NCBI RefSeq assembly: GCF_000231055.2
Contig: NZ_CM001466.1
Location: 3,408,368-3,472,367 of the forward strand
Direction: 5' to 3'
DNA length: 64,000 bases
Source of the DNA: Saccharomonospora azurea NA-128
GTDB lineage: Bacteria > Actinomycetota > Actinomycetes > Mycobacteriales > Pseudonocardiaceae
The notes below the pieces were generated by a model. It saw only the letters and a list, made by a program, of their open reading frames with translations. It did no database searches and was not told the DNA's origin. Both the position numbers and the translations under genes were made by a program. Positions 1-64,000 of this stretch are shown in pieces. Numbering within the stretch: position 1 is the first letter of the stretch; every line of letters starts with the position of its first letter.

Positions 1-2
1 GC

Positions 3-119
3 CCGTGCCGGGGGCTCCCGGGGCCACGGGGTGTCCCGGTCGCTGCGGTGGACCCGCTGGCCGCCCTGCGGGGGGCGGGGGCCCTTGCGGTGGGCCCGGC
101 GGACGTGGAGGAGTGCTGA
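3..119 (+). CDS. C-terminal end of an unidentified protein (5' end outside window)
   Basis: The frame is open from the window edge to a TGA at 117-119 and gives about 38 residues ending in LAVGPADVEEC. About nine in ten third codon positions are G or C, as expected for a real gene here, and the composition (AAVDPLAALRGAGALAVG) is protein-like. No domain can be recognised from so short a tail. It would run in the same direction as eccB, about 160 bp upstream. The other frames of this very GC-rich stretch are also open, so the call is tentative. Confidence 0.45.
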   Translation, partial: PCRGLPGPRGVPVAAVDPLAALRGAGALAVGPADVEEC

Positions 120-280
120 CGGACATCCGCTCGATCTCTTCCCCTTGTGCCTGCAACTGAGCTGACAGCCGATCCCGGCGAGTCGCACACTAACCGGAGT
201 TGGTAGAAACCAACACCGAACGGTCCCCGTACGGCTATCCTGCGGAACCGTACCGCGAGTGGGAGAGCTGTAGGTCAAGA

Positions 281-1909
281 ATGCCGTCAACACCGACAAC
301 AAAGTCGCAAGTCCAGGCCTACCAATTCGTGCTGCGCCGCATGCAGTCCGCCTTGGTGCGCAAGGACGCCGTGATGCTGCACGACCCGATGCGCACACAC
401 TCGCGTGCCACCATCGTGGGTGTCGTGCTGAGCTGCCTGGGGATGCTCGCCTTCATCATCGTCGGCTTCTTCAAGCCCGACCCGAAGGCGCCGGACTCAG
501 GCATCGTCATCGGCGAACAGTCCGGGACCGTGTACGTGGTCGCCGGCGAGCCGAAAAAGCTGATTCCGACGTTCAACCTCGCCTCCGCGCGGCTGATCCT
601 CATGGCGCAGAACCAAGGGGAAGAGCAGGGTAACGCACAGGGCGGCGGGGCAGTGCAGGCCGTGGCGCCGGAAGTGGTGTCCGACGAACACCTCAAGGAC
701 ATCCCGAAGGGCCGACTCCAAGGCATTCCCGACGGCCCGGACCTGCTGCCTTCGGAAAGTCAGCTGATCTCGTCAAACTGGGGCGTGTGCGACCAGATCA
801 AGGTGGACTCGTCGCTGAACGACCAGGTCGCGCGCGAGAAGGCCGTGACGGAGACGACGGTCATCGCCGGGCGTAAGGTCAGCGACCTCGGTACCGAGCT
901 CGCCGAGAACCAAGCACTGCTGGTCAAGGCCGAGGATGGCAAGCACTACCTCGTGTACCGGCAGAAGACCGACGCCAACCAGCTGAACGCCAACACCGTG
1001 CGGGCAGAGGTCGACCTGAACAAGAGCGAGGTCACATCGGCGCTGCGCATCGACGACAACGATGAACGGGCGCGGCGCATCTCGACCGGGCTTCTCAACG
1101 CCATCCCGTCGGTCGGAAGTCTCGTCGCCCCGACGATCCCGCACGCGGGACAGCAGCCCAGCTTCAACGCCAACGGGCTCACGGTCGGTTCCGTCTTCAA
1201 GACGCAACTCACCGAGCGCACGGACTCCTACGTCGTGCTGCGGGAGGGCATCCAGCGAATCTCGTCGGCCGTGGCGGACATGATCCTCTACAGCGGAGGC
1301 AACAACGGCGGCACCGCAGAGACGGTGACTCCGGACGTGGTGCAGAGCATGCCGCAGATCAACCGTGGTGAGGCGGGGTACCTCCGGGATGTGGATCACT
1401 TCCCGGACACCATGCCCACCGTGCTCGACCAGTTGCAGCACCCCGTCGCCTGCCTGGGGTGGGACATCCGGGGCGAAGGCGAACAGCGCGACGCGTACAC
1501 CTCGGTGTACATCTCGAGTGTTCTGCCGGTACCTGGCGCCGAGGAAGGCAACCCGCAGTACGTGAAGATCGCAACGCCGTCGCCGGACGGTATGAAGGTC
1601 GACAACTTCTACATGCCGCCCGGATACGCGGCAGCGGTCCAGACGGCCACGACGAAGGACACCTTCTACCGCGGCGGCATCCAGCTCATCTCCGACCGGG
1701 GAGTGCGCTACGGGGTTCCCAACAAGGAGATCGCTCAGGGACTCGGGTTGACGAAGCTCGAACCCGCCCCCGATGCGATCACCGAGCTCCTGCCGTCTGG
1801 GCCGTCATTGAACCCGCAGGACGCTCAGCGGACGTACGACACCGTGCCTGTCGAGGAGCAGTCTGTTCCGGTGATCCAGCCTGAAGGACAGGCGCAGGGC
1901 GGTAACTGA
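281..1909 (+). CDS. eccB: EccB, ESX-4 type VII secretion membrane/periplasmic subunit
   Basis: EccB is a core subunit of the ESX inner-membrane complex, with one transmembrane segment and a large extracytoplasmic domain. I start at ATG 281 because MPSTPTTKSQVQAYQF is the typical EccB N-terminus; an open extension back to a TTG at 200 has no family support. The protein is 542 residues. A short cytoplasmic part ends in LVRKDAVMLHDPMRTH, followed by a hydrophobic helix (about residues 50-68, VVLSCLGMLAFIIVGFF). The rest is the exported R1-R4-type core, ending in a Gln/Gly-rich tail. It heads the locus, convergent with mycP, in the same arrangement as M. tuberculosis eccB4-mycP4-eccD4-eccC4. A strong hairpin terminator follows. 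Confidence 0.95.
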   Translation: MPSTPTTKSQVQAYQFVLRRMQSALVRKDAVMLHDPMRTHSRATIVGVVLSCLGMLAFIIVGFFKPDPKAPDSGIVIGEQSGTVYVVAGEPKKLIPTFNLASARLILMAQNQGEEQGNAQGGGAVQAVAPEVVSDEHLKDIPKGRLQGIPDGPDLLPSESQLISSNWGVCDQIKVDSSLNDQVAREKAVTETTVIAGRKVSDLGTELAENQALLVKAEDGKHYLVYRQKTDANQLNANTVRAEVDLNKSEVTSALRIDDNDERARRISTGLLNAIPSVGSLVAPTIPHAGQQPSFNANGLTVGSVFKTQLTERTDSYVVLREGIQRISSAVADMILYSGGNNGGTAETVTPDVVQSMPQINRGEAGYLRDVDHFPDTMPTVLDQLQHPVACLGWDIRGEGEQRDAYTSVYISSVLPVPGAEEGNPQYVKIATPSPDGMKVDNFYMPPGYAAAVQTATTKDTFYRGGIQLISDRGVRYGVPNKEIAQGLGLTKLEPAPDAITELLPSGPSLNPQDAQRTYDTVPVEEQSVPVIQPEGQAQGGN

Positions 1910-1933
1910 CGCGGCGGGCAGTCACAAGCACAC

Positions 1934-1974
1934 AAGCCGGGCGGTGGACTTCGAGAAGGTCCACCGCCCGGCTT
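1934..1974 (+). terminator. Rho-independent-type terminator after eccB
   Basis: A 16-bp perfect stem (AAGCCGGGCGGTGGAC pairing with its complement) closes on a short loop 25 bp after the eccB stop. It is followed by CTTAG rather than a long T-tract, which is usual in actinomycetes. Confidence 0.85.
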
Positions 1975-2021
1975 CTTAGTGTGCGTGTGTGGGTGCGCGT
2001 GGCACGCGGCAGAAGTCCCGG

Positions 2022-2045
2022 TCGCGTTTCGCCCGCAGAACGTGG
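2022..2045 (-). repeat. Palindromic repeat copy
   Basis: One copy of the GCGTTTCGCGGGC-type palindrome, in the orientation with the CCCGC centre (GCGTTTCGCCCGCAGAAC). It lies between the convergent genes eccB and mycP. Confidence 0.8.
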
Positions 2046-2110
2046 CTCGGTGAACACGGGTAAGATCCCGTCCCTTTCGTAAGACCGCAGGGACTCCCGT
2101 CACTGTGTTT

Positions 2111-2134
2111 CCGCGTTCTGCCCGCAGAACGCGG
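2111..2134 (-). repeat. Palindromic repeat copy
   Basis: Arms CCGCGTTCTG and CAGAACGCGG are perfectly complementary around CCCG, so this copy is a near-perfect palindrome. The outer flanks CACTG and CAGTG extend the pairing. Confidence 0.85.
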
Positions 2135-2240
2135 CAGTGCGAATTCTTCTCGGGTCGGCTGCCGCCGTTCTGTTGTGTGGTGGGCGCTGACTCGAAGGCG
2201 ATGCGGCTGGAGCATCCTGGTTTGGTCTGTGCGTAAACAG

Positions 2241-2300
2241 CATTCAGCCCGCTAAACGCGGGCTTCGAGAGCAAGCACGTTCAGCGGGCTAAATGCGGGA
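2241..2300. repeat. Inverted pair of variant palindromic repeats
   Basis: Two variants with the central CTAAAC/CTAAAT form (2241-2262 and 2279-2300) face each other as an inverted repeat. The first also forms a small hairpin by itself, AGCCCGC and GCGGGCT around TAAAC (2246-2264). The pair ends 18 bp from the mycP stop codon and may act as its terminator. Confidence 0.75.
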
Positions 2301-2318
2301 AGTGTGTCAGGCGGGGAG

Positions 2319-3848
2319 TCAGGGGCGGGCGGGGTCTTCTTCGTTCTTGCGGTTGCGGCGAATGGTGTGGACCACGAAGAGCGTGATTCCCAGGGCGGCG
2401 AGTGCGCCACCCGATCCCACCAGCGCCACCACGATCGGTGTCCAGTTGCGGTTCGCGGCGGGTGGCATGTCCGAGGGCAGGACTTCAGCTTTCGCCGGCG
2501 GAATGTTCTCCTCGGCGGGCACCGTGGCCGTCAACGCTGCCATGGGATCGATGACGCCGTAGCCGACGAAGTTGTCCCGGCCGCCCTTCGCTGCGGGGTG
2601 CTGCGCCGTGAACTTGATCCGGTGCATGACTCCGTGGGCGTCGAGGTCCGGGTACTTCGCACGCACAAGAGCAGCCAGGCCTGCGACGTACGGTGCGGCG
2701 AAGCTGGTGCCCTTGATCTCCTGTGCCTCACCGCCGTCGATCATCATGTTGGCCAGGCCGTCCGAACCCTGCGCGGGGTCGAGGGAAATGATCCCGGTGC
2801 CCGGTGCGGCCACGCTGACCCACGGGCCGTGCATGCTGAATTCCGCGACTCCGCCGGTGTCGTCGATGCCCGCAACGGACAAGACGTCGTCGGCGAACCA
2901 CGGCGGGGTCACGATCGTCGTCGGTTTCTCCGCCAGCGCCTGACTGTTCTGTTCGCAGTTCGTGTTGTCCGATACGTTGCCGGCCGCCGACACGACCACG
3001 GCGTCCTTGGTGTTGACCGCGTAGTCGATGGCGGCCTGCAGGGCCCGCTCGTCCGGCAACATCTCGCTACTGCCGGGACGGCAGTTGTTGATCGAGATAT
3101 TGATGACCTGGGCTCCGGCGTCGGCCGCGTGCACGATTGCCTTCGCGAGCGTCCCGAGCGTTCCCGCTCCCTCACTGCCCTGGGTGCGACTGTCCTGGGA
3201 CGGGCCTGGGTTGCTGGGTGCGCCTCCGCTGGCCGCGCCACCGTTGTCGGCCGAGTAGTTCTGGCTCGACTGCCTGATCGACAGGATCTGCACGTCAGGT
3301 GCGACGCCGATGAACCCGATGTGGTCCGGTGTGTCCGCAGCGATGATGCCCGCGACTTCGGTGCCGTGGCCGTCGCAGTCCTCGAGTCCCTTGTGCTCGC
3401 GTTTCACGTAGTCGGCGACGCCTTCGACGCCGTTCTTGAAGTACGCGTGCTTCCGGACTCCGGTGTCGATCACCGCCACCTTCACGGGCTTGCCGGTGTC
3501 GGTGGAGACGCCAACGGCACCCGTGGTGGAGCGCATGAGCGAGTGAACCTCGTCGATGCGCAGATAGCGCTGGCCCCACGGTGCGTTCTGGATCTCGTCG
3601 GTGTACTCGAGATCCTTCGTCACGCACTCGATCTTTTTCCCGTACTTCTTGTCCGGTTGACCGTCCGCCTGCGGCCGCGCGCTTGTGTCCACCGGCGGTG
3701 GCGCGGCGGCGTAGCTGCCGCTGTTGTCGGCGCCGGGCGTGTCCTCCTGCGCCAACGCGGGCACCGGTGCCAGTGCCGTCCCGGCCACGCCGATGGCGGC
3801 GGCGAGCGCCAATGCCCTGTGTTGTCTCATCGTCCGGGCCGAACGCAC
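2319..3848 (-). CDS. mycP: MycP, mycosin-type subtilisin protease of ESX-4
   Basis: Mycosins are membrane-anchored serine proteases that process substrates of, and stabilise, ESX systems. I start at GTG 3848 because GAGGGGG lies 5 bp upstream; a longer frame to 3875 would place that site inside the gene. The 509-residue protein has a signal peptide (ALALAAAIGVAGTALA, cut near PALAQE). The subtilisin triad is visible: Asp128 in VAVIDTG, His161 in DGHGTEVAGI and Ser382 in GTSFAAPYVAG, with oxyanion Asn291 in AAGN. A C-terminal membrane helix (ALVGSGGALAALGITLFVV) precedes a basic tail. It is downstream of eccD with a 37-bp gap, probably one operon. Confidence 0.95.
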   Translation of the reverse strand: MRSARTMRQHRALALAAAIGVAGTALAPVPALAQEDTPGADNSGSYAAAPPPVDTSARPQADGQPDKKYGKKIECVTKDLEYTDEIQNAPWGQRYLRIDEVHSLMRSTTGAVGVSTDTGKPVKVAVIDTGVRKHAYFKNGVEGVADYVKREHKGLEDCDGHGTEVAGIIAADTPDHIGFIGVAPDVQILSIRQSSQNYSADNGGAASGGAPSNPGPSQDSRTQGSEGAGTLGTLAKAIVHAADAGAQVINISINNCRPGSSEMLPDERALQAAIDYAVNTKDAVVVSAAGNVSDNTNCEQNSQALAEKPTTIVTPPWFADDVLSVAGIDDTGGVAEFSMHGPWVSVAAPGTGIISLDPAQGSDGLANMMIDGGEAQEIKGTSFAAPYVAGLAALVRAKYPDLDAHGVMHRIKFTAQHPAAKGGRDNFVGYGVIDPMAALTATVPAEENIPPAKAEVLPSDMPPAANRNWTPIVVALVGSGGALAALGITLFVVHTIRRNRKNEEDPARP

Positions 3849-3885
3849 GCGAACCCCCTCGAAGTCGTGCCGCATGTGGACTGGG

Positions 3886-5280
3886 TCACCCGATGTCGAG
3901 GTGGCGCAGCGTGGAGTAGAGCCCCATCACGGCGAGGGCCAGGGGAAGCACCGACGCGATGCAGGCCGCCTCGAAGATCTCCACCGCGCGCCGCATCGGC
4001 GGGGTGAACCGCTGGTTGGGGAACACCACGCCCAGCACGAGGGCACCGGCGCCGAGCAGCATGATGGTGCCGAACACCCAGAGCAGGCGCCCCTGAGCGT
4101 CCTCCATCCACATCCAGCCGAGCACGATGCCCGCGGCGGAGAAGAGGCCGGTGGTGAGCAGTGCGACGGCCTGGCTGCCGTTGGCGTAGGTGCGAGCACG
4201 CAGGAGCAGCACGAGCGTCGCGATGACCGCCGTGAGGATGCCCCAGATGTCTCCCGACGTCGCGGTGAGCATCGCGGCGATGGCGGTGACCGACCCGCTG
4301 CCGACGAGCAGGCCCGTCATGTAGTTGTGCGCCGCGCTCGTCTTGCGCTCGATGGAGGAGTAGTCGGGGTAGCCCGTGTCCTCCTTGAGTTCCTCGGCGG
4401 TGTTGGGAATGTGGGGCAGCGGCAGCTTCGCGAGCCAGATGGTGGCCCTCGGGAGCATCGAGATGCCCGCGAGTGCGACGGCGGCGGTCCCCGCCGCGAT
4501 GCCGGGTGCGGGGTGGGAGATCAGTGTGGCGACGAGGAAGGCGAGCACACCGAACACGCCTGCCGTGGCGGCGGCGATGAACACCGTGAGGCCGGCGCCC
4601 ATCAAGAGGATGCAGGCGGCGGCGACCACCACCACGAGGGCGCTGGACAACAGGAGGTTGGCCCGGATCGTCGCGTCCGGAACGATGTAGAAGCCGCTGA
4701 CGAACGCCAGAGGCAGACCACCGGCGGCGGCGATCACGACGCCGGTCGACTGGGCTTCGTAGGCCTTCACGAGAGTGGCGCCCACGGCCACGCAGGCGAT
4801 CGCGGCGACACCGGCCGTGATCGCGATGGCCAGACCGTTGCCGCCGTAGAGCGGGCCCGCGAAGAACAACGCCAACGCGGCGGTGAACAGCGCCAGTCCG
4901 CCGGCGATGTGGCCGATCCGCTGGGCGGTTTCCTTGGTCCACGGGCGGAAGCTGTCGGGTTCGGCTTCGGCGATCGCGTCGACGACGTCGTCGTACAGCG
5001 GAGGCGGCGGGTTCTCGTTCCGTTTCCGGAGTTGGAGCAGTTCGCCGTCGACGATGCCGAGCGACGCGAGTGTCCGGCTCGGATCGAGGGGAGCATCGCC
5101 CAACTTGGCCAGTGCCCAGCCGCCGTGGCGGGCGCCGCCGTCGGGGCTCACCTCTTTCGCCATCTCCAGCAACATGGGCATGAGGTCGGCCACCGCCACG
5201 TCGGCCGGAAGCGCGACATCGATGCGGGTTCGCGGCGCGACCACCGTGACCCTGCTGAAAACTGTCGTGCCCGTTGCCAC
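3886..5280 (-). CDS. eccD: EccD, ESX-4 polytopic membrane channel subunit
   Basis: EccD lines the ESX membrane complex. I start at GTG 5280, where a GGGGG-containing Shine-Dalgarno stretch sits about 8 bp upstream; the open frame continues to 5466 without support. The 464-residue protein starts with a ubiquitin-like YukD domain (about residues 1-95, [20 protein letters not shown] through GELLQLRKR). About 11 hydrophobic helices follow, from about residue 115 ([19 protein letters not shown]) to the C-terminus. It is divergent from eccC across about 220 bp that must hold both promoters, and co-directional with mycP. Confidence 0.95.
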
Positions 5281-5503
5281 CTTTTCGCCCCCTACCTGGA
5301 GATTTCGCCGCAGGGTGTTTATACCGCGTCGCGGAAACAACCCGCCTGCGGGCCGGTAACCTTCCCGAACCGGCCCCATGGTGTCGTGATGCCGCCCTAG
5401 TATTAACGCACCCGGGCCACGTGTGGGGGCAGTTCCGGCGAAAGTGCCGGTGCGTGCTTTCCTCACGGGCCGTCAGTCGCCGAGTCGAAGAGGGGTCCTT
5501 TCG

Positions 5504-8500
5504 GTGAGCACGCTGCAGTTCAAGCGGTCGCCAAGGCTGGCTGCGCCCCGTCCACCGGGTGGCGAGGTGCACCTCGAGCCGCCACCCGAGGTCCCGAGGA
5601 CGATCCCCGGCAACATCGTCATGAAGTTGATGCCGGTGGTCATGATCGTGGCCATGCTCGGCATGGTCGTCTTCATGTTCACCGCGAGTGAGCGGACACC
5701 GAGCCCGTTCATGCTGATGATGCCGCTGATGATGATGATGTCGATGGTCGGCATGTTCGCCGGCGGCGGCAAGGGCGGTCAGCAGAAGAAGGCCGAGATG
5801 AACGAGGACCGCAAGGACTATCTGCGGTACCTCGGGCAGATGCGGGATCGCGCCCGCGAAGCGATGATCGATCAGCGGGCGTCGCTGGAATGGGTCCATC
5901 CGGATCCGGACACGCTGTGGTCGATGGCGTCCACCCGGCGCATGTGGGAACGGCGCCAGAGCGACCAGGACTTCCTGCACCTCCGGGTGGGGCGGAGCTC
6001 CCACCGGCTGGCCACCCGCCTGGTGCCTCCGCAGACGGGCCCCGTCGACGAGCTGGAACCGATCGCGACGCTGGCGCTGCGCCGGTTCGTGCGCGCACAC
6101 TCGATCGTCCCCGACCTGCCCACCCAGATCACGTTGCGCGGTTTCGCGGCCGTCGCCATGCAGGGCGACAAGACGCTCACGCGCGGTCTGACGAGAGCCA
6201 TGCTCGCGCAGCTCGTGACCTTCCACAGCCCCGACGACGTGCTCATCGGCGTCGCCACCACGGGCCGGTCCAAGGAGGAGTGGGAGTGGGCCAAGTGGTT
6301 GCCCCACGTCCAGCACCCGAGCCTGTCCGACGGCATCGGCCAGCTGCGCATGATGAGCGGCTCGCTCGCTCAGATCGAGCACTGGCTCGACGAGGAGTTG
6401 CGTGACCGCCAGCGGTTCTCCCGCAACGCCACGCCCGCTCCGGACCAGCCGCATGTCGTGATCGTGCTCGACGACGCGGAGGTCACCGGCGAGGAGCAGA
6501 TCCTCCTGGAGGAGGGGCTCGTCGGGGTCACGCTCATCGACCTGTCCGACTCGATCGGCAACCTCGCCGCTCGCCGAGGACTCCGCCTCGTCGTGGAGGA
6601 GGAACGTCTGGGTGCCCGCAGTGCCGGCGGCGTGGAGTGGTTCGGCCGTCCCGACACGCTGAGCGTCGTCGAACTGGAAGCCCTCGCTCGCAAGCTTTCG
6701 CCTTATCGCATGAGCACGGGTGCCGCGGAGGACAGCGAGGAGCAACCGCTGCTGTCGAACCCGTCGCTGCTCGAACTGCTGGGCATTCCCGGCGACCCGA
6801 TGACGTTCGACGTGCAGCAGGCATGGCGGCCCCGGCCGATTCGCGACCGCTACCGCGTGCCGTTCGGCGTCGGCGAGTACGGCCAGCCGGTGGAGCTGGA
6901 CATCAAGGAAGCGGCCATGGAGGGCATGGGCCCCCACGGTCTGTGCATCGGTGCGACCGGTTCCGGTAAGTCCGAGTTCCTCCGCACGCTCGTGCTCGGG
7001 ATGTTGGCCACGCACTCGTCGACGACGCTGAACTTCGTGCTCGTCGACTTCAAGGGTGGTGCCACGTTCCTCGGTCTGGACAAGGCGCCGCACGTCTCCG
7101 CGGTGATCACCAACCTCGCCGACGAGGTCACCCTGGTCGACCGTATGAAGGACGCCCTCGCCGGCGAGATGAACCGGCGGCAGGAGGCGTTGAAGAACGG
7201 CGGCAACTTCAAGAACGTCTGGGAGTACGAGAAGGCGCGTGAGAACGGTGCCGACCTCGACCCGCTGCCGGCGTTGTTCATCGTCGTCGACGAGTTTTCC
7301 GAGCTGCTGGCGGCGAAGCCCGACTTCATCGACCTGTTCGTCGCCATCGGACGTCTGGGCCGGTCGCTGCAGATGCACATGCTCCTCGCCTCGCAGCGCC
7401 TCGAGGAAGGCAAGCTGCGCGGGCTGGACTCGCACCTGTCCTACCGCATCGGTCTGAAGACGTTCTCCGCCGCGGAGTCGCGGGCCGCGATCGGTGTGCC
7501 CGACGCGTTCGAACTGCCGTCCGTGCCCGGTGGTGGATACCTGAAGTACGACACCTCGACCCTCGTGCGGTTCAAGGCGTCGTACGTGTCCGGCCCCTAC
7601 CGGCCCGCCGGCATCAAGACCGCTGCTCCCGGCGCGAAGGTCGTGCGCGCGGACAAGCGGCCGCAGCTGTTCGTCCCCGACTTCGTGGAGCTGCCGAAGG
7701 AACCGGAGCCGGAACCCGAGCCCGTCGAGCAGCCGCAGCAGCCGCAGTCCGAGGAAGCGGTCGAACCGAGCGAGCTCGACGTCATCGTCGGCAGGCTCGT
7801 CGGCCAGGGTCCGCCCGCCCACGAGGTGTGGCTGCCGCCGCTGAAGGAACCGAACTCGCTCGACACCCTGTTGCCGAACCTCAACCCCACCGAGGACCGG
7901 GGCCTGTCGCCGGTCGGGTTCTTCGGCAACGGTCGACTGCAGGTTCCGCTGGGCATCGTCGACCGGCCGTACGAGCAGCGTCGCGACCCGCTGTGGGCGG
8001 ACTTCGCGGGCGGTGCCGGCCACGGTGTCATCGTGGGCGGTCCCCAGTCGGGCAAGTCCACGATGCTGCGTACGTTGATCATGTCGATGGCGTTGACCCA
8101 CACGCCGGAGGAAGCGCAGTTCTACTGCATCGACCTCGGTGGTGGAACGCTCGCCGCGTTGAACGGCCTGCCGCACGTGGGTGGTGTCGCCGTCGCCCGG
8201 CGGGAGCCGGACAAGGCGCGCCGTATCGTCGCTGAGCTGACGACGTTGGTCAACGAACGGGAAGCGCGGTTCGGTGCGCTCGGCGTCGACTCGATGAACG
8301 ACTTCCGTAACCGGAAGCGGCGCGGGGACATCACGGCCGAGCAGGACCCGTTCGGCGACGCGTTCCTCGTCGTCGACGGCTGGCGGGCACTGCGCGACGA
8401 CTTCGACGAGCTGGAGCCGCAGATCACCAAGCTCGCCGTGCAGGGTCTGACCTACGGCGTGCACGTGATCATCTCGTCGAACCGCTGGGCCGACATCCGT

Positions 8501-9514
8501 CCCGCGATCAAGGACATGCTCGGCACGCGTTTCGAGCTGCGGCTCGGTGACCCGAGTGAGTCGGACATCGACCGCAGGGTGGCCGTCAACGTTCCCGCGG
8601 GGCGTCCCGGCCGGGGTCTCACGCGCGACAAGCTGCACTTCCTCAGCGGCCTTCCGAGGATCGACGGTTCCAGCAGCGACGTCGACATGGGTGACGGTGT
8701 GACGGACGCGGTGAAGAAGATCTCCGCCGCGTGGAAGGGGCGGCACGCGCCGCAGGTGCGGTTGCTGCCCGACGTCATGCCGTACGAGGAGCTGCTGCTC
8801 CAGGACAAGCACCGGGACAGCAAGCTCGTCCCGATCGGTGTCGACGAGGACGAACTCGCGCCGGTGTATCTCGACTTCAACGCCGACCCGCACTTCCTCG
8901 CTTACGCCGACGGCGAGTCGGGCAAGACGAACCTGCTGCGGCAGATCGTGCGGGGTATCACGGACCGGTACACCAAGAAGGAAGCGCTGATCATCCTGGT
9001 GGACTACCGGCGCACGATGCTGGGGTTCGTCGACGGCGACCAGCTGCTGGGCTATGCGGTGTCGGCGAACCAGCTCGACGGGATGATGAAGGAGGTCGCG
9101 CAGTCGATGGCCAAGCGGCTGCCCGGCCCCGACGTGACGCCGCAGCAGTTGAAGGACCGGTCGTGGTGGACCGGGCCGGAGCTGTTCGTCGTGGTCGACG
9201 ACTACGATCTCGTGGCAACGTCGACGAACAACCCGCTGCGCCCGCTGGCGGAGTACCTGCCGCAGGCCAAGGACGTCGGCCTCCACGTCGTGGTGGCCCG
9301 CCGCACCGGTGGTGCGGCGCGTACCGGCATGGACCCGATCATCGGCAAGTTGAAGGAACTGGCCATGCCGGGTCTGGTGATGAACGGGTCGAAGGACGAG
9401 GGGCAGCTGCTCGGCAACGTCAAGGCCGGTCCGATGCCGCCGGGACGCGGGTACTTTGTCAGTCGGAAGGTGGGCAAGAAGCTCATGCAGGTGTCGTGGA
9501 TCGCGCCGGAATGA
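5504..9514 (+). CDS. eccC: EccC, ESX-4 FtsK/SpoIIIE-type ATPase
   Basis: EccC is the ATPase motor that recognises Esx dimers. GTG 5504 has GAAGAGGGG 8 bp upstream. The 1336-residue protein has two N-terminal membrane helices (about 38-60 and 69-87, the second very Met-rich). Three ATPase domains follow with P-loops GATGSGKSE (about residue 484), GGPQSGKST (about 846) and DGESGKTN (about 1136). Acidic Walker B segments FIVVDEF, FLVVDGW and FVVVDDY are also present. A Pro/Glu linker (EPEPEPEPVEQPQQPQ) separates domains 1 and 2. All three domains are fused in one chain, as in ESX-4. A hairpin follows the stop, then the Hsp70-like gene. Confidence 0.96.
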   Translation: MSTLQFKRSPRLAAPRPPGGEVHLEPPPEVPRTIPGNIVMKLMPVVMIVAMLGMVVFMFTASERTPSPFMLMMPLMMMMSMVGMFAGGGKGGQQKKAEMNEDRKDYLRYLGQMRDRAREAMIDQRASLEWVHPDPDTLWSMASTRRMWERRQSDQDFLHLRVGRSSHRLATRLVPPQTGPVDELEPIATLALRRFVRAHSIVPDLPTQITLRGFAAVAMQGDKTLTRGLTRAMLAQLVTFHSPDDVLIGVATTGRSKEEWEWAKWLPHVQHPSLSDGIGQLRMMSGSLAQIEHWLDEELRDRQRFSRNATPAPDQPHVVIVLDDAEVTGEEQILLEEGLVGVTLIDLSDSIGNLAARRGLRLVVEEERLGARSAGGVEWFGRPDTLSVVELEALARKLSPYRMSTGAAEDSEEQPLLSNPSLLELLGIPGDPMTFDVQQAWRPRPIRDRYRVPFGVGEYGQPVELDIKEAAMEGMGPHGLCIGATGSGKSEFLRTLVLGMLATHSSTTLNFVLVDFKGGATFLGLDKAPHVSAVITNLADEVTLVDRMKDALAGEMNRRQEALKNGGNFKNVWEYEKARENGADLDPLPALFIVVDEFSELLAAKPDFIDLFVAIGRLGRSLQMHMLLASQRLEEGKLRGLDSHLSYRIGLKTFSAAESRAAIGVPDAFELPSVPGGGYLKYDTSTLVRFKASYVSGPYRPAGIKTAAPGAKVVRADKRPQLFVPDFVELPKEPEPEPEPVEQPQQPQSEEAVEPSELDVIVGRLVGQGPPAHEVWLPPLKEPNSLDTLLPNLNPTEDRGLSPVGFFGNGRLQVPLGIVDRPYEQRRDPLWADFAGGAGHGVIVGGPQSGKSTMLRTLIMSMALTHTPEEAQFYCIDLGGGTLAALNGLPHVGGVAVARREPDKARRIVAELTTLVNEREARFGALGVDSMNDFRNRKRRGDITAEQDPFGDAFLVVDGWRALRDDFDELEPQITKLAVQGLTYGVHVIISSNRWADIRPAIKDMLGTRFELRLGDPSESDIDRRVAVNVPAGRPGRGLTRDKLHFLSGLPRIDGSSSDVDMGDGVTDAVKKISAAWKGRHAPQVRLLPDVMPYEELLLQDKHRDSKLVPIGVDEDELAPVYLDFNADPHFLAYADGESGKTNLLRQIVRGITDRYTKKEALIILVDYRRTMLGFVDGDQLLGYAVSANQLDGMMKEVAQSMAKRLPGPDVTPQQLKDRSWWTGPELFVVVDDYDLVATSTNNPLRPLAEYLPQAKDVGLHVVVARRTGGAARTGMDPIIGKLKELAMPGLVMNGSKDEGQLLGNVKAGPMPPGRGYFVSRKVGKKLMQVSWIAPE

Positions 9515-9521
9515 CGACGTT

Positions 9522-9555
9522 GACGTACGGTCGCCGTGTTCGGCGGCCGTACGTC
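9522..9555 (+). terminator. Hairpin after eccC
   Basis: GACGTACGG and CCGTACGTC form the outer stem, extended inward by CGCCG and CGGCG around TGTT, starting 8 bp after the eccC stop. It has no T-tract, so it may be a partial terminator or attenuator before the co-directional downstream gene. Confidence 0.55.
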
Positions 9556-9636
9556 TCTGCGTCGTTCTGACACGACTCTCGGCGGACGGACTTCGGGCAA
9601 CTCGACGAGGTAGGGACCAGCGAGGCGGGAGCGGCT

Positions 9637-11613
9637 GTGACGCTGCGGGTGGCGGTGGACTTCGGGACATCGAGCACCTGTGTCGTCGCTTCGGTTAACG
9701 GTCGCGAACCTCAGGTCGTGGTCGTCGACAGCCAGCCGATCATGCCGTCCGCGGTGTACGCGGCGCCGGACGGCACGCTCTTCGTCGGGCAGGAGGCCGA
9801 GCGGCAGGCCGCCGTCGACCCTTCGCGTTTCGAACCGCATCCGAAGCGGCGCATCGACGAGGGGGAGTTGCTGCTCGGCGACAGAGTGCTGAGTGTCGTC
9901 GATGTCGTCCACGCCGTGTTGCGGCGCGCGGTGTCGGAGGCGCGGCGTCTCGCCGGCAACGTCGAGGTGTCGTTGCTGGTGCTGACGCATCCCGCCGAAT
10001 GGGGTGCGCTGCGCACGCGCTTGTTGCGTCAGGCCGCGGGACGACTCGCCCACGAGGTGGCGTTGGTGCCCGAGCCGGTCGCGGCGGCGGTGTACCACGC
10101 GTCGACCTTCGCGCCGACCGAGGTGAATCAGGAGCGGACCGTCGAGTTCAGCGGCCACCCCGGCGACACGATGGCGGTGCTCGACCTGGGTGGCGGCACG
10201 GTCGACGTCAGCGTGGTGCGCCGCGCCCAGATGAACGGGCAGAACCGCTTCGAGGTGCTGGCGACCCGCGGCGACGGCACGTTCGGTGGCGCGGACATCG
10301 ACCAGGCGCTGCTCGAGCACGTCGGTTCTCTCGTGTCCCAGGCCGACGTTGATGCCTGGGAGCAGCTGGTGCAGGGGCGCGAACTGGCGGACCGGCGACG
10401 TCGACGGGTGTTGCGCCAGGACGTCCGAGGCGCCAAGGAGACGTTGTCCCGCCACGCCTATACCGACGTGCCGATGCCGCCGCCGTTCGCGGACGCCCAC
10501 GTGACGCGTGAGGACCTGGAACGGCTCGTGCGGACACCGCTGGGGCGGGCCGCCGAGCTGACGAAAGGCACGATCGAGGAAGCGGGGCTGCGTCCCCAGC
10601 AGTTGACGGCCATCTTCCTCGTCGGCGGGTCGAGCCGGATTCCGATGGTGTCGAGGCTCGTGCACGAGCGGACGGGAGTGGTCCCGACCACTCTCGATCA
10701 GCCGGAGACCGTCGTGGCCCGTGGTGCGCTGCGCGCGGTGCAGGTGCTGCCGGACCGCACGGGAGTGCTGCCGGGCACGATGGCTGCGCGATCGGCGGGT
10801 GCGAGGACGTCGCGTGGTGACCACCGCACCGAAGTGGTGGTGAAGCCGAGCATGCCGCCGCGTGCCACGATCCCGCCGCCCGGTCGACCGGTGATGTCGC
10901 CGCCGGGTGGACTTCGTGCCGCAGCCCCGCTCGCCTCGCCGGGAGGCGCCGCACCACTCGGGCCGCCGTCGGGCTCGGTGCCGTTCGCTCCGCCGTCACC
11001 GCCGCGTGGGCAGCCGTTGCCCGTGCAGTCCCCAGAGCAGCCGACGTCGCAGGCGGGTTCGCGACGGCGACGGCACCGAGTGATCATCGCGGCGATCGTG
11101 ACCGTGGTGGCACTCGTGGCCACGGCGGTCGCACTGACTCTCGCGATTGCCGAGGGGGGTGACGAGCAGGGGGCGGAGGGGCGCACCTACGCGCAGTACT
11201 CGTACAAGTTCGTCGCCCCGTCGGACTGGACGCAGACCGCCGACAACGTCGAGGCCCGCCAGGTCGTGGTGAAGCCGCAGGAGGCGCAGAACGCCGCCGA
11301 CGACGATCTCGTTGTGGTCCAGGAGATCGTCCTGCCGTACGACGGGGAGGCGCAACGACAGCGTTTAGCCCGCGAACTGCGGGAACTGACCGGTGCGACG
11401 CCCGACGTGTACTCCGACTTCTCGGAGCACTACGAGTACGCGGGCCGCGATGTCATCCACTACCAGGAGGACAAGCCGGCTGCCACGGTGCACTGGTACG
11501 TCCTCGCGCGCGGCACCGCCCAGGTGAGCGTCGGCTGTCAGGAGGCGCAGGCGCCGACGCGGGTCCGCACCGCGTGCGAACAGATCGTCCGGACCCTCGA
11601 ATTCACCAACTGA
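9637..11613 (+). CDS. Hsp70-like actin-fold protein with type VII secretion-associated C-terminal domain (Rv3446c-like)
   Basis: The N-terminal about 375 residues are a DnaK/actin-like ATPase fold: phosphate-1 motif VAVDFGTSSTCV (residues 5-16), VPEPVAAAV, phosphate-2 motif AVLDLGGGTVDVSVV and adenosine motif IFLVGGSSRIPMV. A Pro-rich linker follows, then a basic stretch and a membrane helix (HRVIIAAIVTVVALVATAVA, about residues 487-506). The last about 140 residues resemble the C-terminal domain of Rv3446c-family type VII secretion-associated proteins. It lies between eccC and esxU, where M. tuberculosis has Rv3446c, so it probably serves ESX-4. Its biochemical role is not known. A diverged palindromic repeat lies in the coding sequence at 11360-11382. 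GTG 9637 is preceded by GGGAG. Confidence 0.88.
   Translation: MTLRVAVDFGTSSTCVVASVNGREPQVVVVDSQPIMPSAVYAAPDGTLFVGQEAERQAAVDPSRFEPHPKRRIDEGELLLGDRVLSVVDVVHAVLRRAVSEARRLAGNVEVSLLVLTHPAEWGALRTRLLRQAAGRLAHEVALVPEPVAAAVYHASTFAPTEVNQERTVEFSGHPGDTMAVLDLGGGTVDVSVVRRAQMNGQNRFEVLATRGDGTFGGADIDQALLEHVGSLVSQADVDAWEQLVQGRELADRRRRRVLRQDVRGAKETLSRHAYTDVPMPPPFADAHVTREDLERLVRTPLGRAAELTKGTIEEAGLRPQQLTAIFLVGGSSRIPMVSRLVHERTGVVPTTLDQPETVVARGALRAVQVLPDRTGVLPGTMAARSAGARTSRGDHRTEVVVKPSMPPRATIPPPGRPVMSPPGGLRAAAPLASPGGAAPLGPPSGSVPFAPPSPPRGQPLPVQSPEQPTSQAGSRRRRHRVIIAAIVTVVALVATAVALTLAIAEGGDEQGAEGRTYAQYSYKFVAPSDWTQTADNVEARQVVVKPQEAQNAADDDLVVVQEIVLPYDGEAQRQRLARELRELTGATPDVYSDFSEHYEYAGRDVIHYQEDKPAATVHWYVLARGTAQVSVGCQEAQAPTRVRTACEQIVRTLEFTN
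11360..11382 (-). repeat. Diverged palindromic repeat inside the Hsp70-like gene
   Basis: AGCGTTTAGCCCGCGAACTG matches the repeat family within the coding sequence and is read as QRLARELR. It may be chance similarity or an old in-frame copy. Confidence 0.45.
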
Positions 11614-11624
11614 CACCGGCCCTC

Positions 11625-11650
11625 ACCGCGTTTCGCAGGCAGAACGCGGT
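11625..11650 (+). repeat. Palindromic repeat copy between the Hsp70-like gene and esxU
   Basis: Perfect 8-bp arms ACCGCGTT and AACGCGGT around TCGCAGGCAG, 12 bp after the stop of the Hsp70-like gene. It could form the 3' hairpin of that transcript. Confidence 0.85.
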
Positions 11651-11811
11651 GTGCTGGCCCCCGGTTCCACGCTGGTTCCCGCTGTCGCGTTCACGCTCGC
11701 AACTACTTGACCACTTTGGGCGACAACGCGGAACCGGACATGGCACTGTCTCCGTCGTAGAGCCAGTACCAACGAAGTACGGCACCCACGAGCGAAGGGG
11801 GTAACACCCAA

Positions 11812-12129
11812 ATGGCAGGCGGTTTTACCGGGACTCCGGAACAGTTCCAGCAGGCGTACCAGGACGTCGACCAGATCAAGGGGTCGATGGACCAGAACCT
11901 CAACCAGCTGCGCAACAACATCGAGGCGACGCAGGCCGGCTGGCAGGGTGCGGCGGCGAAGGCCTTCCAGAACGTGATGGCCGCCTTCGACGAGAAGACC
12001 CGCAAGCTGAACGAGGCGCTGGGCAACATCGGTGAGCTGCTCCAGCAGTCCGGTGTCAAGTACCAGCAGGCGGAAGAAGAGCAGAACTCCGCCATCAGCA
12101 ACATCGGCAACGCGCTCGGCGGCCTCTGA
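11812..12129 (+). CDS. esxU: WXG100 secreted protein, EsxU-type ESX-4 substrate
   Basis: A 105-residue helical-hairpin WXG100 protein with WQG at residues 44-46 and the C-terminal secretion motif YxxxD/E (Y83 to E87). It is predicted to form a heterodimer with the next product and leave the cell through the EccB-C-D complex. ATG 11812 follows GAAGGGGG. By position (after the Rv3446c-like gene) it corresponds to M. tuberculosis esxU (Rv3445c). The 195 bp upstream hold a repeat copy and probably its own promoter, which would let substrates be made in excess of the machinery. Confidence 0.9.
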   Translation: MAGGFTGTPEQFQQAYQDVDQIKGSMDQNLNQLRNNIEATQAGWQGAAAKAFQNVMAAFDEKTRKLNEALGNIGELLQQSGVKYQQAEEEQNSAISNIGNALGGL

Positions 12130-12177
12130 TTCACCGCCCCTCGGCCATCAACGAGCTTTCACTGATCGGGAGGAACA

Positions 12178-12465
12178 ATGTCTGACGCCATCAAGGTCGA
12201 TTACGCCACTATCCACACCGCTGCTGAGGACTGCCAGCGCACCGGGGGAGAGCTGGACGCTCTGTTCGAGGACCTCAAGTCCCGTCTGGCTCCGCTGGTC
12301 GACACCTGGAGCGGTGAGGCCATGGAGGCCTGGCAGCAGTGCCAGAACGAGTGGAACCAGTCGCTCGACGAGATGAAGCAGGTCCTGGCTCAGATCGCCA
12401 CCGCCCTGCCGCAGATCGCCGACGGCTACCAGGCCACCGACAAGGGCATCCAGGGGATGTTCTGA
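12178..12465 (+). CDS. esxT: WXG100 secreted protein, EsxT-type ESX-4 substrate
   Basis: This 95-residue WXG100 protein has WSG at residues 44-46 and YxxxD at residues 84-88 (YQATD). It is the partner of the preceding EsxU-type protein, 48 bp away, with GGGAGGA before its ATG. Both partners carry a YxxxD/E-type tail here, whereas in many ESX pairs only one does. A strong terminator follows, so esxU-esxT end the ESX-4 transcript. Confidence 0.9.
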   Translation: MSDAIKVDYATIHTAAEDCQRTGGELDALFEDLKSRLAPLVDTWSGEAMEAWQQCQNEWNQSLDEMKQVLAQIATALPQIADGYQATDKGIQGMF

Positions 12466-12480
12466 TCCGGACTCATGGCG

Positions 12481-12510
12481 AACCGGGCTCGCGGCTGCGG
12501 GCCCGGTTTT
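12481..12510 (+). terminator. Rho-independent terminator after esxT
   Basis: AACCGGGC pairs with GCCCGGTT, with an inner CGC/GCG pair around GGCT, followed by TTTTC. It starts 16 bp after the esxT stop. Confidence 0.88.
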
Positions 12511-12548
12511 CTCGTTTCAGCGCCCCTGTGCGTGTCCGATGTGGAGAC

Positions 12549-13064
12549 TCAGTGCGGGGCGCCCACTTCGTACTGGGGTTTGTCGTTGAGGACGCGGATG
12601 CTGACGGTTCTCGGCTTGCCGGCCACGTCGACCGTGCAGTCGAAGGTGTGTCCGGCGGCGATCCGCTGGTTCTCGGGACAATTGACGTTGCTGACGTCCT
12701 GCTCGCCGTAGCTGTCCTGGAGCACGGTGGCGACGCCTTCATGGAGTGACTCCTGGTCGAGCACATCGCCGGTGAAGACGCCGCTGAACCACGCCGCCGC
12801 GCCTCCGCCTGCCAGCACGACGAGTGCCACGGCCCCGATGATCCACGGCTTACGTGACTTGCTGCGGTTCGCGGGCGGCTCGGCGTCGAACGCTCCGAAA
12901 CCGCCGTAGTCGGAGGAGAAGGATCCACCGAACGACGCAGGTTGTTGCGGTTGCGCGGGGTAGGCGTGTGGTTGTGGGGCGACGGGCTGGGGAGTCGGCC
13001 CGCTGTGAGGTCCCTGCTGACCCTGCGGCTGCCACCACTGGGGCGCGCCAGGCGGCTGTGTCAT
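12549..13064 (-). CDS. DUF4333 membrane-anchored protein
   Basis: 171 residues. A Pro/Gln-rich cytoplasmic N-terminus (MTQPPGAPQWWQPQG) is followed by a basic stop-transfer and one membrane helix (IIGAVALVVLAGGGAAAWF, about residues 74-92). The extracytoplasmic DUF4333-like domain has two conserved cysteines (VNCPENQ and FDCTVDV) that could form a disulfide. Its function is unknown; DUF4333 proteins are common actinobacterial envelope proteins. It runs opposite to esxU-esxT and is downstream of the lipoprotein gene by 39 bp, so the two are probably co-transcribed. Confidence 0.8.
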   Translation of the reverse strand: MTQPPGAPQWWQPQGQQGPHSGPTPQPVAPQPHAYPAQPQQPASFGGSFSSDYGGFGAFDAEPPANRSKSRKPWIIGAVALVVLAGGGAAAWFSGVFTGDVLDQESLHEGVATVLQDSYGEQDVSNVNCPENQRIAAGHTFDCTVDVAGKPRTVSIRVLNDKPQYEVGAPH

Positions 13065-13103
13065 CTGCGTTCCTCGTGTACTCGTCCGGACCTGCGGGGT
13101 TGT

Positions 13104-13991
13104 TCACTCACGGCTGCTGGTGATCTCCGCCATCGCGTCGTAGAAGTCGTCGATCTCCTTGTCGGTGGTGAGTTCCGTCACCTTGTCGGAGGGCGGCACG
13201 TCCGGAACCTCGTGCTCGGTCGGTGGTTCGAGGACTTCGTAGTGCTGTTTGATCTCGACCTCGTTGCCGTTGTCGGACAGCAGGCCCTTCATCTCGATCT
13301 CCTTCAGATCGCCTTCCGGGCTGAGCACGATGCGGGTCTCGATCGTCTTGTCGAGAAGGGCGTCGGGGATCTCTTCGAGCAGCCAGTCGGGGAGGACGAC
13401 GATGCGTTCCTCCAGGAAGATCCGCAGCGGCATGCCGATGGTGAGCTCGGTGCTGCCGTCGGCGAGGCTCTTCGCGGTCTTGTCCACCTCGTTGCTCTCC
13501 ATGGACCGGTTGACCGCATGGAAGATCTTGCAGACGGTGAGGTAGCCGCCCCAGAAGCAGATGTCGAGCCCCTTGCCCCGGTAGGGCATCGACACCCACG
13601 GGGTCGGAGCGAGTGACTCGTAGTCGGGCCCGAGCAGCGTGTACTCGACGTCGCTACCCGCCGGCAGGAGGAAGTCGCGGTAGTCGGCGGAGTTCCGGTT
13701 GGAGTGGTTCTTGTAGAAACGCGTGGGGGGACTGCCGACCTGGATGGCCGTCACCGTGTTGTCGCTCTTGAGCTCACCGACGCGCATGAACGAGTGGAGC
13801 CGGCTCTTGCGCGGTTCGTTCTCGCCGAGGTCGTCGGTGAGGCGCTCGAGAGTCGAGGAGAACTTGACTCCGACGTACTTGGCGACGTCGTCACCGTCCG
13901 GAATCGGCTCGCCGACGCGTCCGGTCGCGCAACCGGCCGCCAGCAGTACGACGGCGCCCAGCGCGATGACTCTGCGCAGTCCTTGTCTCAT
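13104..13991 (-). CDS. Predicted lipoprotein of unknown function
   Basis: 295 residues with a short basic N-terminus (MRQGLRRV), a hydrophobic core and a lipobox LLAAGC with the lipidated Cys at about residue 21. The mature part is hydrophilic and acidic with a conserved-looking segment around DICFWGGYLTVCKIFHAVN, which holds two cysteines. I do not recognise the family. It is divergent from rplM and probably the first gene of a two-gene operon with the DUF4333 protein. Its place beside ESX-4 may be coincidental. Confidence 0.78.
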   Translation of the reverse strand: MRQGLRRVIALGAVVLLAAGCATGRVGEPIPDGDDVAKYVGVKFSSTLERLTDDLGENEPRKSRLHSFMRVGELKSDNTVTAIQVGSPPTRFYKNHSNRNSADYRDFLLPAGSDVEYTLLGPDYESLAPTPWVSMPYRGKGLDICFWGGYLTVCKIFHAVNRSMESNEVDKTAKSLADGSTELTIGMPLRIFLEERIVVLPDWLLEEIPDALLDKTIETRIVLSPEGDLKEIEMKGLLSDNGNEVEIKQHYEVLEPPTEHEVPDVPPSDKVTELTTDKEIDDFYDAMAEITSSRE

Positions 13992-14177
13992 TGTCGATCC
14001 CCCCGGGGTGTTGTGTCGCGCCCGCTGGCGGAAAGACTAGTATGTCGGAGGGCGCGGACCCCCCGGGTTCACCTGCCTCTCGGCGACCGGGTATCTTCAC
14101 TTGTTGTTGTGCGCGCCCGAGCAGCACGCGCCAAGCCGCATTGACCCTGAAGCAACAGTTGACGACGAGGTAGACCC

Positions 14178-14630
14178 TTGCCCACGTACAGCCCTAAGCC
14201 CGGCGATGTCACTCGTGCCTGGCACGTGATCGACGCCGAGGATGTCGTGCTCGGCCGGCTGGCGACCGAGGTCGCTACGCTGCTGCGCGGCAAGCACAAG
14301 CCCACCTACGCCCCGCACGTGGACACCGGTGACTTCGTCATCATCGTCAATGCTGACAAGGTGGCGCTCACCGGGAACAAGCGCGACCAGAAGTTCGCGT
14401 ACCGCCACAGCGGTTACCCCGGTGGCCTGAGCAAGCGCTCGTTCGGCGAGCTGCTCGACACCCGCCCGGAGCGACTGGTCGAGAAGGTCGTGAAGGGGAT
14501 GCTGCCCAAGAACAAGCTGGGCCGTGCCCAGGCGAAGAAGCTCAAGGTCTACGCCGGGCCGGAGCACCCTCACGCCGCGCAGAAGCCCCAGCCGCACGAG
14601 ATCACCAAGATCGCTCAGGTGACCCAGTGA
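14178..14630 (+). CDS. rplM: 50S ribosomal protein L13
   Basis: The 150-residue product begins [20 protein letters not shown] and has the L13 signatures [37 protein letters not shown] and GYPGGL. The start is a TTG at 14178 preceded by GACGAGG. The rplM-rpsI pair is the universal arrangement. rpsI overlaps it by 4 bp (GTGA), so the two are translationally coupled. Confidence 0.98.
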
Positions 14631-15115
14631 GTGAGGAACAGTCTGTGACCAGCACCGAGACCGAGACCGCCGTCGACGCGGTCGTGACCAGCGAGACGCC
14701 CGCCGCCCCGAAGCCGTCTCGGGCTGCCGGTGGCACCGCGCAGACGGTCGGCCGTCGCAAGGAGGCGGTCGTTCGGGTGCGTCTGGTGCCCGGTAGCGGC
14801 GAGTTCAAGCTCAACGGCAAGAGCCTTGAGCAGTACTTCCCCAACAAGGTTCACCAGCAGCTGATCCGTGAGCCGCTGGTCACCGTCGAGAAGCCGGAGT
14901 CGTTCGATATCCACGCCAACCTCGACGGCGGCGGCATCTCGGGCCAGGCCGGTGCGCTGCGCCTCGCCATCGCGCGTGCGCTCGCCGAGATCGACGGCGA
15001 CGACCGCCCCGCGCTGAAGAAGGCCGGCTTCCTCACCCGTGACGCTCGCTCGACCGAGCGTAAGAAGTACGGTCTGAAGAAGGCCCGCAAGGCGCCGCAG
15101 TACAGCAAGCGCTGA
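14627..15115 (+). CDS. rpsI: 30S ribosomal protein S9
   Basis: 162 residues. A lineage-specific Thr/Glu/Ala-rich N-terminal extension (about 40 residues) precedes the S9 core ([55 protein letters not shown]). It ends in the typical basic tail KAPQYSKR, which reaches the P-site tRNA. The GTG start overlaps the rplM stop. Confidence 0.98.
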
Positions 15116-15126
15116 TTCGTGCTTTC

Positions 15127-15167
15127 CCAAACGCCCATCCGTTCGCCGGGTGGGCGTTTGGCCTTTT
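15127..15167 (+). terminator. Rho-independent terminator of rplM-rpsI
   Basis: CCAAACGCCCA and TGGGCGTTTGG form an 11-bp perfect stem 12 bp after the rpsI stop, followed by CCTTTT. Confidence 0.93.
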
Positions 15168-15225
15168 CCGGGCCGGTGTGGTGTCGCTGCCGCCGGCCCT
15201 CGACGATGGTCGCCTCCGTCGTCTC

Positions 15226-15251
15226 ACCGCGTTGTGTGGGGAGAACGCGGT
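15226..15251. repeat. Degenerate palindromic repeat copy upstream of glmM
   Basis: The arms ACCGCGTT and AACGCGGT are perfect, but the centre (GTGTGGGGAG) is changed from the family form. Arms intact with a mutated centre suggest that the ability to pair is what is kept. Confidence 0.6.
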
Positions 15252-15345
15252 CGAGTGGCTGATGGGGGCACAGGCGCGCATCGTGGAATCGCTAGGTTGT
15301 TCTGGTCGGTTCGCACGTGCTCGCGATGACGGAGGTCGACGAATA

Positions 15346-16680
15346 ATGGCTCGCCTATTCGGCACAGACGGGGTTCGCGGCCTCGCCAACGACGAGCTCA
15401 CCCCCGAGTTGGCGCTGGCGGTGGCCGCCAGTGCGGCGCGGGTGCTTTCCGCCCACGATCGGTCGCATCGGCCGGTGGCGGTGGTGGGGCGCGATCCGAG
15501 GGCGAGCGGCGAGATGCTGGAGGCCGCCGTCGTCGCCGGGTTGGCGTCGGCAGGGGCGGACGTGCTGCGCCTCGGGGTGTTGCCCACCCCGGCGGTCGCC
15601 CACCTCGTCACGGAGCTGTCCGCCGACCTCGGGGTTATGATCTCGGCGTCGCACAATCCCATGCCGGACAACGGCATCAAGCTGTTCGGCGATGGCGGCC
15701 ACAAGCTTCCGGACGGCATCGAGGACGAGATCCAGCACGGTTTGAACGCGCCCGGTCCCCGGCCGACCGGTGCCCAGATCGGGCGGGTCACGGATGTCAC
15801 CGACGCCGTCGACCGCTACGTCGCCCACCTGCTCGAAACCACGTCGACGTCGTTGGCGGGGCTTCGCATCGTGGTGGACTGCGCCAACGGTGCGGCGTCG
15901 GTGGCCGCGCCGGAGGCCTACCGGAAAGCGGGCGCGGAGGTCATCGCCCTGCACGCCGAACCGGATGGTGTGAACATCAACGACCGGTGCGGCTCCACAC
16001 ATCCCGACGTCCTGGCCGCGGCGGTGGTGGAACACGGTGCGGACCTCGGCATCGCGCACGACGGTGACGCCGACCGCTGCCTCGCCGTGGACGCCGACGG
16101 ACAGCTCGTGGACGGCGACCAGATCATGGCGGTGCTCGCGGTCGCCATGGCCGAGGCGGGCGAGCTCGCCGACGACACGCTGGTGGCCACGGTGATGAGC
16201 AACCTGGGTCTGCACCTGGCGATGAAGGACCACGGCATCGCCGTGCGCACCACGGCGGTGGGCGACCGGTACGTGCTCGAGGAGCTCCGGGCCGGCGGCT
16301 TCTCGCTCGGCGGGGAGCAGTCGGGCCACGTGGTGTTGCCCGGCCATGCCACCACCGGCGACGGGCTGCTGACCGCGCTGCAGGTGATGAACCGCGTGGC
16401 GGCGACGGGAACGTCGCTGCGCGAGCTCGCGGCGGTGATGCGGAGGCTGCCTCAGGTGCTGGTCAACGTGCCGGTCACGGACAAGACCGCCGTGGCCGAC
16501 GCCGCCGAGGTGAAGGACGCTGTCGCGGCGGTGACGGGGGAGTTGGGGGACGAGGGCAGGGTGCTGCTGCGGCCGTCCGGTACCGAACAGCTGGTGCGCG
16601 TGATGGTGGAAGCACCGAACGCCGACACCGCCCAAGCGGCGGCCGACCGCCTCGCCGGAGTGGTCGCCTCGGTGGGTTGA
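15346..16680 (+). CDS. glmM: Phosphoglucosamine mutase
   Basis: GlmM converts glucosamine-6-phosphate to glucosamine-1-phosphate for UDP-GlcNAc and peptidoglycan synthesis. The 444-residue protein starts [15 protein letters not shown]. It has the active-site phosphoserine loop [14 protein letters not shown] (about residues 99-112), the Mg-binding DGDADR motif and the C-terminal phosphate-binding loop [17 protein letters not shown] 15346 has GGAGG 10 bp upstream. glmS lies about 5 kb downstream, so two steps of the same pathway sit together, as in M. tuberculosis. Confidence 0.97.
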
Positions 16681-16833
16681 GGGCGAGTTCCGACGTCTCG
16701 GCCAGCCTGGAAAGCGCCAATCACCCCCGCGACGAGCTGATCAGTAGGTAACCTCTCCGTGTGTCTGTGAACGCCCCGCGTGGGCGGGTCGCAGCCGTAG
16801 GCAAGTCGTCGAGAGAGCGCGCGAGGGGGCACC

Positions 16834-17139
16834 GTGGCGGGCGGGCAGACCGTCGATCCGGGCAAGTTGAATGCGGCGGGCAAGGCTTACGAGCAGGTGG
16901 GCGAGGAACTGGTCGACGAGGCGAGCCGCATCGAGACGGGTGTGTCCAGCGCACAGTTCGGCAAGGCGTGGACTCATGCCGCCTCGCACTACGCCGATGC
17001 GATCAAGCTGTACAACGATCGCTTGAAGAGCCACGGGGAGAAGGCCGCGGACTTCGGTGATCGCCTCGGCAAGGCGGCGAAGTCCTACGAGGATGGCGAG
17101 GCTGTCAGCACCGACATGATCGCGTCGAAGCAGGTGTGA
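16834..17139 (+). CDS. Small EspC/WXG100-like helical protein (Rv3440c position)
   Basis: 101 residues, predicted helical hairpin (AYEQVGEELVDEASRIETGV, then YADAIKLYNDRLKSHGEKAA). Length and style fit ESX_EspC/WXG100-type secretion partners, but there is no clear WXG in the turn, so the family is uncertain. GTG 16834 is preceded by GAGGGGG. It is coupled to the next gene by a 4-bp GTGA overlap. The slot between glmM and glmS is that of Rv3440c-Rv3439c in M. tuberculosis, supporting a linked function. Confidence 0.7.
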   Translation: MAGGQTVDPGKLNAAGKAYEQVGEELVDEASRIETGVSSAQFGKAWTHAASHYADAIKLYNDRLKSHGEKAADFGDRLGKAAKSYEDGEAVSTDMIASKQV

Positions 17140-19646
17140 CCATGTTGCATAACCCATTGATCCTGCAGGCGAACAAAGAACGCGCCAATGAAGAGTTCAG
17201 CTCCGACCAGCTGGACTACATGCGCTCGATGCTCGACAACCCGGATGTGTCCAAAGAGGTCAAGAACAACTTCCTCTACGCCCTGTCCAACGCCGGTCGA
17301 CTGAGCGACGAAGAGATCGAACGCTATGCGCCTCAGGTCGGTGCCGACGCCTACGACGTCAAGTGGGGCGGCAGTGACATTGACGAGAACATGAGCAACG
17401 CTCGGACAGCGCTGAGCACCGCGCGATCCGAGACCCTCGACGCCGATGTTCGTCGTGCGTATGACGGTGTGAGTGCCGGCGGGTTCTCCACCTCGGACGA
17501 GATCATCGACCAGACCGAGGTCGTGATCCAGTGGTTCGAGCAGTTCTACGCACGCTACGAAGCTGCGCAGCAGATTATCGACACTCCCGTCGTCCCGGAG
17601 ACGGAGAGCCGCGAGATGCCGACGGCGGATGTCAGTGCATTCACTGGGGACAGCGAGGAGTTCGGCACCGCCGAGTACACGCATTCCGGGATCGACCCGC
17701 AAAGTCTGCGGGCTGGCCTGGACGAGTTTCGCGGCATTGATTTCGCAGCCTTCCGAGCTGACGCGGAAATGTTGAGGTCGGCGGGGGCTGCGGTGGCTGA
17801 CAAGGCTGAGGCTCTCGACACGGCCTGGAAGGGCACCGACGACTGGACAGGTGATGCCAAGGCCGCGGCCGAACAGGTCAACAAAACTCTTTCGGATGGC
17901 TCGGAGAGTTTGTCCGAGGCGTTGAGCAATGCCTCCGACGGACTCTCCGAGATGATGACGATCCAAGAGGACACGGTTGTCCACCTCTCGGAGCAACTTT
18001 TCAAGCTCTACGACACCGGCAAGATGGGTGGGCTGACCGTGGCCGATGTCGACGAGGCATTGGGTTCGGCATGGCTGGCATCGTCGATGCTCTCGTCATT
18101 GGGCGGCGGGGGCTTAGCCGAACTCATAGCGGACGTCTACACCGAAATGCAGGACACGGCGAAGGAAGTACTCACCGGGTTCTGTCAGACGTATCAGCAG
18201 CAGGCCAGCCAAGTGCATACGCAGGCCGCCACCCACGTCGAGAACATCAACAATACGTACGGCGTGATGGTGCAGGGACTCGGTCAAGCTCTTCAGACGG
18301 ACCCGACTGCGGACATGGACATGGGCGGCGACGTCCAGAGCCCCCAGGGGCCCGACATGGGAGGCCCGGGTGAAGTGCCTGGTGGCGGCATGCCTGGTGG
18401 TGGCATGCCCGGGGGCGGGATGCCCGGTGGAGGAGCTCCGGGCGGCGGCGCCACCGCCCCGAGCGCGGAGGACCTCCTCGGTGAGCAGCCCGACGCGGCG
18501 ACCAACCCTGTCACGGGCGAACCGCTCGACATCGATCCGGCGACGGGCAAGCCGTATCCCATCGATCCCGAGACCGGTGAGCCGATCACCGATGCAGAGG
18601 GGCCGGGTGCGCTGACGGTCGAGCAGGGCGACCAGAAGTTCACCATGACGGAGCCCGGCGAGGACGGGACGATGAGTATCACGGTCGAGGGTGGCGACGG
18701 TGAAATCGGTGAGTACCGGCTCGACTTCGGGACCGACGCCGAACTCGCCGAGGCACCGGGCAGCGGCGAGGGGGCCGAGGCGTTCGGCCCGCGAGGTTCC
18801 GGTGACGAGGCGCAGCAGGTGTACAGGCCCGGTTCCGACGGCAAGATCCACGTCAAGGACGGGGAACTCGAGATCACTGCTGAACAGCCGGAAGGCCCCG
18901 ACGGTCCGACCGTGGTCACGGTCGACAACGGCAAGGGTGAACCCGTCACGTACACCCTTGGCACTGAACAGGGTGCTGAACAGGATGGCCGGGCGTCACT
19001 AGCAGACGATGGAGTGCGTGTGATGCCGGCTCACGCGGACCCTGACCAGGACCCCCGACACGCGGCTGAGGCACCGGCCGAGGCTGGTGGTGGGCAGGGC
19101 GGTGGCAGCCCGGCAAGCGCTCCTGCGGGGGCCGCAGCTCCCGCAGCGGCGGATGTTCCTGACGCGGGAGGCGCAGGCTGGGCCGCAGGTGAAGCCCCCT
19201 CGTTCGAGGCGAACGCCGAAGCAACTGAGGGAGGCGCCACCGCGGGTGACGGCGGATCCAGCGCCACGCACGCGGCTGCCGTCGGTGGGGGCGGAAGCGC
19301 CTTCGGCGGTGGCGGCGGTGGTGGCGACCTGTTCGGGCAGGACACGGACAGCTCAGACCAGTCGAGGCCATCCGGCGCCGGGCTGGGTGCGGCGCCAGGT
19401 GGTGAGGTCCCTGCAGCGGTGCCGCAGGGAAGCAGCGGTGCCGCCTCGAGCGGTGGTGGCATGGGCATGATGGGCGGCATGGGCGCCATGGGAGGCGGTG
19501 CCGGCGGTGGCCAGGGCGGCGATCAGGAACGGAGCTCGAACGCCTACCGCATCGACGGCAACATCTTCGATGTTCCAAGTGGAGCCGTCCGAGTCAGCGG
19601 AGTGCTCGGCGAAACCAACGAGGTACCGGTGCGATTCAGCCGCTGA
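17136..19646 (+). CDS. Large Gly/Pro-rich type VII secretion-type protein (Rv3439c position)
   Basis: 836 residues without a signal peptide. Residues 1 to about 150 are helical and acidic. About 180-390 form a long helical region with a WXG-like turn (TAWKGTDDWTGDAKAAAEQV). A repeat of GGGMP units (about residues 415-438) follows, then a proline-poor acidic domain (DPATGKPYPIDPETGEP through GEPVTYTLG) and a long Ala/Gly tail with poly-Gly runs and GMGMMGGMGAMGG. The layout (small helical partner, then long helical plus low-complexity protein) resembles ESX substrates such as EspB or PPE-like proteins; this is inference. GTG 17136 overlaps the preceding stop; ATG 17142 is an alternative. Confidence 0.72.
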   Translation: MTMLHNPLILQANKERANEEFSSDQLDYMRSMLDNPDVSKEVKNNFLYALSNAGRLSDEEIERYAPQVGADAYDVKWGGSDIDENMSNARTALSTARSETLDADVRRAYDGVSAGGFSTSDEIIDQTEVVIQWFEQFYARYEAAQQIIDTPVVPETESREMPTADVSAFTGDSEEFGTAEYTHSGIDPQSLRAGLDEFRGIDFAAFRADAEMLRSAGAAVADKAEALDTAWKGTDDWTGDAKAAAEQVNKTLSDGSESLSEALSNASDGLSEMMTIQEDTVVHLSEQLFKLYDTGKMGGLTVADVDEALGSAWLASSMLSSLGGGGLAELIADVYTEMQDTAKEVLTGFCQTYQQQASQVHTQAATHVENINNTYGVMVQGLGQALQTDPTADMDMGGDVQSPQGPDMGGPGEVPGGGMPGGGMPGGGMPGGGAPGGGATAPSAEDLLGEQPDAATNPVTGEPLDIDPATGKPYPIDPETGEPITDAEGPGALTVEQGDQKFTMTEPGEDGTMSITVEGGDGEIGEYRLDFGTDAELAEAPGSGEGAEAFGPRGSGDEAQQVYRPGSDGKIHVKDGELEITAEQPEGPDGPTVVTVDNGKGEPVTYTLGTEQGAEQDGRASLADDGVRVMPAHADPDQDPRHAAEAPAEAGGGQGGGSPASAPAGAAAPAAADVPDAGGAGWAAGEAPSFEANAEATEGGATAGDGGSSATHAAAVGGGGSAFGGGGGGGDLFGQDTDSSDQSRPSGAGLGAAPGGEVPAAVPQGSSGAASSGGGMGMMGGMGAMGGGAGGGQGGDQERSSNAYRIDGNIFDVPSGAVRVSGVLGETNEVPVRFSR
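18378..18449 (+). repeat. GGGMP tandem protein repeat
   Basis: Four to five in-frame 15-bp units encode GGGMP, the last being GGGAP. This low-complexity tract joins the helical N-terminal half to the C-terminal part of the large protein. Such tracts vary in length by slippage. Confidence 0.8.
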
Positions 19647-19673
19647 TGACAGACTCGGTGGAAGGCAGACTCA

Positions 19674-20171
19674 ATGACGCGGAAAGTTGATTCGAAGCTC
19701 ATCGAGCAGCTCCGGCAGAACCAAGCCGCGCTGAAAGCGCGATCAGCGGCGATCGCCGAGCACGGCAAGCAAGTCACCCAGAAGCTGGCCGCGAACACTC
19801 TCGAGAATCTTCAGTCGATGAGGAAACACGCGGCTGAAGCCAAGAAACGACAGGCTGAGCTCGACAAGCAGAAAGACGACGAAGCAGATCCCACGGCGAA
19901 GAATCAGTGGCTCCAGCGCCGCGAGGGAGGTGACGACACCTTCCAATTCGGCCAGCAAGACGATGACGAGGCCGCCGACGTCCCTGCAGCCAAGAGGGCG
20001 GAGGAAAACAAGCCTGTCGCACCTCCTGCTCCGCCCCCCGCGCCGGCGCCACAGACGCAGCAGTCAGCGGTGTCCGACCCGGCCCCGGCGGCTCGAGCCA
20101 AGCACCGGGCACCTCGTCCCGCGGACGACTTCGACGACGACGACTTCTCCAACAACAGCTGGTTGCAGTAG
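19674..20171 (+). CDS. Coiled-coil protein of unknown function, third gene of the secretion-type operon
   Basis: 165 residues. An N-terminal coiled coil (about residues 5-70, KLIEQLRQNQAALKARSAAI to AKKRQAELDKQK) is followed by an acidic/Pro-rich low-complexity region. It ends in DDFDDDDFSNNSWLQ. There is no membrane helix or signal. It lies 27 bp after the large secreted-type protein and is probably co-transcribed, possibly as a chaperone or assembly factor. I do not recognise a family. Confidence 0.68.
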   Translation: MTRKVDSKLIEQLRQNQAALKARSAAIAEHGKQVTQKLAANTLENLQSMRKHAAEAKKRQAELDKQKDDEADPTAKNQWLQRREGGDDTFQFGQQDDDEAADVPAAKRAEENKPVAPPAPPPAPAPQTQQSAVSDPAPAARAKHRAPRPADDFDDDDFSNNSWLQ

Positions 20172-20189
20172 TCGCGGGGACGGGGCGGG

Positions 20190-21014
20190 TCAGACCTTGG
20201 CCGGGCTCGCCTCGTCCTGGTAGGTGATGCGAGCCGCTTTCAGGTCGCTGTCCAGGAGCTCGCGGTAGGTGTCGTCGCCGGCGAGTTCGGTCAGGAAGAA
20301 GGCCGTGAACAGGGCGCGCACGCGACGCTGGACGGTGTGCTGCGGCTTGCCCTGCAGGAGCAGCTGGCTCCAGTGCGTGCCTTCGGTCACGCCGAGGTGC
20401 GTCATCTTCGGGATCGTGCGGAGCTGCACGGGCCCCGCCCACGCCTTGCTGATGGCTTCGGCGTTGCCCGTCGCCGGTGCGAGGAGATCCTCCTCACCGG
20501 CGAGGTGCAGGCCGGGTGCGGTGATGCGCAGCGCGGCCGTGGTCGCCGGAGGCATGGTCTGGGCCGCACCGACCGTGGCGACCGCCGAGACCCGCCGGCG
20601 CGTGTCGTCGTCGGGGGCGGCGAGGACGGCTGCACCGCCGCCGATCGAGTGCCCGGCGAGGCCGAGCTTCGCCGGGTCGACGCTGATGCCGTCGGGGCCG
20701 AGCCGCAGGCTCGTGACCAGGTCGAGCGTCGTGCGCAAATCAGCGGCGAACAACCGGTGTGAGGGCAACACGCCCCGGTGAGTGGCCGGCGCGGCGGCAA
20801 CGATTCCCCAGCTCGCGAGGTGCCGCAGCAAGCCGTGGTAGCGGCCGGGAGCTTGCAGCCAACCGTGCCCGAACGCGACCGCGGGAAGGTTGAGACCGGA
20901 TCGGGGGGTAAACACGACTCCGGGGAGCCCGACGAGTGCGAGATCACCGCGCAGGACGTCGTGCGGTCCCGGGTGTGACAGCTGTTCGAGTAACCGCTTC
21001 GCCGTGCTCGTCAT
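20190..21014 (-). CDS. Alpha/beta hydrolase (dienelactone hydrolase/cutinase-like)
   Basis: 274 residues with the nucleophile elbow GHSIGGG (Ser about residue 143), a likely oxyanion region FGHGWLQ, and a catalytic His candidate in PKMTHLGV. Asp is probably in GEEDLLAP or nearby. It lacks a signal peptide, so it is probably cytoplasmic. The substrate cannot be inferred. It is convergent with the preceding operon and divergent from glmS, the same place and orientation as Rv3438 in M. tuberculosis. Confidence 0.85.
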   Translation of the reverse strand: MTSTAKRLLEQLSHPGPHDVLRGDLALVGLPGVVFTPRSGLNLPAVAFGHGWLQAPGRYHGLLRHLASWGIVAAAPATHRGVLPSHRLFAADLRTTLDLVTSLRLGPDGISVDPAKLGLAGHSIGGGAAVLAAPDDDTRRRVSAVATVGAAQTMPPATTAALRITAPGLHLAGEEDLLAPATGNAEAISKAWAGPVQLRTIPKMTHLGVTEGTHWSQLLLQGKPQHTVQRRVRALFTAFFLTELAGDDTYRELLDSDLKAARITYQDEASPAKV

Positions 21015-21062
21015 GGCAGGAGACTAGCCGACCTCCAGGCCCCGGAGCAGCGGCGCCCGCAC

Positions 21063-21119
21063 CCGCGTTTCGCGGGCGAACTGCGGAATGGTGACCGCGT
21101 TCTGCCCGCGAAACGCGGT
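21063..21119. repeat. Two opposed palindromic repeat copies upstream of glmS
   Basis: Copy 21063-21086 has the CGGGC centre and copy 21094-21119 the CCCGC centre, so they lie head-to-head 8 bp apart. The second has perfect arms ACCGCGTT and AACGCGGT. They lie in the divergent region between the hydrolase gene and glmS, about 95 bp before the glmS start. Confidence 0.85.
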
Positions 21120-21212
21120 GGCGAACGCCACGTGATCGGCGCTGGTCGAGACCCCACTGACTGGGTCCGTGCCCGGGATGCGGCCGTTCGACGTGTCGTT
21201 ACGCTGAGGGGC

Positions 21213-23075
21213 GTGTGTGGAATCGTGGGATATGTCGGGCACAGGCAGGCACTCGACGTGGTTCTCGGCGGCCTTCGCCGCATGGAGTACCGCGGGTACG
21301 ACTCGGCGGGCGTCGCTGTGCTCACGGACGGCAAGGACCTGGTCGTCGAACGCAAAGCGGGCCGCCTCGCCAACCTCGAGGCCGCGCTCGACACCGTCGG
21401 CCGCGACGCCTTCGCCGGCACCGCCGGTATGGGCCACACCCGCTGGGCCACACACGGTGCTCCGGTCGACCGCAACTCCCACCCTCACCGCGACTCCACG
21501 GGCCGGGTCGCGGTCGTGCACAACGGCATCATCGAGAACTTCGCGGCGCTGCGGTCCGAGCTCGAGGACGCGGGCGTCGAGCTGACCAGCGACACCGACA
21601 CCGAGACCACAGCACACCTCATCGCCCGCGCGTACGACCACGGCGACACCGCCGGCGACCTGCCCGCCAGCGTGCGCGCCGTCTGCCGCCGCCTCGAAGG
21701 GGCGTTCACCCTGGTCGTCACCCACGCCGACCAGCCCGACCTCGTGGTCGCGGCACGCCGCTCGTCACCGCTGGTGGTCGGTGTCGGTGACGGGGAGACG
21801 TTCGTCGCGTCCGACGTCGCGGCCTTCATCGAGCACACCCGCGAGGCCGTCGAACTCGGCCAGGACCAGCTCGTGGTGATCGACCGCGACGGCTACCGGG
21901 TCACGGACTTCCACGGGGAGCCCGCCGAGGGCAAACCGTTCACGGTCGACTGGGACCTCTCCGCCGCCGAGAAGGGCGGCCACGAGTACTTCATGCTCAA
22001 GGAGATCGAGGAGCAGCCGGACGCGCTCGCCAACACGTTGCGCGGGCACTTCGAGTCCGGGCGCATCGTGCTCGACGAGCAGCGCATGTCCGACCAGGAT
22101 CTGCGGGACGTCGACAAGGTCTTCGTCGTCGCCTGCGGCTCCGCCTACCACTCCGGGCTCGTCGCCAAGTACGCCATCGAGCACTGGACCCGCCTCCCGG
22201 TGGAGGTCGAGCTGGCGAGTGAGTTCCGTTACCGCGACCCGGTGCTCGACCGGGACACGCTCGTGGTGGCCGTCTCGCAGTCCGGTGAGACCGCCGACAC
22301 GTTGGAGGCGGTGCGCCACGCGAGGGAGCAGAAGGCCAGGGTGCTGGCGGTCTGCAACACCAACGGCGCCCAGATCCCGCGCGAGTCGGACGCGGTGCTC
22401 TACACGCACGCCGGGCCCGAGATCGGGGTCGCGTCCACGAAGGCGTTCCTCGCTCAGGTGGCGGCGAACTACCTCGTGGGTCTGGCACTCGCCCAGGCTC
22501 GGGGCACGAAGTACCCCGACGAGGTGGCGCGCGAGTTCGCCGAGCTCGAAGCGATGCCGTCGGCCGTCAAGTCTGTCCTGAGCACTGTGGACCAGGTCCG
22601 CGACCTGGGCAGGCGGATGTCGGACTCGCGGGCGGTGTTGTTCCTCGGCAGGCATGTCGGCTTCCCCGTCGCCCTGGAGGGCGCGCTGAAGCTGAAGGAA
22701 CTCGCCTACATGCACGCGGAGGGATTCGCGGCGGGTGAGCTGAAGCACGGTCCGATCGCGCTGATCGAGGAAGGGCTGCCCGTGGTGGTGGTCATGCCGT
22801 CGCCGAAGGGACGTGCCGTGCTGCACGCCAAGATGGTGTCCAACATCAGCGAGATCCAGGCGCGGGGCGCGCGCACCATCGTGATCGCCGAGGAGGGCGA
22901 CGAGCGGGTGAAGCCGTTCGCCGACGAGCTCGTCGAGGTGCCCGCCGTGCCGACGCTGCTGCAGCCGCTCGTCTCCACGGTTCCGCTGCAGGTGCTGGCC
23001 GCCGAGATCGCGCGGTCTCGCGGCTACGACGTCGACAAGCCGCGCAACCTCGCCAAGTCCGTCACCGTCGAGTAG
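21213..23075 (+). CDS. glmS: Glutamine-fructose-6-phosphate aminotransferase (isomerizing)
   Basis: GlmS makes glucosamine-6-phosphate from fructose-6-phosphate and glutamine, the first step to UDP-GlcNAc. The start is GTG 21213, giving MCGIVGYVG with the nucleophilic Cys directly after Met. The 620 residues contain the glutaminase domain (about 1-230, with HTRWATHG and HNGIIENF) and two SIS domains (VACGSAYHSG, VSQSGETADT, GRHVGFPVALEGALKLKEL). The C-terminus is PRNLAKSVTVE. It is followed by nnr after 7 bp. Confidence 0.98.
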   Translation: MCGIVGYVGHRQALDVVLGGLRRMEYRGYDSAGVAVLTDGKDLVVERKAGRLANLEAALDTVGRDAFAGTAGMGHTRWATHGAPVDRNSHPHRDSTGRVAVVHNGIIENFAALRSELEDAGVELTSDTDTETTAHLIARAYDHGDTAGDLPASVRAVCRRLEGAFTLVVTHADQPDLVVAARRSSPLVVGVGDGETFVASDVAAFIEHTREAVELGQDQLVVIDRDGYRVTDFHGEPAEGKPFTVDWDLSAAEKGGHEYFMLKEIEEQPDALANTLRGHFESGRIVLDEQRMSDQDLRDVDKVFVVACGSAYHSGLVAKYAIEHWTRLPVEVELASEFRYRDPVLDRDTLVVAVSQSGETADTLEAVRHAREQKARVLAVCNTNGAQIPRESDAVLYTHAGPEIGVASTKAFLAQVAANYLVGLALAQARGTKYPDEVAREFAELEAMPSAVKSVLSTVDQVRDLGRRMSDSRAVLFLGRHVGFPVALEGALKLKELAYMHAEGFAAGELKHGPIALIEEGLPVVVVMPSPKGRAVLHAKMVSNISEIQARGARTIVIAEEGDERVKPFADELVEVPAVPTLLQPLVSTVPLQVLAAEIARSRGYDVDKPRNLAKSVTVE

Positions 23076-23082
23076 CGCCACC

Positions 23083-24522
23083 GTGCGCGGCGTCTGGACC
23101 ACGTCCCGGGTGCGGTCCGCGGAGGACAGGCTTCTCGCGCGCACACCGGAGGGCGCCCTCATGCGGAGGGCGGCGTACGGGGTGTCCGTGCGGGCGGCGG
23201 AACTGCTGACGGCACACACCGGCCGAGTCGCGGGCACGCGCGTGGTGTTGGTCGTGGGCGCGGGCAACAACGGTGGTGACGCGCTGTGGGCGGGCCACTT
23301 CCTGCGGCGGCGTGGGGTCGGGGTGACCGCGGTGTTGCTGCGCCCGGACAAGACCCACCCCGAGGGACTCGCCGTGTTGCGACGCGCGGGCGGGCGGGTG
23401 TGCACGGCTGAGGCAGCCGACCTCGAGAAGGCCGACCTGGTGATCGACGGTGTGGTGGGGCTCTCCGCCAGGGGACCGTTGCGACCGGACGCAGCCGCGC
23501 TGTTCGCGCAGGTCACCGCTCCCGTGCTCGCCGTGGACCTCCCGAGCGGCGTCGACCCCGACACGGGTGCGGTCACGGGACCCGCCGTGCGGGCGACGAG
23601 CACCGTGACGTTCGGTGCGCTCAAGCCCGTGCACGTGTTGAACCCGCAGTACTGCGGTGACACCGTGTTCGTCGACCTCGGACTGGGAGACGAGCTCGGC
23701 GATCCGGACCTGAGCCGGCTCGACGTCGCCGACGTCGCTGCGGCCTGGCCCCTGCCGAAGCCGCAGGACAACAAGTACACGCAGGGCGTCACCGGGGTGG
23801 CCGCCGGATCGTCGGCGTATCCGGGTGCGGCCGTGCTGGCGGCGGGTGCCGCCGTCCGCGCGAAGGCGGGCATGGTGCGTTACGCCGGCCACGCCGCCGA
23901 CGTGGTCCGGCAACACTGGCCGGAGGTCGTGGCCACCGGCTCCATCACCGACGCGGGCCGGGTGCAGGCCTGGGTCGTCGGACCCGGTCTCGGCACCGGC
24001 CGGGAAGGGCGGGACGTCCTCGCGACCGCACTCGAGCAGGGTGTCCCCGTGTGCGCGGACGCCGACGCGATCACCATCGTCGCGGAACATCCCGAGGTGC
24101 TCGACGCCCGCGACCCCGACACGCCGCTGCTGCTCACCCCGCACGACGGGGAGTTCGAGCGCTTGACCGGTGCCACGCCGGGTGAGGACAGGGTGGCGGC
24201 CGTGCGCGAGGCCGCTCGCCGGTTCCGGGCAGTGATCCTGCTGAAGGGCCACTGCACCGTGATCGCGGACCCGCGCGGTCGAGTGCTGGTGAACCGCCCC
24301 CGGGGAGCGTGGCTCGCCACCGCGGGTTCCGGCGACGTGCTCTCGGGCCTGATCGGCGGGTTGCTCGCGGCAGGTCTCGACCCGTGGTGGGCCGCGGGGG
24401 TCGCCGCCGACGTGCACGCGCGAGCCGGTGAGCTCGCGGCGCGCGGGGCGCCGACGTCGGCGTCCGCTGTGTTGGCGGCCGTGCCGGACGCGATCAGGCA
24501 GGTTCTGTCGTTGGTGGAATGA
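23083..24522 (+). CDS. nnr: Bifunctional NAD(P)HX epimerase/dehydratase
   Basis: This enzyme repairs hydrated NADH and NADPH. The 479-residue protein has an N-terminal YjeF_N epimerase domain (about 1-210, VVGAGNNGGDALWAGHFL, DLPSGVDPDTG) and a C-terminal ADP-dependent dehydratase domain (about 225-479, NKYTQGVTGVAAGS, LTPHDGEFERL, LKGHCTVIADP, TAGSGDVLSGLIGG). GTG 23083 lies 7 bp after glmS, so the two are co-transcribed. Its 3' end overlaps the opposite-strand SGNH hydrolase gene by 29 bp. Confidence 0.95.
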   Translation: MRGVWTTSRVRSAEDRLLARTPEGALMRRAAYGVSVRAAELLTAHTGRVAGTRVVLVVGAGNNGGDALWAGHFLRRRGVGVTAVLLRPDKTHPEGLAVLRRAGGRVCTAEAADLEKADLVIDGVVGLSARGPLRPDAAALFAQVTAPVLAVDLPSGVDPDTGAVTGPAVRATSTVTFGALKPVHVLNPQYCGDTVFVDLGLGDELGDPDLSRLDVADVAAAWPLPKPQDNKYTQGVTGVAAGSSAYPGAAVLAAGAAVRAKAGMVRYAGHAADVVRQHWPEVVATGSITDAGRVQAWVVGPGLGTGREGRDVLATALEQGVPVCADADAITIVAEHPEVLDARDPDTPLLLTPHDGEFERLTGATPGEDRVAAVREAARRFRAVILLKGHCTVIADPRGRVLVNRPRGAWLATAGSGDVLSGLIGGLLAAGLDPWWAAGVAADVHARAGELAARGAPTSASAVLAAVPDAIRQVLSLVE

Positions 24523-25279
24523 CGGGAATCGGCGTCGGCCGCTTCGCGACCCGGTGGTCGCCCGAGGAACGGCCGCGCACGCGACGGTAGACCCACGGCC
24601 CCACGAACCTCGCGAGCCAGCCCAGGTCGTCGGCGACTCTGCTTACTACGGTCCGGCGCTCGCCGGCGGGCAGCGGCCTCGACCAGCTGTCGTCGCTACC
24701 GGGAAGGCCGAGGGCTTGGGCGAAGGCCGCCGCGATGCGGGCGTGGCCCACCGGGTTCGCGTGGAGCCGGTCGGGGCACCACAGGCGCGAATCGGTGATC
24801 ACCGAGTACCCGAAGGTGTCGACCAGTGCGACGCCGTGCCGAGCGGCGGACGTGCGGATGCTCGCGTTCAGGTCCAGCACCCGGTGCCGCAGGGGTCGCA
24901 GGATCGGGGTGAGCTGGGACAGGTCGGGGAATGTGAGCGTGGCCACCCGGGCTCCCGAGGCGGTGAGCTCGGCGAACATGTCGTCCAGGCACGCTCCGAC
25001 CTCGGTGGCGCTGAACGAGGGGCGGACGAGGTCGTTCATGCCCGCCACCACGGTGACCAGGGCGGGACGGAGCGCGAGGGCGACGTCGAGCTGCTCGTCC
25101 CTCACCTGCCGGGCGAACCTGCCGCGCACCGCGAGGTTGGCGTAGTGCAGGTCCGGAGTGAGCCCGGCCAGCTGCTCGGCGAGGCGGTCGGCGAAGCCGC
25201 GCCAGCCGCCCGAGCCGTCGGGATCGCCGACGCCTTCGGTCTGGCTGTCCCCGATCGCGACGTATCCGGTCGGGCCCAT
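24494..25279 (-). CDS. SGNH/GDSL hydrolase
   Basis: 261 residues. Block I is AIGDSQTEG (catalytic Ser12), the Gly block is NLAVRGR, block III is GMNDLVRP, and block V is PDRLHANPVGH with the catalytic Asp and His. No signal peptide is seen. ATG 25279 has GGAGG 5 bp upstream; the reading frame is open far upstream but without support. The family covers esterases, lipases and acetylhydrolases, so the substrate is unknown. Confidence 0.9.
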   Translation of the reverse strand: MGPTGYVAIGDSQTEGVGDPDGSGGWRGFADRLAEQLAGLTPDLHYANLAVRGRFARQVRDEQLDVALALRPALVTVVAGMNDLVRPSFSATEVGACLDDMFAELTASGARVATLTFPDLSQLTPILRPLRHRVLDLNASIRTSAARHGVALVDTFGYSVITDSRLWCPDRLHANPVGHARIAAAFAQALGLPGSDDSWSRPLPAGERRTVVSRVADDLGWLARFVGPWVYRRVRGRSSGDHRVAKRPTPIPVIPPTTEPA

Positions 25280-25365
25280 GGCACCTCCGCGCGGTCGACA
25301 GGTGTGCTTCCGCAGCCGGCCGCCGCGACTATAACCGGCCGCAGGCGGCTCAGGACGGGGCCGCG

Positions 25366-25513
25366 GACCGCATTTCGCCCGCGAAACGCGGTCCGTGGTG
25401 CCGCGCCGGGCGCGTTTCGCGGGCAGAACGCTGTCGAGCGCGTGGGTGCGCGTTTCGCGGGCTAAACGCGGTTGGGGGTCCGCCGGGCCACGTTTCGCGG
25501 GCTGAACGCGGTT
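25366..25513. repeat. Cluster of four palindromic repeats between the SGNH hydrolase gene and xylB
   Basis: Copies lie at 25366-25393 (CCCGC centre), 25410-25433, 25448-25472 (CTAAAC form) and 25488-25513 (CTGAAC form). The last three point the same way, with cores 38 and 40 bp apart. The cluster fills most of the divergent promoter region between 25279 and 25587. Confidence 0.88.
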
Positions 25514-25586
25514 CCCGGCGCCCCTCGCGGACCGAAAGTCGTTTCGCACATGGACTGGGGAGCCGCGGGTTGTCAAGCTCTGTTCC

Positions 25587-26996
25587 ATGACCAACAACGA
25601 GGTTTTGGTGGCGGGCGTCGACTCGTCCACGCAGTCGACGAAGGTGATGGTGTGCGACGCACGGACCGGCGCCGTGGTGCGCAGCGGTCGCGCCGAGCAC
25701 CCGGACGCCACGGAGGTCGACCCGGCGGAGTGGTGGTCGGCGTTCACGTCGGCCACCGACGGGCTCCTGGACGGCGTGTCGGCCATCGGCGTCGCGGGGC
25801 AGCAGCACGGCATGGTCACCGTGGACGACCGTGACGCGATCGTGCGCCCGGCCCTGTTGTGGAACGACACCCGGTCGGCCGCCGCCGCCGCGGACCTGGT
25901 GGCCGAGCTGGGGGGACCGCAGGCGTGGGCGGAGGCGGTGGGTTTGGTGCCGGTCGCCAGCTTCACCGTCACCAAGCTGCGTTGGCTCGCGGAGCACGAG
26001 CCGGAGGCCGCAGACCGGGTGGCGAGGGTGATGCTGCCCCACGACTGGCTGACCTGGCGACTCACCGGCGGTGAGCCGAGCACCGACCGCGGTGACGCCT
26101 CGGGAACCGGGTACTTCTCCCCGGCCGACGACACCTACCGCAAGGATCTGCTCGCCCACGCGTTCGGCGGTCGCAGCCCCGAGCTGCCGCGCGTGCTCGA
26201 CCCGGCTGCCGCGGCGGGACACACCCCGGACGGGATGCTCGTGTCCGCGGGCACCGGCGACAACATGGCCGCGGCACTGGCCCTGGGTGTCGGCGCGGGC
26301 GACGTGGTGGTCTCGCTCGGCACCAGCGGCACGGTGTTCGGGGTCAGTGAGACACCGGCGGCCGACCCGAGTGGCGCCGTCGCCGGGTTCGCCGACGCCA
26401 CGGGGCGGTTTCTCCCGCTGGCCTGCACCCTCAACGCCGCCCGGGTGTTGACCTCCACCGCGGCGCTGCTCGGCGTCGACCTTGCGGAGTTCGACCGCCT
26501 CGCGTTGAGCGCCGCGCCCGGTGCGGGCGGTCTCACGTTCCTGCCGTACCTCGACGGCGAGCGCACACCCAACCTGCCCGAGGCCGCCGGCTCCCTCCTC
26601 GGACTGCGTCGCGACAGCATGACCCCGGAGAACGTGGCTCGCGCGGTGGTCGAGGGGATGCTGTGCGGGCTGGCCGTCGGGTTGGACGCGGTCCGCGGGT
26701 ACGGCATCACGGTGCGCAGGGTGCTGCTCATCGGTGGGGCGGCGCAGTCGGCGAGCGTGCGTGCGATCGCACCCGTCGTGTTCGGGGTGCCGGTCGTGGT
26801 GCCGCAGCAGGGTGAGCACGTGGCGATCGGCGCGGCCCGCCAGGCCGCCTGGGCTCTCGCGGGGACGTCGGAACCGCCGAATTGGGACACCGATGTCGCC
26901 GCCCGGTTGCCGGAGCCGTCGGCCGGGGACGTCGACCAGGGTGAACACATCCGGCAGCGGCACATCGAGGCCCGGCGTCAGGTGCACGGTCTCTGA
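25587..26996 (+). CDS. xylB: Xylulokinase
   Basis: A FGGY-family sugar kinase of 469 residues that would phosphorylate D-xylulose to xylulose-5-phosphate. It has the N-terminal ATPase motif [34 protein letters not shown] (catalytic Asp region), [12 protein letters not shown] and the second half motif [10 protein letters not shown]. The adenosine motif is [13 protein letters not shown]. No xylose isomerase or transporter is nearby, so pentose use depends on genes elsewhere. Its promoter region is full of palindromic repeats. The ATG has a weak ribosome site. Confidence 0.92.
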
Positions 26997-27026
26997 GCGT
27001 GTGGTGGGTACATTGACGGCAGGGAC

Positions 27027-27046
27027 GGGGCGCTCACAGGCGCCCC
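27027..27046 (+). terminator. Short hairpin between xylB and alr
   Basis: GGGGCGC and GCGCCCC pair around TCACAG, about 30 bp after xylB and 45 bp before alr. There is no T-tract, so termination is uncertain. Confidence 0.4.
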
Positions 27047-27091
27047 GAGGTCGAGGAGAAGGGGCCTGATCATGTTGCGTGGGGTGACCCG

Positions 27092-28228
27092 GTGAGCACG
27101 GCGTCGTTGCCCCGTGCCGAGGTCGTGGTGGACCTCGGGGCCGTGCGGCACAACGTACGGCTCCTGTCGTCGCGAGCGGCGGCCTCCGGGGCGAGCACGA
27201 TGGCTGTGGTCAAGGCCGACGCGTACGGTCACGGCGCCGTCGCCGTGGCGCGGGCGGCGCTCGAGGCGGGCGCCACGTGGCTGGGTGTCGCGTCGCTGGA
27301 CGAGGCGCTCGCGCTGCGGGAGGCCGGGTTCACCAGCCGCATGCTGTGCTGGCTGGAGACGCCGGACGTGGACTACACGGCCGCGGTCCGCCACGACGTC
27401 GACGTGTCGGTGAGCTCCGAGGCGGAGCTGGCGCGGGTCGCCGGCGCGGCCGCCGAGGTCGGTGGCCGCGCCAGGGTGCACTTGAAGATCGACACCGGCC
27501 TGTCGCGCAACGGGTGCCCCGCCGAGCTGTGGCCCAGCCTGGTGAAGGCCGCGGCGGCGGAGGGCGGCGTCGAGGTCGTCGGCATGTGGTCGCATCTCGC
27601 GTGCGCCGACGAGCCCGGTCATCCCGCCATCGACGCCCAGGCCGCGCGGTTCGCCGACGCCTACGACGTCGCGCGTGAAGCCGGGTTGTCGCCGCTTCGG
27701 CACCTGGCGAACTCGGCCGCCACGCTCACCCGCCCTGACCTGCACTTCGAGCTCGTCCGGCCGGGTATCGCGGTCTACGGTCTGAACCCGGTGCCGCAGC
27801 CGGAGGACCTCCGGCCCGCCATGACGTTCCGGTCGTGTGTCGTGATGACCAAGCGCATCAAGGCCGGCGACTCCGTGTCGTACGGCCAGACCTGGACCGC
27901 GAGCCGCGACACGACGCTCGCGCTGGTACCGGTCGGGTACGCCGACGGGGTCCCGCGCACGCTGTCCGGCCGGATGAGCGTGTGGCTGGACGGAGCGCGT
28001 CGACCGGTCGCCGGGCGGGTGTGCATGGACCAGCTCGTCGTCGACTGCGGTGACCACGAACCGGAACCGGGCGCCGAGGTCGTGCTGTTCGGCACGGGCG
28101 ACGGGGGCACACCCACGGCCACCGAGTGGGCCGACACGATCGGCACCATCGACTACGAGATCGTCACCGGCATGTACCGGCCACGTGTACGTCGCCGTTA
28201 CCTCGGGACGGAGCGGGACGGCACGTGA
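27092..28228 (+). CDS. alr: Alanine racemase
   Basis: A PLP enzyme converting L- to D-alanine for peptidoglycan. The 378 residues carry the PLP-lysine motif AVVKADAYGHG (Lys41), KIDTGLSRNG, VRPGIAVYG and the second catalytic Tyr in VSYGQTW (about residue 264). MDQLVVD forms the substrate-facing loop. It starts at GTG 27092 and overlaps the next gene by 4 bp, heading the alr-hydrolase-tsaE transcript. Confidence 0.97.
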   Translation: MSTASLPRAEVVVDLGAVRHNVRLLSSRAAASGASTMAVVKADAYGHGAVAVARAALEAGATWLGVASLDEALALREAGFTSRMLCWLETPDVDYTAAVRHDVDVSVSSEAELARVAGAAAEVGGRARVHLKIDTGLSRNGCPAELWPSLVKAAAAEGGVEVVGMWSHLACADEPGHPAIDAQAARFADAYDVAREAGLSPLRHLANSAATLTRPDLHFELVRPGIAVYGLNPVPQPEDLRPAMTFRSCVVMTKRIKAGDSVSYGQTWTASRDTTLALVPVGYADGVPRTLSGRMSVWLDGARRPVAGRVCMDQLVVDCGDHEPEPGAEVVLFGTGDGGTPTATEWADTIGTIDYEIVTGMYRPRVRRRYLGTERDGT

Positions 28229-29193
28229 CGTTCACGTCCGGCGACGAGGCGTCCGGCGTGCACCACTTGGCGGGGTCCCGCACCGACCGGACCTCCACGA
28301 TCGCCGCCGACGACGGCGCCCCGCTGGCGGTGGAGGAGATCGAACCGGCGGGCGGGAAGGCCGACGTCACGGTGGTGGCGGTGCACGGGTTCGCGCTGTC
28401 CCGCCGCAGCTGGTTCCTCCAGCGACGCGGTTTCGAACGGGCGGCGTTGCCCGGCGTGAAGCACGTGTACTACGACCATCGTGGGCACGGGCAGTCCGCG
28501 CCGTCGGATGCGCGGCAGAGCACCATCGAACAGCTCGCCCTCGACCTGCACGCCGTGCTGCGGACGGTCGCGCCGGACACGCCCGTGGTGCTGTTGGGTC
28601 ACTCCATGGGCGGCATGGTGATCATGGAGTTGGCGCAGACCCGTCCGGAGCTCTTCGCCGACCGGGTGCGCGGCGTCGGCCTGATCGCGACGGCCGCCGG
28701 AGAGGTGGGTGCGCAGGGGCTGCCGCGGTCGCTGCTGTCGAAGTACAACCCGCTGATGCGGGGAGTCGGTGAGCTCGCGGAGTGGCAGCCTGGTCTGGTC
28801 GAGTTCGTGCGCGCCGCCGGCGGGCAGCTCACCCGGGCAGCGGTGCGCAGGCTCGCGTTCGGCAGCCAGGACGTCCCCTCGGAGCTCGTCGACTTCCTCC
28901 TCGAGATACTGCAGGAGACGCCCGTGCGTCAGCTCGCGCACTTCGTCGACACGCTGGGCAGCCACAACCGGTACGCCGCGCTGGCCGGGTTGAAGCACAC
29001 GGACGTGGTGGTGATGGGCGGTGTCGCCGACCGGTTGACGCCGTTCGTGCATGCCGAACGCATCGCCGCCGAGCTGCCGAAGGCGACGCTGGTGCGGGTG
29101 GAGGACGGCGGGCACATGCTGCCCCTGGAACACCACACGCTGGTGAACCACCACGTCGGCGAACTGGTGCGGCGAGCGCGGGCGGCGCAGTGA
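28225..29193 (+). CDS. Alpha/beta hydrolase coupled to alr
   Basis: 322 residues: VHGFALSRRSW (oxyanion), YYDHRGHGQS, nucleophile elbow GHSMGGMV, and a C-terminal GGHMLPLEHH with the catalytic His. GTG 28225 overlaps the alr stop (GTGA) and is more plausible than upstream starts. The alr-hydrolase-tsaE order is common in actinobacteria. The substrate is unknown; an envelope or lipid ester role is possible but not shown. Confidence 0.88.
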   Translation: MTFTSGDEASGVHHLAGSRTDRTSTIAADDGAPLAVEEIEPAGGKADVTVVAVHGFALSRRSWFLQRRGFERAALPGVKHVYYDHRGHGQSAPSDARQSTIEQLALDLHAVLRTVAPDTPVVLLGHSMGGMVIMELAQTRPELFADRVRGVGLIATAAGEVGAQGLPRSLLSKYNPLMRGVGELAEWQPGLVEFVRAAGGQLTRAAVRRLAFGSQDVPSELVDFLLEILQETPVRQLAHFVDTLGSHNRYAALAGLKHTDVVVMGGVADRLTPFVHAERIAAELPKATLVRVEDGGHMLPLEHHTLVNHHVGELVRRARAAQ

Positions 29194-29215
29194 CCGACGG
29201 GCAGGAGGGAATCCC

Positions 29216-29692
29216 GTGACGCAGGTGAGTGTGGAGCTGCCGACACCCGACGACGCCATGGAGTTCGGACGGGTGTTGGGCAGGCTGTTGCGGGCGGGTG
29301 ACCTGGTGTTGCTGGCCGGTCCGCTCGGGGCGGGCAAGACCACGATGACCCGGGGCATCGCCGACGGCATGGGGGTGTCGGGCCGGGTCAGCTCGCCGAC
29401 GTTCGTGCTCGCGCGTGTGCATCCGGCGAGGGAGGCGGGGGTGCCGCTCGTGCACGTCGACGCGTACCGGCTGGGCGGCGACCTGGCGCAGCTCGACGAC
29501 CTGGACCTCGACACCGAGCTCGAACGGGCGGCGCTCGTGGTGGAGTGGGGCGAGGGCGTGGCCGAGCGGCTGGTCGAGGACGACTACCTGGTGGTGCGCC
29601 TCGACCGCCGTCCCGACGACGTGCGTGTGGTGGAGCTCGAACCCCATGGCGCGTGGGTGGCGCGCGTGTCCGAGGCGCGTTTAGCGGGCTGA
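29216..29692 (+). CDS. tsaE: tRNA t6A biosynthesis ATPase TsaE
   Basis: TsaE is the ATPase partner of TsaB/TsaD in making N6-threonylcarbamoyladenosine at position 37 of ANN-decoding tRNAs. 158 residues with P-loop GPLGAGKTT (residues 35-43), VSSPTFVL (switch) and HVDAYRL, ALVVEWGEGV. GTG 29216 has AGGAGGGA upstream. Oddly, its last codons and TGA stop come from a palindromic repeat (29675-29700), giving the tail EARLAG. The usual neighbour tsaB is displaced by about 3.3 kb. Confidence 0.95.
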   Translation: MTQVSVELPTPDDAMEFGRVLGRLLRAGDLVLLAGPLGAGKTTMTRGIADGMGVSGRVSSPTFVLARVHPAREAGVPLVHVDAYRLGGDLAQLDDLDLDTELERAALVVEWGEGVAERLVEDDYLVVRLDRRPDDVRVVELEPHGAWVARVSEARLAG

Positions 29693-29700
29693 ACGCGGTT
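29675..29700 (+). repeat. Palindromic repeat forming the end of tsaE
   Basis: A GCGTTTAGCGGGCTGAACGC variant overlaps the tsaE 3' end. Its central CTGAAC supplies the TGA stop codon at 29690-29692. Confidence 0.85.
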
Positions 29701-29724
29701 CGCGGGCGCAGTGTGAGGCCCGGC

Positions 29725-29752
29725 GGCCGCGTTTCGCGGGCAGAACGCGGTC
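29725..29752 (+). repeat. Palindromic repeat at the 3' end of tetR
   Basis: Arms CCGCGTT and AACGCGG with the standard TCGCGGGCAG centre. The right edge overlaps the tetR stop codon (minus strand, 29751-29753). With the previous copy it fills the 58-bp gap between convergent tsaE and tetR. Confidence 0.88.
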
Positions 29753-30395
29753 ACTGCGGCGCGCGCACGGCGTACTGGCCGAACGCCGGTTCGAGGGCGT
29801 CGAAGGCGATCTCCGCGTCGCGGGAGAGTTGTTCCGCGACGGCGTCGAGTTCGAGCCCGTCGAGGATCAGGCGCACGGTGTCGTCGAACAGCACGCGAAG
29901 CAGCGAGGTCAGCGTCGCGGCCACGACCTTGTGCAGGACGTCGTCCGGGGCCGCGTCCGTCTCCTCGGCGAGCGTGTCGCGCAGCGAGGCCTGCCGGTAG
30001 TCGTGGAAGTGGCGCAGCCGGGACACGAGCACGGGGCTGTCGGCGACCATCTGCGCGAACTCGCGACCGGCGAATCCGGCCATCGGGTCCCGCTCGGCCA
30101 CTTGCGTCAGGTAGGCCGCTCGCACGGCGGCGAGTGCGCTCTCACCCGGTCGGCGGGCGCGCACGGCGTTGGCGGGCATGTCGGCGAACCGCTCGTTGAG
30201 TGCCCACGCGAGGTCTTCTTTGCGGGGGAAGTAGTTGGTGACCGTCATCTTGGAAACACCGGCGGCGTCGGCGATCTCGGCGATCGTGACGTTGTCGAAG
30301 CCGCGTTGCATGAAGAGGCGGCTCGCGTGCCGCGAGATGTTCTCCCTGGTCTGGCGCTTCTTCCGTTCCCGGAGACTCAGCTGTTCCGTGCCCAT
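29751..30395 (-). CDS. TetR-family repressor of the streptogramin-resistance operon
   Basis: 214 residues. The N-terminal helix-turn-helix (about residues 14-60, TRENISRHASRLFMQRGFDN, VTIAEIADAAGVSKMTVTNY) is followed by FPRKEDL and a helical ligand domain (YLTQVAERDPMAGFAG onward). It is divergent from vat with 92 bp between starts. That gap holds a strong palindrome overlapping a -35 element, so it most likely represses vat-vgb and itself. The inducer may be a streptogramin or related molecule; this is inference. Its TGA stop lies in a repeat edge. Confidence 0.9.
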   Translation of the reverse strand: MGTEQLSLRERKKRQTRENISRHASRLFMQRGFDNVTIAEIADAAGVSKMTVTNYFPRKEDLAWALNERFADMPANAVRARRPGESALAAVRAAYLTQVAERDPMAGFAGREFAQMVADSPVLVSRLRHFHDYRQASLRDTLAEETDAAPDDVLHKVVAATLTSLLRVLFDDTVRLILDGLELDAVAEQLSRDAEIAFDALEPAFGQYAVRAPQ

Positions 30396-30432
30396 GCGGG
30401 GCAGTGTAACTGGACCCGGCCAAAAATTATGT

Positions 30433-30461
30433 TTGACCTAAAACTAGGTCGGGTCTAGTGT
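30433..30461 (+). promoter_or_regulatory. vat-vgb promoter with overlapping TetR-type operator
   Basis: TTGACC (30433-30438) and TAGTGT (30456-30461) lie 17 bp apart, a good sigma-70-type promoter for vat. The palindrome GACCTA-AAAC-TAGGTC (30435-30450) covers the -35 and spacer, a classic repressor position. A second partial inverted repeat ACTAG/CTAGT (30443-30459) overlaps the -10. The region is unusually AT-rich for this window. Confidence 0.75.
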
Positions 30462-30487
30462 CGGTGCTCCGACAAGGAAGGCGGCTC

Positions 30488-31141
30488 GTGACACCTGATC
30501 CCACGACGATCCACCCGCTGCGCGAACACGAACGGGTGGTCTTTCTCAAGCCGTTGGTGACCGCTCCCCACATCGTGGTGGGCGAGTACACCTACTACGA
30601 CGACCCGCACCACGCCACCGAGTTCGAGACCCGCAACGTCCTCTACGCGTACGGGCCGGAACGACTCGTCATCGGCAAGTACTGCGCGATCGCCTCGGGT
30701 GCGACGTTCCTGATGGCGGGAGCCGAACACCCCACGATGGGCGTGTCGACCTACCCGTTCACGATGTTCGGCGGGCAGTGGGCCGAGCGCACGCTCGACC
30801 TCGTCACCGGCATGCCCAGCAGGGGCGACACCGTGATCGGCAACGACGTCTGGATCGGCTACCGGGCCACGGTGCTGCCCGGCGTGCGGATCGGCGACGG
30901 CGCGATCATCGCGGCCGGCGCGATGGTGACGGCCGACGTGCCGCCCTACACGATCGTCGGCGGAAATCCCGCGAAGCCGATCCGTGCCCGCTTCGACGAC
31001 GCCGACGTCGACGCACTCCTCCGTGCCGCCTGGTGGGACTGGCCGGTGGAGCTGGTCACCGAACACGCCCGTTCGATCATGGCGGGCACCCCGGCCGACA
31101 TCGCGCGCATCGCAGCGGAACACGGATTGGAGCGCCCATGA
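30488..31141 (+). CDS. vat: Vat-family streptogramin A O-acetyltransferase
   Basis: This is a left-handed beta-helix acetyltransferase of the xenobiotic type that inactivates group A streptogramins with acetyl-CoA. 217 residues: [17 protein letters not shown] then [13 protein letters not shown]. His81 corresponds to the catalytic His82 of VatD by motif. The hexapeptide coils [20 protein letters not shown] and [15 protein letters not shown] and the closing [13 protein letters not shown] are all present. GTG 30488 has AAGGAAGG upstream. It overlaps vgb by 4 bp (ATGA), so both are translated together. Related acetyltransferases may use other drugs, so substrate range is inferred. Confidence 0.88.
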
Positions 31142-32046
31142 CGACACCCGCCATCACCGACCACTGGGTGGCCGGGGAGCGCGGCAGCGGAACCGGTCCG
31201 TACGGCGTGACCGTCGGCCCCGACGGCGCGGTGTGGTTCACCATGGCCCGCTCGGGGTGCGTCGGCCGGTGGGTTCCGGGTGAGGAACCGACGCTGCACC
31301 GCCTCGCTCCCGACTGCCAACCCACGGTGATCGTCACCGGTCCGGACGGCGCGCTGTGGTTCACCGAGACCCAGGGCCACCGCATCGGCCGCCTCACCAC
31401 GGACGGCGAGCTCACCGAGTTCGCGACACCCACGGGCGAGTCCGGCCCGTACGGGCTCACGGTGGGTCCGGACGGTGCGATGTGGTTCACCGAACTGAAC
31501 GCCGACCGGATCGGGCGGATCACGAGCACCGGGGAGATCACCGAGTACCCGCTGACACGCGCGGGCGCCTTCCCGTCGGCGATCGCCACGGGCGCCGACG
31601 ACGCCCTGTGGTTCACGATGAACCAGGCGAACGCCGTGGGGCGCCTGGCGATGGACGGCACCGTGACGGTGTACGACCTGCCCACCGAGGCGGCGGGCCC
31701 GGTCGGACTCACCGCGGGAGACGACGGAGCGCTGTGGTTCGTGGAGATCATGGCCGGTCAACTCGGGCGCATCACCACGACGGGCGAGATCACCGAGTAT
31801 CCCCTGCCCGACCGGAACGCGAAGCCCCACGCGATCACCGCCGGAGGTGACGGGAGGTGCTGGTTCACGGAGTGGGGTTCGGGCCGCGTCGGTTCGATCA
31901 CGTCCGAGGGTGTCATCGACGTGTACGACCTGCCCGTCCCCGCGAGCGAACCGCACGGCATCGCCGTCGGCCCCGACGGGGTCGTCTGGGCCGCGTTGGA
32001 GGTGGGCGCGCTGGCGCGCATCGACACCCGGAGGCGAGACGGCTGA
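31138..32046 (+). CDS. vgb: Virginiamycin B lyase (streptogramin B lyase)
   Basis: Vgb linearises group B streptogramins by eliminating the ester bond, using Mg. 302 residues form about seven beta-propeller blades, each with a GPDGAxWFTE-type motif ([40 protein letters not shown]). His231 (KPHAI) and Glu245 (FTEWG) are 14 residues apart, the same spacing as catalytic His270 and Glu284 of the staphylococcal enzyme, so activity is likely. It is coupled to vat and 40 bp before the DUF5701-like gene. Confidence 0.9.
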
Positions 32047-32086
32047 CCAGCCGGAGGACATGCACCGACGACATCCTGGGGGTTCT

Positions 32087-32746
32087 GTGAGTGAGAAGGC
32101 TGTCGACGTCGAGGTCGAGTTCGACCGGCAGGTCGAGCGCCTCGTCGAGCTGGGCTATCCCGAACTGGCGGGCCGGCCGGCCGAACGCTTCGGCGAGTCG
32201 GTGGCGCCGCTGCGTGAGCTGGTGAGGTCGCGAACGATCGGCGAGCACGACCCGGAGAACGGGCGGGTGGGGTTCGCGCTCGTGGTGACCCGGCGGCTGG
32301 TGCCGATCGAGCAGGCGATGCAGCGGACGGCGCTGGTCGGGAGGAGTACGCCCGGGTTCGTCGACCGGTCCTTCGAGGAGGGTTCACTGGCGCGGTTCGT
32401 CGCACCGGAGGCGGTGCACGTGCCCGACGCGGACGCCTACCTGCTGTTCGACGTCGACCGGGGCGAGGAGTTCTGCGGCGCGGTCCCGGTCGACGCGATG
32501 GACGCGATCGCCGGGCGCGAGCGCACCGTACTGACCATCGAGGAGGGCATCGCGCTGCTCACGCTGTATCCGGAGGTGCTGGTGAAGAACAAGTGCTACA
32601 TGCTGGGCGGCTCGCGCTGTGGCGACCGCCGGGTGCCCGCTCTCTGGATCAGCCGGAACGCGCCGAAGCTGGGGTGGTGCTGGGAACGCAACCCGCACAC
32701 CTGGCTCGGGATGGCCTCCGCGGCGAGCCGGGTGGCGGCCGCCTGA
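32087..32746 (+). CDS. DUF5701-like protein
   Basis: 219 residues, soluble. Recognisable segments are FDRQVERLVELGYPELAG, PLRELV and an acidic centre (VPDADAYLLFDVDRGEEFCG). A Cys/Trp-rich C-terminal part follows (NKCYMLGGSRCGDRRVPALW, LGWCWERNPHTWLGMASA). Four cysteines could bind a metal. The style matches actinobacterial DUF5701, function unknown; the family name is from memory. GTG 32087 follows GGGGG. The 40-bp gap to vgb suggests one operon, so a role in the resistance response is possible. Its TGA is the edge of the first repeat of a five-copy array. Confidence 0.78.
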   Translation: MSEKAVDVEVEFDRQVERLVELGYPELAGRPAERFGESVAPLRELVRSRTIGEHDPENGRVGFALVVTRRLVPIEQAMQRTALVGRSTPGFVDRSFEEGSLARFVAPEAVHVPDADAYLLFDVDRGEEFCGAVPVDAMDAIAGRERTVLTIEEGIALLTLYPEVLVKNKCYMLGGSRCGDRRVPALWISRNAPKLGWCWERNPHTWLGMASAASRVAAA

Positions 32747-32935
32747 CCGCGTTTCGCGGGCAGAACGCGGTCGGGCTCGGCTGCGGTGGCGCGTTTCGCG
32801 GGCAAAATGCGGTCGGCGGGCGGTGGCGCGTTTCGCGGGCGGAACGCGATTCGCCTCGGCCGTGGGGCCACGTTCCGCGGGCGGACGGCGGTCGGCCCTC
32901 CGGCGCCGACCGCGTTTCGCGGGCAGAACGCGGTC
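32745..32935 (+). repeat. Five-copy tandem array of palindromic repeats
   Basis: Copies start near 32745, 32789, 32826, 32868 and 32908, all in the same orientation. Distances between cores are 42, 37, 42 and 42 bp. The first and last copies are identical over 28 bp and have perfect 9-bp arms (GACCGCGTT, AACGCGGTC); the middle ones are diverged. The array fills the gap between the DUF5701-like gene and tsaB. Confidence 0.92.
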
Positions 32936-32982
32936 GGCGGGCGGCCGGGCCGCCCCACCGGCGCTGGTCGTAGGCTCGAAGG

Positions 32983-33606
32983 GTGCTTGTACTCGCCATC
33001 GACACCGCCACGCCCGCCGTGACGGCCGGTGTCGTCGATCTGGGGGAACAGTCGGCCACCGTGCTCGCCGAGTGCGTCACCCACGACGCCCGCGCCCACG
33101 GCGAGCTGCTGACCCCGCACGTGCTGGAGGCCGTCGGCGCCGCCGGAACGACGCTGCACGACCTCGACGCCGTGGTGTGCGGGGTGGGGCCGGGCCCGTT
33201 CACCGGGTTGCGGGCGGGCATCGTCACGGCGGCCGCGCTGGGTGACAGCCTCGGCATCCCCGCGTACCCGGTGTGCAGTCTCGACGCCATCGCCGCCGAC
33301 GTGGTGCGTGACGCCGACGCGCCCGAGCCGTTCGCGGTGGTCACCGACGCCCGGCGGCGTGAGGTGTACTGGGCCGCCTACGACGCCGACGGCACCCGCA
33401 CGAGCGGGCCCGAGGTGTCGAAGCCGGCCGACCTCGACGAGGCCCTTCGCCGCGTCGAGCACGCCCACCCCACCCCGGCCGGCCTGGCCCGGGTGGCTGC
33501 GAACGCGGTGGTGTCCGGGGCCGAGCCGGATCCGCTCACTCCGCTCTACCTGCGCCGTCCCGACGCCACGTTGCCGGGCGCGCGGAAGCGGGTGACGACG
33601 CCGTGA
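32983..33606 (+). CDS. tsaB: tRNA t6A biosynthesis protein TsaB
   Basis: TsaB is the non-catalytic ASKHA-fold partner of TsaD. 207 residues: [14 protein letters not shown] (residues 4-17), [33 protein letters not shown] and [16 protein letters not shown] 32983 follows GAAGG. It overlaps rimI by 4 bp, and rimI in turn abuts tsaD, forming the tsaB-rimI-tsaD operon. The repeat array lies just upstream. Confidence 0.95.
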
Positions 33607-34079
33607 GGCTCGAACCGCTGCGTCGTCGCCACATCCGCGCGTGTGTGGAGATCGAGCGACTCCTGTTCTCCGGCGACGGCCCGTGGAGTGCGGCGGCGTT
33701 CCACGCCGAGCTCGACGCGGGCGGGTACTACCTGGCCGCGTTGGACGACGAGGACGACCGCCTGCTGGGCTATGCGGGGTTGGCCGTGGTCGGCAGGCCG
33801 GGCGACTGGGAGACGGGCCTGCACACCATCGCCGTCCACCCGGATCACCAGGGCAAGGGGATCGGGACCGCGTTGCTGCGCGCCCTGCTCGTTCGCGCGG
33901 ACGAGTTGAGCGCGGCGGTGGTGCTGGAGGTTCGCACCGACAACGACACCGCGATCGCGCTGTACGAGCGGTACGGGTTCGAGCGGGTCGGGCTGCGCAA
34001 GCGGTACTACCAGCCGTCGGGTGCCGACGCGTACACGATGGTGCGACCGGCGCGTCGCACGCAGGAGGTGGCAGGCTGA
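33603..34079 (+). CDS. rimI: Ribosomal protein S18-alanine N-acetyltransferase
   Basis: A GNAT acetyltransferase of 158 residues. The acetyl-CoA loop is [15 protein letters not shown] (R/QxxGxG/A type), with [12 protein letters not shown] and the downstream [32 protein letters not shown]-like signature ([15 protein letters not shown]), typical for RimI. It overlaps tsaB and shares one base with the tsaD start (TGATG). Confidence 0.92.
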
Positions 34080-35125
34080 TGCCCAGGATCGTGATGGGCG
34101 TGGAGAGCTCGTGCGACGAGACGGGCGTCGGGCTGGTGCGCCTGCACGACGACGGCACCGTCGAGTTGCTCGCCGACGAGGTCGCCAGCAGCGTGGAGCT
34201 GCACGCGCGCTTCGGCGGTGTGGTGCCCGAGGTGGCGAGTCGCGCTCACCTGGAGGCCATGGTTCCCACGGTGCGCAGGGCGTTCGACACCGCGGGCCTG
34301 GCGATGTCCGATGTGGACGCCATTGCCGTGACGGCGGGGCCGGGGCTGGCCGGTGCGCTGCTGGTGGGCGTGTCGGCGGCGAAGGCCTACGCCGCCGCGC
34401 TGGACGTCCCGCTGTACGGCGTGAACCACCTCGCGGGACACATCGCCGTCGACACCCTGCAGCACGGTCCGCTGCCCACTCCGTCGCTGGCGCTGCTGGT
34501 CTCGGGCGGACACACCCAGCTGCTGCGGGTCGACGACATCGCGGGCAAGATCACCGAGGTCGGCTCCACGGTGGACGACGCGGCGGGGGAGGCCTACGAC
34601 AAGGTCGCCCGCGTGCTCGACCTCCCGTACCCGGGTGGCCCGCCGATCGACAAGGCGGCCCGCGAGGGCGACCCGACGGCGATCGCGTTCCCCCGGGGTA
34701 TGACGGGCCCGCGCGACCCGGCGTTCGACTTCTCGTTCTCGGGGTTGAAGACGGCGGTGGCCCGGTGGGTCGAGGCGGCGGAGGCGCGCGGTGAGGAGGT
34801 CCCCGTGGCCGATGTCGCCGCGTCGTTCCAGGAGGCGGTGGCCGACGTGTTGACCGCCAAGGCCGTCAGGGCGGCCACCGAGTCCGGTATCGGCACGCTG
34901 GTGATCTCGGGTGGGGTGGCCGCGAACTCGCGGCTCGGGGCGCTGGCGGCCGAGCGGTGTGCCGAGGCGGGCATCGAGCTGCGCGTCCCGAGGCCGAGGT
35001 TGTGCACGGACAACGGCGCGATGATCGCCGCGCTCGGCGCTCACCTCGTGGCGGCCGGTGTCGCGCCGAGTCCGCTCGATCTGTCGGCGAACCCGGCGCT
35101 GCCGGTCAGCACCGTCTGCCTGTGA
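34079..35125 (+). CDS. tsaD: tRNA N6-adenosine threonylcarbamoyltransferase TsaD
   Basis: TsaD transfers threonylcarbamoyl to A37 of tRNA. 348 residues: [15 protein letters not shown] (residues 6-20), [25 protein letters not shown] and the metal-binding NHLAGH (His117, His121). [21 protein letters not shown] and [11 protein letters not shown] follow, and the third metal ligand is in [12 protein letters not shown] 34079 overlaps the rimI stop; the open frame upstream is only the shadow of rimI. Confidence 0.97.
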
Positions 35126-35134
35126 CCGGCCGAA

Positions 35135-35169
35135 CCGGACTCAGCGCGGGGTGACCTCGCTGAGTCCGG
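35135..35169. terminator. Bidirectional hairpin between tsaD and phoD
   Basis: CCGGACTCAGCG and CGCTGAGTCCGG form a 12-bp perfect stem in the 15-bp gap between the convergent stops and into the last codons of phoD. Confidence 0.65.
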
Positions 35170-36769
35170 GATGCCGGTCGGCGACGACGAACGACGCCCG
35201 TGTCCGCACGGGCGCGCCCGGCCGGGTGACGTGGTCGACGACCCGGAAGTCCGCCCGCAGCTCGTCGCGCGTGAGCCGGGTGCGGACGTAGCCGCGTTGG
35301 TTGTTGCGGAACTTGATGTGCGGGTTGCGCTGCAGGTCCGGGTGTTCGGCGGGGTCGGAGTCGGCGCCGTCGCCACCCGAGGTGACGGAGCTGGTGACCA
35401 GCTCGGTGCCGATCACGGGACTGTCGGGGTCGGCGTAGTCGGCTTTCAGCTCGTTCGCCCAGTGCGTGTGCACGTCGCCGGTGAGCACCACGGGGTTGCG
35501 CACGCCCGCGGCCACCCAGCCTTCCGCGATGCGCTCCTGCGAGCCCTGGTAGCCGTCCCAGGCGTCCATGCTGACCGCGCCCGTGTCGTTGACCCGGCGC
35601 GCGAAGAACACCTGCTGGCCGAGCACGTCCCAGCGGGCCCGGGACCGTCGGAACTGGCCGAGCAGCCACCGTTCCTGCTCGTCGCCGGTGAGCGAGCGGG
35701 CGGGGTCCACGGCGTCCTCGCAGACCTTCCAGCCGTCGTCGCACGCCTGGTCGTCGCGGTACTGGCGGGTGTCGAGCATGTGGAAGTTCGCCAACGCTCC
35801 CCAGGACACGGTGCGGTAGAGCTGGATGTGCGATCCGCTGGGGCGGTTGCGGCGGCGCAGCGGCATGTTCTCGTAGTACGCGCGGAACGCGTTCGCCCGC
35901 CGTTGCAGGAAGTTCGGCTGCGGGATCTCGGGCTTCTCGTGGACGTCGGCGGCCCAGTTGTTGTCGACCTCGTGGTCGTCGGGCACCACGAGCCACGGTG
36001 CCACCGCGTGGGCGGCCTGCAGGTCGGTGTCGGTGCGGTACTGCGCGTAGCGCTGCCGGTAGTTCGCGAGCGTCTCGGTCTCCGGGCCGCGGTGGTCGCG
36101 GACGTTGCCGTCGGGCGAGACGTAGGAGTCCGGCCGGTACTCGTAGACGTAGTCGCCGAGGTGCAGCACCAGGTCGGGCTCGTCCTCGGCCAGGCGCCGG
36201 TAGGCGGTGAAGTACCCGTGCTCGTACTGCGAGCAGGAGGCGAACGCCATCGCGAGGCCCGCGCCGAGCACACCGGGGGCGGGGGCGGTGCGGGTGCGTC
36301 CGACCGGGGAGAGGAACCGGCCGCACCGGAAGCGGTAGAAGTACTCCCGTCCCGGCGCCAGCCCCGCGACCTCCGCGTGGACCGCGTACCCGGCGTCGGC
36401 GTTCGTCGTCTCGTGGCCACGCCGGACGACGTGGCGGAACCGCTCGTCGCGGGCGAGTTCCCACTGCACGGTGACGGTGCGCCGGCTCATGCCGCCGAGT
36501 CCGTCGTCGGCGAGAGGGTCCGGGGCGAGGCGGGTCCACAGCACGACGCTGTGCTGGTCCGGTTCCCCGGACGCGACCCCGAGGGTGAACACCTCGCCGC
36601 GCAGTGGTGCGCCCGCGCCCTGTGCGGCAGCGGCGCGGGCGGAGGGTCCGAGGGCGCCGAGGGAGCCCGCGGCAGTGAGCGCCGTGGCGCCCAGGGCGGC
36701 TCCGCCGAGCAGCACCTGCCTGCGGCTCGGCACGATCGGTGACGGATGCTTCTCACCGTAAGCGGGCAT
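35141..36769 (-). CDS. phoD: PhoD-like alkaline phosphatase/phosphodiesterase, Tat-exported
   Basis: 542 residues. The N-terminus has a twin-arginine signal (SRRQVLLGGAALGATAL), so it is exported folded. The PhoD_N domain is about residues 60-150 and the metallophosphatase domain follows: FASCSQYEHGYF, LHLGDYVYEY, PDDHEVDNNW and LTGDVHTHW. These supply Fe/Ca ligands. It cleaves phosphomonoesters or diesters for phosphate supply. I start at ATG 36769 with GGGAGA upstream, which places the Tat motif near the N-terminus. No Pho box was identified by eye. Confidence 0.94.
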   Translation of the reverse strand: MPAYGEKHPSPIVPSRRQVLLGGAALGATALTAAGSLGALGPSARAAAAQGAGAPLRGEVFTLGVASGEPDQHSVVLWTRLAPDPLADDGLGGMSRRTVTVQWELARDERFRHVVRRGHETTNADAGYAVHAEVAGLAPGREYFYRFRCGRFLSPVGRTRTAPAPGVLGAGLAMAFASCSQYEHGYFTAYRRLAEDEPDLVLHLGDYVYEYRPDSYVSPDGNVRDHRGPETETLANYRQRYAQYRTDTDLQAAHAVAPWLVVPDDHEVDNNWAADVHEKPEIPQPNFLQRRANAFRAYYENMPLRRRNRPSGSHIQLYRTVSWGALANFHMLDTRQYRDDQACDDGWKVCEDAVDPARSLTGDEQERWLLGQFRRSRARWDVLGQQVFFARRVNDTGAVSMDAWDGYQGSQERIAEGWVAAGVRNPVVLTGDVHTHWANELKADYADPDSPVIGTELVTSSVTSGGDGADSDPAEHPDLQRNPHIKFRNNQRGYVRTRLTRDELRADFRVVDHVTRPGAPVRTRASFVVADRHPGLSEVTPR

Positions 36770-36984
36770 GGATCGTCTCCCAACGTGGTCTCGATCAGCC
36801 GGAACGCACACAGCCTGTCGACGTGTGGTGACCGAATGGTCCCGCGCGAGTGAGCGGGAAGTGAATACTGCGTTCGCGGGAGGTGCAGCGCCGCCGGGTG
36901 CGGAACGGGGACGTCGACCACGGTGTCGTCGCCGGTGTCGCCGGTACCGCGCTGACCAGGGAGGAGGACGTCACCCCACCCTGG

Positions 36985-37019
36985 TTGCGCGGCTAGCACT
37001 CCGATGGCTAGAGTGCTAA
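36985..37019 (+). promoter_or_regulatory. groES promoter overlapped by a CIRCE operator (HrcA site)
   Basis: CTAGCACTC (36993-37001), 9 bp, then GAGTGCTAA (37011-37019) matches the CIRCE inverted repeat at all but the first base. TTGCGC (36985-36990) and TAGAGT (37009-37014), 18 bp apart, may be the promoter; HrcA bound here would block it and be released on heat shock. Confidence 0.92.
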
Positions 37020-37125
37020 TTGCACGGCACCGCACACGCCCCGGCACCCGCGACGGCGGGGTGGTAGGAGCCGTACCCAACTAGGTACCTGCCAACGCTT
37101 TGGAAGACCCGTGGAGGTCACACCG

Positions 37126-37419
37126 GTGAGCGTGAACATCAAGCCGCTCGAGGACAAGATCGTTGTCCAGACGAGCGAGGCCGAGGAGACGACGGCTTCC
37201 GGCCTCGTCATTCCCGACACCGCTAAGGAGAAGCCCCAGGAGGGCAAGGTCCTGGCCGTGGGCCCGGGCCGCGTCGACGACAAGGGCAACCGCATCCCCG
37301 TGGATGTCAAGGAAGGCGACGTCGTCATCTACTCCAAGTACGGCGGCACCGAGGTCAAGTACAACGGCGAGGAGTACTTGATCCTGTCCGCTCGCGACGT
37401 GCTGGCCGTCATCAACTGA
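37126..37419 (+). CDS. groES: Co-chaperonin GroES
   Basis: 97 residues: [34 protein letters not shown] in outline, with the mobile loop (about 17-35), [16 protein letters not shown] and [21 protein letters not shown]. It caps the GroEL ring. GTG 37126 has GGAGGT 7 bp upstream; a start at 37111 would hide that site. First gene of the heat-shock operon, followed by a strong hairpin before groEL. Confidence 0.98.
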
Positions 37420-37433
37420 CGACCGCCTCGCGT

Positions 37434-37480
37434 CGAAACGCCCCGGGCCCCCGCACACGCCGGGGTACCGGGGCGTTTCG
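37434..37480 (+). terminator. Strong hairpin between groES and groEL
   Basis: CGAAACGCCCCGG and CCGGGGCGTTTCG form a 13-bp perfect stem 14 bp after groES, followed by CCTTTCT. It could be a partial terminator or an RNA stability or processing element that lowers groEL relative to groES. Confidence 0.75.
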
Positions 37481-37491
37481 CCTTTCTCTAG

Positions 37492-39111
<1,620 letters not shown>

Positions 39112-39135
39112 TCACCCGGCGAGCGTAGAGAGACG

Positions 39136-39174
39136 ACGAACGGGCGGCACTCGCGGTGAGTGCCGCCCGTTCGT
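39136..39174. terminator. Terminator after groEL
   Basis: ACGAACGGGCGGCACTC pairs perfectly over 17 bp with its complement around GCGGT, 24 bp after groEL. It can serve groEL and, from the other side, the convergent whiB gene. Confidence 0.9.
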
Positions 39175-39248
39175 GTGTCCGCCCGGGTCACTCGCCCAGC
39201 TTCCCGGACGGAGTTCGGTGCGGGAGGGGAACGTCCCGCGAGTGCCGA

Positions 39249-39551
39249 TCAGCGTGCGGTCAACGTGAGTGACCGCTTCTGCGACCGGATGATGGCGTCT
39301 CGTTCGGACTCGGACAGTCCACCCCAGATGCCGTACGGTTCGTGGACGGCGAGTGCGTGCTCCCGGCACAGCTGGAGTACCGGGCAGGTGTGGCAAATCG
39401 CCTTCGCCCGGGCCTCCCTTCGCGCTCGTGCCGGCCCCCGCTCCCCGTCAGGGTGAAAGAACGAGCCGCTGTCCATCCCCCGGCAAGCTCCCTCCAGTTG
39501 CCAGTCCCAAACATCCGCGTTCGGGCCAGGGAGTCTGCGCGTGTCTGCCAT
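39249..39551 (-). CDS. whiB3: WhiB-family iron-sulfur regulator (WhiD/WhiB3 type)
   Basis: 100 residues with the four cluster cysteines C23, C53, C56 and C62 (GACRGMD, AICHTCPVLQLC) that bind [4Fe-4S]. The GIWGGLSESERD turn and a basic C-terminal DNA-binding tail are also present. Wbl proteins act with the primary sigma factor region 4. Its position next to groEL1 and bldM/sigD matches M. tuberculosis whiB3 and Streptomyces whiD, so orthology is likely. ATG 39551 has GGAGG 13 bp upstream. Confidence 0.9.
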   Translation of the reverse strand: MADTRRLPGPNADVWDWQLEGACRGMDSGSFFHPDGERGPARARREARAKAICHTCPVLQLCREHALAVHEPYGIWGGLSESERDAIIRSQKRSLTLTAR

Positions 39552-39850
39552 TTTCGTGACCGCCTCCGATATCCGGCACCACGCGGCCGGATTGTGCAGT
39601 TGTCGTAGTGCGACTACTCCATTTGGTGCAACGGCCGTAACGCTAGAAGCCCATCCGGCGAATGTTCAAGGCCTGTCAGTGGAATCAGCCGATAGGCGTG
39701 TCCGTCTACTGTGATCGGTGACACGGCGCCCAAAAATGGTGCAATCGTTTCACTCGGGCGAGTTTCACCAGGTGATCCAGTTGTATTTCGAGGATGAAAA
39801 GGGCCCTACCCGCTGTGCTGTCGTGCACTCGTCCGGGTCACGATGAGGGC

Positions 39851-40798
39851 ATGCCGATCGTCGAAAAAGTGCTGCGAACCGCCGCGTTCGGTGGAAGCGC
39901 CTCCGTGCCGGAGGGGGGCCAGGAGTCGGATGAGCCTCCGGGAGCCCTTCGGCGGTCCCCGTCGTCCGCGCACGCCCCGCAGGTGCGGCAGTGGCTGGAG
40001 GCGGTGGTGCACGGCGCGTGCGGTCGGTATGCCGCGGCGGCGGCGCTGCTGGAGCCGTTGACCCGCCACCGTGTCGCGGTGGTGGCCTCGCTGGCGGCGT
40101 CGGCCCTCGCGTCGCACCGGCGGCAGCTCGGTGGGCATGCCGCCGCCCTGCGGCTCGACGGTCTGGCCCTGCGCAGGGCGATCGAGGCCGGCGAGGTCCG
40201 GGAGGCGGGCGGGGCGGCCTCAGCAGGGTGGGAGCGTGACGATCCGGATGGCCTGGACGTTTCCGGCGCACTCGCCGACGCCTTGATCGGGCTGGCCGCC
40301 GACCATCTCGGACTGGGCCGGCTGGTCGAGGCGGAGGTGCTCTTGAGGAGAGCCGCCGCGGTGGTGGCCGTCGGTGGGGGCTGGCGTGCCGAGGTGCGAC
40401 TCGGGTGGGTGCGCGCGGAGCTGTCCCTCGCGTCCGGGCGGCCGTCCGACAGCGTTTCGCCCGCGGAACGCGCTCTGGCTGCCTCGCGGGAAAAACGGGC
40501 GGGCCGGCACGCCGCCAAGTCGGGTCTGATCCTCGGGGCGGCGTTGGCGGCTCGTCGCGAAACGGGGGACGGCGAGCGCGCGCGGGAGCTCGTGGAATCG
40601 GCATTGGCGTCGGCCGAGCAAAACGGATGGCGGTCACTGGTGTGGCCCGCTCACGCACTTCTTGCCGATCTCGAAACGGAACACGAACAGGCAGTTTGGA
40701 ACCGCTCCAAAACTACTGATGAGTTGAACGCGTTGCTCGCGTCCACCGATCCGGTGGGACGGCGGTTGGCCCTCGACTCGCCATGGGTGCCGATCTAG
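39851..40798 (+). CDS. Alanine-rich helical-repeat (TPR-like) protein of unknown function
   Basis: 315 residues, rich in Ala and Arg, predicted all-helical with TPR-like pairs (YAAAAALLEPLTRHRVAVVA, LVEAEVLLRRAAAVVAVGG, GERARELVESALASAEQNG). There is no signal or membrane helix. I choose ATG 39851 (GAGGGC just upstream); ATG 39794 is possible. It lies between whiB and bldM, where actinobacterial genomes often carry an uncharacterised TPR-type protein. A repeat copy lies in the coding region at 40451. Function unknown. Confidence 0.72.
   Translation: MPIVEKVLRTAAFGGSASVPEGGQESDEPPGALRRSPSSAHAPQVRQWLEAVVHGACGRYAAAAALLEPLTRHRVAVVASLAASALASHRRQLGGHAAALRLDGLALRRAIEAGEVREAGGAASAGWERDDPDGLDVSGALADALIGLAADHLGLGRLVEAEVLLRRAAAVVAVGGGWRAEVRLGWVRAELSLASGRPSDSVSPAERALAASREKRAGRHAAKSGLILGAALAARRETGDGERARELVESALASAEQNGWRSLVWPAHALLADLETEHEQAVWNRSKTTDELNALLASTDPVGRRLALDSPWVPI
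40451..40474 (-). repeat. Palindromic repeat inside the helical-repeat gene
   Basis: AGCG and CGCT outer arms with a TTTCGCCCGCGGAA centre match the family; it is read in frame as SVSPAERAL. Confidence 0.6.
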
Positions 40799-40868
40799 GC
40801 CGTTTCCTGGGCGAGAGGGGCCATGCCGACATCTGGGCGAAGATTTCTCCAAAAAAAGCCACCGGATC

Positions 40869-40883
40869 GTGTCAAGGTGACAC
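40869..40883 (+). promoter_or_regulatory. Palindrome upstream of bldM
   Basis: GTGTCA-AGG-TGACAC is a perfect 6-bp inverted repeat 55 bp before the bldM start, with a half-site TGTCAC at 40911-40916. It is a candidate operator, perhaps for BldM itself or another dimeric regulator. Confidence 0.5.
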
Positions 40884-40938
40884 CTAAAGCGTCCGATAGG
40901 GGAAGAGGAATGTCACCCGGCTGCAGGAAGGAACCCCT

Positions 40939-41535
40939 GTGACGACGGTCTTGATCTGCGACGACCGACGCAGTGTCCGCGAAGGACTCACGCGCGTGAT
41001 GTCCGCTGTTCCCGGCGTCAGTCGCATCGACTGCGTAGCGCACGGTGACGAGTTGCTCGCCCGGTACTCCCGCCAGCCCGTCGACGTCGTGCTCGTGGGC
41101 ACGCAGCGTGCTGTGCCGACCGGTGTCGAGGCCACCCGCCGGTTGGTCTCCGCCAACCCGCAGGCGAACGTCATCGTGTTCGGCGCCCCCGACGACGCCG
41201 GCAGCATCGCTGCCGCCATCGCCGGCGGTGCTCGCGGCTACCTGAGGTGGGACGCTTCCCGTCCCGAGCTCGTCGCCGCGCTCGCTCACACGCTCGCCAG
41301 CACGTCCGTGCCCGCGCCCCGTCAGCCCTCCGACCCTGGCGTCCAGCTCACCGAGCGCGAGCTGCAGGTGCTGCGTGGGATGAGCCAGGGCAAGAGCAAC
41401 GGGCAGATCGGTCGCGAGCTCTACCTGTCCGAAGACACCGTGAAGACCCACGCCCGCCGTTTGTTCCGCAAGCTCGGCGTGCGCGACCGTGCTCAGGCCG
41501 TCGCGCACGGCTTCCGACGCGGTCTCGTCTCCTGA
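40939..41535 (+). CDS. bldM: BldM-type atypical response regulator
   Basis: 198 residues: a receiver-like domain (1 to about 120) and a LuxR-type helix-turn-helix (about 135-195, LTERELQVLRGMSQGKSNGQ, EDTVKTHARRLFRKLG) very like Streptomyces BldM. Acidic Asp8/Asp9 are present, but position 54, the phospho-acceptor Asp of typical receivers (D54 in S. coelicolor BldM), is Gly (VLVGTQ). It is therefore expected to work without phosphorylation. In Streptomyces BldM controls development alone or with WhiI. It lies beside sigD and whiB as there. GTG 40939 follows AGGAAGG. Confidence 0.9.
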   Translation: MTTVLICDDRRSVREGLTRVMSAVPGVSRIDCVAHGDELLARYSRQPVDVVLVGTQRAVPTGVEATRRLVSANPQANVIVFGAPDDAGSIAAAIAGGARGYLRWDASRPELVAALAHTLASTSVPAPRQPSDPGVQLTERELQVLRGMSQGKSNGQIGRELYLSEDTVKTHARRLFRKLGVRDRAQAVAHGFRRGLVS

Positions 41536-41845
41536 ATGGGTCGGTGTCGCCAACTCCGCAGTGTCCCTGATCCCCCCGCACACGCCACGCCGGCACGCCG
41601 GTGTGGCGTGTCACGTTGTGGGGACGACCCGTGCTCGGAAAGCCGATGATCGTCGACATGTCGACCACTGAGGTGCGGTCCGTCGTCGCTGGTCGCGTCG
41701 TGCGGGAAACCCGACACCGACCGTCGACGATATCGAGCGGTCCCGGCAGGTACGGTAGGTGTCACCGGCGTGGTGGCGACGGTTTCGACAGCCGCACGCC
41801 GTTGTTTATGCACGCCTAGACGTAACACCGGGACTGTTGTCTGCG
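41536..41845. other. Intergenic region between bldM and sigD
   Basis: 310 bp without a convincing gene; short frames have no ribosome site or protein-like makeup. It should hold the sigD promoter. GTAACA at 41822-41827 and CGAT at 41844-41847, 16 bp apart, resemble a SigD-type promoter, but it overlaps the chosen start codon and is probably chance. Confidence 0.5.
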
Positions 41846-42418
41846 ATGGCAAACGTGGGGGATGGGCTGGACGAGTCGGTCGCCGCCGCTGTCGAGGGAG
41901 ATCCTCAAGCGGTCGAGCGGCTACTGGCCGCTATCCGTCCCCTGGTGGTGCGGTATTGCCGCGCCAGAGTTGGCAGGCAGGAGCGCACGTTCGCTTCGGC
42001 AGACGACGTCGCCCAGGAGGTGTGTCTCGCGGTGCTCACGGCATTGCCTTCGTACCGTGACCAGGGCCGCCCCTTTCTGGCGTTCGTCTACGGAATCGCC
42101 CAGCACAAGGTCGCCGACGCGCATCGTGCCGCGTCCCGCAACCGCGCGGAGCCGGTCGCCGAGGTCCCCGACGAGGTCGAGGGGGACGTCGGCCCCGAGC
42201 AGCGCGCTCTGCAGGGTGAGTTGAACGAACGGATGTCGCAGTTGTTGCAGGTTCTGCCGGACAAACAACGCGAGATCGTGGTGTTGCGGGTCGTCGTCGG
42301 GTTGTCCGCGGAGGAGACCGCGGACGCCGTCGGCTCGACGCCCGGGGCGGTCAGGGTCGCCCAGCATCGCGCCCTCGCGCGGCTACGCAAGGCGCTGGCC
42401 GCTGAGGAGGTGGTCTGA
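41846..42418 (+). CDS. sigD: RNA polymerase sigma factor SigD (ECF-type)
   Basis: 190 residues with region 2 (VVRYCRARVG, DDVAQEVCLAVLTALPSYRD, FLAFVYGIAQHKVADAHR) and region 4 (LPDKQREIVVLRVVVGLSAE, STPGAVRVAQHRALARLRKAL). It is the SigD subfamily found beside guaB and bldM in actinobacteria. I start at ATG 41846 (MANVGDGLDESVAAAV). It shares one base with rsdA (TGATG), so sigma and anti-sigma are co-translated. Confidence 0.92.
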   Translation: MANVGDGLDESVAAAVEGDPQAVERLLAAIRPLVVRYCRARVGRQERTFASADDVAQEVCLAVLTALPSYRDQGRPFLAFVYGIAQHKVADAHRAASRNRAEPVAEVPDEVEGDVGPEQRALQGELNERMSQLLQVLPDKQREIVVLRVVVGLSAEETADAVGSTPGAVRVAQHRALARLRKALAAEEVV

Positions 42419-43470
42419 TGACGGAACGCGACGGTGTTGACGGCGACAACCACGAGAACGACAACCACGAGAACGACAACCACGAGAACCACAAGCACGA
42501 AGCCGAGTCCGGGGTCGACGGCCGCGACGACGCCGCGACGTCGCGCGAGTCAGGCACACCCTTCGACTCCGCCGACCTCTCGGAGACCGACCTCACCGCC
42601 GGACAGGAGGCCGAGCGGGCCGACTCCGAGCTGACCGATCTCTCCTCCATCCAGGCCGACGACGCGCTGCTCGACGCTCTCGGCGGGGCGGACTCCCGGG
42701 TCGCCGACGGCCTCGGCGACCACGAACTGAGCGCACTGCTGCTCGCGTGGCGGCGCGACGTCGACAGCGAGGCCCTTCCCGAGCTGGTCGACACCGACAC
42801 GGCCGTCACCACGGTCAAGACCGCCGCCGTCGCGCGCAACGCGCGGGGCCGGAGCCGCAGGCGCATGCTCGTTCCCGTGGCCGCGGCCGCCGCCGTGCTG
42901 GCCATCGGCTTCACCGGGACGGCTCTCGCGGCGCGAGACGCGCAGCCCGGCGACACGCTGTGGGGCCTCAGCAAGGTGCTGTACGCCGACCACGCGCGGT
43001 CGGTGGAGGCCGCGGCGTCCGTGCGTACCGACCTGGAGGCCGCGTACCTGGCCATCGCGCAGCAGCGTTACGAGGACGCGCGGGCCGCTCTGGACGAGGC
43101 CGAGGAGGCGCTCCAGGGTGTGACCGGCGAGGACGAGCTCGCGAAGCTGCGTGCGCGGCACACCGAGTTGATGGCCCAGCTCGACGAGCCGGAGAACGCG
43201 CCCGAGGTCCCTCCGAACTCGTCGTCTCACGCCACGTCGAGCACCGCGGAACCGGACACGTCCACGCCGTCGGGTTCGGTGCCGGAGTCGTCGCAGCACA
43301 GCGTCCCGCCCGAGCTGGACGAGACGTCCTCGATCCCCACGACCGAGCCGCCGTCGTCCACGGAGCCGACGTCGCCGCCGACGACCACCGAGGACAGCCC
43401 CAGCGAGGACGAGTCGGGCAGCCGGTCCGACACGTCGGTCTCCAGGGAGGGGTGGGGGCTCACCGGCTGA
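42418..43470 (+). CDS. rsdA: RsdA-type anti-sigma-D factor, single-span membrane protein
   Basis: 350 residues. The cytoplasmic part contains a sigma-binding segment (LSSIQADDALLDALGG to LLLAWRRDVDSEALPEL, about residues 75-125). One membrane helix (MLVPVAAAAAVLAIGFTGTA) follows at about residues 150-170. Outside is a helical DUF5667-like region (LWGLSKVLYADHARSVEAAA, ARAALDEAEEAL) and a long Ser/Thr/Pro-rich tail. In M. tuberculosis RsdA (Rv3413c) holds SigD until regulated proteolysis. The N-terminus carries a three-unit DNHEN repeat rich in Asn/His, absent from what I know of RsdA. Confidence 0.88.
   Translation: MTERDGVDGDNHENDNHENDNHENHKHEAESGVDGRDDAATSRESGTPFDSADLSETDLTAGQEAERADSELTDLSSIQADDALLDALGGADSRVADGLGDHELSALLLAWRRDVDSEALPELVDTDTAVTTVKTAAVARNARGRSRRRMLVPVAAAAAVLAIGFTGTALAARDAQPGDTLWGLSKVLYADHARSVEAAASVRTDLEAAYLAIAQQRYEDARAALDEAEEALQGVTGEDELAKLRARHTELMAQLDEPENAPEVPPNSSSHATSSTAEPDTSTPSGSVPESSQHSVPPELDETSSIPTTEPPSSTEPTSPPTTTEDSPSEDESGSRSDTSVSREGWGLTG
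42445..42489 (+). repeat. Three perfect 15-bp tandem repeats in rsdA
   Basis: The unit GACAACCACGAGAAC occurs three times without a mismatch and encodes DNHEN; a fourth partial unit follows. Its length is a multiple of three, so copy changes would keep the frame. Confidence 0.95.
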
Positions 43471-43493
43471 GCCGGTCGAGGCCCCACAGACGA

Positions 43494-43523
43494 CGAACGC
43501 CCTCCGCGAGGGGAGGGCGTTCG
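43494..43523. terminator. Bidirectional terminator between rsdA and the DUF5319 gene
   Basis: CGAACGCCCTCC and GGAGGGCGTTCG form a 12-bp perfect stem in the 66-bp convergent gap. Confidence 0.8.
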
Positions 43524-43536
43524 GGCGACGCGACCG

Positions 43537-43923
43537 TCAGTGGGCGTTCTCGGTGGCGGTGATCCCGTCGGCGAACCCGCGGCAGTAGTCCCAGGTGACG
43601 TAGAGCGCGGGGTTCGGGTCGAAGGCCGGTTCGTGGGGGCGCATGTGCCCGTCGGCCAGCAGTTGTTCGAGACTCGCCCGGAGCAGATGCCAGTCGTGGT
43701 AGTGAGGCTGCTCGCATTCGCCGCAGTCCACGACGATGCCCCTCACTCCCCGCGGCTCCAGCAGTGCCTGGTAGACCGTGAGGTCCGACAGGTCCGCGAG
43801 GAGCTCGGAGCGCTCTTCGGGGCTCATCGGTTCGGCAGCGGGCTCATCGAGCGCCGCGAACTCCCTGGCTGGGTCGTTCGGGTCGTCGGCGAACGGATCC
43901 GGAGGCAACACTTCGTGTGGCAC
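43537..43923 (-). CDS. DUF5319 family protein
   Basis: 128 residues, acidic and soluble. A Pro/Asp-rich start (PDPFADDPNDPAREFAAL) leads to VVDCGECEQPHYHDWHLLRA, where CxxC and HxHxxH lie close together and could bind a metal. WDYCRGFADGI follows. It corresponds in position to Rv3412, next to guaB. Function unknown. It is divergent from guaB with 108 bp between starts. Confidence 0.85.
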   Translation of the reverse strand: MPHEVLPPDPFADDPNDPAREFAALDEPAAEPMSPEERSELLADLSDLTVYQALLEPRGVRGIVVDCGECEQPHYHDWHLLRASLEQLLADGHMRPHEPAFDPNPALYVTWDYCRGFADGITATENAH

Positions 43924-43977
43924 GATCCAGCACGGTACCGGGCCGTCCCCGGGTTGCGTCCAGATACCATCGATTAA

Positions 43978-45573
<1,596 letters not shown>

Positions 45574-45628
45574 TTCGCCTCTCACCTCGACGTCGGCCTC
45601 AGGGCCGAAGAAACAGAAGGGATTTCAC

Positions 45629-46762
45629 GTGCGGGATCTGGTCGAGATCGGCATGGGCCGGACAGCCCGGCGGTCGTACGGCTTCGACGACATCGAGATC
45701 GTGCCGTCGCGGCGCACGCGGTCGTCGAAGGTCGTCTCCACCGCCTGGCAGATCGACGCGTACCGATTCGACCTGCCGCTGGTGACCCACCCCACCGACG
45801 CCGTGGTCTCGCCGGAGACGGCGGTGTCGATCGGCAAGCTCGGTGGGCTGGCCGTGCTCAACGCCGAGGGTGTGTGGGCGCGGCACGCCGACGCGGACAA
45901 GGCCCTCGCGCGGGTCGTGGACGCCGCTCGCCGGGGTGCCGACTGGGGCGAGCTGGGTGCGCTGCTGCAGGAGTTGCACTCGGCGCCGATCCAGAACGGG
46001 CTGCTCACCGAGGCGATCCGCACGGTGCGCGACTCCGGTGTGACGGTGGCGGCCCGGGTCAGCCCCCAGCACGCCGCCGAGCTGACTCCGGTGTTGCTGA
46101 GCGCGGGGGTCGAGATCCTGGTCGTGCAGGGCACGATCGTGTCGGCCGAGCACGTGGCACGCGACGGCGACCCGCTGAACCTCAAGGAGTTCATCTCCAA
46201 CCTGGACGTGCCGGTGATCGCGGGCGGTGTCAGCGACTACCGCACGGCCATGCACCTGATGCGCACGGGCGCGGCGGGTGTGATCGTCGGACACGGTCAC
46301 ACGCCCGGCGTGACCAGCACGGACAAGGTGCTCGGCATCGGCGTGCCGATGGCGACCGCGGTGATCGACGCGGCGGCGGCGCGCCGGGACTACCTCGACG
46401 AGACCGGGGGCCGGTACGTGCACGTGCTGGCCGACGGCGGGGTGACCTGCAGTGGTGACATCGCGAAGGCCGTGGCCTGTGGGGCCGACGCCGTGATGCT
46501 CGGTGCGCCGCTCGCGGCCACTACGGAGTCGCCGGGCAAGGGGCTGTACTGGACGGCGGCGGCCGCGCACCCGTCGTTGCCGCGGTCCCGGGTGGCCGAG
46601 GGGCCGAGCCGCGACGTGGATCTGGAGACGCTGCTGCACGGGCCGTCGTCGGATCCGGAGGGTGTGGTGAACCTGTTCGGTGCGCTGCGCCGTGCGCTGG
46701 CGAAGACGGGTTACTCCGACCTGAAGGAGTTCCAGAAGGTCGGGCTCGCGGTTCGCGCCTGA
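45629..46762 (+). CDS. guaB3: GuaB3, IMPDH/GMP reductase family protein
   Basis: 377 residues, no CBS domains. The barrel is clear (YGFDDIEIVPSRRTR, VIAGGVSDYRTAMHLMRTGA, LADGGVTCSGDIAKAVACGA, DAVMLGAPLAATTESPGKG). The catalytic loop reads GHTPGVTSTDKVLGIGVP, where IMPDH has [17 protein letters not shown]; the Cys is not at the aligned place. So it is unlikely to be an IMPDH. GuaB3 of cyanobacteria has been reported to act as GMP reductase; whether that holds here is open. GTG 45629 follows AGAAGGGA. Confidence 0.88.
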   Translation: MRDLVEIGMGRTARRSYGFDDIEIVPSRRTRSSKVVSTAWQIDAYRFDLPLVTHPTDAVVSPETAVSIGKLGGLAVLNAEGVWARHADADKALARVVDAARRGADWGELGALLQELHSAPIQNGLLTEAIRTVRDSGVTVAARVSPQHAAELTPVLLSAGVEILVVQGTIVSAEHVARDGDPLNLKEFISNLDVPVIAGGVSDYRTAMHLMRTGAAGVIVGHGHTPGVTSTDKVLGIGVPMATAVIDAAAARRDYLDETGGRYVHVLADGGVTCSGDIAKAVACGADAVMLGAPLAATTESPGKGLYWTAAAAHPSLPRSRVAEGPSRDVDLETLLHGPSSDPEGVVNLFGALRRALAKTGYSDLKEFQKVGLAVRA

Positions 46763-46828
46763 GCCGATCCCAACTCGCGAGTAACTTACCTCTGGTCAGA
46801 ACAGGGGTGCCCGGTCTACGCTCTGCCT

Positions 46829-48553
46829 GTGACTGGGCGTAACACTCACGGTGTGGACCGCGACGTGGACTACGACGTCGTGGTCGTCGGGTCTGGTTTC
46901 GGCGGCAGCGTGGCCGCACTCAGGTTGACGGAGAAGGGCTACCGCGTCGCGGTGGTGGAGGCCGGTCGCCGGTTCGCCGACGACGAGTTCGCCTCGACGT
47001 CGTGGGATCTCCGCCGTTACCTGTGGGCGCCGAGCGTCGGCTGCTTCGGGATCCAGCGGGTGCACCTGCTCAAGGACGTGATGGTGCTGGCGGGCGCGGG
47101 CGTCGGAGGCGGCTCGCTCGTCTACGCCAACACGCTGTACCGGCCGTTGCGGCCGTTCTACACCGACCGGCAGTGGGCCCACATCACCGACTGGGAGTCG
47201 GAACTCGCGCCGCACTACGACCAGGCCGGCCGGATGCTCGGCGTGGTCACCAACCCCACGGTGACCCCGTCGGACGAGGTCATGAAGAAGGTCGCCGCCG
47301 ACATGGGGGTGGCCGACACCTACCGGCCCACACCGGTGGGCGTGTACTTCGGTACACCGGGCGAGCGGGTGTCCGATCCCTACTTCGGGGGCGTGGGCCC
47401 CGACCGGGTCGGCTGCACCGAGTGCGGTGCGTGCATGACGGGATGCCGGGTCGGTGCCAAGAACACGCTCGTGAAGAACTACCTCTACCTGGCCGAACAG
47501 GGTGGGGCGAAGGTGATCCCGCTGACCACGGTGACGGCCGTGCGTCCGCGCGGCGACGGCACGTACGAGGTGGACCTCCGCAAGACGGGGACGGTGTCGC
47601 GCCGGTTCCGGCACACGCTGACCGCGGCCCACGTGGTCTTCGCCGCGGGAACCTGGGGCACCCAGCGTCTGCTGCACGACATGCGTGACAAGGGTGTGCT
47701 GCCGCGCCTGTCCTCGCGACTGGGTGAGCTGACGCGCACCAACTCCGAGGCCATCGTCGGCGCCGGTCGGACCAGCGTCGACCCGGACCGCGACTTCAGC
47801 CGCGGCGTGGCCATCACGTCGTCGTTCCATCCCGACCCGAACACCCACATCGAGCCCGTGCGCTACGGCAAGGGCAGCAACGCCATGAGCCTCCTGCAGA
47901 CCGTCGCCACCGACGGCGCGTCGGAGGTGTCTCGGTGGAGGCAGGTGCTGCGCTTCGTCCGCAAGCACCCGCTGCAGACGCTCAAGCTGTTGAACGGGTA
48001 CCGCTGGAGCGAGCGAACGGTGATCCTGCTGGTGATGCAGAGTCTCGACAACTCGATCACCACCTACACGAAGAAGGGCTGGTTCGGCCGTCGCAGGTAC
48101 ACGTCGCGGCAGGGGCACGGCGCGCCGAACCCGACGTTCATCCCGGCGGGTCACGAGGCGAACCAGCGGACGGCCGAGCACATCGGCGGCATCGCGGGCG
48201 GCACGTGGGGCGAGGTGTTCGACATCCCGCTCACCGCGCACTTCATCGGCGGTGCGCCGATCGGCACGGACCCCGACAGCGGGGTGATCGACCCGTATCA
48301 CCGGGTGTTCCACTACCCGAACCTGCACGTCGTCGACGGCACCGCGATCACGGCCAACCTGGGCGTGAACCCGTCGCTGACCATCGCCGCGCAGGCGGAA
48401 CGCGCGTTCTCGTTGTGGCCCAACAAGGGTGAGGCCGACATGCGGCCGAAGCAGGGGGAGCCGTACCGGCGTCTCGACCCGGTGCCGCCGAAGGCGCCCG
48501 CCGTGCCGGCGCACGCCCCGGCCGCGTTGCGTTCGGCACGCGTGCGCGACTAG
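46829..48553 (+). CDS. choD: GMC-family oxidoreductase, cholesterol oxidase-like (ChoD type)
   Basis: 574 residues. An FAD-binding GxGxxG (VVVVGSGFGGSVAALRL, residues 17-33) is followed by the GMC motif AGAGVGGGSLVYAN. A Cys-rich stretch GCTECGACMTGCRVGAKNT comes next, then HFIGGAPIGTDPDSGV and the C-terminal LGVNPSLTIAAQAER. It matches the guaB3-linked Rv3409c-type protein, whose true substrate is debated despite the name. No signal peptide. GTG 46829 has only a weak ribosome site, and TACGCT lies 6 bp upstream, so a leaderless message is possible. Its stop shares CTAG with the next gene. Confidence 0.85.
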   Translation: MTGRNTHGVDRDVDYDVVVVGSGFGGSVAALRLTEKGYRVAVVEAGRRFADDEFASTSWDLRRYLWAPSVGCFGIQRVHLLKDVMVLAGAGVGGGSLVYANTLYRPLRPFYTDRQWAHITDWESELAPHYDQAGRMLGVVTNPTVTPSDEVMKKVAADMGVADTYRPTPVGVYFGTPGERVSDPYFGGVGPDRVGCTECGACMTGCRVGAKNTLVKNYLYLAEQGGAKVIPLTTVTAVRPRGDGTYEVDLRKTGTVSRRFRHTLTAAHVVFAAGTWGTQRLLHDMRDKGVLPRLSSRLGELTRTNSEAIVGAGRTSVDPDRDFSRGVAITSSFHPDPNTHIEPVRYGKGSNAMSLLQTVATDGASEVSRWRQVLRFVRKHPLQTLKLLNGYRWSERTVILLVMQSLDNSITTYTKKGWFGRRRYTSRQGHGAPNPTFIPAGHEANQRTAEHIGGIAGGTWGEVFDIPLTAHFIGGAPIGTDPDSGVIDPYHRVFHYPNLHVVDGTAITANLGVNPSLTIAAQAERAFSLWPNKGEADMRPKQGEPYRRLDPVPPKAPAVPAHAPAALRSARVRD

Positions 48554-49914
48554 GGGCGCCCGCCCACGGCCAGCACCGTGACGACCTCGCGGCGGAGCGC
48601 GCGGGCGGCGTCGCGGACGTCGCCGGGACGTCGCCGGGGAACGTCGCCGACGACGACTTGGCCGGCCGTCGTCCGTTCCGCCGCGTGCTGTGCGAGGTCG
48701 AGGTCGCGCGTGAACACGCCGACGGCTCGTGGTGCGGGTCCGGGCGGGCACAGTCCCGCCGCCAGGGCGGTGTCGAGCGTGTCCGCCACCGACACCGTGA
48801 CGACGGGCCCCAGGGCGACGCGCTCCGGTAGCGCCTCGACGGGCAGGCCCGTGACCAGGGTGGGGTGCACGACGGTGCCCGTCCGTTCACCCCCGAGCGG
48901 GACGTCGGCGCCTCGCGATCGCGCCTCGGTGACCCAGGCCAGGGTGCGGCGGGCGGCGTCCTCGTCGGGCAACGCCCCGACCGCGACCGCGGCGTCGTAG
49001 GGATCGCCGACACGGTGTGCGGACAGCGCGGCGGTGAGGGCCTCCACGAAGCGTTCCGCGCTCGTCGCGTGCACCACGACGTCGCGCACAGGCAGGTGTG
49101 ATCGGCCCTCCCAGTCGACGACGGAGGCCGCGACGGCCGCGGCCGCGTCGGACACGTCGGGCCAGTCGGGCAGCACGGTGACCCGCGAGCGCCCGGCGGG
49201 TGTGGTGATCGGGCACAGGCGGGGATCGCCGACGAGCAGGTCGGGTGCGCGGGCGGGCAGCACCGAGAACACACCGGCGGGCAAGGCCGTCGTGGCGAGG
49301 ACGTCGGCGAGGGTCTCGGCGAGCGCGAGGGTCGACAGCGCGGCGCGGGGTGTGGGCACCACCACCACGGGCGTACCCACGGCGAGAGCCGCGCCGACCG
49401 CGACGGACGTGCTCGCCAGCGCACGATGCGGCGAGACGAGGCCGAGCGCGACTCCGCGCGGGACCTGCCGGGTGACCCGCACCGCAGGTCGGTCGGGGTG
49501 TCCCGGGGCGTCCGGGCCGTCCAGGTGGGCGCGGGACGACGTTTCGCCCGCGAAACGCGCCGCGTGCCGCAACGTCGCGACCGCGAGCCGCACCTCGGTG
49601 GCGGCGAGAGTCAGGGGCGCGGCGGCCTCGGCGGTGAGGAGCTCGGCGAACTCGTCGGCGCGGGACTCCACGGCCCGAGCGAGCCGGTCGAGCACGGCAG
49701 CGCGGGCGTGCGCGGGGACCGACCGCGTTTCGCCCGCGAAACGCGCGGCACCCGCCACGGCGCGTTCCACCTGCGCTGCGCTGGGGAGGGAGACGGTGGC
49801 GACCTCGGTGCCGTCGTAGGCGTGGCGGACGGGAGCGGTCTCCTCGCCGGGCTCCGGTCGTCCGCCGATCCACGCAGCCCGGGGGCGCGGTGTGACCGCC
49901 TCCATCGGCTCCAT
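48550..49914 (-). CDS. Degenerate aldehyde dehydrogenase-family protein lacking catalytic residues
   Basis: 454 residues with an ALDH-like fold: [60 protein letters not shown]. The FTGS nucleotide loop and ELGG catalytic Glu segment are missing by deletion ([19 protein letters not shown]). The FxNxGQxC Cys motif reads [13 protein letters not shown]. It cannot be a normal dehydrogenase. The gene is intact and GC3-rich, so it is probably a functional pseudoenzyme rather than a decayed gene. Two palindromic repeats are in frame (FAGETR, FAGETS). The start is uncertain (ATG 49914 or GTG 49935). Confidence 0.8.
49539..49560 (-). repeat. In-frame palindromic repeat in the ALDH-like gene (second copy in the protein)
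   Basis: ACGTTTCGCCCGCGAAACGC on the plus strand is read on the minus strand as ARFAGETSS (about residues 118-126). Confidence 0.85.
49721..49745 (-). repeat. In-frame palindromic repeat in the ALDH-like gene (first copy in the protein)
   Basis: GACCGCGTTTCGCCCGCGAA and the following ACGCG are read on the minus strand as ARFAGETRS (about residues 57-65). The two copies encode almost the same peptide. Confidence 0.9.
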
Positions 49915-50017
49915 GCGCGTGACCGTAACCGCCACCTGGGGGAATCGCTCGTCGGTCCGCCTGCGACGATGGAGGCAGACTTTTCGTCTCGAAGGCCGAC
50001 TGGTGAGGAGTTCGACA

Positions 50018-51562
50018 GTGTCAGATGGCCCCGTGCTCGTGGTGGACTACGGCGCGCAGTACGCGCAGCTCATCGCCCGGCGGGTCCGCGAAGCGCAGGT
50101 GTACTCGGAGGTCGTGCCCCACACGACTCCGGTCGACGAGATCCTCGAACGCAACCCGTCGGCCATCATCCTGTCGGGTGGCCCCGCGAGCGTGTACGCC
50201 GAGGACGCGCCCGGCGTCGACCCGGCGCTGTTCGACGCGGGGGTTCCCGTGTTCGGCATCTGCTACGGCTTCCAGGCGATGGCCAAGGCGTTGGGCGGCA
50301 CGGTCGAGCACACGGGCACCCGGGAGTTCGGGCGCACGGAACTGGGTGTCTCCGGTGGATCCCTGCACGAGGACCTCCCGGCCCGGCACCCGGTGTGGAT
50401 GAGCCACGGCGACTGCGTCACGAAGGCTCCCGAGGGCTTCGCCGTCACGGCGGGCAGCGAGGGCGCCCCGGTGGCGGGCTTCGAGGACACCGAGCGCAAG
50501 CTCGCCGGGGTCCAGTACCACCCCGAGGTGGCGCACTCGCCGCACGGCCAGGAGGTCCTGCGGCGGTTCCTGCACGACATCGCCGGTGTCCGGCCGAGGT
50601 GGACCACGGCGTCGATCGTGGACGACCAGATCGAGCGGATCCGGGCCCAGGTGGGCGACGGTCACGCGATCTGCGGGCTGTCCGGTGGAGTGGACTCCGC
50701 GGTGGCCGCGGCGCTGGTGCAGCGCGCGATCGGTGACCGGCTCACGTGTGTCTTCGTGGACCACGGACTCCTGCGCGCGGGAGAGCGGGCGCAGGTGGAG
50801 CGCGACTTCGTGGCGGCCACGGGTGTCAAGCTCGTCACGGTGGACGCGGCCGACCGCTTCCTCACGGCGCTGGACGGCGTCACCGATCCCGAGCAGAAGC
50901 GCAAGATCATCGGCCGGGAGTTCATCCGCGTCTTCGAGCAGGCGGCGCGCGAGGTGAACGCGAAGGGCGACGTCGAGTTCCTCGTCCAGGGCACGCTGTA
51001 CCCGGACGTCGTGGAGTCCGGCGGCGGGGCCGGCACCTCCAACATCAAGAGCCACCACAACGTGGGCGGCCTGCCCGACGACCTGCAGTTCACGCTCGTG
51101 GAGCCGTTGCGGCTGCTGTTCAAGGACGAGGTGCGCAGGGTCGGGCTCGAACTGGGCCTTCCCGAGACGATCGTGCACCGGCAGCCGTTCCCGGGCCCGG
51201 GCCTCGCCATCCGCATCATCGGCGCCGTGACCTCCGACCGGCTGGAGACGCTGCGGGCGGCGGACGCGATCGCGCGGGAGGAGCTCACGGCGGCCGGACT
51301 CGACTCCGACATCTGGCAGTGCCCCGTGGTGCTGCTCGCCGACGTGCGCAGTGTCGGGGTGCAGGGAGACGGACGCACGTACGGCCATCCTGTGGTGTTG
51401 CGCCCGGTTTCCAGTGAAGACGCCATGACCGCCGACTGGGCTCGGCTACCCTACGACGTGCTCGAGCGAATCTCCACCCGGATCACCAACGAGGTGGCCG
51501 AGGTGAACCGCGTGGTGCTGGACGTCACCAGCAAGCCGCCGGGGACGATCGAGTGGGAGTGA
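50018..51562 (+). CDS. guaA: GMP synthase (glutamine-hydrolysing)
   Basis: Converts XMP to GMP, completing the pathway started by guaB. 514 residues: N-terminal glutaminase ([18 protein letters not shown], catalytic Cys82 in [20 protein letters not shown]) and ATP pyrophosphatase ([11 protein letters not shown], about 221-231). The dimerisation domain ends in [11 protein letters not shown] 50018 has GAGGAG 7 bp upstream; the longer open frame overlaps the divergent ALDH-like gene and is rejected. Confidence 0.98.
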
Positions 51563-51590
51563 CCGACACGGATCCCGGGGGTGGATAGCA

Positions 51591-52373
51591 GTGTGGATCG
51601 TGGGCGTGGTGCTGCTGGTCGTCGCTGTCGGCGCGTTCTTCTACATGAAGCACACACGCGACGAACTGCACGCCATGATCGGTACCGAGACGCTGTCGAT
51701 TCCTGAGCTGGAGCGCTACCGGGGCGCCTCCGACGAGGTCGGTGGCACCGGGGCGTTCCGCAAGACGGCCGAGGTCGTGGGAGCGGCGCACCCGCGGCCC
51801 GAGGGCACGCTGACAGCGGAGCTGTCCAAGACGGAGTGCGTCTGGTACCGCTACCGCATCGACCGGCACTACGAAGTGATCGAGTACCGGGACGGCAAGC
51901 GGCACCGGCGCAAGCGCACCGAACGCGTTGCCGAGCACACCTCGCACGAGGGTTACGCCGTGATCGACAACGAGGGCCGCACGATCGGCGTCGACCCGAA
52001 CGGCACCAAGCCCGACGGTGTCGAGCAGACGGTGTCCCGGTTCGAGCCGCACCGCGACGGCGGGGGCGGGGTCGACCTGTTCGGCATCCGGTTGCCCGCG
52101 TTGTTCGGCCGTAGTGACAGCACCATCGGCTACGACTACAAGGAATGGGTCATCCGTCCTGGTCAGCGGCTGTACATCCTGGGTGAGGTCCACGACCGGA
52201 TCGGCCCGCTCGTGATCGGCAAGCCGAGCGAGAAGGGGCACTTCATCATCTCCACGCGCACCGAGGAGGAGTTGCGCGCGAGCCGCGTGCAGCGGCACAA
52301 GCTCCTCGCGGCGGGCACGGTCGCCAGCTGTGTCGTGGGGCTCGGCCTGCTCGTGGGCGGCCTGTTCACCTGA
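51591..52373 (+). CDS. GIDE-domain (E3 ligase-like) membrane protein
   Basis: 260 residues with a membrane helix at each end (WIVGVVLLVVAVGAFFYM and LLAAGTVASCVVGLGLLVGG). The soluble middle (ECVWYRYRIDRHYEVIEY, GYAVIDNEG, YKEWVIRPGQRLYILGEVHD, FIISTRTEEEL) resembles the GIDE domain of mitochondrial MUL1-type proteins, without a RING finger. So no ubiquitin ligase activity is implied. Function in bacteria unknown. It lies 28 bp after guaA and may be co-transcribed. Confidence 0.8.
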   Translation: MWIVGVVLLVVAVGAFFYMKHTRDELHAMIGTETLSIPELERYRGASDEVGGTGAFRKTAEVVGAAHPRPEGTLTAELSKTECVWYRYRIDRHYEVIEYRDGKRHRRKRTERVAEHTSHEGYAVIDNEGRTIGVDPNGTKPDGVEQTVSRFEPHRDGGGGVDLFGIRLPALFGRSDSTIGYDYKEWVIRPGQRLYILGEVHDRIGPLVIGKPSEKGHFIISTRTEEELRASRVQRHKLLAAGTVASCVVGLGLLVGGLFT

Positions 52374-52419
52374 CTCGCGACGACGACCCTCGCCGCGCTC
52401 GACCGGCCCCGCGCCGGGG

Positions 52420-52638
52420 TCAGCGCCCGGACTTGCGGGGCCGCATCGACGCCACCAGCATCAGCACACCCACGAGTGCGGCTCCGCCACCCAGCGCCCA
52501 GCGCAGGTCCACGTGCGGGAACCAGGTGTTCGCGTCGGACAGGACGTACGCCGAGACCAGCAGGGTGGCGATCCCCGCCAGCAGGGTGACCAGGTCGGTT
52601 GTGCGCGACGCGCCCTTGCGCTCGTCGGAGTCAGCCAC
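52420..52638 (-). CDS. Small two-helix membrane protein
   Basis: 72 residues, GTG start. Two hydrophobic helices (LVTLLAGIATLLVSAYVL and WALGGGAALVGVLMLVA) are joined by DANTWFPHVDLR, and the tail is basic. It overlaps the 3' end of the PspC-domain gene by 8 bp, so it is co-transcribed with it and may be an accessory subunit. No family recognised. Confidence 0.7.
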   Translation of the reverse strand: MADSDERKGASRTTDLVTLLAGIATLLVSAYVLSDANTWFPHVDLRWALGGGAALVGVLMLVASMRPRKSGR

Positions 52639-53893
52639 GGAGCACCTCCACGGGTCCGGCCCCGGCCTTGGCGGTCAGGGAGATCTTCGGTCCACCTTCC
52701 CCGTCGAGGCCGTAGTCGTGGCCTCGCAGGTTCGGTGTGTTGACGCCGTTGTGTGCCTGACCGAGGCACTCCATGGTGCCGACGCCGGTCTCGCACGAGT
52801 ACCAGACGTCCGCGTCCGGCGGAACCAGCACCGTGACCGGGCCCGCGCCGCTGCGCACGGTCGTGCGGACCTGGTCGTCGCCCGAGAGCGCGGTCAGATC
52901 GAGGCGGATGCTGCCCGCCGTCCGCTCGTAGGTCGGCAGCACCTGGTCGGCCGAGGTGGGCGTGGCGACGAGGTCCCCGAACCCGCCACGGAAGTGCTCG
53001 CTGGGCACCGCGCCGAACACGAGTCCGGCCAGCGCCAGCGGCAACGCCAGCCACACGAGCCCCCGTCCACCCCCGAGGAACGATCCGACCACCATGCCGA
53101 GGCCGAGCACCGCGAGCATCAGCCCCACCACGTGCGCCGGGGTGAACCACGGCACGCCCTCCGCCGCCAGCGCCGCACCCACCCCGCCGACGGCCAGTGC
53201 CACGCCCACGACCGCGAACCCGATCCGGGACTTCCGGCGGGGTGGTGCGGGTGGCTCGGGCCGAGTCGTCGGGGCGGGTGCGTCCGCCTCCGGCAGCCGC
53301 CAACCGAGAGGATCCGCCCCCAGCGCATCCCAGGTCGACGGTGCCTGTGCCACGGGCGCTCCCCACGCGCCCGTGCCGCCCCCGGTCATCGTCGCCGTCG
53401 TGGTGTTCGACCCCGATCGAACACCCGTGGGCACCGGCCGGCGGTGTTGCCCCCTGCTGCGGTGCAGCAGGTACAGGCCTGTCACGACGAGTGCCAGGCC
53501 CACGAAGGTGCCTCCGTCGATCCAGCTGTGGTCGGAGAAGCTCCACAGCGACAGGGGAAGGAGCACCAGGCACAGGGCCAGTGCGGCGGGCTTCGACATC
53601 GAGCTGCGCCCCCTCCCCAGGAGGCTCTCGATCGCCGACGCCTCGTCGTCCCCGTCAGCGAAGATCAGCATCCCCACGAGGTACAGCGCGACACCGATGC
53701 CGCCGAACACGGTCAACACGACGAACGCGACACGCACGACAGCCGGATCGATGCCGTAGCGGTTCCCGACCCCGGCCGCCACCCCGGCCACTTTGCGACC
53801 ATGGCGGGGGCGTCGAGGCCGCGAGACCCAGAAGTCCTTCACCGTGTCCTCGAAGCCCTGGAGGTGCTTCGGGGAACCCGTCGTGGTGTTCAT
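52631..53893 (-). CDS. PspC-domain multi-pass membrane protein
   Basis: 420 residues. An N-terminal PspC domain (HGRKVAGVAAGVGNRYGIDP, VVRVAFVVLTVFGGIGVALY) is followed by about six hydrophobic helices and a linker. A C-terminal beta-rich domain (SIRLDLTALSGDDQVRTTVR, GPVTVLVPPDADVWYSCE) resembles the LiaF/ToastRack type. Such proteins sense envelope stress. It is divergent from a PspC-linked kinase, 140 bp apart. The start is uncertain (ATG 53893 or 53905). The two cysteines in SCETGVGTMEC may pair. Confidence 0.85.
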   Translation of the reverse strand: MNTTTGSPKHLQGFEDTVKDFWVSRPRRPRHGRKVAGVAAGVGNRYGIDPAVVRVAFVVLTVFGGIGVALYLVGMLIFADGDDEASAIESLLGRGRSSMSKPAALALCLVLLPLSLWSFSDHSWIDGGTFVGLALVVTGLYLLHRSRGQHRRPVPTGVRSGSNTTTATMTGGGTGAWGAPVAQAPSTWDALGADPLGWRLPEADAPAPTTRPEPPAPPRRKSRIGFAVVGVALAVGGVGAALAAEGVPWFTPAHVVGLMLAVLGLGMVVGSFLGGGRGLVWLALPLALAGLVFGAVPSEHFRGGFGDLVATPTSADQVLPTYERTAGSIRLDLTALSGDDQVRTTVRSGAGPVTVLVPPDADVWYSCETGVGTMECLGQAHNGVNTPNLRGHDYGLDGEGGPKISLTAKAGAGPVEVLRG

Positions 53894-54033
53894 GCCGATC
53901 AGCATGCGGGACACGGCGGGCCCGGCACATCGGGGAGGAACCCTGAACCTACCCGGCGGTGGTCCCCGGTGTCCGGGGCATCTCAGGGGTTTCCCCGATG
54001 AGCGGCGCGGGTGGTGCGTGTGACGATGAGTGT

Positions 54034-55455
54034 GTGGAGCAGCAGGTGACCGGCGATCGTGTGCCCACCGGAGGGTGGGCCCCGGCGGACACCGGTGCAG
54101 GATCGTCCGCGGACACGCGGGGGAGCGGGGCCGCGTCCGGTTCGGGGGCGGACGCGGCCGTGGAGTCGGCGGGCGGTCGGCGCCCCGGATCGCCGGTGGA
54201 CGCGGACACGCCGCCGAAGATGTATCGGCGTCGCAGCGGCCGGGCACTGGCGGGCGTCGCGGGCGGACTCGCCGACCACCTCGGCGTCAAGGTGCTGTGG
54301 GTGCGGGCGACGTTCGCCGTGCTCGCGGCGTTCGGCGGGATGGGGCTGCTCGCCTACGCGCTGTTGTGGATGTTCGTGCCGCAGCAGTCGGGGGACGACC
54401 AGGGCGCCCCGGAGTCGACGAAGGAACGGCAGCAGGCGTACGGGCTCGTCGCGCTCGGGCTCGGGCTGGCCGTGGCGGGCAGTGCGCTCACCGGGCTGTT
54501 CAGCGGCTGGGTGGGCGTGCCGCTGGCCATCGCGCTCGTCGGCGCCGCCGTGGTGTGGCGTGAGGCCGACGACTCCCAGCGCAGGCGGTGGCGGGACGGT
54601 GCCCGCACCGGGGTCGCCGGTGTCCTCGGCGGTGGCGGCGTCCGGCCGCTCGTGCGCGTCCTCGCGGGCGTGGCGCTGGTGGCGGCGGGCATCGGGGTCG
54701 TGGTGTTCCGCGACGGGAGTCTCGACCAGGTCCAGTTCGCGCTGATCGCGGTGCTCGCGACGCTCGTCGGGGTCGCGGTGCTGACGGTGCCGTTCTGGCT
54801 GCGGTTGATCCGCGATCTCGGCGAGGAGCGCCGCGCGAGGATCCGCACCGAGGAGCGCGCCGAGATCGCGGCCCACCTGCACGACTCGGTCCTGCAGACC
54901 CTGGCGCTGATCCAGAAGCAGGCGGAGATGCCGCGCGAGGTGGCGCGCCTGGCCCGGAGTCAGGAACGGCAGCTGCGGCAGTGGCTGTACGGGCCGTCGG
55001 GCTACGGAAGCTCCCCGTCGTCCGGCGAGGAGCGGGTCACCAACCTGTCGGAGGCACTGGCTACCGCGTGCGGCGAGGTGGAGGACGCGTTCGCGATCTC
55101 GGTGCAGCAGGTCGTGGTCGGAGGTGAGGTCGAGGTCGACGAACGCCTCGGTGCGCTGATCCAGGCGGCCCGCGAGGCGATCGTCAACGCGGCCAAGCAC
55201 GCGGGCGTCGACGAGGTCAGCGTGTACGCGGAGGTGGAACGCGAGTCGGTGACGGTGTTCGTCCGCGACCGTGGCCGCGGATTCGATCCCGAGGCCGTTC
55301 CCGAGGACCGGCATGGCCTCGCCGACTCGATCAGAGGCAGGATGGAACGCAACGGTGGCACGTGCCGGTTGCGGACCGCGCCGGGCGAGGGCACCGAGGT
55401 GCAGTTGGAGATGCCGCGCAGGTCCGCGGACAGGAGCGCTCAGGGGGCGTCGTGA
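54034..55455 (+). CDS. PspC-fused sensor histidine kinase (LiaS/DesK type)
   Basis: 473 residues. A long Gly/Ala/Ser cytoplasmic start is followed by PspC (KMYRRRSGRALAGVAGGLAD, LWVRATFAVLAAFGGMGLLA), further membrane helices (about 160-265) and HisKA_3 with phospho-His283 (AAHLHDSVLQT). The ATPase domain has the N box AREAIVNAAKHAG and G boxes VRDRGRGFDPE and GEGTEV. It shares 4 bp (GTGA) with the next gene. The start is uncertain; GTG 54034 and ATG 53998 are possible. Confidence 0.92.
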   Translation: MEQQVTGDRVPTGGWAPADTGAGSSADTRGSGAASGSGADAAVESAGGRRPGSPVDADTPPKMYRRRSGRALAGVAGGLADHLGVKVLWVRATFAVLAAFGGMGLLAYALLWMFVPQQSGDDQGAPESTKERQQAYGLVALGLGLAVAGSALTGLFSGWVGVPLAIALVGAAVVWREADDSQRRRWRDGARTGVAGVLGGGGVRPLVRVLAGVALVAAGIGVVVFRDGSLDQVQFALIAVLATLVGVAVLTVPFWLRLIRDLGEERRARIRTEERAEIAAHLHDSVLQTLALIQKQAEMPREVARLARSQERQLRQWLYGPSGYGSSPSSGEERVTNLSEALATACGEVEDAFAISVQQVVVGGEVEVDERLGALIQAAREAIVNAAKHAGVDEVSVYAEVERESVTVFVRDRGRGFDPEAVPEDRHGLADSIRGRMERNGGTCRLRTAPGEGTEVQLEMPRRSADRSAQGAS

Positions 55456-56126
55456 CCACAGGTGAGCAGCAGAAGCGACCCGTCACCGTTTTTCTCGTCG
55501 ATGACCACGCGCTGTTCCGGGCGGGAGCGCGGACCGAACTGGAGTCGGTGAGCGACGAGGTGCGGGTGGTCGGCGAGGCCGGTTCGGTGGGGGAGGCCGT
55601 GGCCGCCATCCGCCGGGTGCGCCCGCAGGTGGTGCTGCTCGACGTGCACATGCCCGACGGTGGCGGCGCGGAGGTGTTGCGGCGGGTGCGGCCCGAGCTG
55701 CCCGACGTCGTGTTCCTCGCGCTGTCGGTGTCCGACGCGGCGGAGGACGTCATCGCGGTGATCCGCGCGGGTGCGCGCGGCTACGTCACCAAGACGATCT
55801 CGTCGCGGGAGCTCGTGCGTGCGGTGCTCAGGGTGGCCGACGGCGACGCGGTGTTCTCGCCGCGGCTCGCGGGGTTCGTGCTCGACGCGTTCGCCGACCG
55901 GCCGGGCGCGGAGCCGATCAACGATCCCGACCTCGATCTGCTGACGCCCAGGGAACGCGACGTGCTGCGGCTGCTGGCGCGCGGCTACGCCTACAAGGAG
56001 ATCGCCTCGGAGCTGTTCATCTCCGTGAAGACCGTGGAGACCCACGTGTCCAGCGTGCTGCGCAAGACGCAGCTGTCCAACCGCTACGAGCTGTCGCGCT
56101 GGGCCTCCGACCGCCGACTGGTCTGA
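55452..56126 (+). CDS. LuxR/NarL-type response regulator paired with the PspC kinase
   Basis: 224 residues: receiver with VFLVDDHALFRAG, phospho-acceptor Asp64 (VVLLDVHMPDGGG), Ser in LALSVSD and Lys in YVTKTIS. The helix-turn-helix is about 155-215 (LTPRERDVLRLLARGYAYKE, SVKTVETHVSSVLRKTQ). It probably activates the divergent PspC operon, inferred from position. Its 3' end overlaps the opposite-strand YfhO-like gene by 43 bp. Confidence 0.94.
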   Translation: MTTGEQQKRPVTVFLVDDHALFRAGARTELESVSDEVRVVGEAGSVGEAVAAIRRVRPQVVLLDVHMPDGGGAEVLRRVRPELPDVVFLALSVSDAAEDVIAVIRAGARGYVTKTISSRELVRAVLRVADGDAVFSPRLAGFVLDAFADRPGAEPINDPDLDLLTPRERDVLRLLARGYAYKEIASELFISVKTVETHVSSVLRKTQLSNRYELSRWASDRRLV

Positions 56127-58363
56127 CCCCAGCGGGGGATCGCGGCGGCCAGGGCCAGCGCACCGAGGCCGCCGAGCGCCGCGGCGGCCACCCCGAGCGA
56201 CTGCCCGGGCGGGCTCCAGTCCAGGGTGAGCTCGCCGGCCTGGGTTCCCGGGGGCAGCGTGACCGTGACCAGCCCGGCCGGCGTCGTCTCCACCGGGAGC
56301 TCGGTGCCGTCGACGCTCGCGCGGTACCCCGGCCAGCCGAGGCGGGAGAAGACGACCCGGTGTTCCCGCGCGGGGTCGGTCGTCGCGAAGCGCACGCTCT
56401 CCCCGGTCGCGCCGGTCGCCCCGTGGACGGTGTCGGCGGCGGTGACGTCCAGTCCCGGTGACGCCCAGCTCAGCGTCGAGTCCGGCCACCGCGGCGGAGC
56501 CTCGCGGCGGAGTACGGTGACGACCTCGTCGCGTTCGTGCACCCGCCACCCCGCGGGTGGTTCGTCCGTGCGGGACTCGGGCACGAGCGCGTTCTGCACC
56601 ACCACGGTCGTGACGCCGAGCAGGTCCGCCAGGGGAGCACCGCCGTAGCCGGTGGGCCGCCACAGCGTGTCCCACGCCTCCGGGCAGATCGTCGAACCGG
56701 AGTGGTCGAGGCAGAAGGTGTCGCTGAAGTCGAGGTGGCCGAGACCGGTGTACGACACGAGGGAGTCGACACCCGCCGCCGAGTGCAGGTTGCCGAACAG
56801 GAAGTACCGCCACGCGCCGTCCGGGTGAAGGCCGAGCGTGCGTTCCGCGGTGCTCAGGTCGGCGATCTGCATGACCGTGCCGGGGTAGCGGTCGGCGAAC
56901 CGGGCCTCCAGGTCGGCCACGGAGTGCGGGTAGTAGAGCTGCGAGACGTTCGTGTTCTTCGGTGCCAGGGTGAGCTGGTAGGCGAGGACGGCGGCCGTGC
57001 CCACGCACAGCAGCGCCGCCAGCCGGGTCCGGCTCGCCCGCCGACCCCAGCCGAGGACGCCCGCGACGAGGAGGGCGAGCAGCACGCCTCCGCCCACGTG
57101 CCATGCCCACAGCTCGGGTGTGGCCGCCCAGGCCAGATAGACGCCGAGTGCGACGATCGCCGCCGTGGTGAGGGTGCGCGAGCGGACCCGGTCGGTGCGC
57201 AGGCCCGACGACAGCACCACGGCGAGCACGACCGCGCACGCGAGGAAGCAGTACTCGAGGTGCCGGATCGGCCAGCGGAACAGCCACAGTTTCGACGGCC
57301 CGAGCGCGAGGACGGCGAACGTCACCGCGACCACGAGCGGAGCGAGCAGCAGTCGCCAGCGTTGGCGCACCACTCTCCAGTCCAGCCAGGGCAGCAACGG
57401 GAGCGCGAACCACGCGAAGTAGGCGGCGGGCACCGCCAGACCCGTGCCGCCGAACACCCCGATGTAGGGCAGGTGGGTGGGCGAGCTGGACGCGAGCAGG
57501 TCGGTGAGCCCGGGCACGAGGAACCCGTCGTTCAGCACGGTGGTGTCGCTGCGCCAGGTCACCGGTGAGCTCCACAGCAGGGGCAGGAACACCAGCGGCA
57601 CCAGCAGTGCTGCACACGTACCGAGGCCCGCGACCACCGTGGTGCCCCTGGCCCGGCGGCGGACGGCGAACTCGACGAGCAGACCGACGTGCACGAGCGC
57701 GACGCCGAGCAGGCCGTACGGGTTGCCCGCCGTCACGGCGAGTGCGGAGGCGGCGAACGCCCACAGCGGGTTCAGTCCGCCTCGGGCGGCCCGCCGGGTC
57801 GTCCACCAGACGTGCGGCACCCACGCGAACGCGATCAACCCGGACGCCCACGACCCGGCGTCGAAGTACAGTACGAAGCCGCCGAACGGCAGTGCCGTCG
57901 CCAGTGCCGCGGCGGCGGGGCGGGCGGCCCCGTACTCGCGGCACAGCAGGTAGGTGCCGAGCGCGAGCAGGACGAGGAACTCCGTCTTGACGAGCACCGC
58001 GGCGACGGCGAGATCCGGCAGCGCCGCCACCAGCAGGTAGTTCGCGAGGTTCACCGGGTTGTAGACGCCGAACAACGCCTCGGCGGCGAGGTTGCCGCCC
58101 ATCCACGAACCGATGTCGAGCAGCGGCAGCCACTGACCGTCGGCGATGAGCTCGCCCAGCCTGTGCCACATCGGCAGGAACTGCTGGGCGCTGTCGTCCC
58201 AGTAGTAGAAGATGCGGTTGTTCACCAGCGGGAGCTGCGCCAGCAACGCCACCAGCGCGCACACGCCGGCGGCCACCCGGAACCCCGTGGCCCTCCGCGG
58301 CGGCGGTGACGGCGGTGGTTGCGTGGGCCGGAGTTCCTCGGCGGGGGTCGTGGTCGTCGTCAT
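56084..58363 (-). CDS. YfhO-like multi-spanning membrane protein (predicted GT-C glycosyltransferase)
   Basis: 759 residues with about 12 or more hydrophobic helices. The first loop after helix 1 (NNRIFYYWDDSAQQFLPMWH) has the Asp-Asp pair typical of GT-C enzymes. A large soluble C-terminal part (residues about 480-730) follows, then a final helix and a basic tail. YfhO-family proteins decorate lipoteichoic or wall polymers with sugars from polyprenyl phosphate. The upstream GtrA and polyprenyl sugar synthase genes fit that. The ATG overlaps the gtrA stop. GGAGG upstream. Confidence 0.85.
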   Translation of the reverse strand: MTTTTTPAEELRPTQPPPSPPPRRATGFRVAAGVCALVALLAQLPLVNNRIFYYWDDSAQQFLPMWHRLGELIADGQWLPLLDIGSWMGGNLAAEALFGVYNPVNLANYLLVAALPDLAVAAVLVKTEFLVLLALGTYLLCREYGAARPAAAALATALPFGGFVLYFDAGSWASGLIAFAWVPHVWWTTRRAARGGLNPLWAFAASALAVTAGNPYGLLGVALVHVGLLVEFAVRRRARGTTVVAGLGTCAALLVPLVFLPLLWSSPVTWRSDTTVLNDGFLVPGLTDLLASSSPTHLPYIGVFGGTGLAVPAAYFAWFALPLLPWLDWRVVRQRWRLLLAPLVVAVTFAVLALGPSKLWLFRWPIRHLEYCFLACAVVLAVVLSSGLRTDRVRSRTLTTAAIVALGVYLAWAATPELWAWHVGGGVLLALLVAGVLGWGRRASRTRLAALLCVGTAAVLAYQLTLAPKNTNVSQLYYPHSVADLEARFADRYPGTVMQIADLSTAERTLGLHPDGAWRYFLFGNLHSAAGVDSLVSYTGLGHLDFSDTFCLDHSGSTICPEAWDTLWRPTGYGGAPLADLLGVTTVVVQNALVPESRTDEPPAGWRVHERDEVVTVLRREAPPRWPDSTLSWASPGLDVTAADTVHGATGATGESVRFATTDPAREHRVVFSRLGWPGYRASVDGTELPVETTPAGLVTVTLPPGTQAGELTLDWSPPGQSLGVAAAALGGLGALALAAAIPRWGQTSRRSEAQRDSS

Positions 58364-58767
58364 GAGCGAACCTCCGGGGCATGGTCGGCCCAACGCGGCT
58401 GGGCGCGGCGCTCGGTGAGGATGTACTGCGCCACCAGGAACGTCACCGGGATCGCCACCGCGGCGGCGAGCAGGGGCGCGACCTTGTCGTTGACGTCGAG
58501 CACGTCGACGAGCAGGTAGAGGCCCACCGAACTCACCACGAAGTTCGTGACGTTCGACAGCGGGAACAGCAGGAACGTGCGCAGGCTCGGGCGGATGCGG
58601 AACGTGAACCGGCAGTTGAGGAAGTACGAGCCCACCATCGCCAGCGCGAAGGCGACGACATGGGCGACGAGGTAGCTGACCACGAGCCGGAGTACCAGGT
58701 ACAGGCCCACATACGTCGCTGTGTTCACCACGCCCACGGCCGCGAACCGGATCAGTCGTCGAGGCAC
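58360..58767 (-). CDS. GtrA-family membrane flippase-like protein
   Basis: 135 residues, four membrane helices (FAAVGVVNTATYVGLYLVL, VVAFALAMVGSYFLNCRFTF, FPLSNVTNFVVSSVGLYLLV, APLLAAAVAIPVTFLVAQYI). The FNCRFTFR-type and QYILTERR motifs are typical of GtrA. It probably moves polyprenyl-phosphate-linked sugar made by the previous gene across the membrane for the YfhO-like enzyme. GTG 58767 has GGAGG upstream and overlaps the preceding gene by 16 bp. Confidence 0.9.
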   Translation of the reverse strand: MPRRLIRFAAVGVVNTATYVGLYLVLRLVVSYLVAHVVAFALAMVGSYFLNCRFTFRIRPSLRTFLLFPLSNVTNFVVSSVGLYLLVDVLDVNDKVAPLLAAAVAIPVTFLVAQYILTERRAQPRWADHAPEVRS

Positions 58768-59705
58768 GGGGCCTCCGGTTCCGCGGTGGTGGGGCTGGTT
58801 TCCTTCACCAGGAAGTGGGGGCGGTGTTTCGTCTCGTGGTAGATCCGCCCCAGGTACTCGCCCACCACGCCGACGAGCAGCAGCTGCATGCCACCGAACC
58901 CGATGATGCCGCACATGATCGTGACGTAGCCGGGTGCGCTCGTCCCGTTCAGCAGCGCGCCCAGGACCAGCCACAACGCGTAGACGAAGGCGGCGGCCGT
59001 GCACAGTGCGCCCACGTACACGGCGAGCCGCAGCGGGCGGTGGTTGAACGACAGGATGCCGTCGATGCCGTAGTTCAGCAGCGACCGCAGCGACCACTTG
59101 CTGTCGCCGTCGGCGCGGGCGACGTTCTCGTAGTCGACGACGGCCGTGTCGAACCCGATCCACGAGAACAGTCCCTTGGAGAAGCGGTTGCGTTCCTCCA
59201 GCGACAGCAACGCGTCCACCGCGCGCCTGCTCAGCAGCCGGAAGTCGCCGACCCCGTCGGTCAGTTCCACGTCGACGAGCCGGTTCATGATCCGGTAGTA
59301 CGCCCGCGACGCCGCCGTGCGCACCCGGGCGTCGCCCGTGCGCGTCCGCCGGGCGACCACCTGGTCGTAGCCCTTGTCGATGAGGGCCACCATGTCGCCG
59401 AGCAGCTCGGGCGGGTGTTGGAGATCGGCGTCGAGGATGGCGATCAGGTCGCCGTCGGCGTGTTCGAGCCCGGCGAGCATGGCGGCTTCCTTGCCGAAGT
59501 TCCGGCTGAGCGACAGGTACCGGAACCGCGAGTCGTACCTGGCCATGGTGCGAAGCAGGTCGAGAGTGCCGTCGGTGCTGCCGTCGTCGACCAGGATGAC
59601 CTCGAACTCGTCGGTGAGCGGAGGCAGCACGTGGAGGAGGGTCGCCCGCAGTGTGGGCAGGCAGGATTCCTCGTTGTAGCACGGGACGATGACGGAGAGA
59701 CGCAT
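58752..59705 (-). CDS. Polyprenyl-phosphate glycosyltransferase (GtrB/DPM1 type, GT2)
   Basis: 317 residues. The GT2 domain starts MRLSVIVPCYNEE, with VDDGSTDGT, ILDADLQHPPE (DXD-type), GVGDFRLLSRRAVDAL and RADGDSKWS. Two C-terminal membrane helices follow (LAVYVGALCTAAAFVYALWL, GIIGFGGMQLLLVGVVGEYL). It would make a polyprenyl-monophosphate sugar. ATG 59705 fits the family start; the open upstream extension lacks support. First gene of the operon with gtrA and the YfhO-like gene. Confidence 0.93.
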   Translation of the reverse strand: MRLSVIVPCYNEESCLPTLRATLLHVLPPLTDEFEVILVDDGSTDGTLDLLRTMARYDSRFRYLSLSRNFGKEAAMLAGLEHADGDLIAILDADLQHPPELLGDMVALIDKGYDQVVARRTRTGDARVRTAASRAYYRIMNRLVDVELTDGVGDFRLLSRRAVDALLSLEERNRFSKGLFSWIGFDTAVVDYENVARADGDSKWSLRSLLNYGIDGILSFNHRPLRLAVYVGALCTAAAFVYALWLVLGALLNGTSAPGYVTIMCGIIGFGGMQLLLVGVVGEYLGRIYHETKHRPHFLVKETSPTTAEPEAPCLDD

Positions 59706-59743
59706 TGTCCGCTGCTTTCGGTCGGCCGGCACGCGACGCGAGC

Positions 59744-59775
59744 GGTGGGTCGGGCCCGCAACGGGCCGGCCCACC
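59744..59775 (-). terminator. Imperfect hairpin upstream of the glycosyltransferase operon
   Basis: GGTGGG and CCCACC pair outside, with further GC pairs inside. It lies after the pseudokinase gene on the minus strand and may separate it from the glycosyltransferase operon. There is no T-tract. Confidence 0.4.
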
Positions 59776-59899
59776 GGCTCCCACACGGTGCTTGCCGTAC
59801 GAAGGCGACCGGAAACGCGCTGTCAGCTCATCGGGGCGCCGAGACCCGCCGGACGGGGGACGTCCTGGGCGGGTGGGGCGGCGAGCGACGGGTACGCGG

Positions 59900-60856
59900 C
59901 TACAGCGTGACGATGACGGTGACGAGGACGAGCACGACGATGAGCGCCGCGAGGGCCCACACGGCGATCCGCTTCGACGACGGCGCCGGATCGGACGTCA
60001 CCGGAACGCGGGTGGCGGGAGTACTGGCGGGGGCGACCCTCGGTGGGCGCGGCATCAGCGGCACCGTCGGCATGGCCGGAGCCGTGGGAGGGACGAACCC
60101 GGCCTGTCGGCCCTTGCTCACGGCCCGCAACGCGGTCACCGTGTCTCCGAGCGTCGGTCGCAGGTCGGGCTCCGAACGCAACAACTTCTCCAGGGCCGCG
60201 GTCAGCGGACCGCTCCGGGACGGCACCACCGGATCGTCCTCGCCCTCCGGGCCGAACGGCGGACTGCCTTCCACCGCTCGGAACAGGGTCGCGCCCAGGG
60301 AGTACGCGTCGGATTCCACCGTGGGCTTCTCGCCGCGTTTCACCTCGGGAGCGAGGTAGGCGGGATCGGGCGTCCCACCGTGGATGCCGATGTCGGTGAG
60401 CTTGACACCGCCGTCATCGGCCAGCAGCACGTTGCCCGGCTCCACGGCACCGTGGATCACGCCCGAACTGTGTGCCGAGGCGAGCGCCGCCCCGAGGGCC
60501 GCGCCGAGGTAGCCCGCCTGTTCCGGCGTCAGCGTGCCGTGTTCGGCCAGGAAGTCGGCCATGTTGCGCGACGGCACGTACTCCATGACGAGCCAGACGT
60601 CGTCGCCGTCCTGTAGCGCGTCGTACACCGTCACGGCGCTGGGATGGACCACCCGCATGGCACGTTTGCCCTCGTCCAGGGCGATCCGCCGCGCCTCGTC
60701 GGGATCGCGTTCCGGATCCAGGTACGTCGGTTTCGCCGCGACCGTGCGGTGCAGCATCGTGTCGAAGGCAAGCCACACGATGCCGACCCGGCCACGGCCG
60801 ATCGGCTGGTCGAGCCTGTACCGCTCCCCGACGAGTGAGCCTTCGGTGTTCTTCAC
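59900..60856 (-). CDS. Ser/Thr kinase-like pseudokinase, membrane-anchored
   Basis: 318 residues. The fold is kept: Gly loop IGRGRVGIVW, Lys42 (VAAKP) and APE (YLAPEV). The catalytic loop, however, reads HGAVEPGN (residues 135-142), with Ala137 for the catalytic Asp and Glu139 for Lys. The DFG triad reads DIG. Phosphotransfer is therefore unlikely. A C-terminal single helix (RIAVWALAALIVVLVLVTVI) ends the protein with almost no extracellular part. It lies 54 bp after an active kinase gene on the same strand. A role as allosteric partner or nucleotide sensor is inferred. Confidence 0.88.
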   Translation of the reverse strand: MKNTEGSLVGERYRLDQPIGRGRVGIVWLAFDTMLHRTVAAKPTYLDPERDPDEARRIALDEGKRAMRVVHPSAVTVYDALQDGDDVWLVMEYVPSRNMADFLAEHGTLTPEQAGYLGAALGAALASAHSSGVIHGAVEPGNVLLADDGGVKLTDIGIHGGTPDPAYLAPEVKRGEKPTVESDAYSLGATLFRAVEGSPPFGPEGEDDPVVPSRSGPLTAALEKLLRSEPDLRPTLGDTVTALRAVSKGRQAGFVPPTAPAMPTVPLMPRPPRVAPASTPATRVPVTSDPAPSSKRIAVWALAALIVVLVLVTVIVTL

Positions 60857-60910
60857 ACGACCCCTTGTATCGCGATGCCGGTCAAACGAACATCAACGAA
60901 GCAGTAGCGG

Positions 60911-62608
60911 TCACCCCGTGACCTCCGGGGCCGGCGACGACGTCACCGTGGTGGGGCCCGGGTCCTCCGGTTCCTCGGTGTCGTCCGGAGTCGAGGTGGC
61001 CGTGTTCTCCGTCGTGGTGGTCTCGTCTGTCGTGGTGTCGGTGGTGGGGTCGACCGGCTCGTCCGTCGGCGGCACCGGCTCCACCGGTTGGGGGTTCTCC
61101 GGCTGCACCTGTTCCGTCGTGTCCACGACCTCTTCGGTGGTGGTCGTCGTCGACTCCGTCGTGGGCGAGACCGAGGACGACCGCGAGGTCTCGGCGGGCG
61201 GCTGGTTCGCGGGATCGTCGCCGGCGTCCTCCGCTCCACCGCCGAACAGCCACATCACGAACGCCGCCATACCGATCACCACGACGGCACCGATGGCGGC
61301 GGGCACCTTCCAGTTGCCCTTCTGCTCCTCGTCGGCGTCGGGCGGCGGGCCGTCGTAGTCGCGGTCCGCGTCGTCGTAGTCGTCGTACCGGTCGTCGGGA
61401 TAGTCCGAGGAGGCGGGGGAGTCCGGGTATCCGGTCGCGCCCACGGGGACCGCGCGGGTCGCCTGCGGCCCGGGCGCGACCGCCGTGCGGTCGTACTGGT
61501 CGTAGTCGTCGTAACCGTCGTCGTAGTCGCCGTAGTCGCCGTGGGACTGCGCTGCGGGTCGGCCGTCGTCGTAGTACTCGTCGTAGTACTCGTCGTAGTC
61601 GTCCTGGTCGCGCTGGGCGCCCTGGTCGCCGTAGTCGTTGAGCTGCCCGGAGTGGCCGTCCGCATAGTCGGCGGCCGCAGCCCCCAGCGCGCCGCCGACC
61701 GCACCGGCACCCGCGGCGCCGAGGACGGCGGTGCCGCCGTCCGCCCGCGGATGCTCCTGGGTGGGTTCCCCGCCGAGCGGGGTCTCGCCGCGCGCGACGG
61801 CGACGAGCAACTCCTCGCACTGGGCCGCGGTCGGCCGGTGCCGCACGTCGGGGTGCAGCATCACGGCGAGCACGCTGGTCAGCGGGCCGGAACGCCGCGG
61901 CGGGTTGATCTGCCCCGCCGCGACCGCGTGGAGGAGCCCCAGCGTGTTCTCGCTGAGCCCGAACGGGGGCTGGCCCTCCGCGGCGGCGTACAGGGTGGAG
62001 CCGAGGGAGAAGACGTCCGACTCCGGCCCCGGGTCACCGCCGATGGCCACCTCGGGCGCCAGGTACGCGGGGGTGCCCGCGATCATCCCCGTCTTGGTGA
62101 CGGTCACGTCGTCCGTCGCCCGCGAGATGCCGAAGTCGGTGATCTTCACCGTGCCGTTGCCGGCGAGCAGGATGTTGCCCGGCTTGATGTCCCGGTGGAC
62201 GATGCCGACGGCGTGCGCCTCCTTGAGCGCCGCCGCGACCTGCGCGCCGATCTTCGCGACCTCCACGGGAGGCAGCGTCTTCCGTTGCTGCAGCTCCTGC
62301 GCGAGGCTCGTCGACGGCAGGTACTCCATGATCAGACACGGCTGACCGTTGTCGTCCATCACCACGTCGAACACGGTGATCGCGTTCGGATGGTGCAGCC
62401 GTGCCGCGATCCTGCCCTCGCGCATGGTGCGTTGACGCGCGTCCTCGGCCTCGTTCTCGTCGAGACCGGGTTGGAGCAGGAGCTGCTTGATCGCGACCGT
62501 CCGGTGCAGCACGTCGTCGTGCGCCTGCCAGACGGCACCCATGGCACCGGTCCCGATCCGCTTGATGACACGGTAGCGGCCGGCGACCAGGCGACCCTCG
62601 TCGCTCAC
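60911..62608 (-). CDS. Transmembrane Ser/Thr protein kinase (Hanks type)
   Basis: 565 residues, intact kinase: Gly loop IGTGAMGAVW, Lys41 (AIK), HRDIKPGN (Asp140), DFG (Asp158) and APE. A Tyr/Asp-rich, repeat-like linker (DDYDEYYDEYYDDG, GDYGDYDDGYDDYDQYD; about 320-430) leads to a membrane helix (AIGAVVVIGMAAFVMWLFG). A Thr/Pro/Glu-rich external region follows. There are no PASTA domains, so this is not PknB. The linker may be phosphorylated or phase-separating; this is inference. GTG 62608 has GAAGGAGG upstream. Confidence 0.94.
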   Translation of the reverse strand: MSDEGRLVAGRYRVIKRIGTGAMGAVWQAHDDVLHRTVAIKQLLLQPGLDENEAEDARQRTMREGRIAARLHHPNAITVFDVVMDDNGQPCLIMEYLPSTSLAQELQQRKTLPPVEVAKIGAQVAAALKEAHAVGIVHRDIKPGNILLAGNGTVKITDFGISRATDDVTVTKTGMIAGTPAYLAPEVAIGGDPGPESDVFSLGSTLYAAAEGQPPFGLSENTLGLLHAVAAGQINPPRRSGPLTSVLAVMLHPDVRHRPTAAQCEELLVAVARGETPLGGEPTQEHPRADGGTAVLGAAGAGAVGGALGAAAADYADGHSGQLNDYGDQGAQRDQDDYDEYYDEYYDDGRPAAQSHGDYGDYDDGYDDYDQYDRTAVAPGPQATRAVPVGATGYPDSPASSDYPDDRYDDYDDADRDYDGPPPDADEEQKGNWKVPAAIGAVVVIGMAAFVMWLFGGGAEDAGDDPANQPPAETSRSSSVSPTTESTTTTTEEVVDTTEQVQPENPQPVEPVPPTDEPVDPTTDTTTDETTTTENTATSTPDDTEEPEDPGPTTVTSSPAPEVTG

Positions 62609-62775
62609 GCGACCTCCTTCGGGCTCGCACATACCGGAGTTCGTGTGCCGGCTTACCGAGGACCGACCCGTGTCAGAGTAGGCTGATTACCCTCTGCACA
62701 TACGGGGGGCACGTTCGGGGAGTCGGTCGAACCCCGATCGGTGGCCACGGTAACGGGCTTACAAGGCCGATGAGC

Positions 62776-63219
62776 TTACAGCGTCCGACTCGCACGCGAT
62801 GTCGGATGGTTGACGACCGATCGCGCACCGTCACCGAAGCCAGGCATCGGCTCCACTCTCGACGGCGTGGCGTCGCCCGCCACCGCACGAGCCACACTGT
62901 ACCCGGTCGAGGTGACGGCCGAGGGGCCCTCGGTGGACGGGGTGCCCGCGTCCTCGGCCAGCATCGAGGCCACCACCATCGACCCCACCAGCGCCAACGC
63001 GGCGAGCAGCAGGGCGATCAACTTGGCCCGGCGAGCGAGCGGGCTCTCGCGTTCCTCGGCCGACAGGGCGCCCGGGTCTGGGTCGCCGGCCGTCGTGTCG
63101 GTCGTGTCGGTCGTGGCGCCGTCGACATCGATGCCGAAGTCCTCGATCGAGAGGTTCGGCATGGTGGGCTCGTCGACGACGACCATGGGTTCCTGCCCGG
63201 ATTGGCGCCGGTCGTGCAC
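62776..63219 (-). CDS. Single-span membrane protein of unknown function
   Basis: 147 residues, GTG start with GAGGG upstream. An acidic cytoplasmic part (PNLSIEDFGIDVDGATTDTT, EERESPLARRAK) is followed by one helix (LIALLLAALALVGSMVVASM) and a short external tail. It lies upstream of the kinase, 167 bp away on the same strand. The cytoplasmic Thr-rich stretch could be a kinase target. No family recognised; the opposite-strand frame is less protein-like. Confidence 0.7.
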   Translation of the reverse strand: MHDRRQSGQEPMVVVDEPTMPNLSIEDFGIDVDGATTDTTDTTAGDPDPGALSAEERESPLARRAKLIALLLAALALVGSMVVASMLAEDAGTPSTEGPSAVTSTGYSVARAVAGDATPSRVEPMPGFGDGARSVVNHPTSRASRTL

Positions 63220-63491
63220 TGCCTGCCCTCGCCTGCGTTGGTGATGTGGCCGTTGGTCCTGCCGTGCGGTGCGTGGACTCCACGAGCCAGACAACTCGTT
63301 AGTGGAGCCGTTTACCAGGACTTGTCGGTGGACAGTACGAGGTACACGACGAACGGCGTGCGACGTCACCCGAGCAGAGTAATGGTCCGGCCGCTGACAG
63401 AGCCGCACGTGCAGAGGGCTGTGCACAATGCCGTGCATTCGGCGGTCGGCGCGGGGGTGGGTCACGCCCGAACGGGCGAGGTGGGCCGTCG
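63220..63491. other. Intergenic region near the right end
   Basis: 272 bp with short inverted repeats (TGCACAATGCCGTGCA) but no repeat copy and no clear gene. It should hold the promoter of the single-span membrane protein. Confidence 0.5.
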
Positions 63492-64000
63492 TCAGCCGTG
63501 GTCGGCCGCGATCAGATCGTCGTCGGAGAACACGAGCTTGCGGGTCTGCTCCGCGGTGGTGCCGTCGACGTAGGTCACCGTGACCGTGTTGAGCGTGTAG
63601 CCCTCGCGGGAGTCGACGTAGACCTCGCGGACCTCGAAGTACGCCACGTCGGCGTACCGTTGCGCGAGCCCGGCCGGACCCAGCGCGGCCAGCTCCCCGG
63701 TGGTCAGCTTGTGCGCGGCGTCCGGGTTCTCGGTGACGGTGTTGAAGTACTGCTGCGACCGCTGCGCGAGGACGTCGCTGTCGTGCTTGGCCCACAGCAC
63801 GACCGGGACGCGCTCGGTCGGCGCCGGTGTGACCGGTGGCTTCGGCGGCGTGGCGACTCCGTCGGTGCCGCTGGTGTCGCCGTGGCCCGGGTCCGCGCTG
63901 CCGTCGGCGCCGGTGTCGTCACCGACGTCACCGCCCTCACCGCCCTCACCGCCGTCGCCGGTGAGGGCGCCGGAGTCGGTCGAGGACGTCGTCCTGTGGG
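63492..64000 (-). CDS. Exported-type protein with a Gly/Asp-rich linker (5' end outside window)
   Basis: The frame stays open from the stop at 63492 to the right edge, giving about 169 residues. The visible N-terminal part is low-complexity (DSGALTGDGGEGGEGGD, then PPKPPVTPAPTERVPVV). The C-terminal about 95 residues form a compact mixed domain (VLAQRSQQYFNTVTENPDAA, YFEVREVYVDSREGYTLNTV). The linker style suggests a membrane-anchored or secreted protein whose anchor lies off the window. Function unknown. Confidence 0.65.
   Translation of the reverse strand, partial: HRTTSSTDSGALTGDGGEGGEGGDVGDDTGADGSADPGHGDTSGTDGVATPPKPPVTPAPTERVPVVLWAKHDSDVLAQRSQQYFNTVTENPDAAHKLTTGELAALGPAGLAQRYADVAYFEVREVYVDSREGYTLNTVTVTYVDGTTAEQTRKLVFSDDDLIAADHG

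Follow-up and report, generated by a model that had tools for sequence, protein, structure and literature searches.

What are the short palindromes that recur through this 64,000-nucleotide stretch of the Saccharomonospora azurea NA-128 chromosome (the window), and why do they lie where they do? The initial annotation described a dispersed family of about 23 copies, and the family is real: CGTTYNGCGGGCNRAACG occurs within two mismatches, on either strand, at 22 of the 23 listed places, and the full 28-mer, allowing up to three mismatches, is found at 7 places of the window and not once in 100 dinucleotide-preserving shuffles of it. The 23rd place (15226) is a decayed copy with three mismatches that has retained its outer arms. 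That annotation knew of no named family with this sequence; we likewise met no described family in the searches made, an Rfam search of the window gave no match at the gathering score, and the viral contigs searched gave four stretches with a single match in each. A core free of stops, which it had also reported, is by inspection a property of the commonest form in this species, but the commonest Amycolatopsis form, CGTTTAGCGGGCTAAACG, contains TAG and TAA, and the stop codon of a called gene lies within some copies. The sites in the window are the following.

2025..2042, minus strand: site in the convergent intergene of eccB and a subtilase gene, 0 mismatches
2114..2131, minus: site, eccB/subtilase intergene, 0 mismatches
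2241..2258, minus: site, eccB/subtilase intergene, 1 mismatch
2278..2295, plus: site, eccB/subtilase intergene, 1 mismatch
11362..11379, minus: weak site within the 3' part of an HSP70-like gene, possibly by chance, 2 mismatches
11629..11646, plus: site directly past the stop of the HSP70-like gene, 1 mismatch
15230..15247, plus: decayed site, rpsI/glmM intergene, 3 mismatches, outer arms kept
21066..21083, plus: site in the intergene upstream of glmS, 2 mismatches
21098..21115, minus: site, same intergene upstream of glmS, 0 mismatches
25371..25388, minus: site in the divergent intergene of a GDSL lipase and an FGGY kinase gene, 1 mismatch
25413..25430, plus: site, GDSL lipase/FGGY kinase array, 42 bp after the previous, 0 mismatches
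25451..25468, plus: site, same array, 38 bp after the previous, 0 mismatches
25491..25508, plus: site, same array, 40 bp after the previous, 0 mismatches
29678..29695, plus: site at the tsaE 3' end, overlapping the called gene's end, 0 mismatches
29730..29747, plus: site in the convergent tsaE/tetR intergene, 0 mismatches
32750..32767, plus: site 1 of a five-site array between a DUF5701 gene and a TsaD-family (tsaB-like) gene, 0 mismatches
32792..32809, plus: site 2 of the DUF5701/TsaD-family array, 42 bp on, 1 mismatch
32829..32846, plus: site 3, 37 bp on, 0 mismatches
32871..32888, plus: site 4, diverged, 42 bp on, 2 mismatches
32913..32930, plus: site 5, 42 bp on, 0 mismatches
40453..40470, minus: site in the groEL/LuxR-type regulator interval (1.9 kb), 0 mismatches; may be coding because it lies inside an uncalled open frame (39794-40798)
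49540..49557, minus: site inside an aldehyde dehydrogenase-like gene, encoding RFAGET, 0 mismatches
49726..49743, minus: second site in that gene, 186 bp off, 0 mismatches; the cluster's last in this genome

The copies are confined to one segment of the chromosome. A whole-genome search at up to one mismatch, a check that the initial annotation had proposed, gave 27 matches and none for a reversed-pattern control; 25 of the 27 lie within 3,375,220-3,458,110 of 4,763,852 bp, an 83-kb segment that lies between rpoC and guaA, makes up 1.7% of the chromosome, and holds ribosome and RNA polymerase genes. The family is not restricted to the window, since the cluster begins 33 kb ahead of it and recurs in relatives. 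Whole-genome searches found no exact copies at other loci of this chromosome; with the center left free, all 20 exact places are inside the segment, and at one mismatch there are 16 extra places outside it, against 3 for the reversed control. A 144-kb segment holds 25 copies at up to one mismatch and 4 at two mismatches, the corresponding counts being 0 and 2 for 400 kb of the same genome taken as a control, and a dyad search for similar palindrome families found none prominent in the 400-kb control or in a 120-kb stretch of the Amycolatopsis genome G212.

The confinement extends to related genomes. Copies are present in all 11 other Saccharomonospora genomes checked, and Amycolatopsis and two further genera carry them in the same segment. 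They lie downstream of rpoC in seven of the seven other Saccharomonospora genomes where rpoC was located, around rpoC also in genera g31, g32, and g60, and at most 300 kb from rpoC for 111 of 120 copies in six genomes of other genera; a few lie outside the segment in G004, G110, G202, and G246. The idea that an outlier pair in G004 had moved along with its neighbor gene was rejected, the amidase gene there not being homologous to the G000 gene tested. The sites show domain confinement as matS/MatP-type sites do, and what they track is the segment rather than distance from the origin: with parB as a proxy, copy distance ranges between about 0.4 and 1.8 Mb across genomes, so a fixed distance is rejected. 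Nor do they appear to lie at the replication terminus: in G000, a genome of 4.76 Mb, the segment is 0.41-0.49 Mb away from parB. G212 is without the repeat and has nevertheless kept the segment, and in this one repeat-free stretch compared, no segment gene clearly tracks the repeat. A WXG100-type gene block and a YbaB-type gene near rpoC find no match in the stretch from G212, and parts of them are missing from that of G202, which is only weakly suggestive of repeat-linked genes.

Within a copy, it is chiefly the individual half-sites that are constrained, and pairing less so. The arms have the consensus CGTTYNGC around a GG center that shows no strand preference, and core arm positions vary largely independently of each other: positions 5 and 14 are Watson-Crick matched in 42 of 73 cases in five Saccharomonospora genomes (38.3 expected) and in 69 of 84 in three Amycolatopsis genomes (68.7 expected). 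Some pairing signal is present at positions 6 and 13 (34 of 73, 25.2 expected); for core positions 5-6 at up to two mismatches, z is 7.3, 5.1, and 2.7 in the Amycolatopsis genomes, with values near 2 in both G004 and G070, and for the outer arms it is 3.8 (G008), 2.2 (G004), 2.5 (G003), and -3.0 (G246). The initial annotation took the kept arms at 15226 as a sign of selected pairing, which, with core arms largely independent and some signal left, goes mostly unsupported. The sites might instead act as RNA hairpins at transcript ends, either terminators or mRNA stabilizers, and the closeness of the palindromes to stop codons, the remaining pairing signal, and two of four folded copies that beat every shuffle are consistent with such a role. 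However, the other two folds are no better than shuffles, mismatches on the sense strand are 26 C.A against 19 U.G and orientation relative to that strand is random (82 against 84), which is not the pattern of conserved pairing; some sites lie in divergent intergenes, and hairpins would leave the confinement to one segment unaccounted for. Because the arms are largely independent and strand orientation is random, the hairpin explanation is disfavored; it is largely contradicted, and we give it very little credence. A comparison with terminators gave no sign of sites replacing them, using a detector so strict that it missed terminators visible by eye.

The placement of the sites relative to genes and to each other is also patterned. 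The repeat is mostly intergenic, with close pairs or arrays between genes; site density is highest in convergent intergenes in 10 of 10 genomes, and in tandem intergenes 137 of 178 sites are closer to the upstream stop. Gene 3' ends are favored, with divergent intergenes and coding regions also holding sites. The spacing between neighboring sites follows steps close to 10 bp, one turn of DNA: with similar spacers collapsed, the spacing period is 9.7, 10.1, and 10.8 bp, reached by the null in 6, 0, and 32 of 2000 trials, respectively. Operators of an ordinary transcription factor, with a regulon that by chance falls in the segment, would account for the half-site pattern and for conserved sites in the intergenes ahead of infA (a name resting on gene order and size), glmM, and glmS, and the half-site GTTTAGC is shared with the KorA operator (PMC2680271). 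Against this, density peaks near stop codons and in intergenes where genes converge, the map-infA sites lie at least 200 bp before infA, beyond promoter-like sequence read by eye, and the neighbor genes are functionally unrelated, with no exact copy at other chromosomal loci. We regard such a regulon as improbable.

Orthologous intergenes, which the initial annotation had suggested comparing, agree in site presence across genera. In pairwise comparisons of intergenes of at least 150 bp, G000 and G070 have 8 with sites in both, 1 discordant, and 22 without sites (p=1.1e-6); the counts are 5, 5, and 18 for G000 and G110 (p=0.0066) and 7, 3, and 20 for G070 and G110 (p=1.3e-4). For example, the eccB/subtilase intergene has 1-4 copies and the one upstream of glmS 1-3 sites in 10 of 10 genomes compared, the rpsI/glmM intergene has 1-2 sites in each of nine other genomes compared, and the groEL/LuxR-type regulator interval has 1-2 in all seven genomes where the two genes were mapped no more than 2.5 kb apart. 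Site 11629..11646 is retained in G003 though its flanks differ, and site 25371..25388 has a core orientation unlike that in G003. At orthologous sites of G110 and G246 (47 of 63 sites) the 18 core letters have a mean identity of 0.91, and between G110 and G202 (46 of 63) of 0.88, compared with 0.63-0.78 for flanks more than 10 bp away; these are means from the site table, sites without an aligned core left out.

The main rival explanation is a REP/BIME-like repeat, selfish or neutral and with no host function, that some enzyme or template switching copies within the region and that the host tolerates at gene ends. It fits the small size of the palindromes, their mostly intergenic position at gene 3' ends, and their frequent occurrence as close or alternating pairs. 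The docking-site reading, too, still needs some copying process, because a 28-bp site is hard to reach by point mutation. Array copy number varies between species, and one clean 30-bp gain in G110, the single case inspected, has long perfect arms duplicating the host flank and no clear target-site duplication. Core orientation differs at 12 of 45 scored sites against G246 and 5 of 41 against G202, the orthology of the remaining differing sites being uncertain because flank identity is at least 0.7 at only 6 of 17. Neutral copies would, however, be expected to decay like their flanks, which the cores do not, and the same intergenes are occupied over genera. Similarity falls weakly with distance in G070 and G000, but beyond 600 bp it does not fall in three Amycolatopsis genomes (r -0.02, 0.03, and -0.04) or in G003, G008, and G010, which makes local spread from a founder copy unlikely. 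The initial annotation saw no RAYT in the window, and across genomes too none is linked to the repeat: PF01797 (Y1 transposase) was found in 3 of the 17 genomes that carry the repeat, leaving 14 carriers without it, and in none of the 4 that lack it. Helical phasing would also go unexplained. A selfish or neutral origin is possible but, in our judgment, unlikely.

Which protein might read the half-sites? No binder with a distribution that follows the repeat, which the initial annotation had suggested looking for, emerged from the RAYT, ParB paralogue, HTH_ParB, and KorA searches. The half-site raised a ParB, Noc, or KorB-like binder, and some copies resemble parS in having arms that start GTTTC, but the motif differs from the parS consensus, GTTTCACGTGAAAC. 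Measured from the first copy, the exact match to that consensus is about 0.41 Mb away and a parS with a single mismatch 0.29 Mb. Each of the 24 genomes searched has one strong chromosomal ParB; extra ParB_N matches turn up in 4 of the 14 genomes that carry the repeat (one below the cut-off) and in 3 of the 10 that lack it, HTH_ParB likewise shows nothing tracking the repeat in 21 genomes, and the aligned ParB DNA-binding region shows by eye no difference that tracks it. Because extra matches occur in both groups and the aligned ParB lacks a tracking difference, a binder of this type is unsupported. A KorA-type binder was also rejected, with no PF16509 (KORA) match over the cut-off in 21 genomes and three below it.

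Judging from sequence, we put at about even the chance that the copies are double-stranded DNA sites for a putative dimeric protein, marking the segment as a domain and insulating transcription units. We infer the protein, its dimeric state, and the insulation from the patterns above. The candidate binder would belong to Saccharomonospora, Amycolatopsis, and other related genera within their family, with each CGTTYNGC arm read by one subunit of the dimer. Its predicted sites stand mostly at 3' boundaries of transcription units, singly or in arrays on one helix face, and since the arrays are so phased, bound dimers could interact. Most likely such sites would mark the segment and insulate neighboring units, perhaps as a roadblock to read-through or to the spread of supercoils. 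A repeat locked to the ribosome and RNA polymerase segment over several genera would offer a handle on how bacteria organize their most expressed genes, and the docking-site reading is directly testable: the bait sequence is in hand, and repeat-free sister species (for example, G212) are natural controls.

Several known systems share features with the repeat. Among the operators for KorA and KorB on IncP plasmids, OA is GTTTAGCTAAAC and OB is TTTAGC(C/G)GCTAAA, at 32/33 bp center to center (PMC2680271); the half-site TTTAGC is common to these operators and the repeat, but here a GG center separates the arms and the sites are chromosomal, in tens of copies. REP and BIME elements are described as extragenic palindromes of 20-40 bp, often paired or in regularly spaced alternating copies (PMC2817692, PMC3733652). 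The likeness to REP/BIME or MITE elements drawn by the initial annotation holds for the small extragenic palindromes in close pairs and arrays, but not for their distribution, which is one segment rather than genome-wide; unlike REP/BIME, most repeat-bearing genomes lack a RAYT (TnpA-REP), and neither a GTAG nor a CGTC tag is a conserved end (column counts over copies plus 12 bp on each side in G000, G004, G070, and G110). As to maintained stem pairing, the core arms are mostly independent, with partial signal in some sets. The 13-bp matS site, repeated 23 times within Ter and bound by MatP (PMC3116907), is likewise a short palindromic motif in tens of copies in a single chromosome domain. Compared with matS, the site here is longer, with a 2-bp center, helically phased arrays, a 3'-end preference, and a binder that is putative, and the marking would be analogous to that at the E. 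coli terminus but elsewhere on the chromosome, in the RNA-polymerase/ribosomal-protein segment rather than Ter. In E. coli and its kin, sequence-specific domain marks have been described at the origin and at the terminus (PMC3116907, PMC5441646); we suggest, tentatively and with slightly more doubt than confidence, that a family-specific protein and its helically phased sites form a new domain system that defines and insulates this segment of the actinobacterial chromosome, at neither origin nor terminus, selected since before Saccharomonospora and Amycolatopsis split.

The short near-palindrome that the initial annotation had listed at 23 places is borne out: in the window, 22 of these are copies of CGTTYNGCGGGCNRAACG with at most two mismatches and one is decayed, with three. 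The conserved unit spans about 28 bp in Saccharomonospora azurea, GACCG-CGTTYNGC-GG-GCNRAACG-CGGTC, and in the Amycolatopsis genome G110 the outer letters deviate from it (the right side reads CGATC). A chance origin of the repeat is excluded, because the full unit at up to three mismatches gives 7 matches in the window versus 0 in 100 shuffles of it, and the reversed-pattern control gives 0 in the whole genome. The pattern without its centre has 20 exact places genome-wide, all inside one segment; with one mismatch it has 16 places outside the segment (versus 3 for the reversed control), and these 16 are probably background. By the whole-genome count at no more than one mismatch, 25 of 27 copies fall within this segment of 83 kb, which has the following gene order (names left of the window, such as rpoB, map, infA and others, are assigned from size and order, rpoC and some others excepted):

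From rpoC: ribosomal-protein-like genes (by size and order), ESX-type secretion, rplM, rpsI, glmM, glmS
Continuing: alr, tsaE/tsaB-like/tsaD, groEL, sigma, anti-sigma-D, guaB, ending just before guaA

Downstream of rpoC, WXG100/PPE-like and EspC-like genes form a block together with a YbaB-type gene (L017:6910-13279); this block adjoins the first site.

The motif is also present in all 11 other Saccharomonospora genomes, each of which has 2 to 16 exact copies. Among the seven in which rpoC was located (all but G002, G006, G007 and G011), copies begin downstream of rpoC and extend no further than about 94 kb from the start of that gene; the exceptions are a pair in G004 and a single G005 copy on a different contig. 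Across the family, at least three exact copies occur in 34 of 297 genomes and 9 of 46 genera, and the repeat was not found in 16 genomes from other families of the order. The 25 sampled Amycolatopsis genomes fall into three groups, with 18-52 copies (11 genomes), 3-5 (2) and 0-1 (12). In six genomes of other genera, Amycolatopsis included, most copies lie within 300 kb of rpoC (G246, 37/39; G110, 33/37; G202, 16/18; G070, 10/11; G102, 10/10; G041, 5/5), in counts that cover the bearing genera other than g34, g35, g37, g55 and g57. Measured from parB, which stands in for the origin, the copies lie at distances between about 0.4 Mb (S. azurea) and about 1.8 Mb (G246, assuming a circle), and therefore the repeat follows the segment. 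Two sites outside the segment are shared between Amycolatopsis genomes at orthologous positions (L142, L143 and their counterparts): one adjoins a PspC gene close to a second groEL, the other follows a DUF445 gene. Of the copies outside the segment, one more in G110 is flanked by moeA and a transporter gene, two resemble an ordinary terminator, and that of G070 sits within a gene.

Density per intergenic kb peaks in convergent intergenes in 10/10 genomes and is lowest in divergent ones in 7/10. Of 178 tandem sites, 137 are closer to the upstream stop, with a departure from uniform placement at p<0.05 in 6/10 genomes (not G000, which is S. azurea NA-128, nor its congeners G003, G004 and G009). 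A called gene's stop codon falls inside 8-12 of the 75-91 sites in three Amycolatopsis genomes. An aldehyde dehydrogenase-like gene holds two exact sites in the same frame, spaced by 186 bp (window 49540-49743), each encoding RFAGET; Saccharomonospora G008 has RLAGET at both places with the same spacing. Aligned with the G070 protein there is no gap at either place, and with those of G110 and the repeat-free Amycolatopsis G212 the second place adjoins a 4-residue gap, which hints that these two copies arose without whole insertion.

Which intergenes hold a copy agrees between genera, also in a comparison limited to intergenes of at least 150 bp, and among G110, G246 and G202 most copies keep the same intergene while form, number and orientation change. 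Mean identity over the 18 core letters is 0.91 between G110 and G246 and 0.88 between G110 and G202 (among the 47 and 46 of 63 sites whose core aligns), and 0.9 is reached by 11 and 8 of these letters; conservation is lower at the centre and at some outer positions of the core, and flanks more than 10 bp away have an identity of 0.63-0.78. Orientation differs at 12/45 and 5/41 scored sites, respectively, and flank identity is at least 0.7 at only 6 of these 17. The GG centre is flipped relative to a related genome's orthologous site, with flanks aligning, at window 25371-25388 and at G110 8383323. In G246, a stretch of 3.7 kb belonging to the segment and carrying two sites (9046025-9049772) lies about 170 kb from its place in G110; 663 bp adjoining it are identical to 8878540-8879202.

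The two arms vary largely independently. At positions 5/14 their letters combine nearly at random; at positions 6/13 Saccharomonospora has a moderate pairing excess (34/73 versus 25.2 expected) and Amycolatopsis none (74/84 versus 74.3). On the sense strand of tandem intergenes, C.A mismatches are no rarer than U.G (26 versus 19), and site orientations are 82 versus 84. Orthologous copies from related genomes enter the pooled counts and make them non-independent. By contrast, in sets allowing two mismatches Amycolatopsis shows more pairing than expected at core positions 5-6, the outer arms pair above expectation in G008, G004 and G003 and below it in G246, and in G110 (8495792-8495890) a clean 30-bp gain of one site has arms extending into a long perfect palindrome that mirrors the host flank; thus some process that forms palindromes may operate alongside the constraint on half-sites. 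Other dyads, such as GTCCA-N3-TGGAC and GAAGG-N3-CCTTC, are over-represented in the segments of G110, G246 and G202.

Distances from one site to the next group around 32, 42 and 52-53 bp in Saccharomonospora; those of Amycolatopsis group around 36-37, 44-47 and 55-57 bp, alike for same and opposite orientations. Collapsing similar spacers (43/57, 32/76 and, in G070, 10/13 pairs retained) leaves a period of 9.7, 10.1 and, in G070, 10.8 bp; of 2000 jittered sets, 6, 0 and 32, respectively, did as well, under a collapse threshold and a jitter null of our own choosing. Since half-sites are largely independent, orientation is neutral and spacing is helically phased, the sequences point to a putative dimeric protein reading the sites on double-stranded DNA; a search for a binder within the ParB, HTH_ParB and KorA families was negative. 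Confinement and the preference for 3' ends point to a candidate role in marking or insulating a domain.

TTTAGCGGGCTAAA was not found in literature searched by sequence, mostly without subscription papers, so that its absence in print is unproven; for related terms, no title or abstract opening names the repeat, and the main text of a REP survey mentions none of four taxa looked for (PMC3733652). By the features compared, the family does not belong to REP/BIME, to which the initial annotation had likened it: RAYT is absent from most bearing genomes, and there is neither genome-wide spread nor a tag. S. azurea has a single Y1-type transposase frame (G000:C1:336339-336692), about 3 Mb from the window and also present in G003 and G008. 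In its mode of working the repeat would recall matS/MatP, as described in PMC3116907, as an analogue rather than an established system of this type.
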